NCBI GenBank assembly: GCA_035235625.1 | Contig: CP141150.1 | Span: 2,294,001-2,358,000, forward strand | Direction of reading: 5' to 3' | DNA length: 64,000 nt | Source: Saururus chinensis | Lineage: Eukaryota; Streptophyta; Magnoliopsida; Piperales; Saururaceae | In this document: piece by piece, positions 1 through 64,000 of the stretch | Layout: each line of letters opens with the position of its first letter | How positions within the stretch are numbered: the first letter of the stretch is position 1 | Position numbers and translations under genes: made by a program | The notes under the pieces: model-generated | What the model was told of the DNA's origin: nothing | The model's input: only the letters and a program-made list of their open reading frames with translations | Databases searched by the model: none

Positions 1-900
1 ATTATGGATTCATTAAGCCACTAATGACTTAAACTTATGCTTTTGGTTGGAACCCTCTGCATCAACACTCTATAAAAAATAAACTGATTTTAGGGGCACT
101 TGGCTAAGAAAATGTGGAGGGGAGGGATGATAGTGGAAATTTGGCCAAAAGTCAGATTTGAAGGAAATTTCGAAAAACATAAATTTTGTAATTTTGAAAA
201 TTTTAGAAGACTTCCATTCGGACCCCCCAAAAAAGGAAATAATATTTTTATTTTACTTTCTCAAAATTTTGCCTTTGATTGGATTCAAAATGACAAAGAG
301 TGTGTCTTCATTGTCTGGAAGAGAGGCGAGTTTGGAGAGGAGGTTGTATGCTGATGGTCTCGGAGGCGAATGAGGGACTATATGAGGGAGGTAGATGGCC
401 TCTTGTAGATAGGAGGGGGGACTGGAGGGCTTGAAACAGCGGAGCAATTTAGGGCTTTTTGCCTTAGGGTTAGGTCAGGGAGACTGAGGCAAATGGTGAT
501 TATAAAAGTATTATATAGTAATTGAGTCAACTGGGTTGACCCCTGGTTGAACCGGCTCATACACCAATTAGGTTAAAACATTGGGTGAAACACACATTCC
601 TCTATCTTATGGGGAGTATGGTTTTAGTGTAAAGAAAATTAAATAGAAATATCAACATCTCAAAAAAAACATAGGAGTTCTAAAACACAACACTATGAAC
701 TCCTTGCTTATATAGGATCTCTTTACTAGCTCGCTATTCAGATCCTAAATGTTATTTTGATTCAACTTTCCTCACTGTCTTAGTTCCTACATGCAAAAAT
801 GTTACACACCCGCCCAACTCTTGTTGTCATGTCCATAGAGGGCCTACTTTTGGAACTAGACCACACACAAAAACTAATAATTCTAGCTCTATTAGAGTAA
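1..900. other. AT-rich intergenic spacer, no gene seen
   Basis: The short reading frames here overlap on both strands, have no recognisable domain and are low-complexity. I see no gene, RNA gene or intact repeat end before the MITE that begins at 903. Confidence 0.6.
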
Positions 901-902
901 TA

Positions 903-1255
903 CTCCCTCCTTACTAAATTAATAGCTTCATTTGGGATAAAAGTTTGTTTTATATTAATATCTCTATTTTGTTAAATTTAAGTAATTATGTACTTAAAAA
1001 AATATCTATACACTCGTTTTCTCTGCACTATAGGCCTTACACCACATTTGATTAGATAAAAGAAAGTGGGTCCTACCTTATAATATGAGGTTCACTTTTC
1101 TTTATCTAATTATAAGTGGTATAAGGCCTAAGTATTAAAAAAATGAGTACAAGAATATCACTATCCTTAAAAAAAATTATAAGCTTATTTTTCTTTACTA
1201 TTCAATAAAAGTTACTATTTTTTCAAATGTACTTATTAATACAGGATGGATGAAG
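903..1255. mobile_element. Stowaway-like MITE with a second foldback nested inside
   Basis: The left end reads CTCCCTCCTTACTAAATTAA. The right end, reverse-complemented, reads CTTCATCCATCCTGTATTAA. Both ends are flanked by TA (901-902 and 1256-1257), the usual Stowaway/Tc1-mariner target duplication. There is no coding capacity. Bases 1031-1130 are an independent ~100-bp hairpin starting TAGGCCTTACACCACA and ending in its near-complement, so a second foldback element sits inside the first. Related copies lie at 13671, 15905, 34703 and 54365. Confidence 0.7.
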
Positions 1256-2288
1256 TATTTCAATGATGGTAAGAATTTCGGGGTAGCATGTTGCAGGCTA
1301 CACAAGTCGAACATTGTTGGTGGTGAGAATGTGTAACATTACTTTAATGTAAATTTCTACTTAAGAATACTTGGCACACATCATTGAAAAAAATGGTAAT
1401 ACACTTCCAACAACTTTGATGTGGCATGTTTTGATTGATGGCCTACTTCCCATTTTCTAGCCAAAACCTCATTCAGTATTCAAGGGGTTTTGTTTTATTG
1501 AACAAATTTGTTAAACAATTATAATTACCATGCAAAAAAACACCACCAATAAAACATGGCGCATTTTACTCTTTCCCTTATTAATTAAAGGTTAATTTAA
1601 AAAATTAATAATTTTTATTGAATGGTGAAAGCGACATCGAAGAGAAAGGAATATAAGCTTATAATACTCTTTTTTAATTAACTAATTATTTAAATTAAAA
1701 AATAAAACTATTAGTATAAAACAAATTTTGTTGTCAAATAGAGCTTTTAATGTGGGATAGAGGGAGTACATAAAATTGTCAAAACCTAATTTTATTTTCC
1801 TTTTTATTAACTCTCATAATCAAAATTAGATTACTTAGTTTAATAACTGCTACTATATAATTAAGTATTTTCATAAAAAAGATAAGCTAGAATTAACCCT
1901 CAACAATAGATCTAATATTCTTTTAGAAAACAAAAAAGAGGGGTGAAATTGTAATTCTAAAATATATGAACTACTACCAAAGTACGAGCCCCCACTGCAA
2001 CATCATCAAATCTCCAGAGCGGTAGAGGGTGAGCCCTGAGTCCATTGGATGGCCATACGTAGACCGGTTGTGCCTGCCTAAAATGCCCCAACTACTAGGT
2101 TTCCGGATTCCTCCCTCCAATTCAAGACCAACCACATCTCTTCAGGTCCTCCCCTTGTCACACATGCGTGATCCCACACATGGGAATATTGCATTTTGTT
2201 TTTGTTTGGGGAATATTACCATTTTTTTATATACATACAAGAATGGAAGTATTACCATTTTTTCTACATTTACCAATTGGATTGTACA

Positions 2289-2326
<38 letters not shown>

Positions 2327-3200
2327 CATTTATATGCACTTGTAGAGGGCGCCTTAGGGTTGCACAATTTTGATCATGCAGCAATTGTAATCCATACAAC
2401 TATATTCTAACTATGTATAATGTATCCGTATTATACATGTTATGAGCATTGTATATATAAGGGATAGGCAGCAAGATATGATGCTCTAAGAGGTCAATTG
2501 TCATGTATTTTCTACTCAGCTCTTAATGGCATGAACCCTAAAAAAATCTTAGTACACTAAAATTGGTGATCCAAGATTGTGTACGGAAAACCAGTGGTCA
2601 CTCTTAGTGGGTCATCCCACTCAATCAATCCACACTGGTCCTAGTGGCTTGCTGCATCATTTTCCCTCTTTTCTATGTTTTCTTTTTTAGTTGTTGCTCA
2701 TTGATTTGAATGGTAGCTACCAGCTATATGCCCACACAGGTCCAAATAATCTGTGAATTATAGGAGGGGGACCAGCCTAATGCCAACAAACAATCTCCAC
2801 ATCATTAGTAATCAAACATAGTTGCCCCACTTTAGTGACATCTACTAGTAATTTATAGTGCACCCAATTTCCCCTTTGGCAGTTTCTTCATACGTTTTGC
2901 AAAAAAAAAAAAAAAGGTCACATGAGAAAAAGGTGGCTTCATAATTTCATTTCCATTTGTTTCAAGGTCTATCAGGATAATAAGAGGTACTAAAATTCTT
3001 GCTAAATTTTCATAAGCCCATTTTCTTGGCCTTCTGTACACCCCAAAATAGCAAGATTTTATGCTAAAAAATAAACAAAATTTCATCCCACCAAAAAGGA
3101 TTTTTTTAATCTATATCTCCATCTCTTAGTGGTCTTCCATCCTCTTGCATATAATAAGCAGTCAAAATCCAAAACTAGACAAGATTACAAAAATAAAAAA
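1256..3200. other. intergenic spacer downstream of the cytokinin dehydrogenase gene
   Basis: AT-rich sequence with no coding region I can support. It contains an (AT)n microsatellite at about 2290-2322 and an A14 tract near 2900. The reading frames over the AT repeat are repeat artefacts. Confidence 0.55.
2290..2322. repeat. (AT)n microsatellite
   Basis: About 16 uninterrupted AT dinucleotides. It accounts for the YIYIYI-type frames on both strands. Confidence 0.9.
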
Positions 3201-3268
3201 ATGGAAACACCATTAATCATTGATCAAGATAAGAGTTCTTTTTATTCTTTTACTTGTGAAATCAAAGA

Positions 3269-5805
<2,537 letters not shown>

Positions 5806-6720
5806 AATGGAAATATAGGTGGAGAGGGACCTGTATGTCGCCTAGCACACGAAAAAGCCAGGTCCAGAGAGATGAAGAAGATGGACTAGCAAAAAACCAA
5901 CTCAGGTCTCAACCATTAGCACAACATGTGATTTTCAGAAGTAAAACCATTGAAAGAGCAATCCAAAGTTGACAGAAGGTGATATCAAGGTGATCAAAAT
6001 TGAAGAGTTTGATTAGTGCGTTTGTTCCGTTGCTGATTATTTTTTCAACCACAACAAAACAATTCTGCAGGAAAACAATATTTCCACCAAAGAGGTTGTC
6101 TCATTGAAGAAGTAAAGCATAGGAGCAGAGCGAAGACAAACGAACTAGAAGGATTGAAGATCAAATGCTTTGACTTGTAAATCAACGAACCAATAAAAGA
6201 ACTCAAGTGAAAATAAGTAGGTAGAGAAGCAGAGGAAGAAATGTTGCTCCAGTAAAGCAGAGCTGTGGAGCAGAAGAAGCGAAGGCCCTGGAGAAAGAAA
6301 AAGAAGAGAAGGTGAGAGAAGAGTACCCGAATGGGCCTTCTGCAGCTCTGAGATGTTGAAGGGGAAGAGGAAGTAGAAATAGTCCAAAAGGAGAAACTGT
6401 CACAGAGAAAAAGCTCCCATGTGACCCCTCTCGTCCTAGTGATATATTATCTCTCTGCCCTGATATCCTCTGTTTGTACCTAGCAGCATACCAAAGCCCC
6501 CACTCCCTCTCTCTATCTCTCCCTCGATGCTTCTACAGTTCCCTATGTTGGTCTTACTCTGGTTGCATATGACAGAGTGAAAACTTCAAAACCACCAGCA
6601 GAGATAAAAACAAGCTCAGATAAAAAGAGCAAAAAATGGAAGAAACAAGACAAGAAACTGCCGGGTTGGATCTCAATGCACTTGCAGCATGTGTCTTGTA
6701 TTTATAGAGACATAGGTAAA
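5806..6720 (-). promoter_or_regulatory. probable 5' leader and core promoter of the CKX gene
   Basis: Read on the minus strand, the stretch upstream of the CKX start is rich in CT runs (about 6150-6400 and 6490-6540), typical of a plant 5' untranslated leader. A TATA-like motif (TATAAATA on the minus strand) lies at about 6699-6707 and a weaker AT-rich box near 6443-6452. If the distal box is used, the leader would be about 0.85 kb or contain an intron. The transcription start is inferred, not seen. Confidence 0.35.
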
Positions 6721-6789
6721 GAGAATTTTCGAGTCTGGGCTCGAATCGCAGTGGACCCCAGCCCCAGACAGAAAGATTGAGCATGAGCT

Positions 6790-8390
6790 TTCATCATCTT
6801 TTTTTTTGTTGCCCTTTATATTGGATTTTTCTCTTTTCGACACAGCTCTCCTCCATTATTTAGCGGAAAGGAACATAAATACATCACCCACCTATGGATG
6901 TACTAAGATTTGCAGTTATGAAGCTTCTTCTCCAGCCTCCTTTTGTTAGTTAAATAGGCTCTTCATAGGCTCACGGTTACAAGGCAAGATTACAAATGAG
7001 TAGGACTACCTAAATTGGTGGCCTAAGTCATGTCCCATAACTTTTATGTATTATAATTCTTATGAAATGAGAATATGTATTATAATTCTTATGAAATGAG
7101 AAGCGTTTTTTATGCTCTCTCTTCAACCGTACTTATGTAATTCCTTAAGCTCGGCTCAAAGCGGAGCATAAAAATCACTTTCGATAAAATGCCCGAGTGG
7201 GCTTTCTGCATCAGTTTGTGAAATTGTGGCCAGGAACAGAAAGAAAAATGACAAGAGAAAGGTTAAGGAGGATGTTTAGAGGTAGACCCATGAGTGACAT
7301 GCACATCAACGCAATGAAACAGAGGGAGAAAGATTTTGGCAAAGAACAAAATAATGAAAACTGCGAGCACCCAGCTCTCCTAGGTTTTTGTCTAGTTTCC
7401 TAACGACAAATTTCAAGATGATGGACGAAATCCAATCTAAATTTGTGGGGGCAATTTGTCATCTAGGCGAGGATAAGCTCAAGGCCCAACTTTTGTTAAT
7501 CTGAAATGGATGAATGTGCCCATGAAGACGAAGGCAAGGCAAGATTGTAGTTTTCTTTTCTTCCACTAATTTAAGAAGAATATTCAGAGTCATTTTCTGG
7601 AATCCAGCTGGTCTCCATCACCCAAATAGTAATTAAGGGCCCTTTTATTTGCTATTAAACTAACTCAATTGAGAATCAGTCTTATGTGAGGCCATTTCAG
7701 CTAGACAGACAAATTGATGCAGAGATGGCCAAATCGTCTAGAACCTTTGGACTCTTGGCTCAAAGAGGATTCCACAGCTGATAACATACAATATAATGCA
7801 AATGGGAGAAGTACTGTGTAGCATAAAATCTAAAGATTATAACCACCAAAGTTGGTGGGATAGCCAGGACCACGGCTGAGGAAGAAAGTAAAGGAAGCAG
7901 AGTTCCTCTGTCTGTTCCAACTATCACCCTATTGGCTACCAGCAAAAGACTATTCTTTCCATCTTATGAAAAACTATACATGAAACTTATTTATTTTAGA
8001 CGGAGGGAGTATATACTTCTATTTGAAAGAATAATAATTTTTATTAAATGGTGGGAATTACTGTTAAGACTATCAAAATAAGTTTGAAGATGTTTTAATT
8101 TAAGTACCAAATCATTTCAATTGAGCAAAAATATAGTTATTAATATAGGATAAGCATTAACAAAAACTATTAATAAGAGACGGAGTTGACTCCTAAGATT
8201 CTTTTAATTGAAAACTTTATATATTAAACACAAAAATCTATAAAATCAAAGCTCGCTACAAACATAAAGGCTATGAGATGCTTGATTCAGGGCCTAAACG
8301 TTAAAAGGAAAATAAAGAGTAAATCTAAGTTATTGAGAGAGAGAGAACTTGGAGAATTATGTGCAAGGAAGTTGAACCAAAATGGGGAGG
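6790..8390. other. intergenic spacer, MITE fragments only
   Basis: No supported gene. A CGGAGGGAGTA motif at about 7999-8010 and an ATTAATATAGG motif near 8150 look like separated ends of Stowaway-like elements. A short direct duplication (ATTATAATTCTTATGAAATG) occurs at about 7050-7100. Confidence 0.4.
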
Positions 8391-8392
8391 GA

Positions 8393-8720
8393 TTAACTGG
8401 TGGAGGGTTTTATTATGGCATTGATGATTGAGATCAAATTAGGGTTAGGTTTTTGAAGGGTGCACGTGCAGTTGCTGCAGAGTGCAGAGGGGAGCTTTTT
8501 GGAGAAAGCAATCAGATGGAGGGAGAGATTCGTATCCGGGGTGCTAGATTGTGTGAAAGGGAGGTCTGAGAGAGGAGTGGGCCCCACTCCTTCCTCTTTC
8601 ACCGGGCCCCACTTCCATGGCGTCATCCTGGCCCTATCAAAGCACTGCTGCCACGTCACCCCTCCCCAATCCCACCACCAACCATCTTTTCCCTCTATGT
8701 AAAGTGGGCCCCTTACACCC
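8393..8720. other. GC-richer island, possible promoter or leader sequence, no gene assigned
   Basis: This block is less AT-rich than its surroundings and has overlapping open frames on both strands (88 and 80 codons), neither with a known domain. Read on the minus strand it contains CACGTG (G-box core) near 8463, AACCCTAATTT (telo-box-like) near 8445 and a (CT)n run near 8335-8345, features common upstream of plant genes. No coding exon follows on that strand, so it may be an orphaned promoter or chance. Confidence 0.25.
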
Positions 8721-8972
8721 TCTTCCTACTTAACTCCTAAGTACTATAGGAATCCCTGGTCCCCACTTCTTTAATTTTTCATAATCAATCATTTTATTAA
8801 GTAATTAAGCTCTTAATTCTAGACCTTTCTATATAGAAAAAAAAAAAATAACGTTACATAGTAGGTGTTGTTCGTGCGTTGGAAATAAAAGGTTGAGGTT
8901 GGGTTGATCATAAAATCGACAATTTGTGTTAAATGGGACTAACCATGTAAATATTCCTCTTTGTTATGAAGT

Positions 8973-9135
8973 ATTCTTTTCATCTTAAATTAATAGTTTT
9001 ATTTAGTAAAAAAATATTCTAAGTAATTGAGTACTTAAAAAAGAGTATCCTAATTTTTATTTTCTCTTTGATGTGAGTTTCAACTTTTTAATAAATTTTT
9101 TTTTAAAAAATATAACTATTAACATGGGAAGCTAA
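8973..9135. mobile_element. degenerate Stowaway-like MITE
   Basis: Internal sequence (TTAAATTAATAGTTTTATTTAG ... TAACTATTAACATGGGA) matches the family seen at 13671 and 15905, but the ends have decayed and no clear target duplication remains. Confidence 0.4.
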
Positions 9136-9405
9136 ATAATTAAGCTAAGGAATGAAGTTTGGGAATAGGTTGATCATGAAATCAATAGCTTGTGTTAAGT
9201 GAGAGTAAATCCCATGTACCTTATATTTTCTTCTAACAAAGAGGTCAATGGTGAGAACTACTTTATAAGCTATTTTTCAGTGTCAATAAAAATTATTAGC
9301 TGATAATATTTTTTATTGGATGAAAAGTTTTTCACCCCTTGTTTTAAGCTCGCCCACCCCTATTAACACAATTAATTGATATCTATTATCTGTATACACA
9401 GGCTA

Positions 9406-9890
9406 TTATCTGTATACAGGCAGGGTAACCTGGCAAAAAAAAAAAGGAATAATAGACTTCTCATCCTTTTTATTTACATTTATATTCATGCTACAACTAA
9501 ATGGTTCATCACCCACATGAAAGGGCCTTGAGAAAGTGGAGCCACTGTCCATAAATGAGTTCTCCTTATATTTCACCCCTCCTGTCCAATTGGGGGGACC
9601 CCCATTGCTGGAGGCTCTGAGCTCCTTGTCATGGCCAAATGGCCATCTGCTGTGAGAGATGACAGACCCTTGTTCCCCTCCTCCTTGCTTACATTTGCTT
9701 TTCGGGGGGAAGACCAAAACCTTTGATGCAGGGCCCAGCAAGATTCGAGCCTTGAAAGCAGAGGACCCATTGCAATCAACTAGCACAGATGGTGGTCCAA
9801 ACCTCCTAATCTGCCAGCTTCCATTTGCAGGGACTTTCCTACACTTATTTATCTCCAGCTTCTACCTACCCGGCCTCTTTTCTCCAGTTG
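9406..9890 (-). other. unrecognised open frame, possible last exon or gene fragment
   Basis: On the minus strand an open frame of about 150 codons runs from a possible splice acceptor (GGCAG, near 9826) to a stop at 9406-9408. The 126-residue part starting at 9786 has a balanced, protein-like composition (GPASKVLVFPPKSKCK; SHSRWPFGHDKE; FHVGDEPFSC) unlike the surrounding AT-rich noise. I do not recognise a family and find no convincing upstream exon. It could be a gene relic or a chance ORF. Confidence 0.25.
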
Positions 9891-9919
9891 GCCGCACCCA
9901 GACTTTGCTGCTTTAATAC

Positions 9920-12730
9920 AGCACCATGGCTGGCAGGGTACAATCACCTAATCTAAATATCAAAACCCTAAAAGATGGAGTTCTACTCCCACAAGAAACA
10001 GAGCTTTCTGTATGTGCACCTCTTGTGGTGATAATGGTGGAGCTTATTTGCTTAATTAAGCTCCATCTCAGTGGTTGATGTCGTCGGTCATGTTACATTT
10101 CTTCCTACATGCCAGCTATAAGCATTGCACAAAATTTCGTTTTTGGTTCATTTTGGGTTTGTTTCGTTTTAATTTAAAAAAGTTTCGGTAGTATAAAGAA
10201 AAATAATATAACAATAAGTATTTACTTAAAAATATTTATATTTCATATGTAAACAACCAAATTACTAACATATATTCAATGATTAAATAGGAAACACAAA
10301 GAAAAACTGTAATCCAGACCAAAAGAAAGTTAAAAAAAAGTGTAACCAGCCCAAATTGAAATAAACAAAGAAAAAAACCAAAAAATACAAGAAAAGTCTA
10401 GATTTTCGTTTTCCTGAAAATTTTTAAAATTTCTCCAAATTTATCGTTTTATGCTCAAAGGGCAAAAATAACGAATTTCACGAAATTTATGACTATGGCT
10501 ACAAGTAGGGGAGGTGGAAATGCAAAGGCTGGGTTTCATAGGGAGTGGTCTCTTGGTAGGCTTTTGGGCGAATGGGAGAACAGCGAAAGCATTGAAATGT
10601 GGCTAACAAGGCCACCCACATGAGGATGGGTTTGTTTTTGTCAATTCATGCCATTAAACAATACAACATAGGCTACTATGATTTGATTTCACAATTGTGA
10701 GTTGGATCACGCACCCACCTTTTGCTCCCAAAGGGGAAGGCAACATCAACATGGAAATGTTTCTCCTCACCTCTTAGCCTTGTTGCTGCACAGGCTAGAT
10801 CTCCTCCTTTTCCAAAACAACCATATTTTTATCCCCAATTTGCAGAAAGATTATTGTTATCTTCCCCATGGCCCCATGTCATGTCCTGTTCCTCATTCTT
10901 ATCCCTTCTCTCTCTTTCACACATAAGCAAAACACAAGTTCAATGAAACCATTATTGCCATAGATTAGAGTAAACATGCACTTTAAGAGTCTGTAATCAT
11001 CTCAGCTATGCCTTTGTTTGCCTTTTAACCTGATATTAGGGAATGCTGTTGGCTCTAATTTTTTTGTATTTTATCATGTTACAATCATACGTACTGTGGG
11101 AAATAGGAATGATCACATCAACCACTAGGGAGACTACTCAATTCGTTTTCATACTTGCCATGTATTTTTCAGCGAGAGAGAGAGAGAGAGAGGTCTGTCT
11201 TCTTCACTGCAGGCCCATACGATGAGAAGTGTCTTTAACTGTCCATGAAGGGACAGCGAACAGACCCTCAATCCCTGCATCAAGATCCTAATGTATCTTC
11301 CAATTCATGCAGCTGCCCTTTTCATATCCTGTCTTGTTCGCTCAATTCCTCAGGCGTGGTTGGCCTCAATTATATATATTTCCAGCCTAGTTGTCTAGAT
11401 TGCTTCTGCTTGTCTTTTATATGCAGTTTGGCTGTTTGATGCCATTTTTAAAAGACCTGGTCTTGCTTTGCCTCTTCTACCAAGCAACAATATATTCTGA
11501 TTCCTTCAGCCAGATGAAGTCTGGGTGGCTTGGCCACCAACACGAGGAAGGAACACATCCTGATGAGGGTTCTTTGAATATCAAGATTATGGTCTACATA
11601 AATGGGTTGCCACTGTGTTTTAAATTAACTTATATCTGACTAACTCAACCTTAAAAAGATTCACTTCACGATTAGGTTTTGACGAGAAAATTTGTAGGTG
11701 CCCACGTGCAAGAACTTGCTTCAATTCATAGATGTTGTTTACATGCAATCAACATTTATTGTGCATGAACTTGCTTCATGGATCTTGTTTTCATGCAATA
11801 AACATTTACTTAGCCTCCGAAGACTACAGCTGATCTTTGGAGTCAACCCCACCTATCCAAGCGTGATCCTTGTAAACTACTCTAAATGGTCTCGAAATTT
11901 GCTTAAGAAAGGGACATGTCTAGCCTGATCAGGATTTGTGATGTTACATAGGGTTCCCAACATAGTACATAAACGGCAATTTGCCATCTATATACAGTTT
12001 CCCTTTATGTATTATGTTTGGAGGCGTATGTAGCATGGTCACACAGAGTTTATCGGGAAAACATTTTCGAAAAGAAAGAAATGATACATAACAAGATTGT
12101 TTGTTTGGACTCTGATGCTATGTTATTTAACTTCTTGTACAAGTGAAAGCTGTTATTGAAAGGATTAACTCTTTCATCAATCCTTAGAACTCAAAGCTAC
12201 ATCATTTGAGTTGAAAAACACTCTCAGATTGAAGTTTGATACTGAACTTGACAGAAGAATCAGTTTGTTGCCACTTCTCATCAAAGACAGACAATTCTTT
12301 GTTTCACACACAAAATTCAACAGAAACAGTCACCTCTGTCAAGCATGCATTCACAAGTTGAAACCCTGAAATCATGCCACCCCATCTCATCCCTGAACAA
12401 CTGATAGCATGATCAAGACACTCATGACCAATTCCTTTCTCCTGAATTTTTCTCACGTGAATTGCAGATATGATACAGTCTCAAGCCCTATCTTGCTGTC
12501 CCCTTATCTATCCGGTGTCTTTTCGTTTTGCAACCAAGCAGACATCATCATATGACATGATTGTTACAGCCATGCGGTCAAAACATCACGTGTATCTATT
12601 GTAGTCAAAACTACACAGGGATAACAACTGGCATGGCCAATAAGATCATTAAATGGGACTATATGTATGCATCAGTATCTCCTCTTCATTGATGCCCTAT
12701 TTCATGTGATTCACGTTCAATCAAAACTAA
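9920..12730. other. intergenic spacer, no gene supported
   Basis: Only short unrelated frames occur. There is a (GA)n run at about 11173-11192. I compared the region by eye with the best-known conserved plant miRNA sequences and saw no match, and I saw no tRNA-like element. Confidence 0.45.
11173..11192. repeat. (GA)n microsatellite
   Basis: About ten GA dinucleotides in a row. Confidence 0.85.
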
Positions 12731-15686
12731 GTGTTAGGGAATATGTTCCCACCCTACCTAGAGGCCAATGTAAAGAATTTATAGGAGCCATTGATATTTA
12801 AAATTGACGATGTATAGAGTAGTGTATGTTAATGTCAATTTTTTGACTAGGCTCCCTGATGGACCTAATTGTACTCTTCCATGTGGCTCTAGAGCTGTGA
12901 CTTGACCAGTTCATTTCAAAACTTGTATCATTAGGATTCTGAAGGATTCAATCTTTTCAAAGGAAGATCTTGGATTTCGTTTTCATGATATCTTCAAACC
13001 CTATCTATGGAGGAGGAAAAAAGAGTTGTATTCAGATTTGGGTCACAGGAGAAATCTGGGTATGATATGGGTAAGTATTTGAGATCAGATTAGGTATCAT
13101 ATGGTCCAAGGCTGATGCCATCTCTTTTGATGGGATCACACGAAAACAACCTTATTGGTTAAAAAGGTCGGCTATTTTTGAGATTTTATTCCACAGCCGT
13201 TTGTCTTGTCTCATGCTTCGATTTGTTCCACATTTGCCTGTCATTCGGAGCCCTAATCAGTTGGTGAACATTCACTAGCATAGCTGATGGTGAAGGTTTA
13301 CCCTCTACCTATTTAGAAAAGTTAAATTTTTGTCTCAAAATCGTGTGCTAATATGTGCGCCGTCAATTTTAAGTAATTAGTTAAGATATTGAAAATTTTG
13401 ATTGCAACTCACGTTTGTTCCTGGGAAGGAAGATTTGCAGCTATCATCAGCGTCATGTAACTTCGATACAAAGAAAAATTACAATATATGATGATGTAAG
13501 ATAGATAGGGGGTATACTGGAATATATTATTATAGACAATAGATCATTATTTCAAGCCAAGGTAGTTAGAGAAGAAGTCTTCCTCTAGATTCCAGTTCAA
13601 TCAGCAAGATTTATGTGGAAATGGTTTGTGAACGGTGAACCATCATTTTTATTATCGTAGAACACATATACTCCCTCTATCTATTAAATTAATAGCTTAA
13701 TTTGGCAAAAAAATATATTTTATATTAATAACTTTATTTTGTTAAATTTAAGTAGCTAAGTACTTTAAAAAGAATATCATAAGCTTATTTTTTTCTTCTC
13801 TTAGATGTAGGTTTTATTATTAAAAAATTTACTATTTTTTAAAATATATCTATTAATATATGACAATGGAAATGTGTGAATTTGCTTTTACATGATTGCA
13901 TCATGGAGATCAAGGCGGCCCACCTCAAGAGACCTAAGCTTTTGCATTTTGAAAAGTTTATCTTGAATACTTTTTTAGCTTTAGGAGTAACTAATTATAG
14001 TTAGAAAAAAGTTAATATGTATTGTGCCCATGGCACTCATGAGTTGGAGGATGGAGATTCGATAGTACGCTATTACGAAGGCACCCAGGAAAAGCTTACT
14101 GTGTAACACTCGTAAGGGCAAATAGCCAAGGGAGTAAGCTTTTCTCGTTAAGGTCATAGCCTCGTGTCATTCAACCACACATCTAGCCTGCAAATCCAAA
14201 CAACAAACCCATCCAAGGCAGATGTGCGAATGTGCCGAGACATTTTCTTATTGAGCTAGTTGGAGGAGGACACATCCTTATGAAGTACAGATCCAACTTA
14301 GGCAACTCGGATATTCGAACATTCCATCTCAGCCAATTGCATACAAAGGGCATTCTTTCTAACAAGGCCATAAGTCCATACGATTGCCCTGTAGGTCGGA
14401 GAGCCCCATCTCCTAGTGGACAGGGATCCTGACACGAGAGCTAGCAACACAATAAGCCTTTTGTGTTGTCCGAAACAGCCAGTTACAAGGCTAGGAATCA
14501 TACCAATAGCTTAACATTTCAACTCACCATGTCCACTTATATAACATAAGAGATTTTTTCATTCTGCTTGAGTGGTAGCCAAAGTGGTTGCACGGGCATG
14601 GTTTTTCCAAAGTTTGCCGAACGGCCTCAAAATAATCCACAAGGCTCTCCAACACTATTTAGGGGGAAAGGGACATCTTAAGACTCCAAATATATACTAG
14701 CCGACTATGTGTCCTAACATAGCCAACTATATGTGCACATCGTTGTATGTATTTTAAGCAATGTTGCACAACATTGCGGGCCTTCCCCACAACACCTGCA
14801 TATATGGTATGCAATACTACAAGTAGTTCCCGTAACGTGTGCACACTTAGTATACAAAACTTTCACATGTGTGTGTGCCCCAACACATATCACAGATAGT
14901 CCGCTTCGCTACCTCGTGACAACGCATTAGATCATAGGGTATACAAGCGTATCCAAATCTATATGCCATTTGAGTAACAAGTGCTAGATGATTGAAATTA
15001 TGTGGGCCTTATGTGTGGCACACATGATCCAAGCTCATGCTAACGAATCTCATTATGAAATTTATAACCTAGGGTAATTTTGTCCACATAAGCCAATACT
15101 TTTCTTATTGGACCTACCCAGAGACGGTCAGGGCCAAGCATCCAATCTGTAGTATCTGACAAAGCAAAAGATTGAAAGCCTTACTTCAATAGATCATTGT
15201 TTGTGTTCATACAAAAAAAAATTGCAAGAAAAGAACCTGTTCATGCTCTTAGAATCACATTTGCATTTACATTAATGAAAAATCCAAGCCCCAAAACCTG
15301 TAAAAATAATCCGATAACCAATAAGTTAATCACATGGTTTTTTTTCCAAACAATAGAGCACTTGAGAAACATTTTATGTCCTAGAATGCTTATTTAATTT
15401 TTTTTTTCGTTAGGAGTTCTTAATATTTTGCACTATTATTAAGCCAATAAGGTACCTTCACCGTGTGTTTCATATTTACAAGTACTTTTATGTTAATAGC
15501 CATTTGCAATGAACTTGTATTTGGGTATTGTTAACATCAAACCCATGTTGTTGATTAGCATTATATCATGACATACAAAACAAATTACTCCCTCCATAAT
15601 CACTACATTTAGTTTCTTAAAATAAACTAATTTTATTCCAGTTAAATAAACTACTCCTTTTGTCCTATATTAATAGTTTTATTTAG
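12731..15686. repeat. tandem duplication, first (more complete) copy
   Basis: Non-coding sequence that recurs in the same order immediately downstream. Matching blocks are 12731-12783 with 15687-15740, 13494-14070 with about 15742-16290, 14926-15500 with about 16291-16853, and 15543-15660 with about 34597-34715. This copy keeps two segments absent from the second copy (about 12784-13493 and 14071-14925). The last matching block lies beyond MULE A, showing that the MULE inserted into the second copy. Confidence 0.85.
13671..13872. mobile_element. Stowaway-like MITE in the first duplication copy
   Basis: Starts CTCCCTCTATCTATTAAATT after ATA. Its right end (ATTAATATATGACAATGG) is eroded. The same element sits at the equivalent place in the second copy (15905), so it was present before the duplication. 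Confidence 0.65.
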
Positions 15687-16854
15687 TATTAGGGGATATG
15701 TTCCGTACTGACCTAGAGCCCAATGTAAAGAATTTATGTAATTAGATAGATAGGGGATATACCGGTATATATTATTATAAACAATATATCATTATTTCAA
15801 GCCAAGGTAGTTAGAGAACTAGTTCTCCATTAGATTCTTGTTCAATCAGCAAGATTTATGTGGAAATAGTGACCCAAAATTTTTATTATCCTAGAACAAT
15901 TATACTCTCTTTATTAAATTAATAATTTTATTTAGCAAAAAGTTTATTCTATATTAATAGTTCTATTTTGTTAAATTTTGGTAGTTAGGTACTTAAAAAA
16001 GAGTGTCATAAATTTATTTTTCCTTTTCTTAGATATAGGTTTCACTATTAAAAAAAATTACTATTTTTTAAAATATAAGTATTAATATAAGAGGGAGGGA
16101 GTGTGTGCATTCGCTTTTACATGATTGCATCAAGGTGGCCTACCTCAAGAGACCTAAGCTTTTGCATCTTCAAAAGTTTATCCTGAATACTTTTTTAACT
16201 TTAAGAGTTACTAATTATAATTAGAAAAAAGTTAATATGTATTGTGCCCATGGCACTCATGCGTTGAAGGATGAAGATTCGATAGCACGCATTGAATCAC
16301 AGGGCAGACAAACCTATATGCCATCAACTACATGATTGAAATTGTGTGGCCCTTATGTGCCTATCAAACGTGATCTGAGCGCATACTAACGAATCTCATT
16401 ATAAAATTTATAAATTTACAACTCGGCGTAATTTTATCCACATGAGCCAATACTTTTCTTATTTGACCTACCCGGAGACGGTGAGGGCCAAGCATCCAAT
16501 CTGTAGTATCTAACAAAGCAAAAGTTTGAAAGTATCACTTCAACGGATCACCAAGTGTGTTCATAAAAATAAATTGTAAGAAAAGAACCCAATCATGCTA
16601 TTAGAATCACATTTGCATTTGGCATAATGAAAAAACCAAGCGCCAAAACCTGTGAAAATAATATGATAACCAATAAGTTAATCACATGGGATTTTTTTTA
16701 AACAATGGAGCACTAGAGACGCATTTTATGTACTACTAGAATGCTTATTTTATTTTATTTTATTTTTTCATTTGGACTTCTTAATGTTTTGCATTATTAT
16801 TAAGCAAGAAGGAACCTTCACCGTGCGCTTCATATTTACAAGTACTTTTATGTC
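15687..16854. repeat. tandem duplication, second copy (left part, interrupted by MULE A)
   Basis: Homologous to 12731-15500 but shortened. The junction at about 16290 joins sequences that in copy one are separated by 855 bp bounded by the four bases ACGC (14067-14070 and 14922-14925), a typical end-joining deletion footprint. The copy stops at 16854, where MULE A begins, and resumes near 34597. Confidence 0.85.
15905..16101. mobile_element. Stowaway-like MITE in the second duplication copy
   Basis: Left end CTCTCTTTATTAAATTAATA and right end AATATAAGAGGGAGGGAG form imperfect inverted repeats of about 25 bp flanked by TA/TG. Its right end is better kept than that of the partner at 13671. Confidence 0.65.
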
Positions 16855-17499
16855 AAAGTTTTTTCCATATTGCCTGGCCAAAAAATATAATATTTTATAT
16901 TCCCTGATTTTCTCAAAAAAATGTCATCAAACCCGGACTTACACGATATATGGGAATTTTTTGACAAAAATACCTTTGGTTAGGGTTTTATATCGTGTAA
17001 AACCCTCACACGGTCGCATTCATAGGAAAACGACTTCACGGACTGGTGATTCCTCAGTGAGATGCCATTGTTCTGATTTTCGACCCATATCACCATCGAT
17101 TTCCATTTTTGGAGCAATAAAAAGTGTTCACCCAACTTGGGTTCGGTTTCCAACCCATCCGATCGGTGATTTCAAAAAACTCCACTCTATTTTCCGAATG
17201 GTCAGGTTTTTCTTGTTTCTGAAAGGAGATTTCAAAAAAATTCTGGTGTTAGTTCTATTTTTCTTGTTTTTGAAGGGTGATTTTGAAAATTTTTGCCCCA
17301 AAGAAAGTTTCGGCCGTGAAGCAAAGTTCCGTCAGACAGTATACTTATGAGATCTAGGTAAAACAGTGAACTTTGGAGAAAATTACCGACCGATTGAGGG
17401 GTTAATCCGGCTTGGATCAATTTTGTGGTGAGGCATTTCTCAAAATCTACATTGTATATTCGTATGCACGATTTTTGGTATTTCATGTTATAGAACACA

Positions 17500-17820
17500 C
17501 GAAGTAGGTCTTCGCAGTAGCTTATCATGTTTTGAAGTATGCAACAAGTAATATATCATGTATTCGATAATACAATAATCATTATAGATGTCATCCTATC
17601 GTGTATGCATAACATACATAATGCATCACTAATAACGCGACAAGTGAAACATGACATTCAAGTGTTGTGCTATCATGTCTGAGAATGTATTATCGTGTAT
17701 CTGATAACACTATATCAACTTAGCGTATATAAGCAAGTTAGTTACAAAATGTGAATCAACGTGACTATTGATTATGGTCACAACCTATTGTTGACACACA
17801 CACACATAAATATAATTTTG
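17500..17820. repeat. palindromic-motif array, 5' leader of the accessory gene (MULE A)
   Basis: Imperfect units such as ATCATGTATTCGATAATACA and ATCGTGTATCTGATAACACT follow one another up to the first accessory exon. Confidence 0.6.
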
Positions 17821-18093
17821 CAGACTCAAATATAGAAGAATACAGCAAATGACGGAATCAGTGAAGGCATCAAAAGAGAAGAAGTAGAGAATCTACGGGA
17901 TGAGACCGGGTCTGAGAATGAACAGTTTCCCCACTGGACTTCGACCTTCAAAAGACCTTGTTGATTCATGGCTAGGATGAAAGGCAATCTTGGTGGGGAC
18001 TGGGTTCTACCCAGTATATGATTGCGAGCCAATCATTATCTTCCGGCCACTCCTGGATGTTCTAATTGGTAAGTGGTGGGATGACTCACAAGA

Positions 18094-18098
18094 GGTGT
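18094..18098. other. target-site duplication GGTGT, left
   Basis: GGTGT directly before the 5' LTR. The same five bases follow the 3' LTR at 25591-25595. MULE D has the uninterrupted form of this site (CACAAGAGGTGTTCAACG on its minus strand, near 52090). Confidence 0.9.
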
Positions 18099-19518
18099 TG
18101 ATAAATATGAAATCTATATATATTTTATATGCCTTTTTACCTTATTTGCTAATATAGATTAGGTTAATTTAGAGTTAGTTATGGTTTATTTAGATTAAGA
18201 TAGATATTAGTATTTTAGTTTAATTATTAATGATTTTGTAGTTATTAGTTGTTTAGACATGTATTTAAATCAAGATAGAATTTTAATTATATTCTACATG
18301 TCTAAAATATGGTATTTTATGTTTTGTAGGTAAAGTGTGCTTATCGAAGTACTTGGACGATGTTTGAAATGATTAAAAATAGTCTTCACATGCTTTAAAG
18401 TGATTTGGACAACTTTTCGGAGTTATAAACAAGTTAAAAATTAATATAGACACGAAGGAAAGCTTAATGAACAGAATATGAACTGTCCAGAATTGCAGAA
18501 ACACTGTAGCCGATCAATCGGGGTCACTTACCGATCGATCGGGATAACGTGAATTCAGATGAAAATACAGTGTAGCCGATCGATCGGGAATGCAGGGCGA
18601 TCGATCTGCATAACGTGCAGTTTCCTTGTTTGACCCAAATTCCAATCATTTTCATATTGGACTTCTTCCTACGGAACTTATGCCTATAAAAAGACATATT
18701 TGGCTTAGAATTGGGGGATTCCAGTAGATTTTAGGAAGAGAAAAAGGAAGAAGAAGATGGAAGAGAACTCAAAGCTTTCAATGGAGATTCAAGTGTTTTC
18801 TTCTACAATGGAAGGCTAGACTTTTCTTTTACTTAAGAGTTGATGAAGCTATAGATAAGTTTCAGTTTCTTTTCTTTTTAATTTAGATCTCAGTTGTGAA
18901 TGATGACAATTGTATGATATGGATTTCCTTTTTAATGGAAGAGCTTTTCATGTTTATTCAAGTCTATGTTGATTTATTGTCTTGTAGATGATAGATTGAT
19001 GTGGTTTTGATATTTGCATCGATTCTAATTTCTGTGATTTAGATGAGATGGTCATACAATAGTTTTAATGTTCAGATAATTAATGACTTGGATGAGTTAT
19101 ACTAAGATTAGACGGGTCATGCCTATAGCTAGTTTAGTGTAGATGATTCGTGCTATTGCCGAAGATAGTTCATGCCATGGAAGTTAATTAATGATTCTTT
19201 TTGAAGTAATTCTATCTTGTAGCTGAGAATACTTGTTCATGTTCACACTAAATTTAGATTAAAAGTTAAGGAATTGTTATGGTTTTATAGTGGATTCAAT
19301 TTCCTAAGTAATTTCCATCAAATTAATCTCTTATTTTAAACTAGTTGATTCCTTTCTTTTGCTTAATTTAAGTTTAAGTTGTTTTTAGTTTTTAAATCAG
19401 CAAATTCCTCTTTAGATTTAGTAATAACTCATCCGTCCCTGAGGTTTGACAACCCTTAAATACTTATCCTAGTACAATTACCTTGTACACTTGCAAAGGG
19501 TTTAATTATAAACGATCA
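18099..19518 (+). repeat. 5' LTR of the Athila-type element
   Basis: Begins TGATAAATATGAAATCTATA and ends TAAACGATCA. It contains four copies of a CGATCGATCGG-like palindrome between about 18512 and 18610, about 80-170 bp upstream of the TATA box. Confidence 0.95.
18685..18692 (+). promoter_or_regulatory. TATA box in the 5' LTR
   Basis: TATAAAAA in the context CCTATAAAAAGACAT. It is the best core-promoter candidate in the LTR, placing the RNA start around 18715. The same box is at 24757-24764 in the 3' LTR. Confidence 0.6.
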
Positions 19519-19524
19519 AGTTTT

Positions 19525-19542
19525 TGGCACCGTTGCCAGGGA
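19525..19542 (+). other. primer-binding site for tRNA-Asp
   Basis: TGGCACCGTTGCCAGGGA, six bases after the 5' LTR, is complementary to the 3' end of plant tRNA-Asp except for two G-to-A type differences, which look like methyl-cytosine decay. Use of tRNA-Asp is typical of the Athila lineage. Confidence 0.85.
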
Positions 19543-19838
19543 CGGTATTGATTTGTTACTAAATTAGTATTAGAATAATTCTATCTAATTTAGATTCAAT
19601 TTACTTTAGTTTTTAGGTTAATTTTTAGTTTCTTACCTTTTGTTAATTTGATTTTGTAGGCTGAGTTGAAGATCGTGCTCTCTACACTTGTGGCCACAAG
19701 TGGACATCGACAAGCATAGTGCTTCTCTTCGGTTTGCAAGTTTTTTTTTCTCTCTTAATTTTTAGTTTTTTTTCTTAGTTAGTTTTTACTTATTCTTCCC
19801 CTTTTTACACTTAAAATTGTGTGGTGTGTTTGTGGTGT

Positions 19839-22397
19839 ATGCGTGGTCGTCGCTCCTTACTCCCCCGATTAGTACCATTTGACCCTGAGCCTGAGCGGAC
19901 ATCTAGGAGTGCTGAGTTGCCCTCGACCTACATCCCTACACCCCCAAACTCACCTACCAATTCCTCCTCCCACACTACTTCTTCTCCCATCATGGCTGAA
20001 CATCAGTTAGTAGATGCACCACTTAAAGCTCTAAGGGAGTATTACACTCCCAATGAGTACACCTCTCCTTCATGTATTAGGTTGCCAGCGGTTGCTGCCC
20101 AAAATTATGAGATTAAGCCCAATGTCATTTAAATGCTTCCATCCTTTTATGGGCTTAATAATGAAAACCCGTATAGGCACCTAGATGACTTCTTAGAACT
20201 ATGCACAACTTTTAAGCTCTCAAATTTAACCGATGAGGCTGTTAAACTTCGCCTTTTCCCTTTCACATTGAAAGATAAGGCTAAGGAATGGCTTCACTCA
20301 TTAGAGCCAAACACTATCACAACATGGGCCCAAATGCAACAAGAGTTCCTTAAAAAGTACTTCCCCATAGGTAAGACCAACCAAATGAGAAAGGCCATAA
20401 CCACTTTTGCCCAACTTCCCACTGAACAGTTCCATGAGAGTTGGGATAGACTTAAGGACCTTCTTAGGAGGTGTCCTCATCATGCTGTCCCTAAGTGGCA
20501 ATTAGTGCAACGTTTTTATGAGGGTCTTACTGAACAAAACCGTCATCTTGTTGATGCAAGTTGTGGGGGTACCTTTTTGCTAAAAAATGAAAATGAGGCA
20601 TGGAAACTTTTTGAGGACTTGAGTGAAAATTCTCTTCAACATGCTGCGTTGAATAGAAATGAGAGTGAATTATCTACCTTAAACAATGCCCCCTCTAGGG
20701 GTGACTTGTATGAAGTCAAAAACCCATTAGACCTCTCTTCCAAAGTTGATACTTTGAGTAGGAAGCTGGACCTCCTTATTACTTCAACCCATCAGCCCAC
20801 TCCCTTCACTCAAGATGCATGCACAATATGCCTTAGCCCAGCCCATACTATCATTGAGTGCCCCTCTGCCTCTCAATTTCCTGAACTTGTCCAAGACCAT
20901 GTGAATGCTACCCAATCCTTCCCTAGGGCTGAGAACAATCCATTTTCAAACACATATAACCCTGGGTGGAGGAATCATCCTAACTTTTCTTGGCGGACAC
21001 AAAACGAAGGGGTTATGGGTAACCAACCCCCTAGGCCCCCATTCCAAGTCCCACCAGCCCATATCCACCAACCTCAAGTGCAACCTCCATATGTCCAACC
21101 CAATAGGAGTCCAAGTTTTGAAGAAAAGGTCTTGAGTGCCTTGCAAGGCCTTCAATCTCAATCCCAACTCCTCCACTCTCACACACAATCCATAGCAAAG
21201 TTAGAAGCCCAAATTGGACAACTAGCTAATGTTATTAACAAGAGAGAGATGGGGATGTTGCCAAGTCAACCCTTACCAAACCCTAAAGGTCAATTTCAGG
21301 TAGAGGGAGCTCCTCCCTCTAATGAACAAGTTAATTCCATAATGACCCTCAGGGGTGGGAGGATTGTTGACAAGAGTGTTGGGGGGACACCATTGACAGA
21401 TGATAAGAGTGAGGAGTTAGAGAGGGCAGCCCCTAATGAACCTCAAGTAGAAGTTAGTACGCCACATGAGAAGGAGTTTGTATCTCCTTCCCCTTCCTCA
21501 GAGCCACAGTCTAAGACCACTTCTGAGGGATCTTATATCCCTAGGGCACCTTTTCCTCAGTGTCTTGACATGGCCCCACCATTTAGGAAAAACACAGCTA
21601 AGATGGATGATATTCTTGAGACTTTTAAACAAGTCAAAATTAATCTCCCCCTCTTAGATGCCATTAAGCAAGTCCCTGCTTATGCTAAGTTCCTTAAAGA
21701 CCTATGCACTCAAAAGCGTAAATCTAAGACCCATGTGTCTAAGAAGTTCTTTCTCACCGAACAAGTTAGCTCTCTTTTGAAGTTTGACACCCCACCTAAG
21801 TATAAGGACCCTGGAGTACCCACTATTTCTTGTGTCATAGGTGATCACTCCATCCATAGAGCCCTCCTTGACCTTGGTGCGAGTGTCAATCTACTCCCTT
21901 ACTCGGTGTATGAGAAACTAGGGTTAGGTGAATTGCAGCCTACATCAGTTACCTTGCAGCTAGCCGACCGTTCTGTGCGTAAGCCTCGAGGAGTCATTGA
22001 GGATGTCTTAGTGAAGGTTGACCGGTTCTTTTTCCCTGTTGATTTTATTGTCTTAGATATGGAAACCGGTGCCAACCCCACATATCAGATTCCTATCATT
22101 CTAGGTCGTCCTTTTCTAGCCACAGCTAATGCATGCATAAATTGTAGGACGGGGGTAATGGAGATGACTTTTGGGAACATGAAAGTGCACCTAAATATTT
22201 TTGATGTGTCTAACCATTTGCCTGCAACTTCTAATGCTGAATGTTTTATGGTAGACAATTTTAGATTTGATGCTTATGATAGAAGTCCATCTTTTGTAGC
22301 ATTAGCACATAATCATGTTATGTCTTCTAATTTTTCTGCATCATCTTTTTGGAGACTTAAGAAAAGAGCCAATGCTAATATCTACCAGCCGCCCTGA
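19839..22397 (+). pseudogene. gag-protease ORF of the Athila-type element, with one in-frame stop
   Basis: The first ATG is at 19839. The frame is closed once by TAA at 20130-20132 and then stays open from the ATG at 20133 to the stop at 22395-22397 (754 residues). Numbering from 20133, a retrotransposon gag domain occupies about residues 10-150 (YGLNNENPYRHLDDF, KEWLHSL, FLKKYFP, ESWDRLKDLLRRCP). A CCHC-like segment CTICLSPAHTIIECP follows at about 230, and a proline/glutamine-rich linker and a coiled-coil-like stretch lie at 290-420. A retropepsin-type aspartic protease has its active-site motif DLGAS at residue 580 (LLDLGASVNLLPYSVY) and IILGRPFL near 660. Pol domains are missing. The downstream part may still be made from the internal ATG, but without the N-terminal ~100 residues. 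Confidence 0.9.
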
Positions 22398-24158
22398 TAT
22401 ATTTGAGAATGCTGGCAATGTCTGGTTAAAGACAATAAACTTAGCGCTTCTTGGGAGGCAACCCATGTTTTTGATATTTTTTCCTTCCTTTTGTTTATTT
22501 TCTTTGCTTCATTTAGGCTTTATTTACTTATTTTCTCAGTTTTTTTTCTCTTATTATAGTGTATCTTCTTTTATGAGATATAATACTTTAGGTTTGGGGG
22601 AATGCTCATCACTTATATTTATTTCTTTTCTCCAATCCTATGTACTTCACTTTCAGATTAGTGGATTAGTTATGCTTTCAGGTGATATCTTTCTCTCTTT
22701 TACTTATTCTTGTCATTGTAGTATATATTTTCTTTAACATTGAGGACAATGTTCAGTTTAGGTTTGAGGGTGTAGAAAAATAATTTTTCTTTATTATTTT
22801 TCTTTTAGATGTTTTAGAGTATTTTTTTTATTATTTGTTTTGTTTTCTTTTCTTTTAAGTGGGTTTTATCGCTTATTTTCTTTTAAAAGTATATGTTTGT
22901 TTTTAAAGAGATCAATTTCATGAAGAAAGTTCAAGTAATTAATTAAGTGATGAAAATGATTAAGTGAGTAATTTCTATTTTATTTTCATTATCTTGGATA
23001 ATTGTGCTTATATTTTTAAATCACATTTCACACACTTGAAACTTGTAGGAATATAATTTTATGATTTATTACTTGTAGTCTTAGTGGGATATCTTTAACT
23101 AAGCATATATTTTTGAAAACTTGGCAATTGAGTAATTTTTAATATTTTATGATAGATTTTTATGCTTAGCTTTTATTTGAAAAAAAAATGGGATAAGTGT
23201 GTATAAAAAAAAAGATTGAATGAAAAAAAAATTGAATGAAAAAAAAAATGATGATGAAAAAAAAAATTAAAAAAAAAGAGGTTTGTTTCTCTTTTTACTG
23301 AGTAACCGAACCTTGTGCCTAGGCAAGTATAAGGGATCGCGTCAAAAGGTGAAAAGTTGAGATAAATTCTTTTATGACTTACTTGGTTCTGTAGCATTTA
23401 TTGTTCGAGTTATTAAGCCTGAGGGGTGTTTCAACACCTAGTGCCTTGAGCCAACTGGATTAGGGACACTGGCCTAATGCTTGTTACATGGACTATTTAG
23501 AAAACTTAATAGAACTAAGTATTGCACAAGTCATATTTTGATATATATTATGCTCTTATTCCCTAAATTTAATTGAAATTTGAAGGCTATTACATGAGGG
23601 TTTATTATGAGGTGTTAAAGATGAAAGATTGTCATTGTTATATTTTTGAGTTAGTGAACTTTAATGAGCTTGGTTAATGGGTCACATAAGATATGCTTGT
23701 TAATAAAGAATGAAATTGTATGACTACAAAGTTTCTACACTTTATATTTTTGAAATGTATATATGTAGTTGCACAATTATTTCTAAGATGGGGTTATAAA
23801 ATGGATTATTCCTTACTTGAAAGTGATCAGATCTTAATTGTTTACTTATTTCAAGTATTTGTGGTTGGTTCTTTTTAAAAATAGTTATGTGTTTTTAAGA
23901 GAAAATTGTTTTTCAAATTTTTGTTTTCTTGTTTGTTTATTTTATTTTTCTTAGGTTTTAATGTTTGTGGGTATCATTACTGCAAACTCTCACGAGACAC
24001 AACTCGTCCAACTAGGGACACCTAGGGGTTTAAAGGCTTGTTACATACGCTAAATGCAATCGTGATTCCCTACGAAAGTGGCTTTTATTTTTTTTATTTT
24101 TTTTAAATTAGTTGTTTTATTTTATTTTTGTTTTGCTCGAGGACTAGCAAAATATAGG
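22398..24158 (+). other. non-coding 3' internal region of the Athila-type element
   Basis: About 1.75 kb where an autonomous element would carry pol; no pol-like or env-like frame is present. It holds the GGGAGGCAACCCA motif, two extra polypurine-like tracts (GGTTTGGGGGAAT near 22592; GGTTTGAGGGTG near 22760, after ACATTGAGGACAATG) and an A-rich simple region at 23175-23280. Confidence 0.75.
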
Positions 24159-24170
24159 TTTGGGGGTATT
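24152..24170 (+). other. polypurine tract of the Athila-type element
   Basis: ATATAGGTTTGGGGGTATT immediately precedes the 3' LTR and would prime plus-strand DNA synthesis. Confidence 0.8.
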
Positions 24171-25590
24171 TGATAAATATGAAATCTATATCTATTTTAT
24201 ATGCCTTTTTACCTTATTTGCTAATATAGATTAGGTTAATTTAGAGTTAGTTATGGTTTATTTAGATTAAGATAGATATTAGTATTTTAGTTTAATTATT
24301 AATGATTTTGTAGTTATTAGTTGTTTAGACATGTATTTAAATCAAGATAGAATTTTAATTATATTCTACATGTCTAAAATATGGTATTTTATGTTTTGTA
24401 GGTAAAGTGCGCTTATCGAAGTACTTGGACGATGTTTGAAATGATTAAAAATAGTCTTCACATGCTTTAAAGTGATTTGGACAACTTTTCGGAGTTATAA
24501 ACAAGTTAGAAATTAATATGGACACGAAGGAAAGCTTAATGAACAGAATATGAACTGTCCAGAATTGCAGAAACACTGTAGCCGATCGATCGGGGTCACT
24601 TACCGATCGATCGGGATAACATGAATTCAGATAAAAATACAGTGTAGCCGATCGATCGGGAATGCAGGGCGATCGATCGGCATAACGTGCAGTTTCCTTG
24701 TTTGACCCAAATTCCAATCCTTTTCATATTGGACTTCTTCCTACGGAACTTATGCCTATAAAAAGACATATTTGGCTTAAAATTGGGGGATTCCAGTAGA
24801 TTTTAGGAAGAGAAAAAGGAAGAAGAAGATGGAAGAGAACTCAAAGCTTTCAATGGAGATTCAAGTGCTTTCTTCTACAATGGAAGGCTAGACTTTTCTT
24901 TTACTTAGGAGTTGATGAAGCTATAGATAAGTTTCAGTTTCTTTTCTTTTTAATTTAGATCTCAGTTGTGAATGATGACAATTGTATGATATGGATTTCC
25001 TTTTTAATGGAAGAGCTTTTCATGTTTATTCAAGTCTATGTTGATTTATTGTCTTGTAGATGATAGATTGATGTGGTTTTGATATTTGCATCGATTCTAA
25101 TTTCTGTGATTTAGATGAGATGGTCATACAATAGTTTTAATGTTTAGATAATTAACGACTTGGATGAGTTATACTAAGATTAGACGGGTCATGCCTATAG
25201 CTAGTTTAGTGTAGATGATTCGTGCTATTGTCGAAGATAGTTCATGCCATGGAAGTTAATTAATGATTCTTTTTGAAGTAATTCTATCTTGTAGCTGAGA
25301 ATACTTGTTCATGTTCACACTAGATTTAGATTAAAAGTTAAGGAATTGTTATGGTTTTATAGTGGATTCAATTTCCTAAGTAATTTCCATCAAATTAATC
25401 TCTTATTTTAAACTAGTTGATTCCTTTCTTTTGCTTAATTTAAGTTTAAGTTGTTTTTAGTTTTTAAATCAGCAAATTCTTCTTTAGATTTAGTAATAAC
25501 TCATCCGTCCCTAAGGTTCGACAACCCTTAAATACTTATCCTAGTACAATTACCTTGTACACTTGCAAAGGGTTTAATTATAAACGATCA
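24171..25590 (+). repeat. 3' LTR of the Athila-type element
   Basis: Same length as the 5' LTR and about 98.7% identical by eye. Its palindrome cluster is at about 24582-24682, with two units closer to the perfect CCGATCGATCGG form than in the 5' LTR. Confidence 0.95.
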
Positions 25591-25595
25591 GGTGT
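25591..25595. other. target-site duplication GGTGT, right
   Basis: Matches 18094-18098. The interrupted accessory-gene exon resumes directly after it. Confidence 0.9.
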
Positions 25596-26016
25596 TCATC
25601 ATTATGGGCAAAATACTACCCCTTACGGTGGATGAAGTGGCAATGATCATGGGTTTGAGTGGAAAAGAAACCCGTTCAAATTGGAAAGTGGCGAGGGGAA
25701 GGATGCCCAAGCCAATGGGCAATTCTTCAAGAAGCTCTTCCCAAGGAAGCGTCCAGAGAAGAATCTTATTGAAGATATGTTGAAAGAAATGCACATGGGG
25801 GTCCTAATGTTTTTCACACAGAGCAATAGATCCATATCCCCATCTCTGTGTGATTTCATAGATGACCTAACAGTTGTGGGGAGGTACAATTGGGCTGGGG
25901 TCATTCATGATATGTTGATTCGAGGCATATCATTAGCCCACCGAAACATTAGGAGCAGACAAGAGGAGCGCTCCGCCACTACCGGAATTCTCATTGGGGC
26001 CTCATTTGTGCTCTAG

Positions 26017-26339
26017 GTAAATCTTGTCTAATCAATAAAACGATGTCTTCAATTAGCGTAGTACTAATGACACGATAGTTTCATCACACTCATGTATATC
26101 GTCATCTCACTTACACGATATCATGTGTATCGTGAGTACAAAAGCACAATGTATAACATGCGAGTATGCATATCATGTTATCGGTAAGACGACTTAGTAC
26201 GAAATTGTGTATATTGCATTACACGATAATAGCATACTGTGTAAGTGATAACATGATGATACAATGAAGCGTGTTATCACAACACAACATACGTGACATT
26301 CGTACACTATTGACTAGTTTGTTTTGCTTTGTCCACTAG
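26017..26339. repeat. palindromic-motif array filling an accessory-gene intron (MULE A)
   Basis: Lies between the donor after GTGCTCTAG and the acceptor TCCACTAG. Contains CATGTTATCGGTAAGACGAC and GTGTAAGTGATAACATGATG. Confidence 0.65.
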
Positions 26340-27100
26340 GTATGATTTTGTTAGCATACCTTTATATGGGCTCCTAGCGGTCCTCTATGTAGCCAGAGGT
26401 GCAAGCGGTGGCCGGGGTTTACCCAATTATTGACTGACATGGAGAAGGCCGCAAAACTTGACCCGACCGATGAAAAGGCTAGGAAGAAGCTGCTAGCTCA
26501 TCACCGGATGATGAGGTGGTATGTGGAGGTTTTCATGCATTTGAAAATTATTCTCAGAATCACTACAATTGCCGAAGAGGCCTACTTGATTGATGGCGCA
26601 AGGGCAGCCTCGAAGGCGAAGAAGGCGGGCACACAAACAATGATTCATAGGACAATGAAACCCATCCACACTCATTGTGGCCAGACATTAGGGCATTTTC
26701 AGTCCGGCGAGGACATCATTGAATCCTTTGTCATGCGAGTAGATGTCATGACCAGGATTCGTGATGTTGTTTTGGAGAAGATAGTTCTGTACGGGGAGCA
26801 AGGATGGAGCACTGTCAGCATTTAAGTTGCGTGCTAGCGGGTGAAAAATGATTTGGAGGTGGCAACAAACCTTATAAAACAAATGCAACACCTATCGGAA
26901 CCGGAGACAGAGCATCTGCATGAACCCCCTCAACTGGAAGTCCCTCATGTAGCAACCCCTCCACCAAGAATTGAAGGAGAGCCGTCGGTTCGGGTCAAGT
27001 CTAGAGCTTCTAAATCGAGAGAAGTTGTTCACCATTTTGCTCTTAAAGAGCAAAGAATACTTGTCCCTTAGTCTAACGACGAGGATTTTACTTTGCATAA

Positions 27101-27350
27101 GTATAGTTGAAAAAACAAGAATTTTCCTCTATCGTGTTGGTATGGGGATAATCGTGTAATCGATCACACAAAAATGGAAATAGTTGTTAGTTAAAATAAT
27201 GATATGGTCGTGGTAATGTGATCGATAACACAACTGTACATATTTGCATATTTCGATCAATACAATAGGGTTACGAATCGTGTAATCCAACACATGATTG
27301 ATTTTTGTATCGTGTATGTACTAATATGATTGCTTACTTCTTATATGCAG
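27101..27350. repeat. palindromic-motif array, accessory-gene intron (MULE A)
   Basis: Ends at the acceptor TTATATGCAG. A clear unit is TCGTGTAATCCAACACATGA at 27279-27298. Confidence 0.65.
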
Positions 27351-28218
27351 AGAAAAGGGAGCTAAAAGCAGCCTCCCCAATAAAGAAGAAGAAGGGTTTG
27401 AAGGTTGACAGGACCATAATAACAAGATTCCTCAAGAAAATGAACAAAGAAGTTGTTAAATCCCGACCTGTCAAGGAACAAACCAGGAGGTCAAGGAACA
27501 ATCCCGAGAGGTTAAAGAACAATATTGGGAAGCAAATAATGAAGAGGAAAATAGAAATAAGTGTCAAAATAAAGAAGCAGTTCCTCCAAAGCAAATAAAG
27601 CTGACAATAAAGAAGCGAAAAGCTTGAGATGCTGCCCATATTGCACCCCTCCTACCTCTGGTGCCCCAGAAGTCAAGGTACATAGTTGTTGATCTACCTG
27701 CTCATGTAACTAAGGGTGAGGAGCAACCAAGAAGGTGGCAGCTTAGGGCTCGAAGAAGCCAAAGAATTTCAGTAGCTACATTGAAGAGAGGATAGCAAAG
27801 TTGGGACAAATGAAAAGTGTGGATGAGAAGGCAAATCCTCTGGCATCCGTCCTTGGCCCATATGTTATACCTCCACCACAGATAGTCTCCCACCCTAGAA
27901 GTGGTGGGCTCAAATGCTGCCAACAGTAGTACCACTATATTGGATACCTCTCTAGTTGATCAAGAACTACTAGAGAGTGTCTGCAAAGTGATAGACGTGG
28001 GAGAGAACACTGAGAAATAGAAGAGTGAAGAGGAGGTCGCTTTGGTGCCACATGACTATCTTGACATGAAGACGGTGTTCCACATGGAGATTCAGCGGGT
28101 TGAAGATCAGCAGACCCTCATGGATTTTCTAGCGCACCCATATAAGGACTGGCCCATGGTGACACTTCTCCACACTGACTACATCTCTCTCCTAAAGAAG
28201 GATTGCATAACAAATGAG

Positions 28219-28508
28219 GTACTATTGTTTTATGGATCATTCGTTTTATGCAAAAGTGTGTTATGAATCACACGATTTCTGAAAAAGAGTTAAAAGGAAC
28301 TTCTATTTATCGCTTTGTTGGTGACATGAAATGTCTTCATATCGTTGTTTGAATAACACGCATTGTATGACTATCATATTGGTGAATACACGACTTTGAA
28401 TGAATCATGTTATCGGTTACATGATAGAGTCATTGATCGTATCATGAATGACACAACATGTCAATCGTCGTGTTATGACTAACACAATTGGCTTGTTGTT
28501 AATTGTAG
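28219..28508. repeat. palindromic-motif array, intron before the Ulp1-like exon (MULE A)
   Basis: Donor AATGAG|GTACTA, acceptor TTGTAG. Contains CATGTTATCGGTTACATGAT and CGTGTTATGACTAACACAAT. Confidence 0.7.
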
Positions 28509-29219
28509 GTCATAGACGTCTTCTGCCAACTACTGAAGGAACGCACTGCAAGAAATCCATTCCATTACCCCAATTGTTTTTTCGGCAAGTTCGTTATAAA
28601 GCACCATTAAAATGTTAGGATGCAACACGGTGAGAAGGACAAGGTTGCAAAAATCGCTGACATCTTGATGAGGGGGCTGAATGTTAACACGGAGAGTGGT
28701 TTCATTCCAATCTACGTCACGGGGCTCTTTCTTTTGCTTATTGTCTGCTACAGGGAGAAGAGGTTTAGGTGGTACAACCCACTAAAGGGTGACCACAACC
28801 ACCACTTTGCAGAGGTGGACCCATAAGGAAACGTGTTGCCCATGAAATGGAGAGGGTCCTTCACATAAAGAGTGCAATGAAGTGGCCATTGACGAAGATC
28901 AACAAATGCTCATATCAGGAAACGAACGAAGATTGTAGTGTGTTCATCATATATTACATAGCGAAGCTGGTAGGAGGAGTCCTTCAACCTGCTTTTACAC
29001 AAACAGAGATCACAAACTTGGTCAGGCCTGATATTTGTACAACAATTCTTCAGGGCTGAATTGATTAGGAATTCAATACGGATGTAGATGAATTGTAATT
29101 AGGCAATATACATTTTACATTTTATACACATACTATACACAAATTTTAAACACTCATTTGTTACTGACAATACATAGTTTATTAATTGACAACATTTCTT
29201 TTTGTTTCCATAACATGTA

Positions 29220-29530
29220 ATTCTCTACTCGAAATGAACTACATCGTGTAAGGAATAACACAAGCAGATTTATGTTGTTTCATCATTCACACAATCTTCG
29301 TTGACATCGTGTAAGTAAATAGACGCCTGTTGATGTTGTGTATTCGATTAGACGATATTAACTAATGTGTTGTTGTGTAAGGAAGACAACGCAAGGGTGT
29401 AGGTCGTGTGATCATTTACACGATCATCATTGACATCATGTAAATACACACATGCCCATTGATTATGTCATGTATTCGATGAGACGATATGTACAACTAT
29501 CGTGCCCCTGAAAATGCGATAATGATGATT
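29220..29530. repeat. palindromic-motif array between the two convergent MULE genes
   Basis: Lies between the accessory-gene stop at 29059 and the 3' end of the transposase transcription unit. Units include ATCGTGTAAGGAATAACACA and a repeated TACACGAT. Confidence 0.6.
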
Positions 29531-29569
29531 TTGTCCAAAACAATTCCAGAACACATTTTTGCTTGGGAA

Positions 29570-30095
29570 AAAGACTTATCATTTATTAATATATTCCTTT
29601 ACAAATAGGTGATCCATTACATAGAAAGTATTACAAAACATCCAGTCACCAAAAATGATGCATTACAAAACAAACAAAGAAAAAATTAACGATTGAAAGA
29701 CCACTTTCTTGTCCCTGATTGAAATTCTGAGAAACAAAAATTGCACACCATCTAGTCTCTATGACCACTCACTACTGAATCATCAGGTAAAATGTGATAG
29801 AACATTCGCGACATTGAAATAATGTCACTGTGAATCAGCCCTCTTCAGAGGCTGGTGAGTACATCCTCTGAAGGGGGGACAAATCACCATCCAGCGCTAT
29901 TGCAATGTCCCGAAGGCTCTGTCTCAGCGCTGAATATCCGTGGCCGAGCATTCTCCCGACAGACTCCCAAAAGTGGGAACCTAGAACATTGTCCACCTCG
30001 CAAATTTGATAGCTCCACATCCATGAGGTCACCATCATATTAGCCAGGTTGCGAGGGTTGCAAACCAACTGGCTTTGGGCAGTAGGGCCTAGTTT
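29570..30095 (-). other. candidate last exon and 3' end of the MULE A transposase gene
   Basis: On the minus strand, a splice-acceptor-like GAAAACTAG (near 30093) is followed by an open frame of about 83 codons ending TGA at about 29835. It contains ANMMVTSWMWSYQICEVDNV and GRMLGHGYSALRQSLRDIAI. An AT-rich 3' tail follows with AATAAATG near 29580, a plausible poly(A) signal. I do not recognise the domain. It may be the transposase C-terminus or a captured host exon. It is not visible in MULEs C and D. Confidence 0.35.
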
Positions 30096-30369
30096 TCATA
30101 TATCGTGTAAGTTAGGGTTTTGGAATTGTTTGCATATATCATGTAGGTCCGGGTTTCCATATTGTCTTCTTCGGTTCAAACTTTTAAACTTGTAGTTTTG
30201 TATCTCGCCGATTCCGAATTTGAAGCATTGGAAATTGGAGATGACTCCTCACAAATTGGTGATTCAGATTTATGGTTGATACGCTGAAAATTGTATTGAC
30301 TCTTCGGGAAATGTTGACGTCGTAAATTGGAGTGTCTCTTCAAAAATGGATGGTTTATTTCATGCCATT

Positions 30370-30660
30370 GTCGTGTTAACGATCACATGACATTGCCCAT
30401 ATCGTGTAATTGGTAGCACGTCTTGCAAAAAAATATAATATTTATTAAATTACATTCATATCGTGTAATTGGGAACACGTAAACCCTTTGGGAATTTACT
30501 GATTACACGATATATACAATATAGATTGTTTACAAAGAAAAAAAGCAAAATATCATCGTCTTGACAACACATTAATTAACTAGGTTGTGCTATTGATGAC
30601 ACGATGCATATACAAAATGTTTGTGAAATTGTGTTTCTAAAGCCACAAATGTACATTGTC
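30370..30660. repeat. palindromic-motif array, transposase 3' intron (MULE A)
   Basis: Contains ATCGTGTAATTGGTAGCACG and ATCGTGTAATTGGGAACACG about 55 bp apart. Confidence 0.65.
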
Positions 30661-31075
30661 TATTTCATCTATCAACTAAAGAACGGGGGTGGAAAAGGCA
30701 ACCCAGATCGATGCTCCCCTTATGTTGTTTTCCTACTATTTTATTTGCCCTCCTTTGGCTTGTAGTTGGAACATCTGTCACATTAGGAGGTTCCCCTTGT
30801 GCGTTGGTACATCATTTGTGGTTGTGACCCAACTGCCCGCATGCTCCACATTTTCATGGGGCTTTGATCTTTGGTTGCGAGTCTATCTAATTTTTCTGTG
30901 GACAACCCCTACTGCTTGAGTGTGATAGGTGGGCTGAATGTAGGTAGATCTTGAGTCGGTGTCTCTGATGTCTATCTTTTGTTGGGTATATTGGCTCTCG
31001 ATAGGTCAATTTATATGTTTTTGTAGAGTACCATTTTTTGCAGTAGTCAAACACATATAAGTGTCTGTGATCACT

Positions 31076-31334
31076 TGCTGCGATTCCATATTTACACGAT
31101 AGCCTTAGATGCTAAAACTTTCCACATGTGCAGCTACGTTCAACAAGATTCACAACATCCTTTTCAGTACATATCATGTGAATGAGATCATGATAAATAA
31201 ACTATGTCGTGTTACCGGTTACATGACCCGCAATGCTAACCATACAATCGTGTAACATACACACTTACATGATATGGATAATTAACGTATACACATATAC
31301 ACAATATGGACAACAACGTATAAACGTAATGTAC
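31076..31334. repeat. palindromic-motif array, transposase intron 3 (MULE A)
   Basis: Follows the donor after CACCAG (31335, minus strand). It includes GTCGTGTTACCGGTTACATG at 31206-31225. Confidence 0.65.
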
Positions 31335-32165
31335 CTGGTGATATAGTGAGTTAACTTGGAATTCATACATTGACACAGGCAATACATGCACATTCCTTGC
31401 TTCTTCTGGCATGTTTTCGATGTGTTTGCGGGCAAATGGGGTCAAATCTTCTATCATATTTTGGCCGTCTGTCTGACGTTTATCAAATAATGTAGTTGTA
31501 TGCTCCCTTGTATGCTCAATTAACCGAGTTATCGGTATCAACCTGGCTTTTTTGAACATTTCATTGACACTTTCAGACTTGTTTGAGCTGAGTGTTCCAT
31601 ATTTTTTTCTTGAAAATGCAACATTGGCTCAATGCTCTGAACCTATCTTATTTAGCCAAGCAAATACATCCGGATTATGTTCTTTAATGTTGTTCATTGT
31701 TTCTTCATACATGTTTTGTTTGAAGGTTTTGGTTGCAACATTGAGCTGGTTCTTTAGGTAGTTGTCCTTGAATCTATCCAGCATTTTTACTGCCATATGA
31801 TAGATGCAATATCCGTGATGTGTAGATGGAAAAAATTGCTTTACAACATTTCCTAAGCCCTTCATTCTATCAAACACAATTGTATCCAACTCGGCTAGAG
31901 GATCAAAAATAGATGATTTCTAAGCAATTCATGAAACTAGCACTATGTTTACTCACACTTGTTCTTAACCACTCCAAATGCAATGCATAACATATTATTG
32001 TTCTCATCCAGTGTAGTTGCTATCAATAGTTGTCTAGAATACTTTCTCTTTAAAAAAGTTGCATTTACTGTTAGCAACAACATCATATTGTTCTGAAAGC
32101 TATCGCAATAGGACCAAACACCCAAAATACTCTGTTGAAATATTACCCCCTATTGGTCCAAGAAT

Positions 32166-32360
32166 TGAGAAAATATTAGGTACGGATAGGGTACCTACGT
32201 GGCGGTGCCTATCACCAATCAAAATTGACTTGTTCACACGTTTTTCAGTTAACTCCTTAAAATTAACCTACTTAATAGGAAACATGGTAATATCTTAAAT
32301 CCTGATTGGTGATAAGCATGCCACGTTGGCACCCTATCGGTACCTAATATTTTTCCCCGG
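32166..32360. mobile_element. 195-bp foldback MITE inside the transposase exon
   Basis: Inverted ends of about 55 bp (TATTAGGTACGGATAGGGTA and, reversed, TATTAGGTACCGATAGGGTG) continue into CACCAATCA / TGATTGGTG. It is flanked by GAAT on both sides (32162-32165 and 32361-32364). The same exon in MULE C is uninterrupted (GATATTCCTAGACCTATAGG), confirming an insertion. The superfamily is uncertain. Confidence 0.8.
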
Positions 32361-32509
32361 GAATATCACATGATCTTATTGGAACAACTACACTTCCTAG
32401 ATTTATATATTCTATCTGAATTCCGTAAGTAGGAAGTATGCAATAGGATTCGTTCGGGTCCCCATCTATTAAATTAGTCAATGCTTTACTTACATGACTG
32501 AATATTAAG

Positions 32510-32744
32510 TAGTTAATAGTTGAATAAAGGTTTTACAACAAGTGCATTCATCATGTTCCCGATCACATGAGTCATGAGATTTACTAGAATTGATTAATCA
32601 TTGTGTTCATTGTAACACGATATGTAATTAAGTCGTGTGATAAGAAAATGTGACTGTATTCTTATCGTATGCTCGATAACATGCCATACATAAATGTCGT
32701 GTTACGGAATACATGCTTCAAGGAGTCTCCTAAGTTCATATTAC
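32510..32744. repeat. palindromic-motif array, transposase intron 2 (MULE A)
   Basis: Contains TCGTATGCTCGATAACATGC and GTGTGATAAGAAAATGTGAC-type degenerate units. Confidence 0.55.
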
Positions 32745-33548
32745 CTACATGTCAATATTTCTTGTAGTTTGCAATTATGCCTCAGTACTTCGAAATATTA
32801 CTTGTTATACTCCTAGGTGTAATGCCTACTGAGTCTTTAAACAACCCATAACATTTTCTCGCAATACAAAGGTGCAATGCTAGGTGATGGTCAGTTGACT
32901 TCTTTTGGGTTCCACATGAATGGTTCAACACAAACCTTGTGGCAGTCACATGCTCTCCTATATTTGAAGCCCTTATGTACCAGTTACAAGAATGATTGGA
33001 GCACTTTGCGGTATATGTATTCTTGTTTTCATCCACAACACGGTAAGTGAAATTCACCTTTATTGCTAAGCCGATCAAAACCCACTTGAAATGCAACAGG
33101 CTTAGAAAACATGCACCCAATTCGAGGAGCTTTTGGTAATCCTTTGTTTGCAAACTGCTAGTTATTAGCTAGCCTTCACCAATATTCAGTTCCAATAGGT
33201 TTAGATCATCGATTGTCGCTCACTTTGCCTCAGCCTCAACATCAAAGTTACTGGAGACCTCCCTATTTCTGAATTCTTCATGGTCAAACATATTTTCCAG
33301 GTCAACTATATTATTATCGTTCCACTAATCATCACCCCACATTTCTTCAAATTCTTCACCATCGTAATTACAAGGGCTATATGTGGTTCATAGTTATCAA
33401 ATGAAGTCCTTGTTGCACCCATCGTTGGTGACAATTCTTCTAATCTAGCCTGATTGACTTCTATCATAGGTTTTGTCGTTATTGGATTGGCGAAAGAAGA
33501 CTGACATGATTTGTTGAGGGCAAACTTCCAAGTTCTCCCAATCTACAT

Positions 33549-33849
33549 TGTATGTTAACGTGTTAATAAACATGTGATATAACTCGACATCATGTATTTG
33601 GTTACACGCTTACAATTGATATTGTGTTACTGAAACCACGATATGAATACATGTCGTGTTATTACATCTATGCTGAGAATCATTACTGATGTATAACATA
33701 TGTATATCGTATCATTACTAATGCGATATATCATAAATCGGGTTTTTTCTTCACACGATATGCTTTGAACTTAACACGTTATGGTCGATATAGTGTGGTT
33801 GAGTACATGATAAAGTACAATCTCGTGTAAACTTAAAATTGATTGTTAC
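33549..33849. repeat. palindromic-motif array, transposase intron 1 (MULE A)
   Basis: Donor after GAAACTGTCAG at 33850 (minus strand). Motif arms such as TCACACGATATGC and GTCGTGTTATTACATC are spread over the whole intron. The intron is homologous to 37362-37632 in MULE C. Confidence 0.6.
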
Positions 33850-34702
33850 CTGACAGTTTCAAAAGTAAATTGTATATCATTGACTCCCGTTTGTATTCCA
33901 AAATTAGTGCTGAGCTGAGCTATTACGACCAGTGATTTAGCTCTATTAAATGTCTGGTTTCTTTCTATTGATGGTGATTCGTCACCATTGTCAGGCTCTT
34001 TCATCTCGACATATAATGACTTCTTATGAATGGAGAACACTGATTGCAGGTGCTCATAGTCTTGTAATTCAAATATCATGGATGATTGGGAAGATGAAAT
34101 TAAATACTTCAAAGTCACATTACCATTGATGGTTAAGTCATGCTTTGACTTGAAGCAACATCTCCCCCTCACAGTCGAATCAATGTTAATCAATTGTGCA
34201 TTTTTATCTATATACATGCCATCATTGCCTACCTCTCCATTGTAATATATTTAAATATCAATTCTATCTATAATGAGTGTAAAAGGTGATCGAATCCGTG
34301 AAATGAAGCCTTTGGAGTCCTTAAATAGCTTCTAGGTTTCAAAAAATAGTTTTTTGATGAACAACAAATCTCGTCGGGAAATCATTGCCGATCACCTCTC
34401 ACTAACAACTTTCATTGGCCGCCGATGAATCCCAGCACACTAGAATGACGCAATACTATTCCGGTGTTCATTTATTATAATATGTTGGGTAGTGGGTTTA
34501 TTTAAAACTAAGGGCAATTTTATTCATAAGCAGGTAATATGACATTTGTGTTTAAAATCCAAGGAATATGGAATATTGTGTTCTTTGGCTAGGTACATGT
34601 TGATTAGCATTAGATCTTGACATACAAAACAAATTACTCCCTTTGTAATCGATCCATTTAATTTTTTAAATAGACTAATTTTAGTTCATTTAAACAAATT
34701 AC

Positions 34703-34790
34703 TCCCTCCATCTTATTTTATTAGTTTTATTTAGTTTTTTTAAAATAAACTATTAAATTTTTTAATAAAATTATTAATATAAGATAGAAC
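34703..34790. mobile_element. degenerate Stowaway-like MITE
   Basis: CTCCCTCCATCTTATTTTAT at the left and ATTAATATAAGATAG at the right. Equivalent to the MITE remnant at 15640-15686 in the first duplication copy. Confidence 0.45.
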
Positions 34791-34799
34791 AATATTAAA

Positions 34800-36553
34800 T
34801 TAATTTTCTAATAAAAACAACAAACATAATAAATTATTTTAAAAAATAATGAACCTGGAGACTTTGTAAATATTCCTTACTCCTGTATTATGGCTGCCTT
34901 TGGTGATTAATGAACAAGACATTTACCATTTATGTCATGAAACAAGTTTCTTAATATGTTAAGCTGTTTTGCTTAATTTGTTGGCAACATAATTAAGGAC
35001 CACATTGAAGGACTAATTCACAAATCACTCTTAAGATTAGGAGCTAATTTACAACATCATCAATCTATTAGAGATAAATGTTTTTACACTCCATTATTCT
35101 ACTCTATAATATCTCAATACCGTGGCTCTCTTCTTGTGAACATGTTCAATGTGCCATGCAACATAGAATGCATTTTTTTCAACGAAATATTATAGGCATT
35201 TCTATAATATGAATCACCACACTTCAATTTAACCTTAGTTGTGTTGGTTGGATCTCTCTTTTGGCTGTGGGAAAGGTCCCAAGGTTCATGTCCAATTGGC
35301 GGTAAATGCATGAAGGTGCGCGAGTCTTACACCTATTAAAAGAAAAAAAGAATAAAAAAAAAGATGACCACAACTTGGTGATAGCCTGATAAAGTGCTCA
35401 ACCCTATGGGTTCTACCCTGCCTCGAATATCTTATTTAGATGGGATGGGGCAAGTGGTAAGTTATTCCTTTATGGTTAAACTATTAGCAATGTCTTTAAC
35501 TTTATTAACAACCTTATCATTTGAAAAGCTGAGTGGCTTGATGCTTATGCAATTTTTCCGTGACTTGCAACTTGTTCTATGTTTGCTACTAAAGTAACAT
35601 ATTATTTAACAGTCTCCCTGTCTTAAATTAATTGTTTAAATTTGGAAAAAAATTCATATTAATTATTTTATTTTATATTATCCTTCAAATATTAATTTAT
35701 AGATGGGAGTAAAAAGATTAGTGAAAAGGGTTGAGAAGTTAATAAATTAGTTTATTTAAACGAAAAAGCTAGAGTTGACTTATTTTTAAATAAGAGCAAC
35801 CAATATAAAATGGAGGAAATAATTATTTTAATAAAAAGATGTGCAAGGAAACTATTGCGGACAAAACTAGATATGACGTGGGCCTTTCCTCTGGTGGCCA
35901 TTACATATTGTGCACTCGCTATTCCTAAAGTCAAATTGGGCTTAGTGTCATATAAAAAAAGTTGGGCCTTTAAGCAGGCATGAATTGGCAGAAACACACA
36001 GCCATGTCGTTCAGTAACTCCTTCACGAGGAACTAATTACTAAAGGATCATCATCCTTCTTTGCCATAAACTGAAATTACCCTTGTCATCCTTCTTTGCT
36101 ATAAACTGAAATCACCCTTGCCATCAAACCTGTCAACCTTGAATTTCATATTCTAAGACCCATACCTTCCCCATATTAAGCCCTTCCAATTATTTTTTAA
36201 AGAACAAATTATTCAAGAGAGTTTAAATGGAGGGAGAAAAGACAGCGGATCAGGCCAGGATGGGGGAGAGAGGGAGCCCGGCCCAGCTAGGCTCGCTTTG
36301 GCAAGCCCCCAGCCCACAATTTTTTTAAAATGGAAAAAAAAAGGTGCGACCATGGCTGCCGCGGCCAGGCTCTCCTGGATGTTGCCCCACTAGCTGGGCT
36401 AGTCATGCAAAGGGGTGTATCTCAATATAAACGGTAAATTAAACCTATATCCTTTGATGTTTATTAAAATTACACTCACACTTCTTGACAATTAAAAAAT
36501 ACATTTAAATATTCATTAGTATATGCTTGCAATATATCATAAATACCCATATT
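34800..36553. other. spacer between MULE A and MULE C, no gene seen
   Basis: Short frames only. A decayed MITE-like segment lies at about 35608-35820. A short GC-richer patch at 36230-36400 has no convincing coding frame. An imperfect direct repeat (CATCCTTCTTTGCCATAAAC / CATCCTTCTTTGCTATAAAC) is at about 36050-36110. Confidence 0.45.
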
Positions 36554-36562
36554 TACTTACAC
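36554..36562. other. 9-bp target-site duplication of MULE C, left
   Basis: TACTTACAC, repeated at 42189-42197. Nine bases is the usual length for Mutator-type insertion. Confidence 0.85.
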
Positions 36563-37361
36563 CAATTTTTTCCATATTGCCTAGCCGAAGAAAGAAAATT
36601 TTCATATTCCCTAGATTTTGAATGGAAATGTCATATGACTTATATATGGACAAACTGCCCTTAGCTTTCCACTATATCATATATTTTAAAGTAGAGGGTA
36701 ATAAATAAACACCAGAATAGTGTTGTGCCGTTCCAGTGTGCCGGGAGTCATCGGTAGCAAACGGAAGTTACCGGTGGGAGGTGAATGGCGGTGACTCCCT
36801 AGTAGTGTCGATGAACAAGAAAAAAATTATTTTTTGACACCGCTGATGCTGTGTGAGTGCTCCAAAGGCTGCATTTCGTAGAATCGGTCAACATTTTACA
36901 CTGATCATGGATATGATAGGTATTTGCATCCATTATAAAGGAGAGGTAGGCAATGATGACGTATATATTGGTGGAATGATATGGTTGATGAACATTCATC
37001 CGTTGGTGAGTTTTAGTGAGTTGCTAGGGCAAATCAAAGTACAACTTTTCATCAATGGTAATGTCAGTTTGAAGTATTTAATTTCATCCTCCTAATCATC
37101 CATAATATATAAATTATAAGACGATGAGGACCTCCAATTAATGTTCTCCATTCATAAGAAAGCGAATAAAGAGGTGTTATCATTGTATAGCGAGATGAAA
37201 GAGCCCAACAACGGTGATAAATCACCATCACCATCACCATCTGTAGAAAGGAACTAGACAGTCAGTAGAGCAAAATCATTGGTAGTGATGGCTCATCCCA
37301 ACTCTAATGTCTGATTTCATACTAGATTCAATGAAAGACAGTTTACATTTGAAATTGTCAG

Positions 37362-37632
37362 GTAACAATGAATATTTAGATTATATGCAATTGGACTCTT
37401 TCGTGTACTCGAGACCACGATATTGACTATATTGTGTTAAGTTAAAATCATATCGTGTGAAGAAATAAACACGACGTGTAATATATCGCATTGGTAATTA
37501 AACAACATACACATGTGATATATCAATTGTGAGTTGCAACATAATTATAATAATATGACATGCATTCATATCGTTGTTTTGATAATGTTGATTGATGTCG
37601 CATTTTTTTAACACGATAATGTGCAATGCAAA
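37362..37632. repeat. palindromic-motif array, transposase intron 1 (MULE C)
   Basis: ATCGTGTGAAGAAATAAACACG and AACACGATAATG-like units; aligns along its length with intron 1 of MULE A. Confidence 0.6.
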
Positions 37633-38438
37633 TTAGGAGAAATGGGAAACTTTCCCTTAACAAATCCATGTCAATCTTATTTCACCAATCCAATGAGTAT
37701 AGAACTTTAAATAGAAGACAATTAGAATATATCAGAGGAATTGACGCCAACGATAGCTGTGACAAGGACTTCATTTGACAACTACGAACCTCCATACAGC
37801 CCTTGTAATTATGATGGTGAAGAAGGTGAAGAAGTTCAAAATATGTGGGGGGAGGATTAGTGGTACGATAATGATATAGTTGGCATGAAAATATGTCTGA
37901 CCACGAAGAATTTAGAAACAACGAGGTTCCCAGTAACATCGACATTGAGGCGGAAATAGATTAGGATACAGTTGATGATTTAAACATATTGGAACTGAAT
38001 ATTGGTGAAGGTCAGCTAATGACAGACAGTTTGTAAGCCAAAGATTACCAGAAGCTCCTCGAATTGGGTGCAGGTTTTCTAAGCCTGTTGCATTTCAAGA
38101 GGATCTTGATTGACTTAACAATAAAGGTGAATTGCACATACCGTGTTGTAGATGAAAACTGGAATATGTACGCCGCAAAGTTCTCCAATCATTCTTGTAA
38201 CTGGTACATAAGGGCTTCAAATATTTGAGATCAAGTAACTGTCACAAGGTTAGTGTCGAATCATTCATGTGGAACCCAAAGGAAGTCAACTGACCATTCC
38301 CTAGCATCGCACCTTTCGATTGTGAAAAATGTTATGGCCAATTTAAAGACTCAGTGGACATTACACCTAAGAGCATAACAAGTTATATTTTGAAGCATTG
38401 GGGCATAACTGCGAACTACAAGAAATGTTGGCGCAAAG

Positions 38439-38688
38439 GTAATGCATTAGAATAATCGAAGTGTTGATTTAGTGTCACAATATGTTAGTCTAGGGTGCTA
38501 TTGTGTACACACTTAAACTACAGTTGCATTTTGCACTCACACGACATACATAATTATTGTGTTAACATGAACACAATCAGTCATCGTGCATGAATTCCAA
38601 TCACATGAATACAAACAATGTCATGTGCTTGGGAACACGATGTAAGCCACTTCGTATAACCTTTACTAAATTCTATTTGGTCGTGCAG
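38439..38688. repeat. palindromic-motif array, transposase intron 2 (MULE C)
   Basis: Donor GCAAAG|GTAATG, acceptor TCGTGCAG. Includes GTCATGTGCTTGGGAACACG. Confidence 0.6.
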
Positions 38689-39646
38689 GCAAAACATTGA
38701 CTGATTTAATAGATGGGGACCTAGACGAATCTTGCCACATACTTTATGCTGATGGAAGGCAGATAGAATATATAAATATGGGAAGTGTAGTTGTTCTAGT
38801 GAGATCATGTGATATTCCTAGACCTATAGGTGGGTACGATTTTAAAAGAGTATTCTGGATATTTGGTCCCATTGCGAGAGCTTTCAGAACAATATTGAGG
38901 CCGATGCTAATGGTAGATGCAACATTCTTGAAAAGAAAGTATCATAGACAGCTATTGATAGCAACTGCACTGGACGAGAACAATAATATGTTGTGTGTTG
39001 CATTTGCAGTAATTGAGAACGAGTGCGAGAAAATATGGTGCTGGTTTCTTGAGTTGCTTAGAAATTATCTATTCTCTGATCCTTTGACCGAGTTGGATAC
39101 AAACGCATCTGACAGACAGAAGGGATTGACAAATGTTGTTAAGCAGTTTTCCCATCTACACACCACGGATATTGCATCTATCACATGGCAGTAAATATGT
39201 TGGATAAATTAATGGACAACTACCTAAAGAACTAGCTCCATTTTGCAGCCGAAACTTTCAGACAGAATGTGTATGATGAAACAATGAATAACATTAAAGA
39301 ACATAATTCGGGAGCATATGCTTGGCTAAATAAGATAGGTTCGAAGCACTGGGCTAATGTCTCATTTCCAGGGAAAAAATATGGGACCCTCAGCTCAAAT
39401 AAGTCTGAAAGTGCAAATGCAATGTTTAAAAAAGCCAGATTGATGTCTATAACTCGGTTAATTGAGCACACGAGGGAGCACATGACGACATTATTTAAAA
39501 AATATCGGACAGACAGACAAAATATGATGGAAGAGTTAACCCCATTTGCCCACAAACACATCAAAAATAGGCGAGAAGAAGCAAGGAATGTGATTAAATT
39601 GCCTTTGTCAATGTATGAATTCCAGGTTAACTCGCTATATCACCAG

Positions 39647-39848
39647 GTACATTTCATTCATACAACGACTTTCATAGCGTATGTTCGTTTATGTGCGAGT
39701 TGTTTATATCGTGTTAGTGTGTACACGTTGTTTTCATTTATCGTGTAAGTGGATACGATTTACATAACGATCATATGTAATGTCATGTAATTGAGGACAT
39801 GACATATTCGTTTATCATGCGCTCATACTCACGATATTTTCTTTGCAG
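39647..39848. repeat. palindromic-motif array, transposase intron 3 (MULE C)
   Basis: Begins at CACCAG|GTACAT and ends CTTTGCAG. Contains ATCGTGTTAGTGTGTACACG and GTCATGTAATTGAGGACATG. Confidence 0.65.
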
Positions 39849-39959
39849 GATGTGGTAAACTTGGTTGATCGTACCTGTACATGTGGAAAGTTTCAACATC
39901 TGGGGCTACTATGTAAGCATGCAATTGTAGCAATTAGTAATAGACACTTCTATGTGTCT

Positions 39960-41321
39960 TAGCCTTCAGGGTCGCCCTTTGGCCATCCATCAAGTGTACC
40001 TCTTCTGCAATTGGTTTGATTCGTGTAATAATTTGTGAGTCTGGCTTCATCCGCATGAAGACCTCCTCGTACCACTTCCCCATCCGGTGATGAGCTAGAA
40101 TCTTCTTCCTCGCCGTTTCGTCGGCCGGGTCAAGTTTATCAGCCTTCTCCATGTCGCTCAAAAGTTGGGTAAATCTGGGCTACCTCTTGTACCTCGGGCT
40201 TCATGGTGGACCACTAGGAGCCCATATAGATGTATGCTCATAAAACCATACTTGGTGAACAATACATAAGAAAATGGTCATCAGTGTAAATGGTTAGAAG
40301 TGTAAGTATGGCAATGTAGTCGTGTTACTGATAACATGCTTTGAGACCACATTGTGTTTCCGATAACACGATAGTTAACCATCATGTAATTTCCTATACA
40401 CAATATTATACTTAGTCGTGTACCCGCATACACAATAGGTCTACGTGCATGTTATACATCATATTCCCGATAACACATTGGACTTGATATCGTGTGAGCG
40501 ATACGGTGATGTATATGTGTGTGTAAACATATTGTGTCAGTATACATATGACAATGGACTTTCTCATGGTATAAAACATAAAAGCGTTACCTAGAGCACT
40601 AATGAAGCCCGAACTAGAATTCCAGCCGTGGCAGAACGCTCATTATGTCTGCTCATGATGTTTCGATGGGCTACTAATATGCCTCTCATCAACATATCAT
40701 GTACGTCGCTAACCCAATTATACCTCCCCACAACTAACAGGTTATTTATGTAATCACACAAAGCTGGGGATATGATTCTGTTGGTCTGTGTAAATAATAC
40801 GAGGACACCCATGTGCATGATAGCCAGCCGTGCTAAGTCCTCGTCTGAAACAATCCATGTTTCAGCAGCCACTTCTTTCAAGATTTCTTCAAGTCCTGTC
40901 ATCTCCAGTCACTTCCCATGGAAGAACTTCTTGTGGAATTACCCATTGCCTTAGGCAGCCTTCCCCTCGCTACTTTCCAATTTACACGGGTTACCTTTTC
41001 CATTCAAACCCTGATCATTGCCACTTCATCCACAGTAAGGGGGTAGTCTTTTGCCCCTTATGTTAAAGATCTCCTATGAGTTGTCCCAACACTCACTAAT
41101 GAGAACATCCAAGAGCGGCCTGGAGATGATAATGAGCTCACAATCATATACTAGGTATAACCCAGTCTCCACCAAATGGCCTTGTAGCCCAGACGTTAAT
41201 CTACAAGGTCTTTTGATAGACACAATCCAAAGAGGAAACTATTTGTTTCCAGACCCAGTCTTCTCCCGTAGATTCTCTTCTTCTTCTTCTTCTCTTCTTC
41301 TGCCTTCACTGACTCCGCCAT
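39960..41321 (-). pseudogene. MULE C accessory gene, truncated
   Basis: Minus-strand exons are 41321-40591 and 40250 to about 39960. The start gives a lysine-rich MAESVKAEEEKKKKK, followed by stops. The 3' half of exon 1 stays open for 103 codons (HMGVLVLFTQTNRIISPALC, VHDMLMRGILVAHRNI) and matches MULE A and D closely. Exon 2 (MEKADKLDPADETARKKILA) ends in the deletion junction. The Ulp1-like part is gone. Function unknown. Confidence 0.7.
40251..40590. repeat. palindromic-motif array, accessory-gene intron (MULE C)
   Basis: Contains GTCGTGTTACTGATAACATG and TTGTGTTTCCGATAACACGA, among the clearest units in the window. Confidence 0.7.
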
Positions 41322-41384
41322 TTGCTGTAATACTCTAACTTTACATTTGCAAAATTGGATAAATATATGTATATCAACAATAGG

Positions 41385-41660
41385 TCATGACCACAATCAA
41401 TAGTCACGTTGATTTACATTATCTAACTAACTTCTATTTATACGATAAGTATATCTATCGTGTTATCGAACATACGCGAAGAGGAACTCTCATACATAAT
41501 ATCATAAGGGTTGAATATCGTATTGCCAATGTCTTATCAAACACATAATATATGAGTTATTGTCTTTCTAACCAAATGATAGTATGCTTCGATTGCCTAT
41601 GTCGTGTGCTCTCATACACTCCAAATAAAAAATCGTGCATACAAATATCCAATGTAGATT
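41385..41660. repeat. palindromic-motif array upstream of the accessory gene (MULE C)
   Basis: Units such as ATCGTGTTATCGAACATACG. It holds the same position as 17500-17820 in MULE A, so the leader or promoter side is also occupied. Confidence 0.55.
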
Positions 41661-42188
41661 TTGGTAAAGGCCTTACCATGAAACTACCGCTGATGTTCTC
41701 CAAGCCAGATTAACCCCTTGTCTAGCTGTTGCTTTTCTACAAAGTTTACTCCTTTACCATGATCGCTGCAAACTGAACCTCGCTTAAAAAATGAACCAAC
41801 TTTAGGGCGTATAGTTTCAAACTCAACTTACAAAAAAACTCATTCCAGAACTAAAAAAACCCTAATGTTCAATGTCTAGTCGAATAGGTCACAAAATCTT
41901 CTCTCATGCTGCGTGAACGTTGCTCAATGAGAGGACTTTTCAATCGCTACAAAATTTTCAATCCGAGAGGATTTTTCAATCGAAGGAATTGCCGGTGTCT
42001 AATGTCGTATGCCAATGAATGCGACTTCGTGAGGGTTTTACATGATATAAAACCCTATCTCCAGTCAGGGGTATTTTTGTCTAAATTTTACCTTATATCG
42101 TGTTATTCTAGGTTTTATAGCATTTTTGATTAAAATCCAGGGAATATGGAATTTTTCATTATTTGGCCAGGCAATATGGAAAAAACTC

Positions 42189-42197
42189 TACTTACAC
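42189..42197. other. 9-bp target-site duplication of MULE C, right
   Basis: TACTTACAC, identical to 36554-36562. Confidence 0.85.
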
Positions 42198-42350
42198 CCT
42201 CTAAAGTTGATGATGAATTATTTCAGTTAAGAGTCCATGAATGAAGGAGGCAGGGGTGGGAAAACAAGAATGCAACAATTGTGACAACATGGGTTGTGAA
42301 TGAACAAAGAGGGAGGAATCAAAGTTAGGATTATGGTGTTAATAAAGACA

Positions 42351-42359
42351 TTTACATTA
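42351..42359. other. 9-bp target-site duplication of MULE D, left
   Basis: TTTACATTA, repeated at 53190-53198. Confidence 0.8.
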
Positions 42360-42530
42360 GAGTTTTTTTTTCCATATGAGTCTGATAATGGTGACAAATC
42401 ACCATCAGTGGAAAGGAACCAAACTGTTAATAGAGATAAAACACTAGTGGTATCGGCCCACCCTAGCTTAAACGATGGATTGCAGATGGGATTCAATGAT
42501 ACACAATTCACTTGTAAAATAGTTAGATAA

Positions 42531-42800
42531 CAATGAATTTTAGTTTACACGATATCTACTATCAATACTCAAACACACAATATTTATACTATCATGTTTA
42601 GCAAAAAAAATGATAATTATAATATCACACAACTAATGATACAAAATACAAAAGTGATATCTGACAAATTATTGTTAGCATAGATACAATAACACAACTT
42701 CAAAGAATATTGTCTCTTTAATAACACGATAAAATTTGTAAGCGTGTAACCGAATACATGATGTAGAGTTATATCACATATTGTTTAAAACATTAATATC
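42531..42800. repeat. palindromic-motif array, transposase intron 1 (MULE D)
   Basis: Degenerate units (TAATAACACGATAAAATTTG; GTGTAACCGAATACATGATG). Confidence 0.5.
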
Positions 42801-43605
42801 CATTACAAATTGGGTGAATTGGGAGTTTCAACTCAACAGATCTATGTCACACATCGTACAACATTCCAATGCCTAAAGAACATGTTACAGAAGTCATTCA
42901 TACTAGAGTTGGAAAATGTCACCAACAATGGGTGCGATAAGAACTTCATTTAATAACTATGATCCCTCATACAACACTAGAAATTATAATGACTATAAAT
43001 TTGAAGAAATGTGGGGTGATGACTAATGGAATGAGAATAACATAATTGACATGGAAAATATGTTTGACCATGAAGAATTCAAACACTGCAAGGTACCTAG
43101 TAATATTAACGTTGAGGCTAAGGCAGAGTGGGAGAGAGTCGATTATCTCAACCTATTGGAACCAAATATTGGTGAGGGCAAGGTAATGATTGTTAGTTTG
43201 CAAGTAAAGGATTACCAAAATCTATTCCAATTGGGTGTACGTTTCCTAAGCTTGATACATTTCATGAGGGTTTTGATCGACCTTGCAATAAAGGTGAATT
43301 TCCCATATTGAGTTGTGGATGAGAATGATAATACGTATGCTGTAAAGTGCTCCGACCAATCTTGCAAGTGGTACATAAGGGCTTCAAATATAGAAGATCA
43401 TGTGATTGTGACAAAGTTAGTGCCCGACCATGTGTGTAGAACACAAAGGAAGTCAATTGACCATCCTTTAGCATTGCACCTTTGAATTGCAAGAAAATGT
43501 TATGAGTTATTTAAAGATTTAATAGATATTACATTGAAAAGCATAGCAAGATATATTTCAAAGAATGGGGTGTAATTGTGAACTATTAGAAATGTTGGTG
43601 TGCAA

Positions 43606-43873
43606 GTAAGGTACACTTATAATATTTACATAGTTGTGCTTACGAAAACATGACTTTTGAATAGGACATGTTATTGGCTACATGAGGCTTATACAATTGC
43701 ATTTTTCTAAAATGTGACTTGTTTATTTGTCGTGTTACCATGAACACACTGCTTATAAAGTCTAGTTTTACAAAAACACGACTAGTAATCTTTTTGTATT
43801 CTTGGGAACACAACTTGTTAACCTATCGTTTAATCTTTTTTAATGTTAACTTCATAAAATTCGATCGTGTAGG
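43606..43873. repeat. palindromic-motif array, transposase intron 2 (MULE D)
   Basis: GACATGTTATTGGCTACATG and GTCGTGTTACCATGAACACA occur in it. Confidence 0.55.
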
Positions 43874-44589
43874 TAAAACACTATGTGATTTAATTGACGG
43901 GGACTCAAAAATCCTATCACATACTTCTTGCATACGAAATTCATATAGAAAGGATTAATATAGGAAATGTAGTTGTAATGCCCATGATTTTTTATACATT
44001 TTCCTCAAAATTCACAATAGTTTTTTGCAATATAACTGCTATAAATCAGAAATACGAAACCTATGAAAACAGTTTTATAATTTAAAACATAACACATCAA
44101 TTTTTTCATACAAATTTTTACTCATTTGATCAAACATCGTACGGCCAAACCAAGCATCTACAGGCACTACTCGAAAACAACCGTATGAATAAATTGCTAT
44201 GATCATAGACTTTAAATACAAATCTCTCCTAGGCATCCCTGAGTGCAAGTCCCATAACAGTCCACAGTCTAATCCAAATAAAAGTCCAGAATATATAAAC
44301 ACTTGTTTTCTCATCTCACCCAATACATTGGATCATGGTACAAAGATACTTGCAGTAAGTCAAGTGTATACCCGAGTCCAAGTGAATTAATCCTCCAAGG
44401 AAACGAGCATCCATCTTCAGGAGCTCTCTGCACAAACCTGTAAAAACCTCCCGTACAATGGGGCTAAAAAGTAGGGTAATGAGTATTTTCATACTCAGTA
44501 GGAAAATACCCAGTATGACAGTTCTAAACAGTGAACTCAGTAAATCCATACATAGATGCTTTCATGCAACTCAAACATGAAGCAGACAT

Positions 44590-45000
44590 ATCATAATCAT
44601 GCTCATACGCATACAATCATATCAAATGCACCATAGTGCCACAATCATACCAAATGCACCATCATGCCAAAATCATACCATCAAATTAAACTTACACAAT
44701 CACCCTTATCTAGGGTCTTACAAACTTATTCGTACCATCGTATGCTTACTCATACAACATATGCATACTTGTACGACCTTACTCATACAATCATTTGCTT
44801 ACTCATACAACTTATACATACTTGTATGACCTTACTCATATAATCATACTCGTACAACCTTACTCGTACAGTCTTACTCAAAATCATACACTTACTGTCT
44901 TACTCGGAAACATACTCTTACAATCGTACTCATACTCATACTCTTACAGTTGTACTCATACTCATACTCTTACAGTCGTACTCATACTATCGACCACTGA
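44590..45000. repeat. CATACT/TACTCATA-type simple repeat region
   Basis: Many short units such as TACTCATACAACATATGCAT and ACTCATACTCATACTCTTAC, irregularly spaced. It produces spurious open frames rich in H, T and Y. Confidence 0.7.
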
Positions 45001-45199
45001 AGCTTATTACAACTAATAAGCTCCAACGTCTAATGGAAAAGAATGCCACTGGGGCATCATCTTAACCTCCGGGGAGTGACTAGGCGCCATGGACTTTTCT
45101 GAAGGTAAAACACACCTATGCTCATGGGGCACAGGATCAAACAGGTAAGAGTAGATCCATGATACTATTTACCTGAGTGCGCAAACATAAATACCCACA

Positions 45200-45510
45200 C
45201 ATAAGGGGTCATACAGTTGCCCACCATAATGGGTCTTATAGTGCCATAGAATTGCCCACCATAATGGGTCTTAGAGTGCCAGTGTCACTCTTGGGCAGAA
45301 ATCATACAGTGCCACTTGGGAAAAAACATATAGTGCCACACTTGGGCATGTCTGGGCTTATACAACACACAGACCAAATCGGAAATATACCTTGCTCTCA
45401 ACAGAGCATCAGATGTTTGGGCTTCATACAACACACAAACAACGTCGAAAATATACGTCGCTCTCAATAGAGCATCAGACATCCGGTGCTCTATACAGCA
45501 CATAGACAAC
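45200..45510. repeat. short tandem repeats within the LTR-like insert
   Basis: Two copies of a ~35-bp unit (CCACCATAATGGGTCTTA) are followed by about three copies of a ~62-bp unit (GGGCTTATACAACACACAGA ... CTCTCAACAGAGCATCAGA). Confidence 0.75.
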
Positions 45511-46261
45511 ATCTTGCAGGATAAACACTATGGCAAGACATGAGAAAATGCTCAACCGACTTATTGTCAGCTAGCCCAACATGAAACTTAATCCATCGAA
45601 CCCTCAGGTCTCAAACTCACAACGCTATCATTAGCTTTCTTATAATTCAAGTTTGAATTAAGTACATTATGTAGTATAATTATGCCAAACAAACTCATAG
45701 TCCTCAACTGATCAAACAGAAGCTGAGCTCGATTGAAACCCTAGTTCGTTAGGGCAGCAAACTTCATGTAACCAGTCCATCTTATAATGTAACACACCGT
45801 ACACCAAAATCCTTACGGTCTTACAATATCTGCCATCTACCTTATGGCCAAAACATCTTACTCAAAAATTCTCAAACTGAGCTCCTCAGAATCAAACTCA
45901 GTTATACCCTCTTACTAATACCTCACTTATTATGCTTACTTTTCACTTCATAATTTGTACATTATGCTTGTACATTATGCATACTTTTACTGTCTGACAA
46001 TCCCCCAACATGCGCTCTTATCCAAAACAATCTTCTCAAATCCTCGCCCGTTATACTCATATCCTCTGTCATCTGTCATACGCTTACACATCCATATCCA
46101 AATCCATACCAAACACTGACACTTCTTACCATCCATAGCTCATACCTCTGCCCACATACACATACGCATAGCCATAGCATAGGCAAATAGCCATCATACA
46201 TACGTAGGTCTATCACACATACGTATAACATATACATACATTTATACATACGGAACTTACA

Positions 46262-46965
46262 AACATGCTCGCTAGCCATCACTAGTGCATACATACACAT
46301 TTATACATATGTCAAACATACACGCTAGCCATCACTAGCACATACATACACATCCATACATACTTCAAACATGCATGCTAGCTATCACTAGCACATGCAG
46401 AATCCATACATACTTCAAACATACACGCTAGCCATCACTAGCACATACATACACATACGGAGCTTACCAACAAACACGCTAGCCATCACTAGCACATACA
46501 TACACATTTATACATACTTCAAACATGCACGCTAGCCATCACTAGCACATGCATAATCCATACATACTTCAAACATGCATGCTAGACATCACTAGCACAT
46601 GCATAATCCATACATACTTCAAACATGCACGCTAGCCATCACTATCACATGCATAATCCATACATATTTCAAATATACACTCTAGCCATCACTAGTACAT
46701 ACATACACATATGGAGCTTACCAACAAACACGCTAGCCATCACTAGCACACACATACACATTTATACATACTTCAAACATGCACGCTAGCCATCACTAGC
46801 ACATGCATAATCCATACATACTTCAAACATGCACGCTAGCTATCACTAGCACATGCATAATCCATACATACTTCAAACATACACGCTAGCCATCACTAGC
46901 ACATGCATACACATACGGAGCTTACCAATAAACACGCTAGCCATCACTAGCACATACATGCATCC
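46262..46965. repeat. tandem array of ~14 units containing GCTAGCCATCACTAGCACAT
   Basis: The core GCTAGCCATCACTAGCACAT recurs every 45-60 bp, separated by variable spacers (ACATACACATACGGAGCTTA or GCATAATCCATACATACTTC). Two alternating spacer types indicate higher-order amplification. No protein is implied. Confidence 0.9.
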
Positions 46966-47199
46966 AACATCCTTACAATCAACATGCATGTCATATGCAT
47001 TTCAACATGGCATAATTCATCCTCTTACATCATGCAATGGATCATAAGCTAACATCCATAGCATTCAATCATATAGTCTTAGCATGTTGCTACTCATTCA
47101 AAGCATGCTATCATGAAATTATGAGTTCAAAGCTCTCCTACCTCGTAATCATGACGTTAGATAGTGAGCACACGACTGTGGTGGCGTCAGTGGCAGAAT

Positions 47200-48540
47200 T
47201 GGCGGTCAAAACCGTTGCATGGTTGAGAGAGTTGTTGTCCCGAGGATTTTAGGAAGCGCTGGAACTACTCACGGCCAAACGGGGTGTCAAAAATCAATGC
47301 GGCAAAATCTGCGATCCACGACAGCACACTAGGGCGGCCGAGAGAAATGTCGTGCCAGCATAAGTGACGGTGTGGCCAGAAGTCAATAGTGTACTCAATG
47401 AAGATCGGCCAGTGGCTAAGACGTACTCGGCCGGGTGCAAGATGTCGAAATCGGCCATGGACAACACCCAACAAAGACGATTTCATATAAACAAGGGCCC
47501 ACATAAGGGCGGAGAACGTGGGGTGATGCTCGAGGATGGAGGAGAGGTGGAGGAGGGCTATGTGTCAACTCCACTCGGTGGCAAAGTCAAGCGATGGTTA
47601 GGCAGCACAAATCCGGTGCCTAAACCCAAAAGCACACATGTGGCCACATGCACACGTGGGCAAAAAGGACCACTGTAGGGGGAGATGGGTCGGGCAGTAG
47701 CGGTCCAAGGCCCACAAAAGGGTAACTGAGCTATGGATAGGGGGTGGTGGCCAATCGAAGTGGTGACATCACTAATCGCCACCCACAACCAATACACATG
47801 GTGCGGGCAACTGTGCATCTCGCACGGTATAGGGCAGAGGCAAGTGGCCCATTACGAGCAAAGGTATAATCAAGCCAAGTGGGGCTGACCCTCACTGTCA
47901 CTGAGCTAGGGCAGAGCCCATGATGGCCAAATGGCACATGGCTCGCCGATGACAACAACCCGAGATGCACCCAAAGCGACTAATAGGGCAGAGCAATACA
48001 ATAGAGGTGAAACGGGGTCGGACACGGTAACTCCCTACCGACACTAGGTCAAGGTAGGTTGGACGGAGTCCATCTATTGGCTGGACGACAACCGGAAACA
48101 CCGACGTCTAAAAAAAACCATGGATAGTGAGAGGAAAATGTAACCAAAACTTGACTAAAGTACCGGTAGCTCACACTAGAGCAAAGAAAGCATGGCAGCG
48201 GCTCTAGCCAACGCCCATGGGTTCCTAGCGGCCAACCAAACATAAGTCTAACTGAGGGCAGCCGCAAACGACATTGAAATAGCACCCCCACGGCTCAAAA
48301 ATGAGAATTGAAGGAAAGAAAAACCGAAGAAAAGTTCAGTACCTTGTGGAGGAGCAAAGAGGCTATGGCAGCGGTCATAGCCGGTACCTACGCATTCATG
48401 GCAGTGAGGCAAAGAGGATCCTGACAAGAATCAGCGAAATCAGACTACGGAGGAGGGAGAATGGAGCGACCGGAAAAGGGCTCGGGTTTTCACTCCATCT
48501 CTCTGGATGTCAAAATTTTCTTCTCTAAGTATATGGAACG
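47200..48540. other. GC-richer non-coding part of the LTR-like insert
   Basis: Less AT-rich than its surroundings, with overlapping open frames of 70-104 codons on both strands. None has a recognisable domain, and frames switch without splice logic, so I treat them as compositional. Confidence 0.5.
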
Positions 48541-49692
48541 AAACTTACTGGATTGGCTTTTAAGCCAATTTTACTATTCACTCTTTTATTTTTACATTTA
48601 CATCCCTAACACGCGTTAACTTCCCGGTTACACATTGTACCTCCAAAATTCGCACCGTAAGTGCGCAGCAAGGCCCGCAGCTTACAAGTAAGCCCCACAC
48701 CCAACTCTACAAGTATAAATATAGGGAAAAATATATAAATATAAATAAGCCAAAGCATCACATTTTCTAGCCGAAAATGACCAGTAAAATAACAAGAAAA
48801 TCCCAAAAAATCATAAAAAAATCAGGGACCTTACAGTAGCAAGTCCAATCAAACTATGTGATATTCTTGGACCTATAGAGGGAACAATTTTAAAATAGTA
48901 TTTTGGATGTTTGAGCCAATTTCAAGAGCTTTTAGAATAATACTGAGGCCATTGCTAACTATAAATACGACTTTCTTGAATGGAAAGTATCTCGGTCATC
49001 TATTAATAACAACTGCACTAGACATGAACAATAATATGAGATACATCATATTTGCAGTGGTTGAGAATGAGTGTGACAAAACTTAGAGCTGGTTTCTTAA
49101 ATTTCTTAGAAACTATCTATTTTCTAATCCTCCAGTCAAGCTGGATACAATTGTTTCATATAGAAAGGGGTTGGCAAATGCTGTTAAGTAGTATTTTCCC
49201 TTTACACACCATGAATATTTCATCTGTCACATGGAAACAAATATGTTGGACAGATTTAAAGGCAACTACCTAAAGAACTAGCTCCATGTGTTAATTGAAA
49301 CTTTCAGATAGAATGTGTATGAGGAAATAATTAACAACATTAAAGAATATAATCTTGAAGCACTTACTTGGCTAGATAAGATAGGTGCAGAGCACTAGGC
49401 CAATATTACATTTCTAGGCAAAAGATATGAAACAATTAGCTCAAATAGGTTTGAAAGTACTGATGCAATGTTCAAAAAAGCTAGATCGATGCCTATTACT
49501 TGATTAATTGAGCATACAAGGAAGCACACAAGCACACACTTTGAGAAATATCAAACAAATGGCCAAAATATGACTGAAGATTTAATCCTATTTGCTCATA
49601 AACACATCGATAGAAGAAGAGAAGAAACAAGGCATGTGCATATATTGCTAGTATCAATATATGAATTCTAGGTTAACTCTCTATATCACTAG

Positions 49693-49869
49693 GTGAAATG
49701 CAATTAATATTGTGTATATGTTCATACGTTATCCACAATAATGTGTATGTTCATGTGTTAAAATAACACGATAGTTGTGAGCATACGACATGTATTGATG
49801 GGTTGTGATTTTGATAACACTATAATATTACTTATTGTGTTCTCATTAACATGATATTCATTCAATAGG
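49693..49869. repeat. palindromic-motif array, transposase intron 3 (MULE D)
   Basis: AAAATAACACGATAGTTGTG and GTTCTCATTAACATGATATT remain readable. Confidence 0.5.
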
Positions 49870-50384
49870 ATGTAGTGAATCTGATCAAATGTGCTACACA
49901 TACAGAAAGTTTCAGCATTTGAGATTACCGTGTAAATATGCATTGCAACAATTGATAACATACACTTCTATGTGTCCGATTAATATGAAAAATAGTATTC
50001 CACAAAAACATATAAAATGACATATTGAGAGTGATTATACCCAAAGACGGATAGGCACCAGTTGGCATCGACTGGAGTTCTGCCTAAATTCAACCCATCA
50101 ATCCCAATTAAGCAAAGGGGTATCCAAGGAAAAACTGAATACAATCACAACCCAAGGTCAAAGCCCTATGCGAATGTGGAGCATGCCGACAGTTGGGTCA
50201 CAATTGCAAATGCTGCAACAACGCACAAGATGATCCTTCAAATGTGGATGAGGGTCCAAGTAAAAGCTGAAGGAGGGTGAATGAAAGAGTAGGAAAATGA
50301 TACCAGGATGGGGAACATTAATCGAGGTTGCCTTATTTACACTTGTTCTTTAGTTGAATGAAAGAAATGCCATTCACATAATTT

Positions 50385-50570
50385 TGTAGTTGTGTTCTTA
50401 GAAACACGTTTTTTGATGAATGTTGTGTTATCATATATGATAAGATATGCATATTGTGTTATCGATAACACAATCTATTAATCAATGTTTATTATTCATA
50501 TTGTCTTATGTATACATGTCATGTAATCGGAAACATGATCAAATGGATTACGTACTACCAATTTCACGAT
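50385..50570. repeat. palindromic-motif array between the convergent genes (MULE D)
   Basis: Contains a perfect inverted repeat TTGTGTTATCGATAACACAA at 50454-50473. Confidence 0.7.
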
Positions 50571-50641
50571 AAAAAAATGACTTACAATGAATATAATGGA
50601 AATATTTTGTAACTACTTGTACATTGTAAGAGAGAAATGAC

Positions 50642-52120
50642 CTAGAGATACACAGCAGAAGTAATTGTCATATTACATACTAAAAAAATATTAATAGAAA
50701 ATTGCCAAAGAAATGGCAGACGATAAGTTGTGTAAATGAATACACGATACTTTAATCCCATTCTCTGCAGCACAATTTCCATACTTTTGGTTCTCCAACC
50801 CCACTCTTTGTACATGGCGAACTTCTCCAATATGATGTCAACAATCTCAGTCATGACAACTAGTGGCATGAAAAAGTTCTTAATGACGTTTGTGCCAGGT
50901 TGATATTGTCTTGATGATTGGCCACAATGTGTTTGAACATGCATCGTTCTCCTCTGTATTGTTGAATGTGTGGTCATCTTCTTCCCCTTCTAGGCCAGCT
51001 ATTGGCTTCCAATCAAGTGAGCCTCTTTGGCAATTGGACTTGTTTGTTATATGACTTTGGAATCGACCTTCAGCTGCCTGACCATCTCCTCATACTACTT
51101 CCTCATCTTGTGATGAGCAAGCAACTTCTTCCTTGACTTTTCGTTTGCTAGGTCAAATTTAGTGGCCTTCTCCACATCTGTCAGCAGTTGGGTAAACCCG
51201 GGCCACCTCTTACACCTTAGACTATATGGAAGAGAACTTGGAGACCATATAAAAGTGTGCTAAAAAAACCCACACCTACGTTAGCAAAGTAATTCCATTA
51301 ATAGTGATCTAATATCATGTTTGTCGTCTAATCAATAACACACTTATAAACTAATCTTGTTATTGATTACAAGAAATACTCACATTGTGTAATTAAAAAA
51401 ACACGATACAGTAATTTATCATGTTATTGAAAACACGCTAACCTAACTAGTGTGTGATCAATAACATGCAAACCAAATTAGCATGTTATCTAAACCACAC
51501 TAATCACAATAGCGTGATATTGATAACACGATATACTTAAAATGCTAATATGCGGTCGTATTATCAAGTCTACACTAATATAATTAATCAGGTTATCAAT
51601 ACTACGAAATTTACTTATAGCACGAATGAAGCCCCAATGAGAATACCAGCAATGGAAGGGCGCTCATCTTTTATGCTCCTGATGTTGCGGTGGGTTGAGG
51701 ATATGCTGTGACATAGCATGCCATGAACTGCTTTTGCCTAGTTGTACCACCCCACAACATCCAGGTTATCGAGGAAGTCACATAGAAATGAGGAGACAGA
51801 TCTATTGCTCTGTGTGAATAACATGAGGCCCCATGTGCAAGATGGCAAAGTGTGCTAAGTTATCGTCGGAGACAACACACCTATTTTCTGTAATTTCCTT
51901 CAAATTTTCTTTAATGAGATTCTTCTATGGCCGCTTCCCCAAGAAGAACTTTTTGAAGAATTGCCCATTGCCTTGGGCAACATTCCCGTCCCCACTATCC
52001 AACTTCAATAGGTTTCCTTTTGCCCTCAAAGTCATGGTTAGTGAGACTCCTTCCTTCTCAAGGGGTACTATTTTCCCCCGACGTTGAACACCTCTTGTGG
52101 GTCTTCCTAGCACTCACCTA
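50642..52120 (-). pseudogene. MULE D accessory gene, truncated
   Basis: Minus-strand exons of about 52120-51625 and 51215-50745. The first has KGNLLKLDSGDGNVAQGNGQFFKKFFLGKRP and then decayed homology to MULE A 25790-26016. The second has HVQTHCGQSSRQYQPGTNVI and VVMTEIVDIILEKFAMYKEWGW, matching 26640-26820 in MULE A. It preserves the uninterrupted site where the Athila element landed in MULE A. Confidence 0.65.
51290..51620. repeat. palindromic-motif array, accessory-gene intron (MULE D)
   Basis: Dense units: CATGTTATTGAAAACACGCT, GTGATATTGATAACACGATA and others, nearly back to back. Confidence 0.7.
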
Positions 52121-52214
52121 TTAGAAAGTCCATGAGCGGCCTAAAGAATATGATTTACTTACAATCACATACTGGGTAAAACCCAATCTTCTCTCATAAA
52201 TTCTCTTCTTCTTC

Positions 52215-52222
52215 TCTTATGA

Positions 52223-52282
<60 letters not shown>

Positions 52283-52312
52283 CACATACATACATATACA
52301 TATAATAATAAT
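52215..52312. repeat. (TA)n / (CATA)n microsatellite
   Basis: Two long TA runs separated by GTATATGTGTG and followed by CATA and AATA repeats. It lies upstream of the MULE D accessory gene. Confidence 0.9.
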
Positions 52313-52374
52313 AATGGGTCGTGACCAAAACTGAAGAGTCGCGTTGATTAACATTATGTAATTGCCCAAATAAC

Positions 52375-52610
52375 ATTCAAATGCGTGCTAAGTTCATAGA
52401 TCATGTTATTATTAACACAATAGGATGCCTTCCCATACACGATAACATGACTTGTCAATGTCGTATATCGTCTATCGTATTATTGGTAACATGATATTTT
52501 GTGCATCGTATTATTGATAACATGACTATGTATTGTGCATGTGTATACAAGTACTACCTATTGTGTGCCCCATAACACAATATATGAACAACGTGTATTT
52601 GAACATATGA
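52375..52610. repeat. palindromic-motif array upstream of the accessory gene (MULE D)
   Basis: Contains CGTATTATTGGTAACATGAT and CGTATTATTGATAACATGAC in tandem. Confidence 0.65.
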
Positions 52611-53189
52611 AAAAAACTAGAATTTGAATATTAGGCAATTACCACAGAAATCACCGTTTGGTTGATGCCGTTGAGCCTTGCCAGATGAACCCCTCGATGG
52701 GTCGCTGACCTTCACCGTAAATCACTTCTTTATAGAGGGCACGTGAGTATACCCTTGGGCAAAACCTTACTTCATGGTTAGAACTCGCTTCACGACCAGA
52801 ACCTCACTTGACGGGTCAGATTTTGGAAATGTGGAGTAAAAAATCGGACCTCCCATTGCGTTTTCACTTCTCATTGGTTGGACTTTGAAAATTATTAATT
52901 GGAAATCACAGTCGTTTATGGGTAAATGTGGCAGTTTGCCCAATTTATATGATATAAAACCCTAATCCCTAACCAACGATATTTCAATTTAATTTTTGGG
53001 TTATGTAGCATTTAATCTTTAAAACCAAGGAATATAGAATTTAAACTTCTTCAGCCAAGTAATATAGAAAAAACTCTTAAGATTATTTGAGTGTTAAATA
53101 TTACTTTGTTTAATGTTGTGGAATTTAATCTTTAAAACTAGGGAATATAGAATTTGGACTTCTTCAGCCAAGTAATATAGAAAAAACTC

Positions 53190-53198
53190 TTTACATTA
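53190..53198. other. 9-bp target-site duplication of MULE D, right
   Basis: TTTACATTA, as at 42351-42359. The inner duplicate terminus at about 53076 is followed by the related TTAAGATTA. Confidence 0.75.
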
Positions 53199-54840
53199 TT
53201 TGTGAGTGTATAAATATTACTATGTTTAATGTTGGGGGGTGTAAGTGCAATTTTAATACTATAAAGACATTTACATTATTTGTGTTTATATATTAATAAC
53301 TCAGTATAGTTTCAAAACAGAAGTGATATAAGTATAATTTTAACAAAGATTAGGAGAAATAAGTATAATTTTCCATACAAAGAGATTGTGGCAGGGCTGC
53401 CGAAGTATGCTACGGGGCTAATGTTAGGTTGAGTAGAGAAAAAAGAAGTATTCTAAAAAGAATAGTGTTATTAAACTTTCACTTAAGGCCATTGATGGGT
53501 TTTAAAATGACTTTTGACGTGTGAAAGTTAATGTCACTCAAACATTTTTCTTTTAAAAAAATAATAAAATCATTTATAGAGTAGCAACCATTGGATTATG
53601 TGAGCCCCAGAAGATCCAACGACTCCCACTCCTAAGCATGTTGTGAGCATATTGTGTAAGCACACGTTGTTTAACATTACTTTAATAATTTATTAATCCA
53701 ACTTTTCATGAGAATTGGGGAGGAAATAAAAAAAGATATATGAGCACTAAGAAGATCTATTGCAAAATAGTCAGGTGGAAAAGGACAGGTGGAAGTTGGG
53801 AAACTTTTTGGACCAAGAAGTGTTTTCGCTTTATCTTTCTTCAAAACTTTTTCTTTGACGTAACGTACTTATCTTAAAAGGCAGCCATGCCGACTCTATG
53901 CCAAGGTCCGCGTACAATTGCTGCCCAAGTGCAAGTCCTTGCTCAATCCTACCTTATTTTTGGGCCATCAATTCTTCTTCATATGCCTTTTGCGCTTCCA
54001 TTTTTCGTAGAGACAAACGACCATTCCCAAGTACCATGCCCATCACATAAACAATAAAGTAAGACCTTCCGTGACCCCAAGCGTACCAAGCCCCAAGTGA
54101 CTAAGTATAAGTACGCTAATAATATATATATGGTAAGGTACGAAGAAAAAATGGTAAAAAGTTAAAAATATAGAAAAAATGTAAAAAAATATTGAAAAAT
54201 ATAAAATAAAAATAAGTAAAATATAAAAACTAATTTTTTTAGAGTAAAAATATCTATAAAATTATGTAGCCTAAAATAAATAGGAAAAATACATATTAAA
54301 AAAGAAAAATATGTATTCAATAGGAAAAAATATATTATTAAAAACATAATTAATACAATAAATAATATTTCATTTATCCTAAATTAATAGTTTTATTTTA
54401 ACAAAATTATTCTATATTAATAATTTTATTTTGTTAAATTTAAATAATTAATTACTTAAAAAAATATTTAAATGAGGTTTCACTATTTAATAAAAATTAT
54501 AATTTTTTTAAATATAAAAGAGAATAAATTAAATATATAAAAAGATGAACACTTTGCCGCCACCCTATATTTTAGCCAGCCCACCCCTATTATATATAAA
54601 AAAAAACTTTAATAATATAAAGATTTTCACGTGAAAATATTACTTCATCAGTTTTACACCATTAATGTGTAAGGCTCGTGACCCACGCATCTAAGTGTGT
54701 GAAAGTGACGAAGTAACTTCCTGAGAATCTTTTACGTCAGAATAGTATTACTGACAAATAAATATCCACCGTAAAGATCTACCAGGTGGGCGGGCACCAA
54801 CAAAGGCTGAGGGAATTCTTACCCTGTAATTTAGCAAGTT
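53199..54840. other. AT-rich spacer, no gene seen
   Basis: Very AT-rich around 54120-54600. A decayed Stowaway-like MITE lies at about 54365-54530. No coding region is supported. Confidence 0.5.
54365..54530. mobile_element. degenerate Stowaway-like MITE
   Basis: TTATCCTAAATTAATAGTTT on the left and body sequence TTGTTAAATTTAAATAATTA match the family at 13671. The right end is unclear. Confidence 0.4.
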
Positions 54841-55079
54841 AAGGTAAGTCAAGCCCATGCAACTGTGCACATGTGCCCACCAGCGGAGTCTGCAAGGCTG
54901 AAGTGGGATTTTATGCCTCAACTAAAAGGGAGGTGAAGCTGAAAGTGTCGTCCACTCCAGTTGTGTTAGATACTAATTGGAGCCGGGCTTTAGATTCCCT
55001 GCACTGTTGCACAATTCCAATACCAGCTCGGCAGCTCCTCAATGGACAAATATATTTTTTTTTTTTAAAATGAAAACAG

Positions 55080-55948
55080 AATAGAAACAAAACAACTTTT
55101 TCCCTCTCTGTTCTCCTATTGGAAGAAGCAAAGAAGAAAGCCAGAGGCACCGAAGGAGTGGGGAAGATAGGTAGAGGGGAGGAGGACTAGGGACTGACCA
55201 ATGAAGGTGCTGGGGTTCACTGGAAAGCTGCACAGAGGTAGGTACGAGTCGGTTCCTCTCTGGGTTATTTCTTCTAAATAGAAGTTCCAATTCACAGGGC
55301 TGTCTTTTTTTTTTTTCCTTCTGGAGATTTTAGTTGGAGGTTCTGGACTTGGGGGGTTTAAAGGTGCTTTACTGGTTGGAGTCCAGGGGCGGTTCTTAGT
55401 TGATATTGAGCTGTGGTTAGGCCGTCATATCGGTAACTTCATTCTTCAGACTGTTGGTGCTGACTGCTGAGATAAAAATTGGGCCTTGGCTCCTTTCTTT
55501 TCTTTTTCTCTTCTGTGAGTAAGAATATATTCTGCTACAGGTGACAGTTGCTGATGCTTGATTACATTATGTTTTTTTGTAAATTGAATAGAGGTCACAT
55601 TCAAATGTCTCATATTCGAGATTGCAAGGGAGAAGCCAAAAGTTGAAACTTGAGTAGATGGAAACTGCGAATAAGAAGCAAACAAAGGATTCTATTGCAG
55701 TCAGGATACGTTGGAGCTGTAAAAGGAATTGGGTTTTTTTTCTAAGCCGGTTCATTTACTGATCTTCAATTCCTTTTATGAAATTGGTTAAGAAGTAACA
55801 GAATTTGGATGATTTGATAATGAACTTGGAAGAACGGCAGGTTTTTCTAAGAACGGAGTTTGCACAATATTGGCAGGGAAAATTTTGCTTTTCAGTGTGA
55901 CATGAGACTTTGAAGATTGTTCCCATTTTTTTCATCAGAATAGCAAAA
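55080..55948 (+). promoter_or_regulatory. inferred 5' leader with intron of the DUF3755-type gene
   Basis: A donor-like CACAGAG|GTAGGT at 55237/55238 and an acceptor TTTTTTCATCAG at 55938 would remove a 701-nt leader intron and place the start codon ten bases after the junction. In the spliced leader, an ATG at 55202 would open a 13-codon upstream frame ending at a TAG created across the junction, just before the main ATG, a possible translational brake. No transcript evidence is available here. Confidence 0.4.
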
Positions 55949-58900
55949 ATGACAAGTAATTCTAACATGGATTTTTATCATGAGCCAATTCATGCTCCAG
56001 CATTTAGCCTCCGTTCTATTGCATCTCACCCTGCGGCATCTAGTAACTCGCTGGGGATGATGATACCTGCCAAAAATTCGGGTGCAATAAATAGCACAAC
56101 TGGATTGATCCTTCCAGGTAAACTTGGTCTAGTAAATACTGCACTTGGTGTCATGTCAGCTGGAGCCTCCAGTGGTCTCCTCGAGAACATGGGATTCAAG
56201 CATGATTCTAGTTTGGCTGTGGATTGGTCCGTTGAAGAACAGTCCATATTGGAGGAAGGGCTTGTCAGGTAGCTTTTCTTTTTGTTTTTTCAGTATTTAC
56301 TTCTGATTGGCTTGTTGCGGAACGTTTGCTAAGCAGATTAGATAGCTATGCTACACTGCTGCAATATGTGGGAGAACTGTGCCATGATAAGAAAATGAAG
56401 GGGTCAAGATGTCATATTCCCGTAATAAATTTTATTTTCTTCCTTTCATTGATGGTTTCACTTCTAATAGAAGTTTGTTTTTCTTTAAGCAAACTGTGGC
56501 AGAATTTCGCACTTACAAAGGACTAAAGAGGATGAAAAATCTAATATGTTCACTCTGCCAGGGAAAAAAATCATATTTGTAATTGTTATGCATTTTTGCC
56601 TGTCATAATATTGCTAAGTGATCATATGAACCTTCACTTTAAATTGCACCTGGCATTCTGGTATAAATTTTATATTTTATGAAGATCAATGTACTGACTC
56701 ATTCTTTTTCATTTTCATTGCATGAGTTCCATAGGCCCAACTACATTTTGATATTAATATCATAGGTCTTGTTACCAGGAATCCTGATATAACATTAGAC
56801 TTCCACAATTTTGTATGTGCAACTGCTGTCACTCACCTTTTAGTCTTTTCAAAATTTTTTTCTTATTCCCCTGTTCTGCAATTTCTTTTTGTTAATTGGA
56901 ACGTTTCAGATTTGCTGATGAGGCAAGTATTGTGAAGTACATCAAGATTGCTGCTACACTACGTGATAAGACTGTACGTGATGTTGCTTTAAGGTGCAGG
57001 TGGACTAAGGTGAGTTCTGTACTCATGGGGAATAATGGGATCATAAATGTTGACTAATATTTTGTTTGACTTGTGGGTTTTTTTACTCAATTCTACTCTG
57101 GAACTAGTAGATTCAGAGAACTAATGATAATTCACTTCTATAATACTGTCTTTGCATAAAGGTAAAGCCTTTAGGTCATTCAATCATTCATCATTGGGGA
57201 TGATGGTCAGTGAAGAGGCTGTTGATATTCAGTTCAGGTGATTGGATGACAGTGAATAGATCTTCATGGTTTTGACCTTGTCGATAGGATTCCAATTGAG
57301 GAAAATTTATTTTAGATTGGAGAAAGGTATCTCAATTAATAAAGAGAGATGCTGACGTATATATGGATCTGGAAGATTAAAAATTTCATTACTTATTTAG
57401 CACTTTTGCTTTGTTAGGAGATTCTCTTAGTTCAAGTTGAAAAATTCTTCAGTGCTGTCAAGGTTCATACGTGATGAGCCTAGTTTATCGAATCATCTAC
57501 AAACATTGTTTATCGGCATCTCTTTTTGGAATTTTCTTATCAGAGAGTTGATTAGATTAGAAGCAAGATTAATTAGGAAAGATATGTTTTTCTTATAGTT
57601 ATATTTCCTTTCTAGAATTATATCTCAAATTTGAAATGTAAAGCCTATAAAAAGGACAATCTTATCAATCAATAATATAGCCTATGTTTAAATTATTGAT
57701 TGAGGTTTGTGCGTGAGAAACCTTCTCTGTCGGTGCTGTTTCCAACAAACCATTGGTGCCGATGCCATCTTTCTCTTGTGCAGTTTCCTGAGCTTGACTA
57801 CCCCTACCCCTTCTTTCCTTCCAATTTCTACGCTTCCCATCTGTTGTCCTTTTCCATTAGGAAGTTTTCCTATATCAAAGAGATTCTTAACCAAGAATAG
57901 TAAGGCCAAGTGACAGATACAGTGTGCAAGACAATTGAAAGTTTTACTCGCACTTCTGATCATTGAAGTTTCTTTATTTCTCATTTAGGGGTGGTAGATT
58001 CAGCACCCTACTATTTGTTTCTGTCTTTTTTTGTGGTTATGCTTTATATGGAAAATATTTTCAGAAGAAGGACAATGCGAAAAGACGGAAACTGAAATAT
58101 TATTTCAACGGAAGGAAGTTGAAAGACCAAAAGGTAACTTTATTACAATTCACTAAAAATGTGTTTCTTTTCTTTCCCCATTAAGATGATGGCATTGCCT
58201 AATATTTGTCAGTAATTTTCACAATCTTACTACAAATATTGATGCTGAGTATCTAGTTATGACTTGGCTTAGCGTGAACCATGGTAAAATAGATGCATTT
58301 TTAACTACCATTGCATTGTCAACTAAAACTGCAGATCCAAGAATTTACATTTATTTTCACTATTTGAAAAAATTATGCAACTTAATTGCCACATAGATAT
58401 CAAGCATGCTTTCAGTGTCCTTGCAGATGGGCTCTGTTTCCATTTGTAGGTAACCCAAGAGTGTAGCTTGTAGTTTAATTGAAGTTTCATTGGTGATTCT
58501 TCAGGAAAAGCTGGTAGTGCTTCCACCAGAGACAATTGTACCTCCTCAAGCATCAGAGGCGATCATGGCTGCATCATCTTTCTTTGTACATCCTACCGGG
58601 TGCAATGATGATGTGTCATATGGAGGTTAATTGGTTATTCTTTTTTATCCAAAGGAAAGAGTTAGCATGTGCCCAGCACATCTAGTTGCATGTGTACTGG
58701 CTTATGTTACTCAAGGGGGCAGGCAGCACCCACCTGCTCCCCTCAGTAATACATGCCATCGGATCACGATCTGACCATCTGCAATGCGGCCTATGCACTC
58801 CCTGCCAGATGCGCCCGGTGCATGCTAACGGGACTCTTTATGCATCTTTTTGGTTACAAGTCATCCTAGTTACGTGAAACATTTATGCCATTTTTTAGTG

Positions 58901-59996
58901 GAATTTGTATGTATCTGTAGATGTCATTATTGCATGTACCTGTAATCTTGTATCTATGGCAATGACCATTTCAAGTTTTCTGGACAACAATTATATGTTG
59001 TATAAACAGAAAGATGCTTCTTAATGTCACGATTTTCTTTTCAAAAAGAATTTTAATTAGTTAATTAACAGGAACTCTCTTATTAGTATTTTATGGAATT
59101 ACTGGGTATGCAGCTCTTTCCTCTTTCCTATGTGACAAAGATGTCAATTTATTGGGCATTTCTTCACATTTGTTATTTTGGTCTTCTCCCCGAAAATTAT
59201 TCCTGCATCGCTGTATATTATCTCAGACTGCTTTTGTGTTTTTTTCTTGTTTCTTATGTCATTTTTCAGCTATTTTTATTCGTTTTATATTAAATAATTA
59301 ATATTTTTTGTTTGTTCTGCCTGTAGGTTGTGTTACTAGAAGACTTCTGGATGAAAATTCGCTCATATTTAGCCAAATCACAGCGAACCTTGCGTGTTTG
59401 AAGGTAAGTAAGTTTCGTCAATTAGCCCTGCCATTATTTTTGACTTGCCTTTAATCTATGGTAGATAATCAATTGACATTGTGGAGACAACTTAATCTTA
59501 AATACAATCAGTATCACTTTTTGCAAAGTGGCAATTAGTAGTTTCCTCCTATGTCTAATACACTTACAGATGCAGGAAAACATTGAACTCTTCCTTCATA
59601 TCAGGAGCAACATAGCAATCATCCTCAAGGAGTAAGTCATTTTTATTGTATTTTCAATTGACTTTTTCTAGAGTCAAAGTTTTGTTTTCTGTAAAGTTTT
59701 TATTTCTCATTTTGTGCAGGATGAAAAATATGCCTGGGATTATGAGCCAGATGCTGCCATTGCCAGTTTCTGTGAATGAGGAACTTGCCAAGACCATCCT
59801 TCCTAATGTAGCTGAAGTAAGCTGTCACATTTTCTACCAAATATAATAACTGTACTGGCAGGAGAAACTTTTATTCCTTCTTGAGTTTAATCTCTGAAAT
59901 TCTTCACCATTTAATCTCTTCCTTCAGGTAGTGGTTTTTGGGGCAGCCAGTAGTATGGCTGCAAGAACCATTCAACTCAAGCAAGAACAGCTATAA
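55949..59996 (+). CDS. Myb/SANT-like nuclear protein with DUF3755-type C-terminus, eight exons
   Basis: Exons: 55949-56268, 56910-57009, 58065-58133, 58505-58625, 59327-59403, 59570-59631, 59720-59816 and 59928-59996. All junctions are GT-AG and the phases sum to 915 nt (304 residues plus stop). The N-terminus is Ser/Asn-rich. Residues about 91-145 form a Myb/SANT-like helical region (VDWSVEEQSILEEGL...VKYIKIAATLRDKTVRDVALRCRW) followed by basic KKKDNAKRRK, a probable nuclear localisation signal. The C-terminal part (QENIELFLHIRSNIAIILKE, then MPGIMSQMLPLPVSVNEELA) matches a conserved plant family annotated as DUF3755. Function is unknown beyond likely nuclear, DNA- or chromatin-associated action. 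The start was chosen because upstream codons in frame belong to the intron. No sign of decay. Confidence 0.88.
57010..58064. other. large intron 2 of the DUF3755-type gene, with possible old LTR remnant
   Basis: 1055 nt. The stretch at about 57550-57700 (AATTAGGAAAGATATG..., TATAAAAAGG, AATCAATAATATAG) has the style of a Copia LTR with a TATA box, followed by an open stretch. No terminal repeats could be paired, so this is only a suggestion. Confidence 0.3.
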
Positions 59997-60233
59997 GCAT
60001 CCGCTGACATCAAGGCATTGGTCATCTTGGACGAAAATCTCTTCATCTGTGTGAATGCTTGACGAGGTTGATCCAAGCTTCATAGTAGTTCATGTATAGT
60101 CACAACTCAAATAGCTGTTTAATGTAAAGCTCTCTTGTCTCATGTTAAATACAGAAAAGAACCATAGTATTTGTATTATTCTCTCTGCTACAAAATTGTG
60201 GAACTATGATTTAAAATCTCAGCTGGTGTTTGT

Positions 60234-60593
60234 TGTTAGAATATAAAATATATAAATAAGATTTCCCTTTCCTAATAGTTTGAGCTGTTGGGAAACTTAG
60301 TTATTTTGTATGGTATCAAAGCTTCAGGTTATGAAAGTTCTTAAGTTTAAGTCTCATTGGAGGCATTTATACCCTAATTATATTATAATGCTTGTGTGTG
60401 TGCATGTGCGGGGGAAGGAGGGAGTGTTGTTTAAGTCTTATTAGAGATATTTATACCTCAATTATCTTTTATGTCCCTTGCTTGATGGATGCTTGCACAT
60501 AAGAGAAGAGGGGGGTATTAGATTATAAAATAAATAAATTATATTTTCCTTTACTTAACAGCTCGAGTTGTTGAGGAACTTGGTTATCTTAGA
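60234..60593 (+). mobile_element. TRIM-like mini LTR retrotransposon
   Basis: Two direct repeats of about 77 bp (60234-60310 and 60516-60593; both contain AATTAAAATA-like starts and GTTG...GGAACTTGGTTAT/GGAAACTTAGTTAT ends). The first is followed at once by TGGTATCAAAGC (60311-60322), complementary to initiator tRNA-Met with one change. The second is preceded by a purine tract AAGAGAAGAGGGGGG. Flanks TTTGT/TTTGC suggest a 5-bp target duplication. At ~360 bp with no coding region it fits the TRIM class. It sits about 240 bp after the stop codon of the DUF3755-type gene, possibly in or near its 3' UTR. Confidence 0.7.
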
Positions 60594-60599
60594 TTTGCA

Positions 60600-62150
60600 A
60601 CTTGAAAGATTTGATCATCACCGAATTTATCAAACAGTATTACTCATCATAGTGCACTGAAATGAAGAGGCGACATATATAGACTCAAATGATGATATCA
60701 TGTATTAGTTAGACAATTTTTTTTCTTCAAAATATTATGTCATTTGTTTTGTACATTGCTCAAAGTTCTGGCTGGTGGGCAAATATATCACTCTCGGGTA
60801 TATGTTGTTCTTATTCACCAATTGAATAAAAAAACTTCCTCCCGTTGAAAAATGCAATAATTTTGCAATTGTTAATTAGGCTGACTGCCTTGTTCAACTG
60901 GTACACATCACATTGATTTGAAGCGAGTTGGTACTTGGTAGGGCTGAAATTTAGTCGGTTCAGAGTGCCATATAAAAATCCCTGTTGATAATGTTGGACA
61001 TCCGTAATGCACAAATACTTTCATCTTGTGCCACGGGTGTCAAAAAAATGACCACTGATTTATGCAAACACATGACTAAAGCAGCTGATTTGAAACATTT
61101 GGTCTATGAGCAACGTAAAAAGGAGATTTGTTTATAAAAAATGTTTTAGAGGGAAATTCGTGCACTCTCTTACAACCGGAGCAAGAGATCTAACTCAGGT
61201 TAGATCAGCAATGTTTGTTCATTGATGATCATCATGAGAACAACTGGCCTAAAGTTTGCCCCAGAGTTGTCACAGTGCTTACATCCGGTGAGAAGCTAAT
61301 ATAGCAGCTGACAGTAAATTTAACTTTTGATGAGTCCCATTTGGATGGGCTTGGGCTCATGTGCATCGGTGTAAGCTTAGGCATTATGGGTCGTTAGATT
61401 GCGGATATTACTCAAACAGCATATTAGTTTTCCATCACCTTTGCTACCGGATCTTAATATGATGAATTATGATGCATGGGCAGTATGAGCCCAGACTCAT
61501 ACAAAATTTTCCTTTTGATTGTTATCTTGAATATGCACATTACCTAGATTGATAAATAATATTCATTCTCCCTACATTAATAACTCCATTTAGTTTTTTA
61601 GAAATTTTTAATTTAGTTCATTTTGAAAACCTAAATGAAGTTATTAATTTGGGATGAAGGGAGAAAATAAAATAAAAATATTATATTGACCACAATGCAT
61701 AAGTAATGGAAGAGGAAACCTTAGGAATTGTTAGATGCGGTTATTAAGTTTCTCTCACCACTTCCTTTGTATTGTGGTAGCCTCCCATTGTTAGTCACAA
61801 GTTTTAGTCATAAAAGTTAGTTACGCTAGAAAAGTCCTAAATAACATCTCTTTTTACCATTAAAAAAAAAGATTGCCCCCTTCAAAATTAATTTTCTTTG
61901 ATCCGGGAGGAAGGCAACAACATTCTTGTTTTTAGCATGAGATCAATTTCCTATCAAGATCTTATCTATCTCGTTAGATGTTTTATTAGATGATTGCTAT
62001 TCTCAAAAGATTTTGCTTGTTATGAAATGGATTATTAAAATATTTATTTCATATTTTAATACTCTCCTATACGTAGAAGCATCCATCAAATTTTACACAT
62101 AAACACACATAAGGAAGCGAACACCAACGCCCTCTAGGCTCCAATTAGGG
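60600..62150. other. intergenic spacer
   Basis: No gene supported. It includes the short foldback at 61566-61665 and AT-rich unique sequence. Confidence 0.45.
61566..61665. mobile_element. ~100-bp foldback (MITE-like)
   Basis: TTCTCCCTACATTAATAACT at the left pairs with the reversed right end TTCTCCCTTCATCCCAAATT...AATAACTTCATTTAG. The arms of about 30 bp enclose a short AT-rich loop. Confidence 0.6.
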
Positions 62151-62470
62151 ATGTCACCAGGTCTAATTTGGGTTGGGTTTTGTCAAACCCGAACACGATA
62201 TCATTTAAAAAAAGGTAAATTTAAATCTAACCTGAATAATTATTCATGTTAAATTTTAAAACCCAAACCCAACCCATTAAAGTCGGGTTTATTAAAATAT
62301 AAATATAAATATAAAAAATTTATATCTATAACCTCATTCAGGTCAAGTTTTGCCAAACCCAGGCCCAATACTATTTAAAAAAGGGTAAACTCCAATCCAA
62401 TCCAACCTGAATAGTTATTCAGGTTGAATTAGAAAACCTAAACCCAACCCATTAAAGTCATGCCAAATTT
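62150..62470. repeat. two diverged copies of a ~180-bp repeat
   Basis: 62170-62290 and 62343-62462 share GTCAAGTTTTGCCAAACCCA-like starts, ATTTAAAAAA.GGTAAA, AACCTGAATA.TTATTCA and AAACCCAACCCATTAAAGTC. The CAAACCC-rich units resemble subterminal repeats of plant DNA transposons. No termini were found. Confidence 0.65.
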
Positions 62471-62799
62471 TGCCATATATCTAACCAGAGTGGCATCCTT
62501 CGCGCCATCTTGTTCGCACGCAAATAACTGTTGTTCTCAAAAGCTCAAGCTAAGCTGTTAGGGGATGGATTATTAGTCTACTTACTTCATATTCTAACAC
62601 GTTTCACTATCCCAGCTATATATTTTGAATTGTTAGGCTCAAACTTCAAAACTTGTGTGGCTGCATGTAGGAAAGAAAATATTAGTGTGGCACAATAGTA
62701 TTAGTGTTTAAAAACCAGCTCACTCATATACACTCCGAAAATGGATATTTTTTCCCCAAATGGGAAGACATCAAGAAGTAGCTCAAGTTAACAACTAAT

Positions 62800-63067
62800 T
62801 TGCACATTTTCTGCTCTGTGAACGCAAGTGCGAGCTCTGGTAGATAGGCAGCTGCAGCAGGCTGCATTTTACAGTTCTGTTAGGTCGCAATTTGCTCCCA
62901 ATGACAGCAGGAGCAGCTGTCATGGCAGAGAGAGAGAGAGTTCAATAATGGTTGCTGCTCCTTCATCAACTTCAAGCTCCACTAGTTCTGTTTATGGCAA
63001 GGGTGAAGTAAATGAGTATCAAAGTCCCCATGCTAGACCTGCAACACCAACAAACCATATTTCATAA
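62800..63067 (+). other. exon-like open frame, unrecognised
   Basis: An 80-codon frame (VDRQLQQAAFYSSVRSQFAP; SIMVAAPSSTSSSTSSVYGK) ends at TAA 63065-63067 and could start at an acceptor AACGCAAG (62828). The serine-rich, low-complexity composition is protein-like, but no partner exon lies upstream within 2.5 kb. Possibly a terminal exon of a gene with a long intron, or a gene fragment. Confidence 0.25.
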
Positions 63068-63277
63068 GATAATATTCTGTGGACCCTCCAATAAATCTCC
63101 TGTTTTATACAGAGAAACTGGTATATGAACCCCACTTGATATTACTGCTGAAAGAATGCTAAAGAGCAGTATACTGTGAGGGAATGTGCATTTAACACTT
63201 GGAGAGTTTCGAATGTATCTGATAAGGAAATTTTATTTTTCAAACACATGAAGAAGTAAGCTATTGCAAACACTTAC

Positions 63278-63964
63278 AAAGTGGCAAAGATGAGGAGGAC
63301 TTTTCTCGGGTGGATGGTGAAAAATCGGCCAAGTTTCTTGCCCCTTCCGTCACAAGAGTCTGAGAGGCCACTACCATTAGCTGGTGAAGCCACAGAGACC
63401 AGAGACTTGCTCGAAATAAGGGGCTGCTTCAGTGGCTCTAGCTGGCTACTGATCACTGCAAAAGGTAAAAACCTCTATCTATATTATATAATTTTACAAA
63501 TGAACCTGAAAGGCAATAATTCCTCCATCAGTACATGGAGATGTTATTGGGCACTCCTGGAGTGGGATTACTCCCACTTTGCACGAGCCATCGATTCTGA
63601 AGATTGATAGTGCATGCTTTAGAGCCGGGATGATCAACTTGTATAAAGTGAAAGTAACTCCTGGAGGGTACTCTGGAATTCTAAATAACTCCGGGAACAC
63701 TCAACACTTTTTTCCAATAGATGATACATATCCCAAGGGTCGAATTATCGTGCATGCCAAGCTGAACTAGCTACCAAACAACACATCTCATTCCACTGGG
63801 CCACCTAGAGAATGAATTAAATGAAACAACCTAATGGACTGAATTTAAATACCCAAGTCAACTTCTTTACCTTTCACAACAAGCTTCTTGGACATTTCAT
63901 CCCCTTCCAGTTCTTCCCCATTTCTTCTATCAATTCGAGAGGAGCCTTTACGAGAAAGAGCTTT
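63278..63964 (-). CDS. partial gene: two exons of an unrecognised, probably membrane-anchored protein
   Basis: Minus-strand exons 63964-63871 (after the polypyrimidine acceptor CTCTTCGTTCAG) and 63455-63278 (acceptor TTTTGCAG, donor TT|GTAAGT) join in frame across a GT-AG intron. The joined stretch reads KALSRKGSSRIDRRNGEELE ... KKLVVK|VISSQLEPLKQPL ... GRFFTIHPRKVLLIFATL. A charged cytosol-like segment ends in what looks like the start of a hydrophobic helix, suggesting the N-terminal region of a type II membrane protein. The start lies beyond the right edge, and no downstream exon was found on the minus strand below 63278 in this window. Family not recognised. Confidence 0.5.
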
Positions 63965-64000
63965 CTGAACGAAGAGATAACAGAAACATTAGCTTCATAT

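Follow-up and report, generated by a model that had tools for sequence, protein, structure and literature searches.

Arrays of a palindromic motif in the non-coding DNA of a Saururus chinensis MULE family are candidate targets of a self-encoded anti-silencing system

In the Arabidopsis transposons VANDAL21 and VANDAL6, the non-coding DNA contains motif arrays specific to each family, and these arrays are the targets of VANC21 and VANC6 (PMC5735166). The VANC21 motif is 9 bp long, non-palindromic, and arrayed in a single orientation, and the VANC6 motif is 8 bp long (PMC5735166). According to published reports, Ulp1-bearing VANC genes act on non-coding motifs of their own VANDAL group (PMC13317346), some VANDAL relatives do have TIRs (PMC6446971), and ULP1-containing MULEs are known from grapevine, melon, and rice (PMC2528002). 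The initial annotation of the S. chinensis DNA considered here stated that no MULE with motif arrays of this kind had been described; VANDAL21 and VANDAL6 show otherwise.

The S. chinensis MULEs resemble VANDAL21 and VANDAL6, as described in PMC5735166 and PMC10398659, in having a second gene with DUF1985, in the dense short motifs in introns, intergenic DNA, and terminal non-coding DNA (with few in exons), and in the tandem repeats in target regions. Both also have peptide repeats in the accessory protein: by eye, the variable part of this protein in one sibling copy (L028) contains short peptide repeats. In the same sources, the VANDAL motif differs between related families; here, the one other DUF1985-Ulp1 MULE that we examined (L030) nearly lacks the motif. 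As in KIU/Kaonashi, the accessory gene combines DUF1985 with Ulp1, and the KIU class is reported to recognize non-coding motifs of its own group (PMC13317346); this likeness concerns domains and non-coding targets. What is new relative to VANC21 and VANC6 is a palindromic target (20–26 bp, unlike their motifs of 9 bp and 8 bp and unlike the single-orientation motifs of VANC21), clear TIRs of about 50 bp (in VANDALs, TIRs are absent or degenerate), and non-autonomous elements that carry the array. Also unlike in VANDAL21 and VANDAL6, neither a third gene (VANB) nor DUF287 was seen in these MULEs. Unlike the dyad-bearing MULEs, the ULP1 MULEs of grapevine, melon, and rice are described without motif arrays in the part of PMC2528002 that we draw on.

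We analyzed a 64,000-nucleotide stretch of the genome (the window), in which alignment between copies established three MULE copies, A, B, and C. Intron bounds are predicted (they were set from splice-like dinucleotides and protein alignment). The copies and the elements that split them are:

~16,858–34,610, minus strand: MULE copy A, from alignment to B and C and a TIR read
~18,096–25,594, plus strand: LTR retrotransposon within accessory exon 1 of copy A, which it splits
36,564–42,188, plus strand: MULE copy B, with ~50-bp TIRs and a TSD
~42,350–53,076, plus strand: MULE copy C, left end lost
~43,966–48,850, no strand: unrelated insert within transposase exon 3 of copy C, which it splits

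The two genes of copy A are convergent, with the transposase on the minus strand and the accessory gene on the plus strand; its accessory-side TIR is at 16858, and its transposase-side end, including the TIR, has decayed near 34610. Copy B is flanked on both sides by the TSD TACTTACACC (36554–36563 and 42189–42198) and has an internal deletion near 39960. The accessory genes of all three copies are broken, and accessory exons 3 and 4 of copy C were not found. Introns of the three copies are alignable along their length, as had been claimed for intron 1 of A and C.

Four domain matches within these copies are:

38689–39646, plus strand: B transposase exon 3, MULE transposase PF10551 (E = 4.3e-11 on 38670–39191)
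32785–33168, minus strand: A transposase exon 2, MuDR DNA-binding PF03108 (E = 1.3e-11)
25636–26013, plus strand: 3' part of A accessory exon 1, DUF1985-like because it aligns with B (E = 0.17) and with the sibling L026 (E = 4.2e-5)
28509–29089, plus strand: A accessory exon 4, Ulp1/C48 with E = 7.9e-4 and a score of 19.7 bits, narrowly below the cut-off of 20.7 (scored with frames joined and X at stops)

Siblings elsewhere in the genome also encode a MURA-type transposase (L028: PF10551 with E = 1.2e-18 and SWIM with 7.4e-10; L027: PF03108 with 1.8e-7). With this transposase (PF10551, PF03108, and SWIM), TIRs, and TSDs of 9–11 bp, the A–C family is a family of MULEs. For DUF1985, copies A and C have no Pfam match of their own and B reaches only the value given above; the match in L026 lies in an open frame of 293 amino acids and scores 24 bits, under the Pfam cut-off of 35.1. 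Across the genome, 146 of 150 scored DUF1985 places (from 957 candidates) were above the cut-off, and at least eight of these places, judged by eye, lie about 5–7.5 kb from transposase copies and are convergent to them. C48 is over the cut-off in the sibling L029 (E = 9.3e-7). Judging from these matches, the accessory gene has the make-up of a VANC/KIU gene, with DUF1985 in an N-terminal exon and the Ulp1 C48 domain in the last exon. DUF287 had no match in the scanned accessory exons, which are incomplete. In a protein database, the accessory read-through had no match at E = 0.01 among 7,641 candidates and a transposase exon had none at 0.001 among 45 candidates. (The same database matched the host's cytokinin dehydrogenase to Coptis at 72% and to Asimina at 70%.) Since the database does contain plants, these nulls mean only that the broken pieces have too few words in common with their relatives. 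A CKX tree for the lineage of the host left 9 of its 12 internal branches open. The C48 piece had no match in PDB.

The initial annotation described arrays of one motif, with half-sites 2–4 bp apart, in the introns, leaders, and gaps of the three copies. This is true of all 19 intervals and in a stronger form than first noted: they share a single strict dyad, TCGTGTTA-N4-TAACACGA, with consensus ATATCGTGTTATCGATAACACGATAT. The half-site gap is not 2–4 bp but 4 bp, with 52 half-site pairs at this gap versus no more than 15 at each of the others from 0 to 13; a second count gave 37 pairs versus at most 3 at other gaps from -6 to 34. (Half-site pairs at gaps of 35–36 come from adjacent units.) The intervals, with the number of dyads at score 8, are:

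17430–17822, plus strand: A accessory leader, probably an intron of the 5' UTR, 6 dyads
26017–26339, plus strand: A accessory intron 1, 7 dyads
27098–27350, plus strand: A accessory intron 2, 4 dyads
28219–28508, plus strand: A accessory intron 3, 8 dyads
29213–30648, no strand: A gap between the convergent genes, two arrays (29213–29519 and 30371–30648), 17 dyads; the interval includes ~850 bp free of dyads
31150–31335, minus strand: A transposase intron 3, 4 dyads
32516–32748, minus strand: A transposase intron 2, 4 dyads
33540–33853, minus strand: A transposase intron 1, 6 dyads
37362–37637, plus strand: B transposase intron 1, 3 dyads
38441–38688, plus strand: B transposase intron 2, 3 dyads
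39647–39849, plus strand: B transposase intron 3, 4 dyads
40247–40589, minus strand: B accessory intron 1, 7 dyads
41336–41678, minus strand: B accessory leader, 5 dyads
42528–42811, plus strand: C transposase intron 1, 5 dyads
43614–43872, plus strand: C transposase intron 2, 4 dyads
49693–49869, plus strand: C transposase intron 3, 3 dyads
50295–50760, no strand: C intergenic gap, 5 dyads including the perfect palindrome at 50454–50473
51272–51617, minus strand: C accessory intron 1, 9 dyads
52310–52640, minus strand: C accessory leader, 7 dyads

The perfect inverted repeat at 50454–50473 had been noticed from the start, and it scores 25.9. With a PWM trained on the 19 non-coding intervals, a score of 8 gave 111 dyads in the 6,899 bp of these intervals (3–17 each), 2 in the exons (12,366 bp), and 8 in a further 42,164 bp of the window, which served as control. 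Exons are thus largely free of the motif, as claimed, and equal density is refuted. At score 5, the counts were 121, 8, and 24. When each copy was scored with a matrix built from the other two, we found 106 dyads in the 6,899 bp of non-coding DNA versus 2 in the exons (Fisher P = 8e-45). Shuffled intervals held 2–9 dyads over 30 runs, versus 111 in the real ones. The LTR insert of copy A, a natural negative control, has no dyads at score 8; the insert of copy C, a second natural control, has five, two of them inside a tandem repeat (44725–44848). Among the CpG positions of the arms (n = 222), 88 are CG, 65 TG, 55 CA, and 14 other; such apparent decay of CpG to TG or CA is as expected for methylated DNA.

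A genome scan found 5,534 places with the dyad at up to three mismatches, versus 3 for a reversed control: the dyad is family-wide. Around 10 chosen genome matches, nine of the loci are non-autonomous elements of 2.0–2.4 kb with TIRs of the A–C family and 20–31 dyads each, in which no coding homology was detected. The ~50-bp TIRs are clear in these elements and in copy B. The TSDs match at 11 of 11 positions in two of the nine (N11 and N23) and with one mismatch in the other seven (best of lengths 8–11 and shifts of up to 4 bp); L026 has the TSD TATATATAA (9/9). In five further copies (L025–L029), the tblastn-matched exons (13,834 bp) contain the centers of 10 of 203 dyads, and the remaining 36,166 bp those of the other 193. 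The other DUF1985-Ulp1 MULE, L030, has two weak dyads in 8.6 kb and different tandem repeats. We rejected a second palindromic array, at a locus chosen as another DUF1985 family (L031), as part of the MULE: the 2.3-kb array stretch is missing from a sibling on C8 that is 99% identical. This array is thus part of an insertion and is uninformative about DUF1985 targets.

A KIU/Kaonashi study (EMBO J, 2022) reportedly found that motifs recur with a helical period and that non-autonomous copies are helped. In copies A–C, dyad centers are mostly 3, 4, 5, or 6 whole helical turns apart, and likewise in L025–L029. The best period in A–C is 10.6 bp (vector 0.58; none of 500 random placements did as well), and 70.6% of pairs deviate by no more than 1.5 bp from a multiple of 10.6, versus 28.3% expected; among 435 dyad pairs that span different introns, 26.2% are near such multiples. 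In L025–L029, 78.5% of 158 neighbor distances are near helical multiples, and 65.1% of those away from 3-turn multiples are still helical; 0 of 1000 random placements were as good. For A–C neighbors off 3-turn multiples, a period of 10.6 bp outperforms local jitter (P = 0.004–0.008) but ranks behind the strongest period, 12.7 or 13.7 bp (from 26 or 29 distances). The non-autonomous arrays are not purely helical: distances of 24, 41, 55/56, and 86/87 bp occur too, and the best fit is 7.9 bp.

We propose, with a probability of roughly 0.7, that the arrays are the cis targets of a self-encoded, sequence-specific anti-silencing system of the VANC/KIU type. We infer that the accessory protein (DUF1985 plus Ulp1-like C48) is the DNA binder and that it probably sits on the 20-bp dyad as a symmetric dimer. 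Dyads at whole helical turns would place neighboring dimers on one face of the helix, where they may bind cooperatively, and cooperative binding would restrict occupancy to dense arrays, that is, to the family's own copies. With the introns, leader, and intergenic gap occupied, DNA methylation would be removed or excluded across the element, which would switch on both the transposase and the accessory gene. Non-autonomous elements with TIRs and an amplified array would be freed and mobilized in trans.

A protein-binding site was one of three readings in the initial annotation, and it is the best supported of them, but the transposase, named there as the binder, is unlikely because the transposase-side ends lack a dyad (best scores of 1.6 in A, -0.2 in B, and -2.8 in L026). 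An unlikely but still credible rival is that the dyads are the transposase's own sites, used for the transposition complex or for gene regulation. In En/Spm, a member of the CACTA superfamily, TnpA binds many short subterminal motifs at both ends and has a demethylating effect; here, too, a transposon protein would act on many copies of a short motif. The non-autonomous copies, whose sole need is the transposase, retain the array, and on the accessory side, beyond the 19 intervals, the ends of A and B have half-sites and one weak dyad each (8.3 and 8.4). However, the main array of the non-autonomous elements is about 500–680 bp from the ends, six of nine have no dyad at score 8 within the 300 bp at either end, and internal introns, where these dyads lie (the element being a MULE, not a CACTA transposon), are an odd location for transposition sites. 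We also rejected the motif as a component of the TIRs, as it is missing from the three transposase-side ends examined.

We consider it quite improbable that the dyads recruit a host factor (an enhancer, insulator, or nucleosome organizer) that opens the element, with the accessory gene in a different role. Any dimeric factor would be compatible with the helical phasing and the dyad symmetry, but there is little sign of use beyond the family, given the few dyads in control DNA and the three reversed-control matches (with ten match loci examined), and L030 nearly lacks the motif.

Slightly less credible again is a functionless satellite unit that spread through the element's non-coding DNA and is now decaying. 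The non-autonomous arrays clearly grew by higher-order tandem duplication. For the intron arrays, the satellite reading of the initial annotation is weak: beyond the core of A–C units, information drops to near background, consecutive spacers (0.353, 17 pairs) are hardly more alike than random spacers (0.306), and neighboring cores (0.565, 50 pairs) are hardly more alike than any two cores (0.541). We rejected a simple 31.5-bp satellite as their origin, as only the core is common to the units; spacings of 4 and 5 turns alongside 3 and 6 also speak against it. Between A, B, and C, the conservation of cores (0.655) differs little from that of spacers (0.599). In L026–L029, intron cores evolve at the spacer rate, as a decaying satellite would (0.886 for both in non-CpG-type columns, with exons at 0.918; 0.816 versus 0.819 in all columns, with exons at 0.876). 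Because these cores are no better conserved than spacers, single intron dyads seem to have been under no recent constraint. In the non-autonomous elements, the median divergence in non-CpG-type columns is 0.060 for cores versus 0.097 for spacers, and it is lower for cores in 34 of 36 pairs (joint alignment: 0.047 versus 0.095); the advantage is seen only without CpG-type columns, and over all columns cores and spacers score equally (0.849 versus 0.848). The cores of these arrays are apparently under constraint, but gene conversion could have the same effect.

Every unit is an inverted repeat, but hairpins that feed small-RNA production, as the initial annotation suggested, or affect splicing are scarcely credible, as the arms show no covariation or other sign of selection on pairing (603 of 1110 matches within units versus 609.9 ± 12.1 with shuffled partners; P = 0.72) and the helical spacing indicates double-stranded DNA.

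If the anti-silencing reading is right, then sequence-specific transposon anti-silencing gains a geometrically well-defined target, a strict dyad whose copies mostly lie whole helical turns apart, and dimer binding and the spacing rules are directly testable on synthetic arrays. Tools for targeted demethylation would likewise profit from rules for a target that is long, rare, and palindromic. Tentatively, and with more doubt than confidence, we raise the possibility that transposons recognize themselves in a second way: through a DUF1985-Ulp1 dimer that reads a long palindrome and assembles on arrays with helical phasing, in a MULE whose TIRs are intact, with non-autonomous array carriers that exploit or compete for the anti-silencing protein. 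These carriers, which have the array and TIRs and no detected coding homology, would provide a test of whether the array is the sole trait required for being freed in trans.

One MULE family is present three times in the window, as copies that we call A, B, and C. In each, a transposase gene converges with an accessory gene, and both genes are broken in all three copies by stops, shifts, or deletions. The copies and the insert in A are as follows.

16.86-34.61 kb: MULE copy A, interrupted by an LTR retrotransposon; its transposase gene is on the minus strand.
18096-25594: the LTR retrotransposon, which lies inside the first accessory exon of A.
36.56-42.19 kb: MULE copy B, with TIRs of about 50 bp and a 10-bp TSD (TACTTACACC).
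42.35-53.08 kb: MULE copy C, split by another insert.

The inserts in A and in C served as internal controls for motif counts. The direct repeats of the LTR retrotransposon (at 18098 and 24170) share 99% identity across the 300 bases that were compared; by eye, each is about 1.4 kb long and the target duplication is GTGTT. Its main open reading frame of at least 120 amino acids is a single gag and aspartic-protease frame (20133-22397), and the element looks non-autonomous. Within the insert in C, 46244-46974 contains about 14 tandem copies of a 50-bp unit with the short inverted repeat GCTAG-N6-CTAGC. For the flanking cytokinin dehydrogenase gene, the best named matches are from Coptis and Asimina, but a tree of this gene did not assign it to a lineage.

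To describe the motif, we refined a symmetric position weight matrix (PWM) on 19 non-coding intervals of A, B, and C, which gave the palindromic consensus ATATCGTGTTATCGATAACACGATAT. At a score threshold of 8, these intervals contain 111 sites in 6,899 bp (3 to 17 per interval), as compared to 8 sites in 42,164 bp of control DNA and just 2 in 12,366 bp of exons, so that the exons are indeed largely free of the motif, as the initial annotation had proposed. At a threshold of 5, the counts are 121, 24, and 8, respectively. Because the matrix was trained on the same intervals that were counted, we also trained it on two copies and tested it on the third, and this gave 106 non-coding sites and 2 exon sites. 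Furthermore, a matrix from transposase introns only finds 34 sites in the accessory introns, and the converse training finds 32. Since the introns of either gene predict the sites of the other, non-homologous introns do share one motif, as had been suggested. The half-sites had been described as 2 to 4 nucleotides apart; a gap of 4 is borne out, while the variation is not, as the gap is constant. At the accessory-side ends of A (16940-16999) and B (42040-42105), we also noticed two outward-facing half-sites each, about 50-55 bp apart, one of which (in A) sits within GGGTTTTATATCGTGTAAAACCC. These half-sites may belong to the promoter of the accessory gene.

In the intron arrays, little information above background is left farther than about 12 bp from the unit center, and adjacent spacers, like adjacent cores, are barely more similar than random ones. 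The core alone is common to the units. A search for covariation between the arms within these units found none. The motif's CpGs have decayed to TG and CA, as would be expected in methylated DNA. The introns of A, B, and C can be aligned (65.5% identity in motif columns versus 59.9% in spacers), so the arrays came before the copies, in agreement with the initial annotation.

Neighboring site centers in A, B, and C are chiefly 31-32, 42-43, 53, or 64 bp apart. Across all pairs, the best period is 10.6 bp with phase zero (10.65 bp at score 8). For pairs across different introns of one element, 26% of 435 are no more than 1.5 bp off a multiple, which is about chance, and a weak vector of 0.23 persists. 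At distances off the three-turn multiples, which are a small set, the strongest period is 12.7 or 13.7 bp, not 10.6 bp. The pattern is repeated in five further copies of the family (L025-L029; best periods of 10.55, 5.35 and then 10.75, 10.7, 10.8, and 10.9 bp), in which 78.5% of 158 neighbor distances deviate from a multiple by at most 1.5 bp. Phasing beats local jitter at the off-three-turn distances (P = 0.004-0.008) and was matched by 0 of 1,000 random placements in L025-L029, but all of these P values are optimistic because homologous pairs across copies are not independent.

The genome comprises 11 contigs and 516 Mb, and it contains 5,534 places that match the 22-bp core with up to three mismatches, versus 3 for a reversed control. 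(A search with the transposase exon gave 150 scored copies out of 2,758 candidates.) We fetched 20 kb around each of ten loci, picked among the zero- and one-mismatch places listed, a choice that is biased toward dense arrays. Nine of them contain elements of 2.0-2.4 kb with this family's TIRs and 20-31 sites. The transposase and accessory exon pieces used as tblastn queries had no match in these nine elements, whose longest stop-to-stop frames are 71-125 amino acids and whose ends are about 70%-80% alike to those of A and B. The TSDs are perfect over 11 bp in two of these elements. In the remaining seven, even the best of several lengths and shifts leaves one mismatch, and some of these TSDs are weak. 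Higher-order tandem duplication is visible in their arrays. Their neighbor spacings are mostly 31/32 bp (163 of 234) and include 41 bp (23) and 55/56 bp (13), so the helical spacing is kept only partly; the best-fitting period is 7.9 bp. Among the one-mismatch matches listed, a one-sided variant, AGCGTGTTATCGATAACACGAT, turns up repeatedly, also at loci with these elements.

In a joint alignment of the nine non-autonomous elements, divergence at non-CpG-type columns is 0.047 in cores, 0.095 in spacers, and 0.090 in terminal parts (pairwise medians of 0.060, 0.097, and 0.093). Of the 36 pairs, 34 show lower divergence in the core, and the result is stable if any one element is omitted. Over all columns, identity does not differ (0.849, 0.848, and 0.855) because many decaying CpGs lie in the cores. 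The reduced core divergence could also be explained by gene conversion. In L026-L029, core and spacer identities show no difference at non-CpG-type columns (0.886 for both) or at all columns (0.816 versus 0.819). We read these equal rates as redundancy of single sites in the autonomous copies, where they nonetheless count against strong selection.

A second palindrome-array element was seen at another locus.

L031:4883-7195: a 2.3-kb stretch with no counterpart in a sibling on contig C8 that is 99% identical.

The stretch contains a different palindrome, AACGCTGCAACGTTGCAGCGTT, in 53-56 units spaced mostly by 22 and 29 bp, and is bounded by 208-bp inverted repeats (96% identical).

In the window, the accessory gene matches C48 in A (E = 7.9e-4) and DUF1985 in B only (E = 0.17). 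Better-preserved siblings match DUF1985 below Pfam's cut-off (L026, E = 4.2e-5) and C48 above it (L029, E = 9.3e-7). In a genome search for DUF1985, 146 of 150 scored places exceed the cut-off. As judged by eye, eight or more of the DUF1985 places lie about 5-7.5 kb from transposase copies and are convergent to them. The middle of the accessory protein in L028 (1147-1740, plus strand) has, by eye, degenerate short peptide repeats (EVEEPELP-like), similar to those reported for VANC variable regions (PMC5735166).

In Arabidopsis, the 9-bp motif bound by VANC21 of VANDAL21 is dense in intron, intergenic, and terminal non-coding DNA, and VANC21 causes loss of methylation across the element; the VANC6 motif is different (PMC5735166). 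Ulp1-bearing VANC genes (KIU) reportedly act likewise inside their own group (PMC13317346). Another MULE from the Saururus genome (L030) has a largely open, convergent DUF1985-Ulp1 gene (DUF1985, E = 4.3e-12; C48, E = 1.1e-15). Its palindromes are nearly absent (just two weak sites), and it has other tandem repeats, of 56 bp upstream of the detected transposase exons and of 199 bp upstream of the accessory gene. This one case fits family-specific targets.

VANDALs that bear VANC or KIU genes have the same gene types and motif placement as the family of A, B, and C, whereas this family has a long palindromic motif, clear TIRs, and non-autonomous carriers of the arrays. Because of these differences, we name it a VANC-like system by its probable way of working, and not a VANDAL. 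A putative binder of the palindrome would dimerize, bind cooperatively, and bring about loss of methylation.
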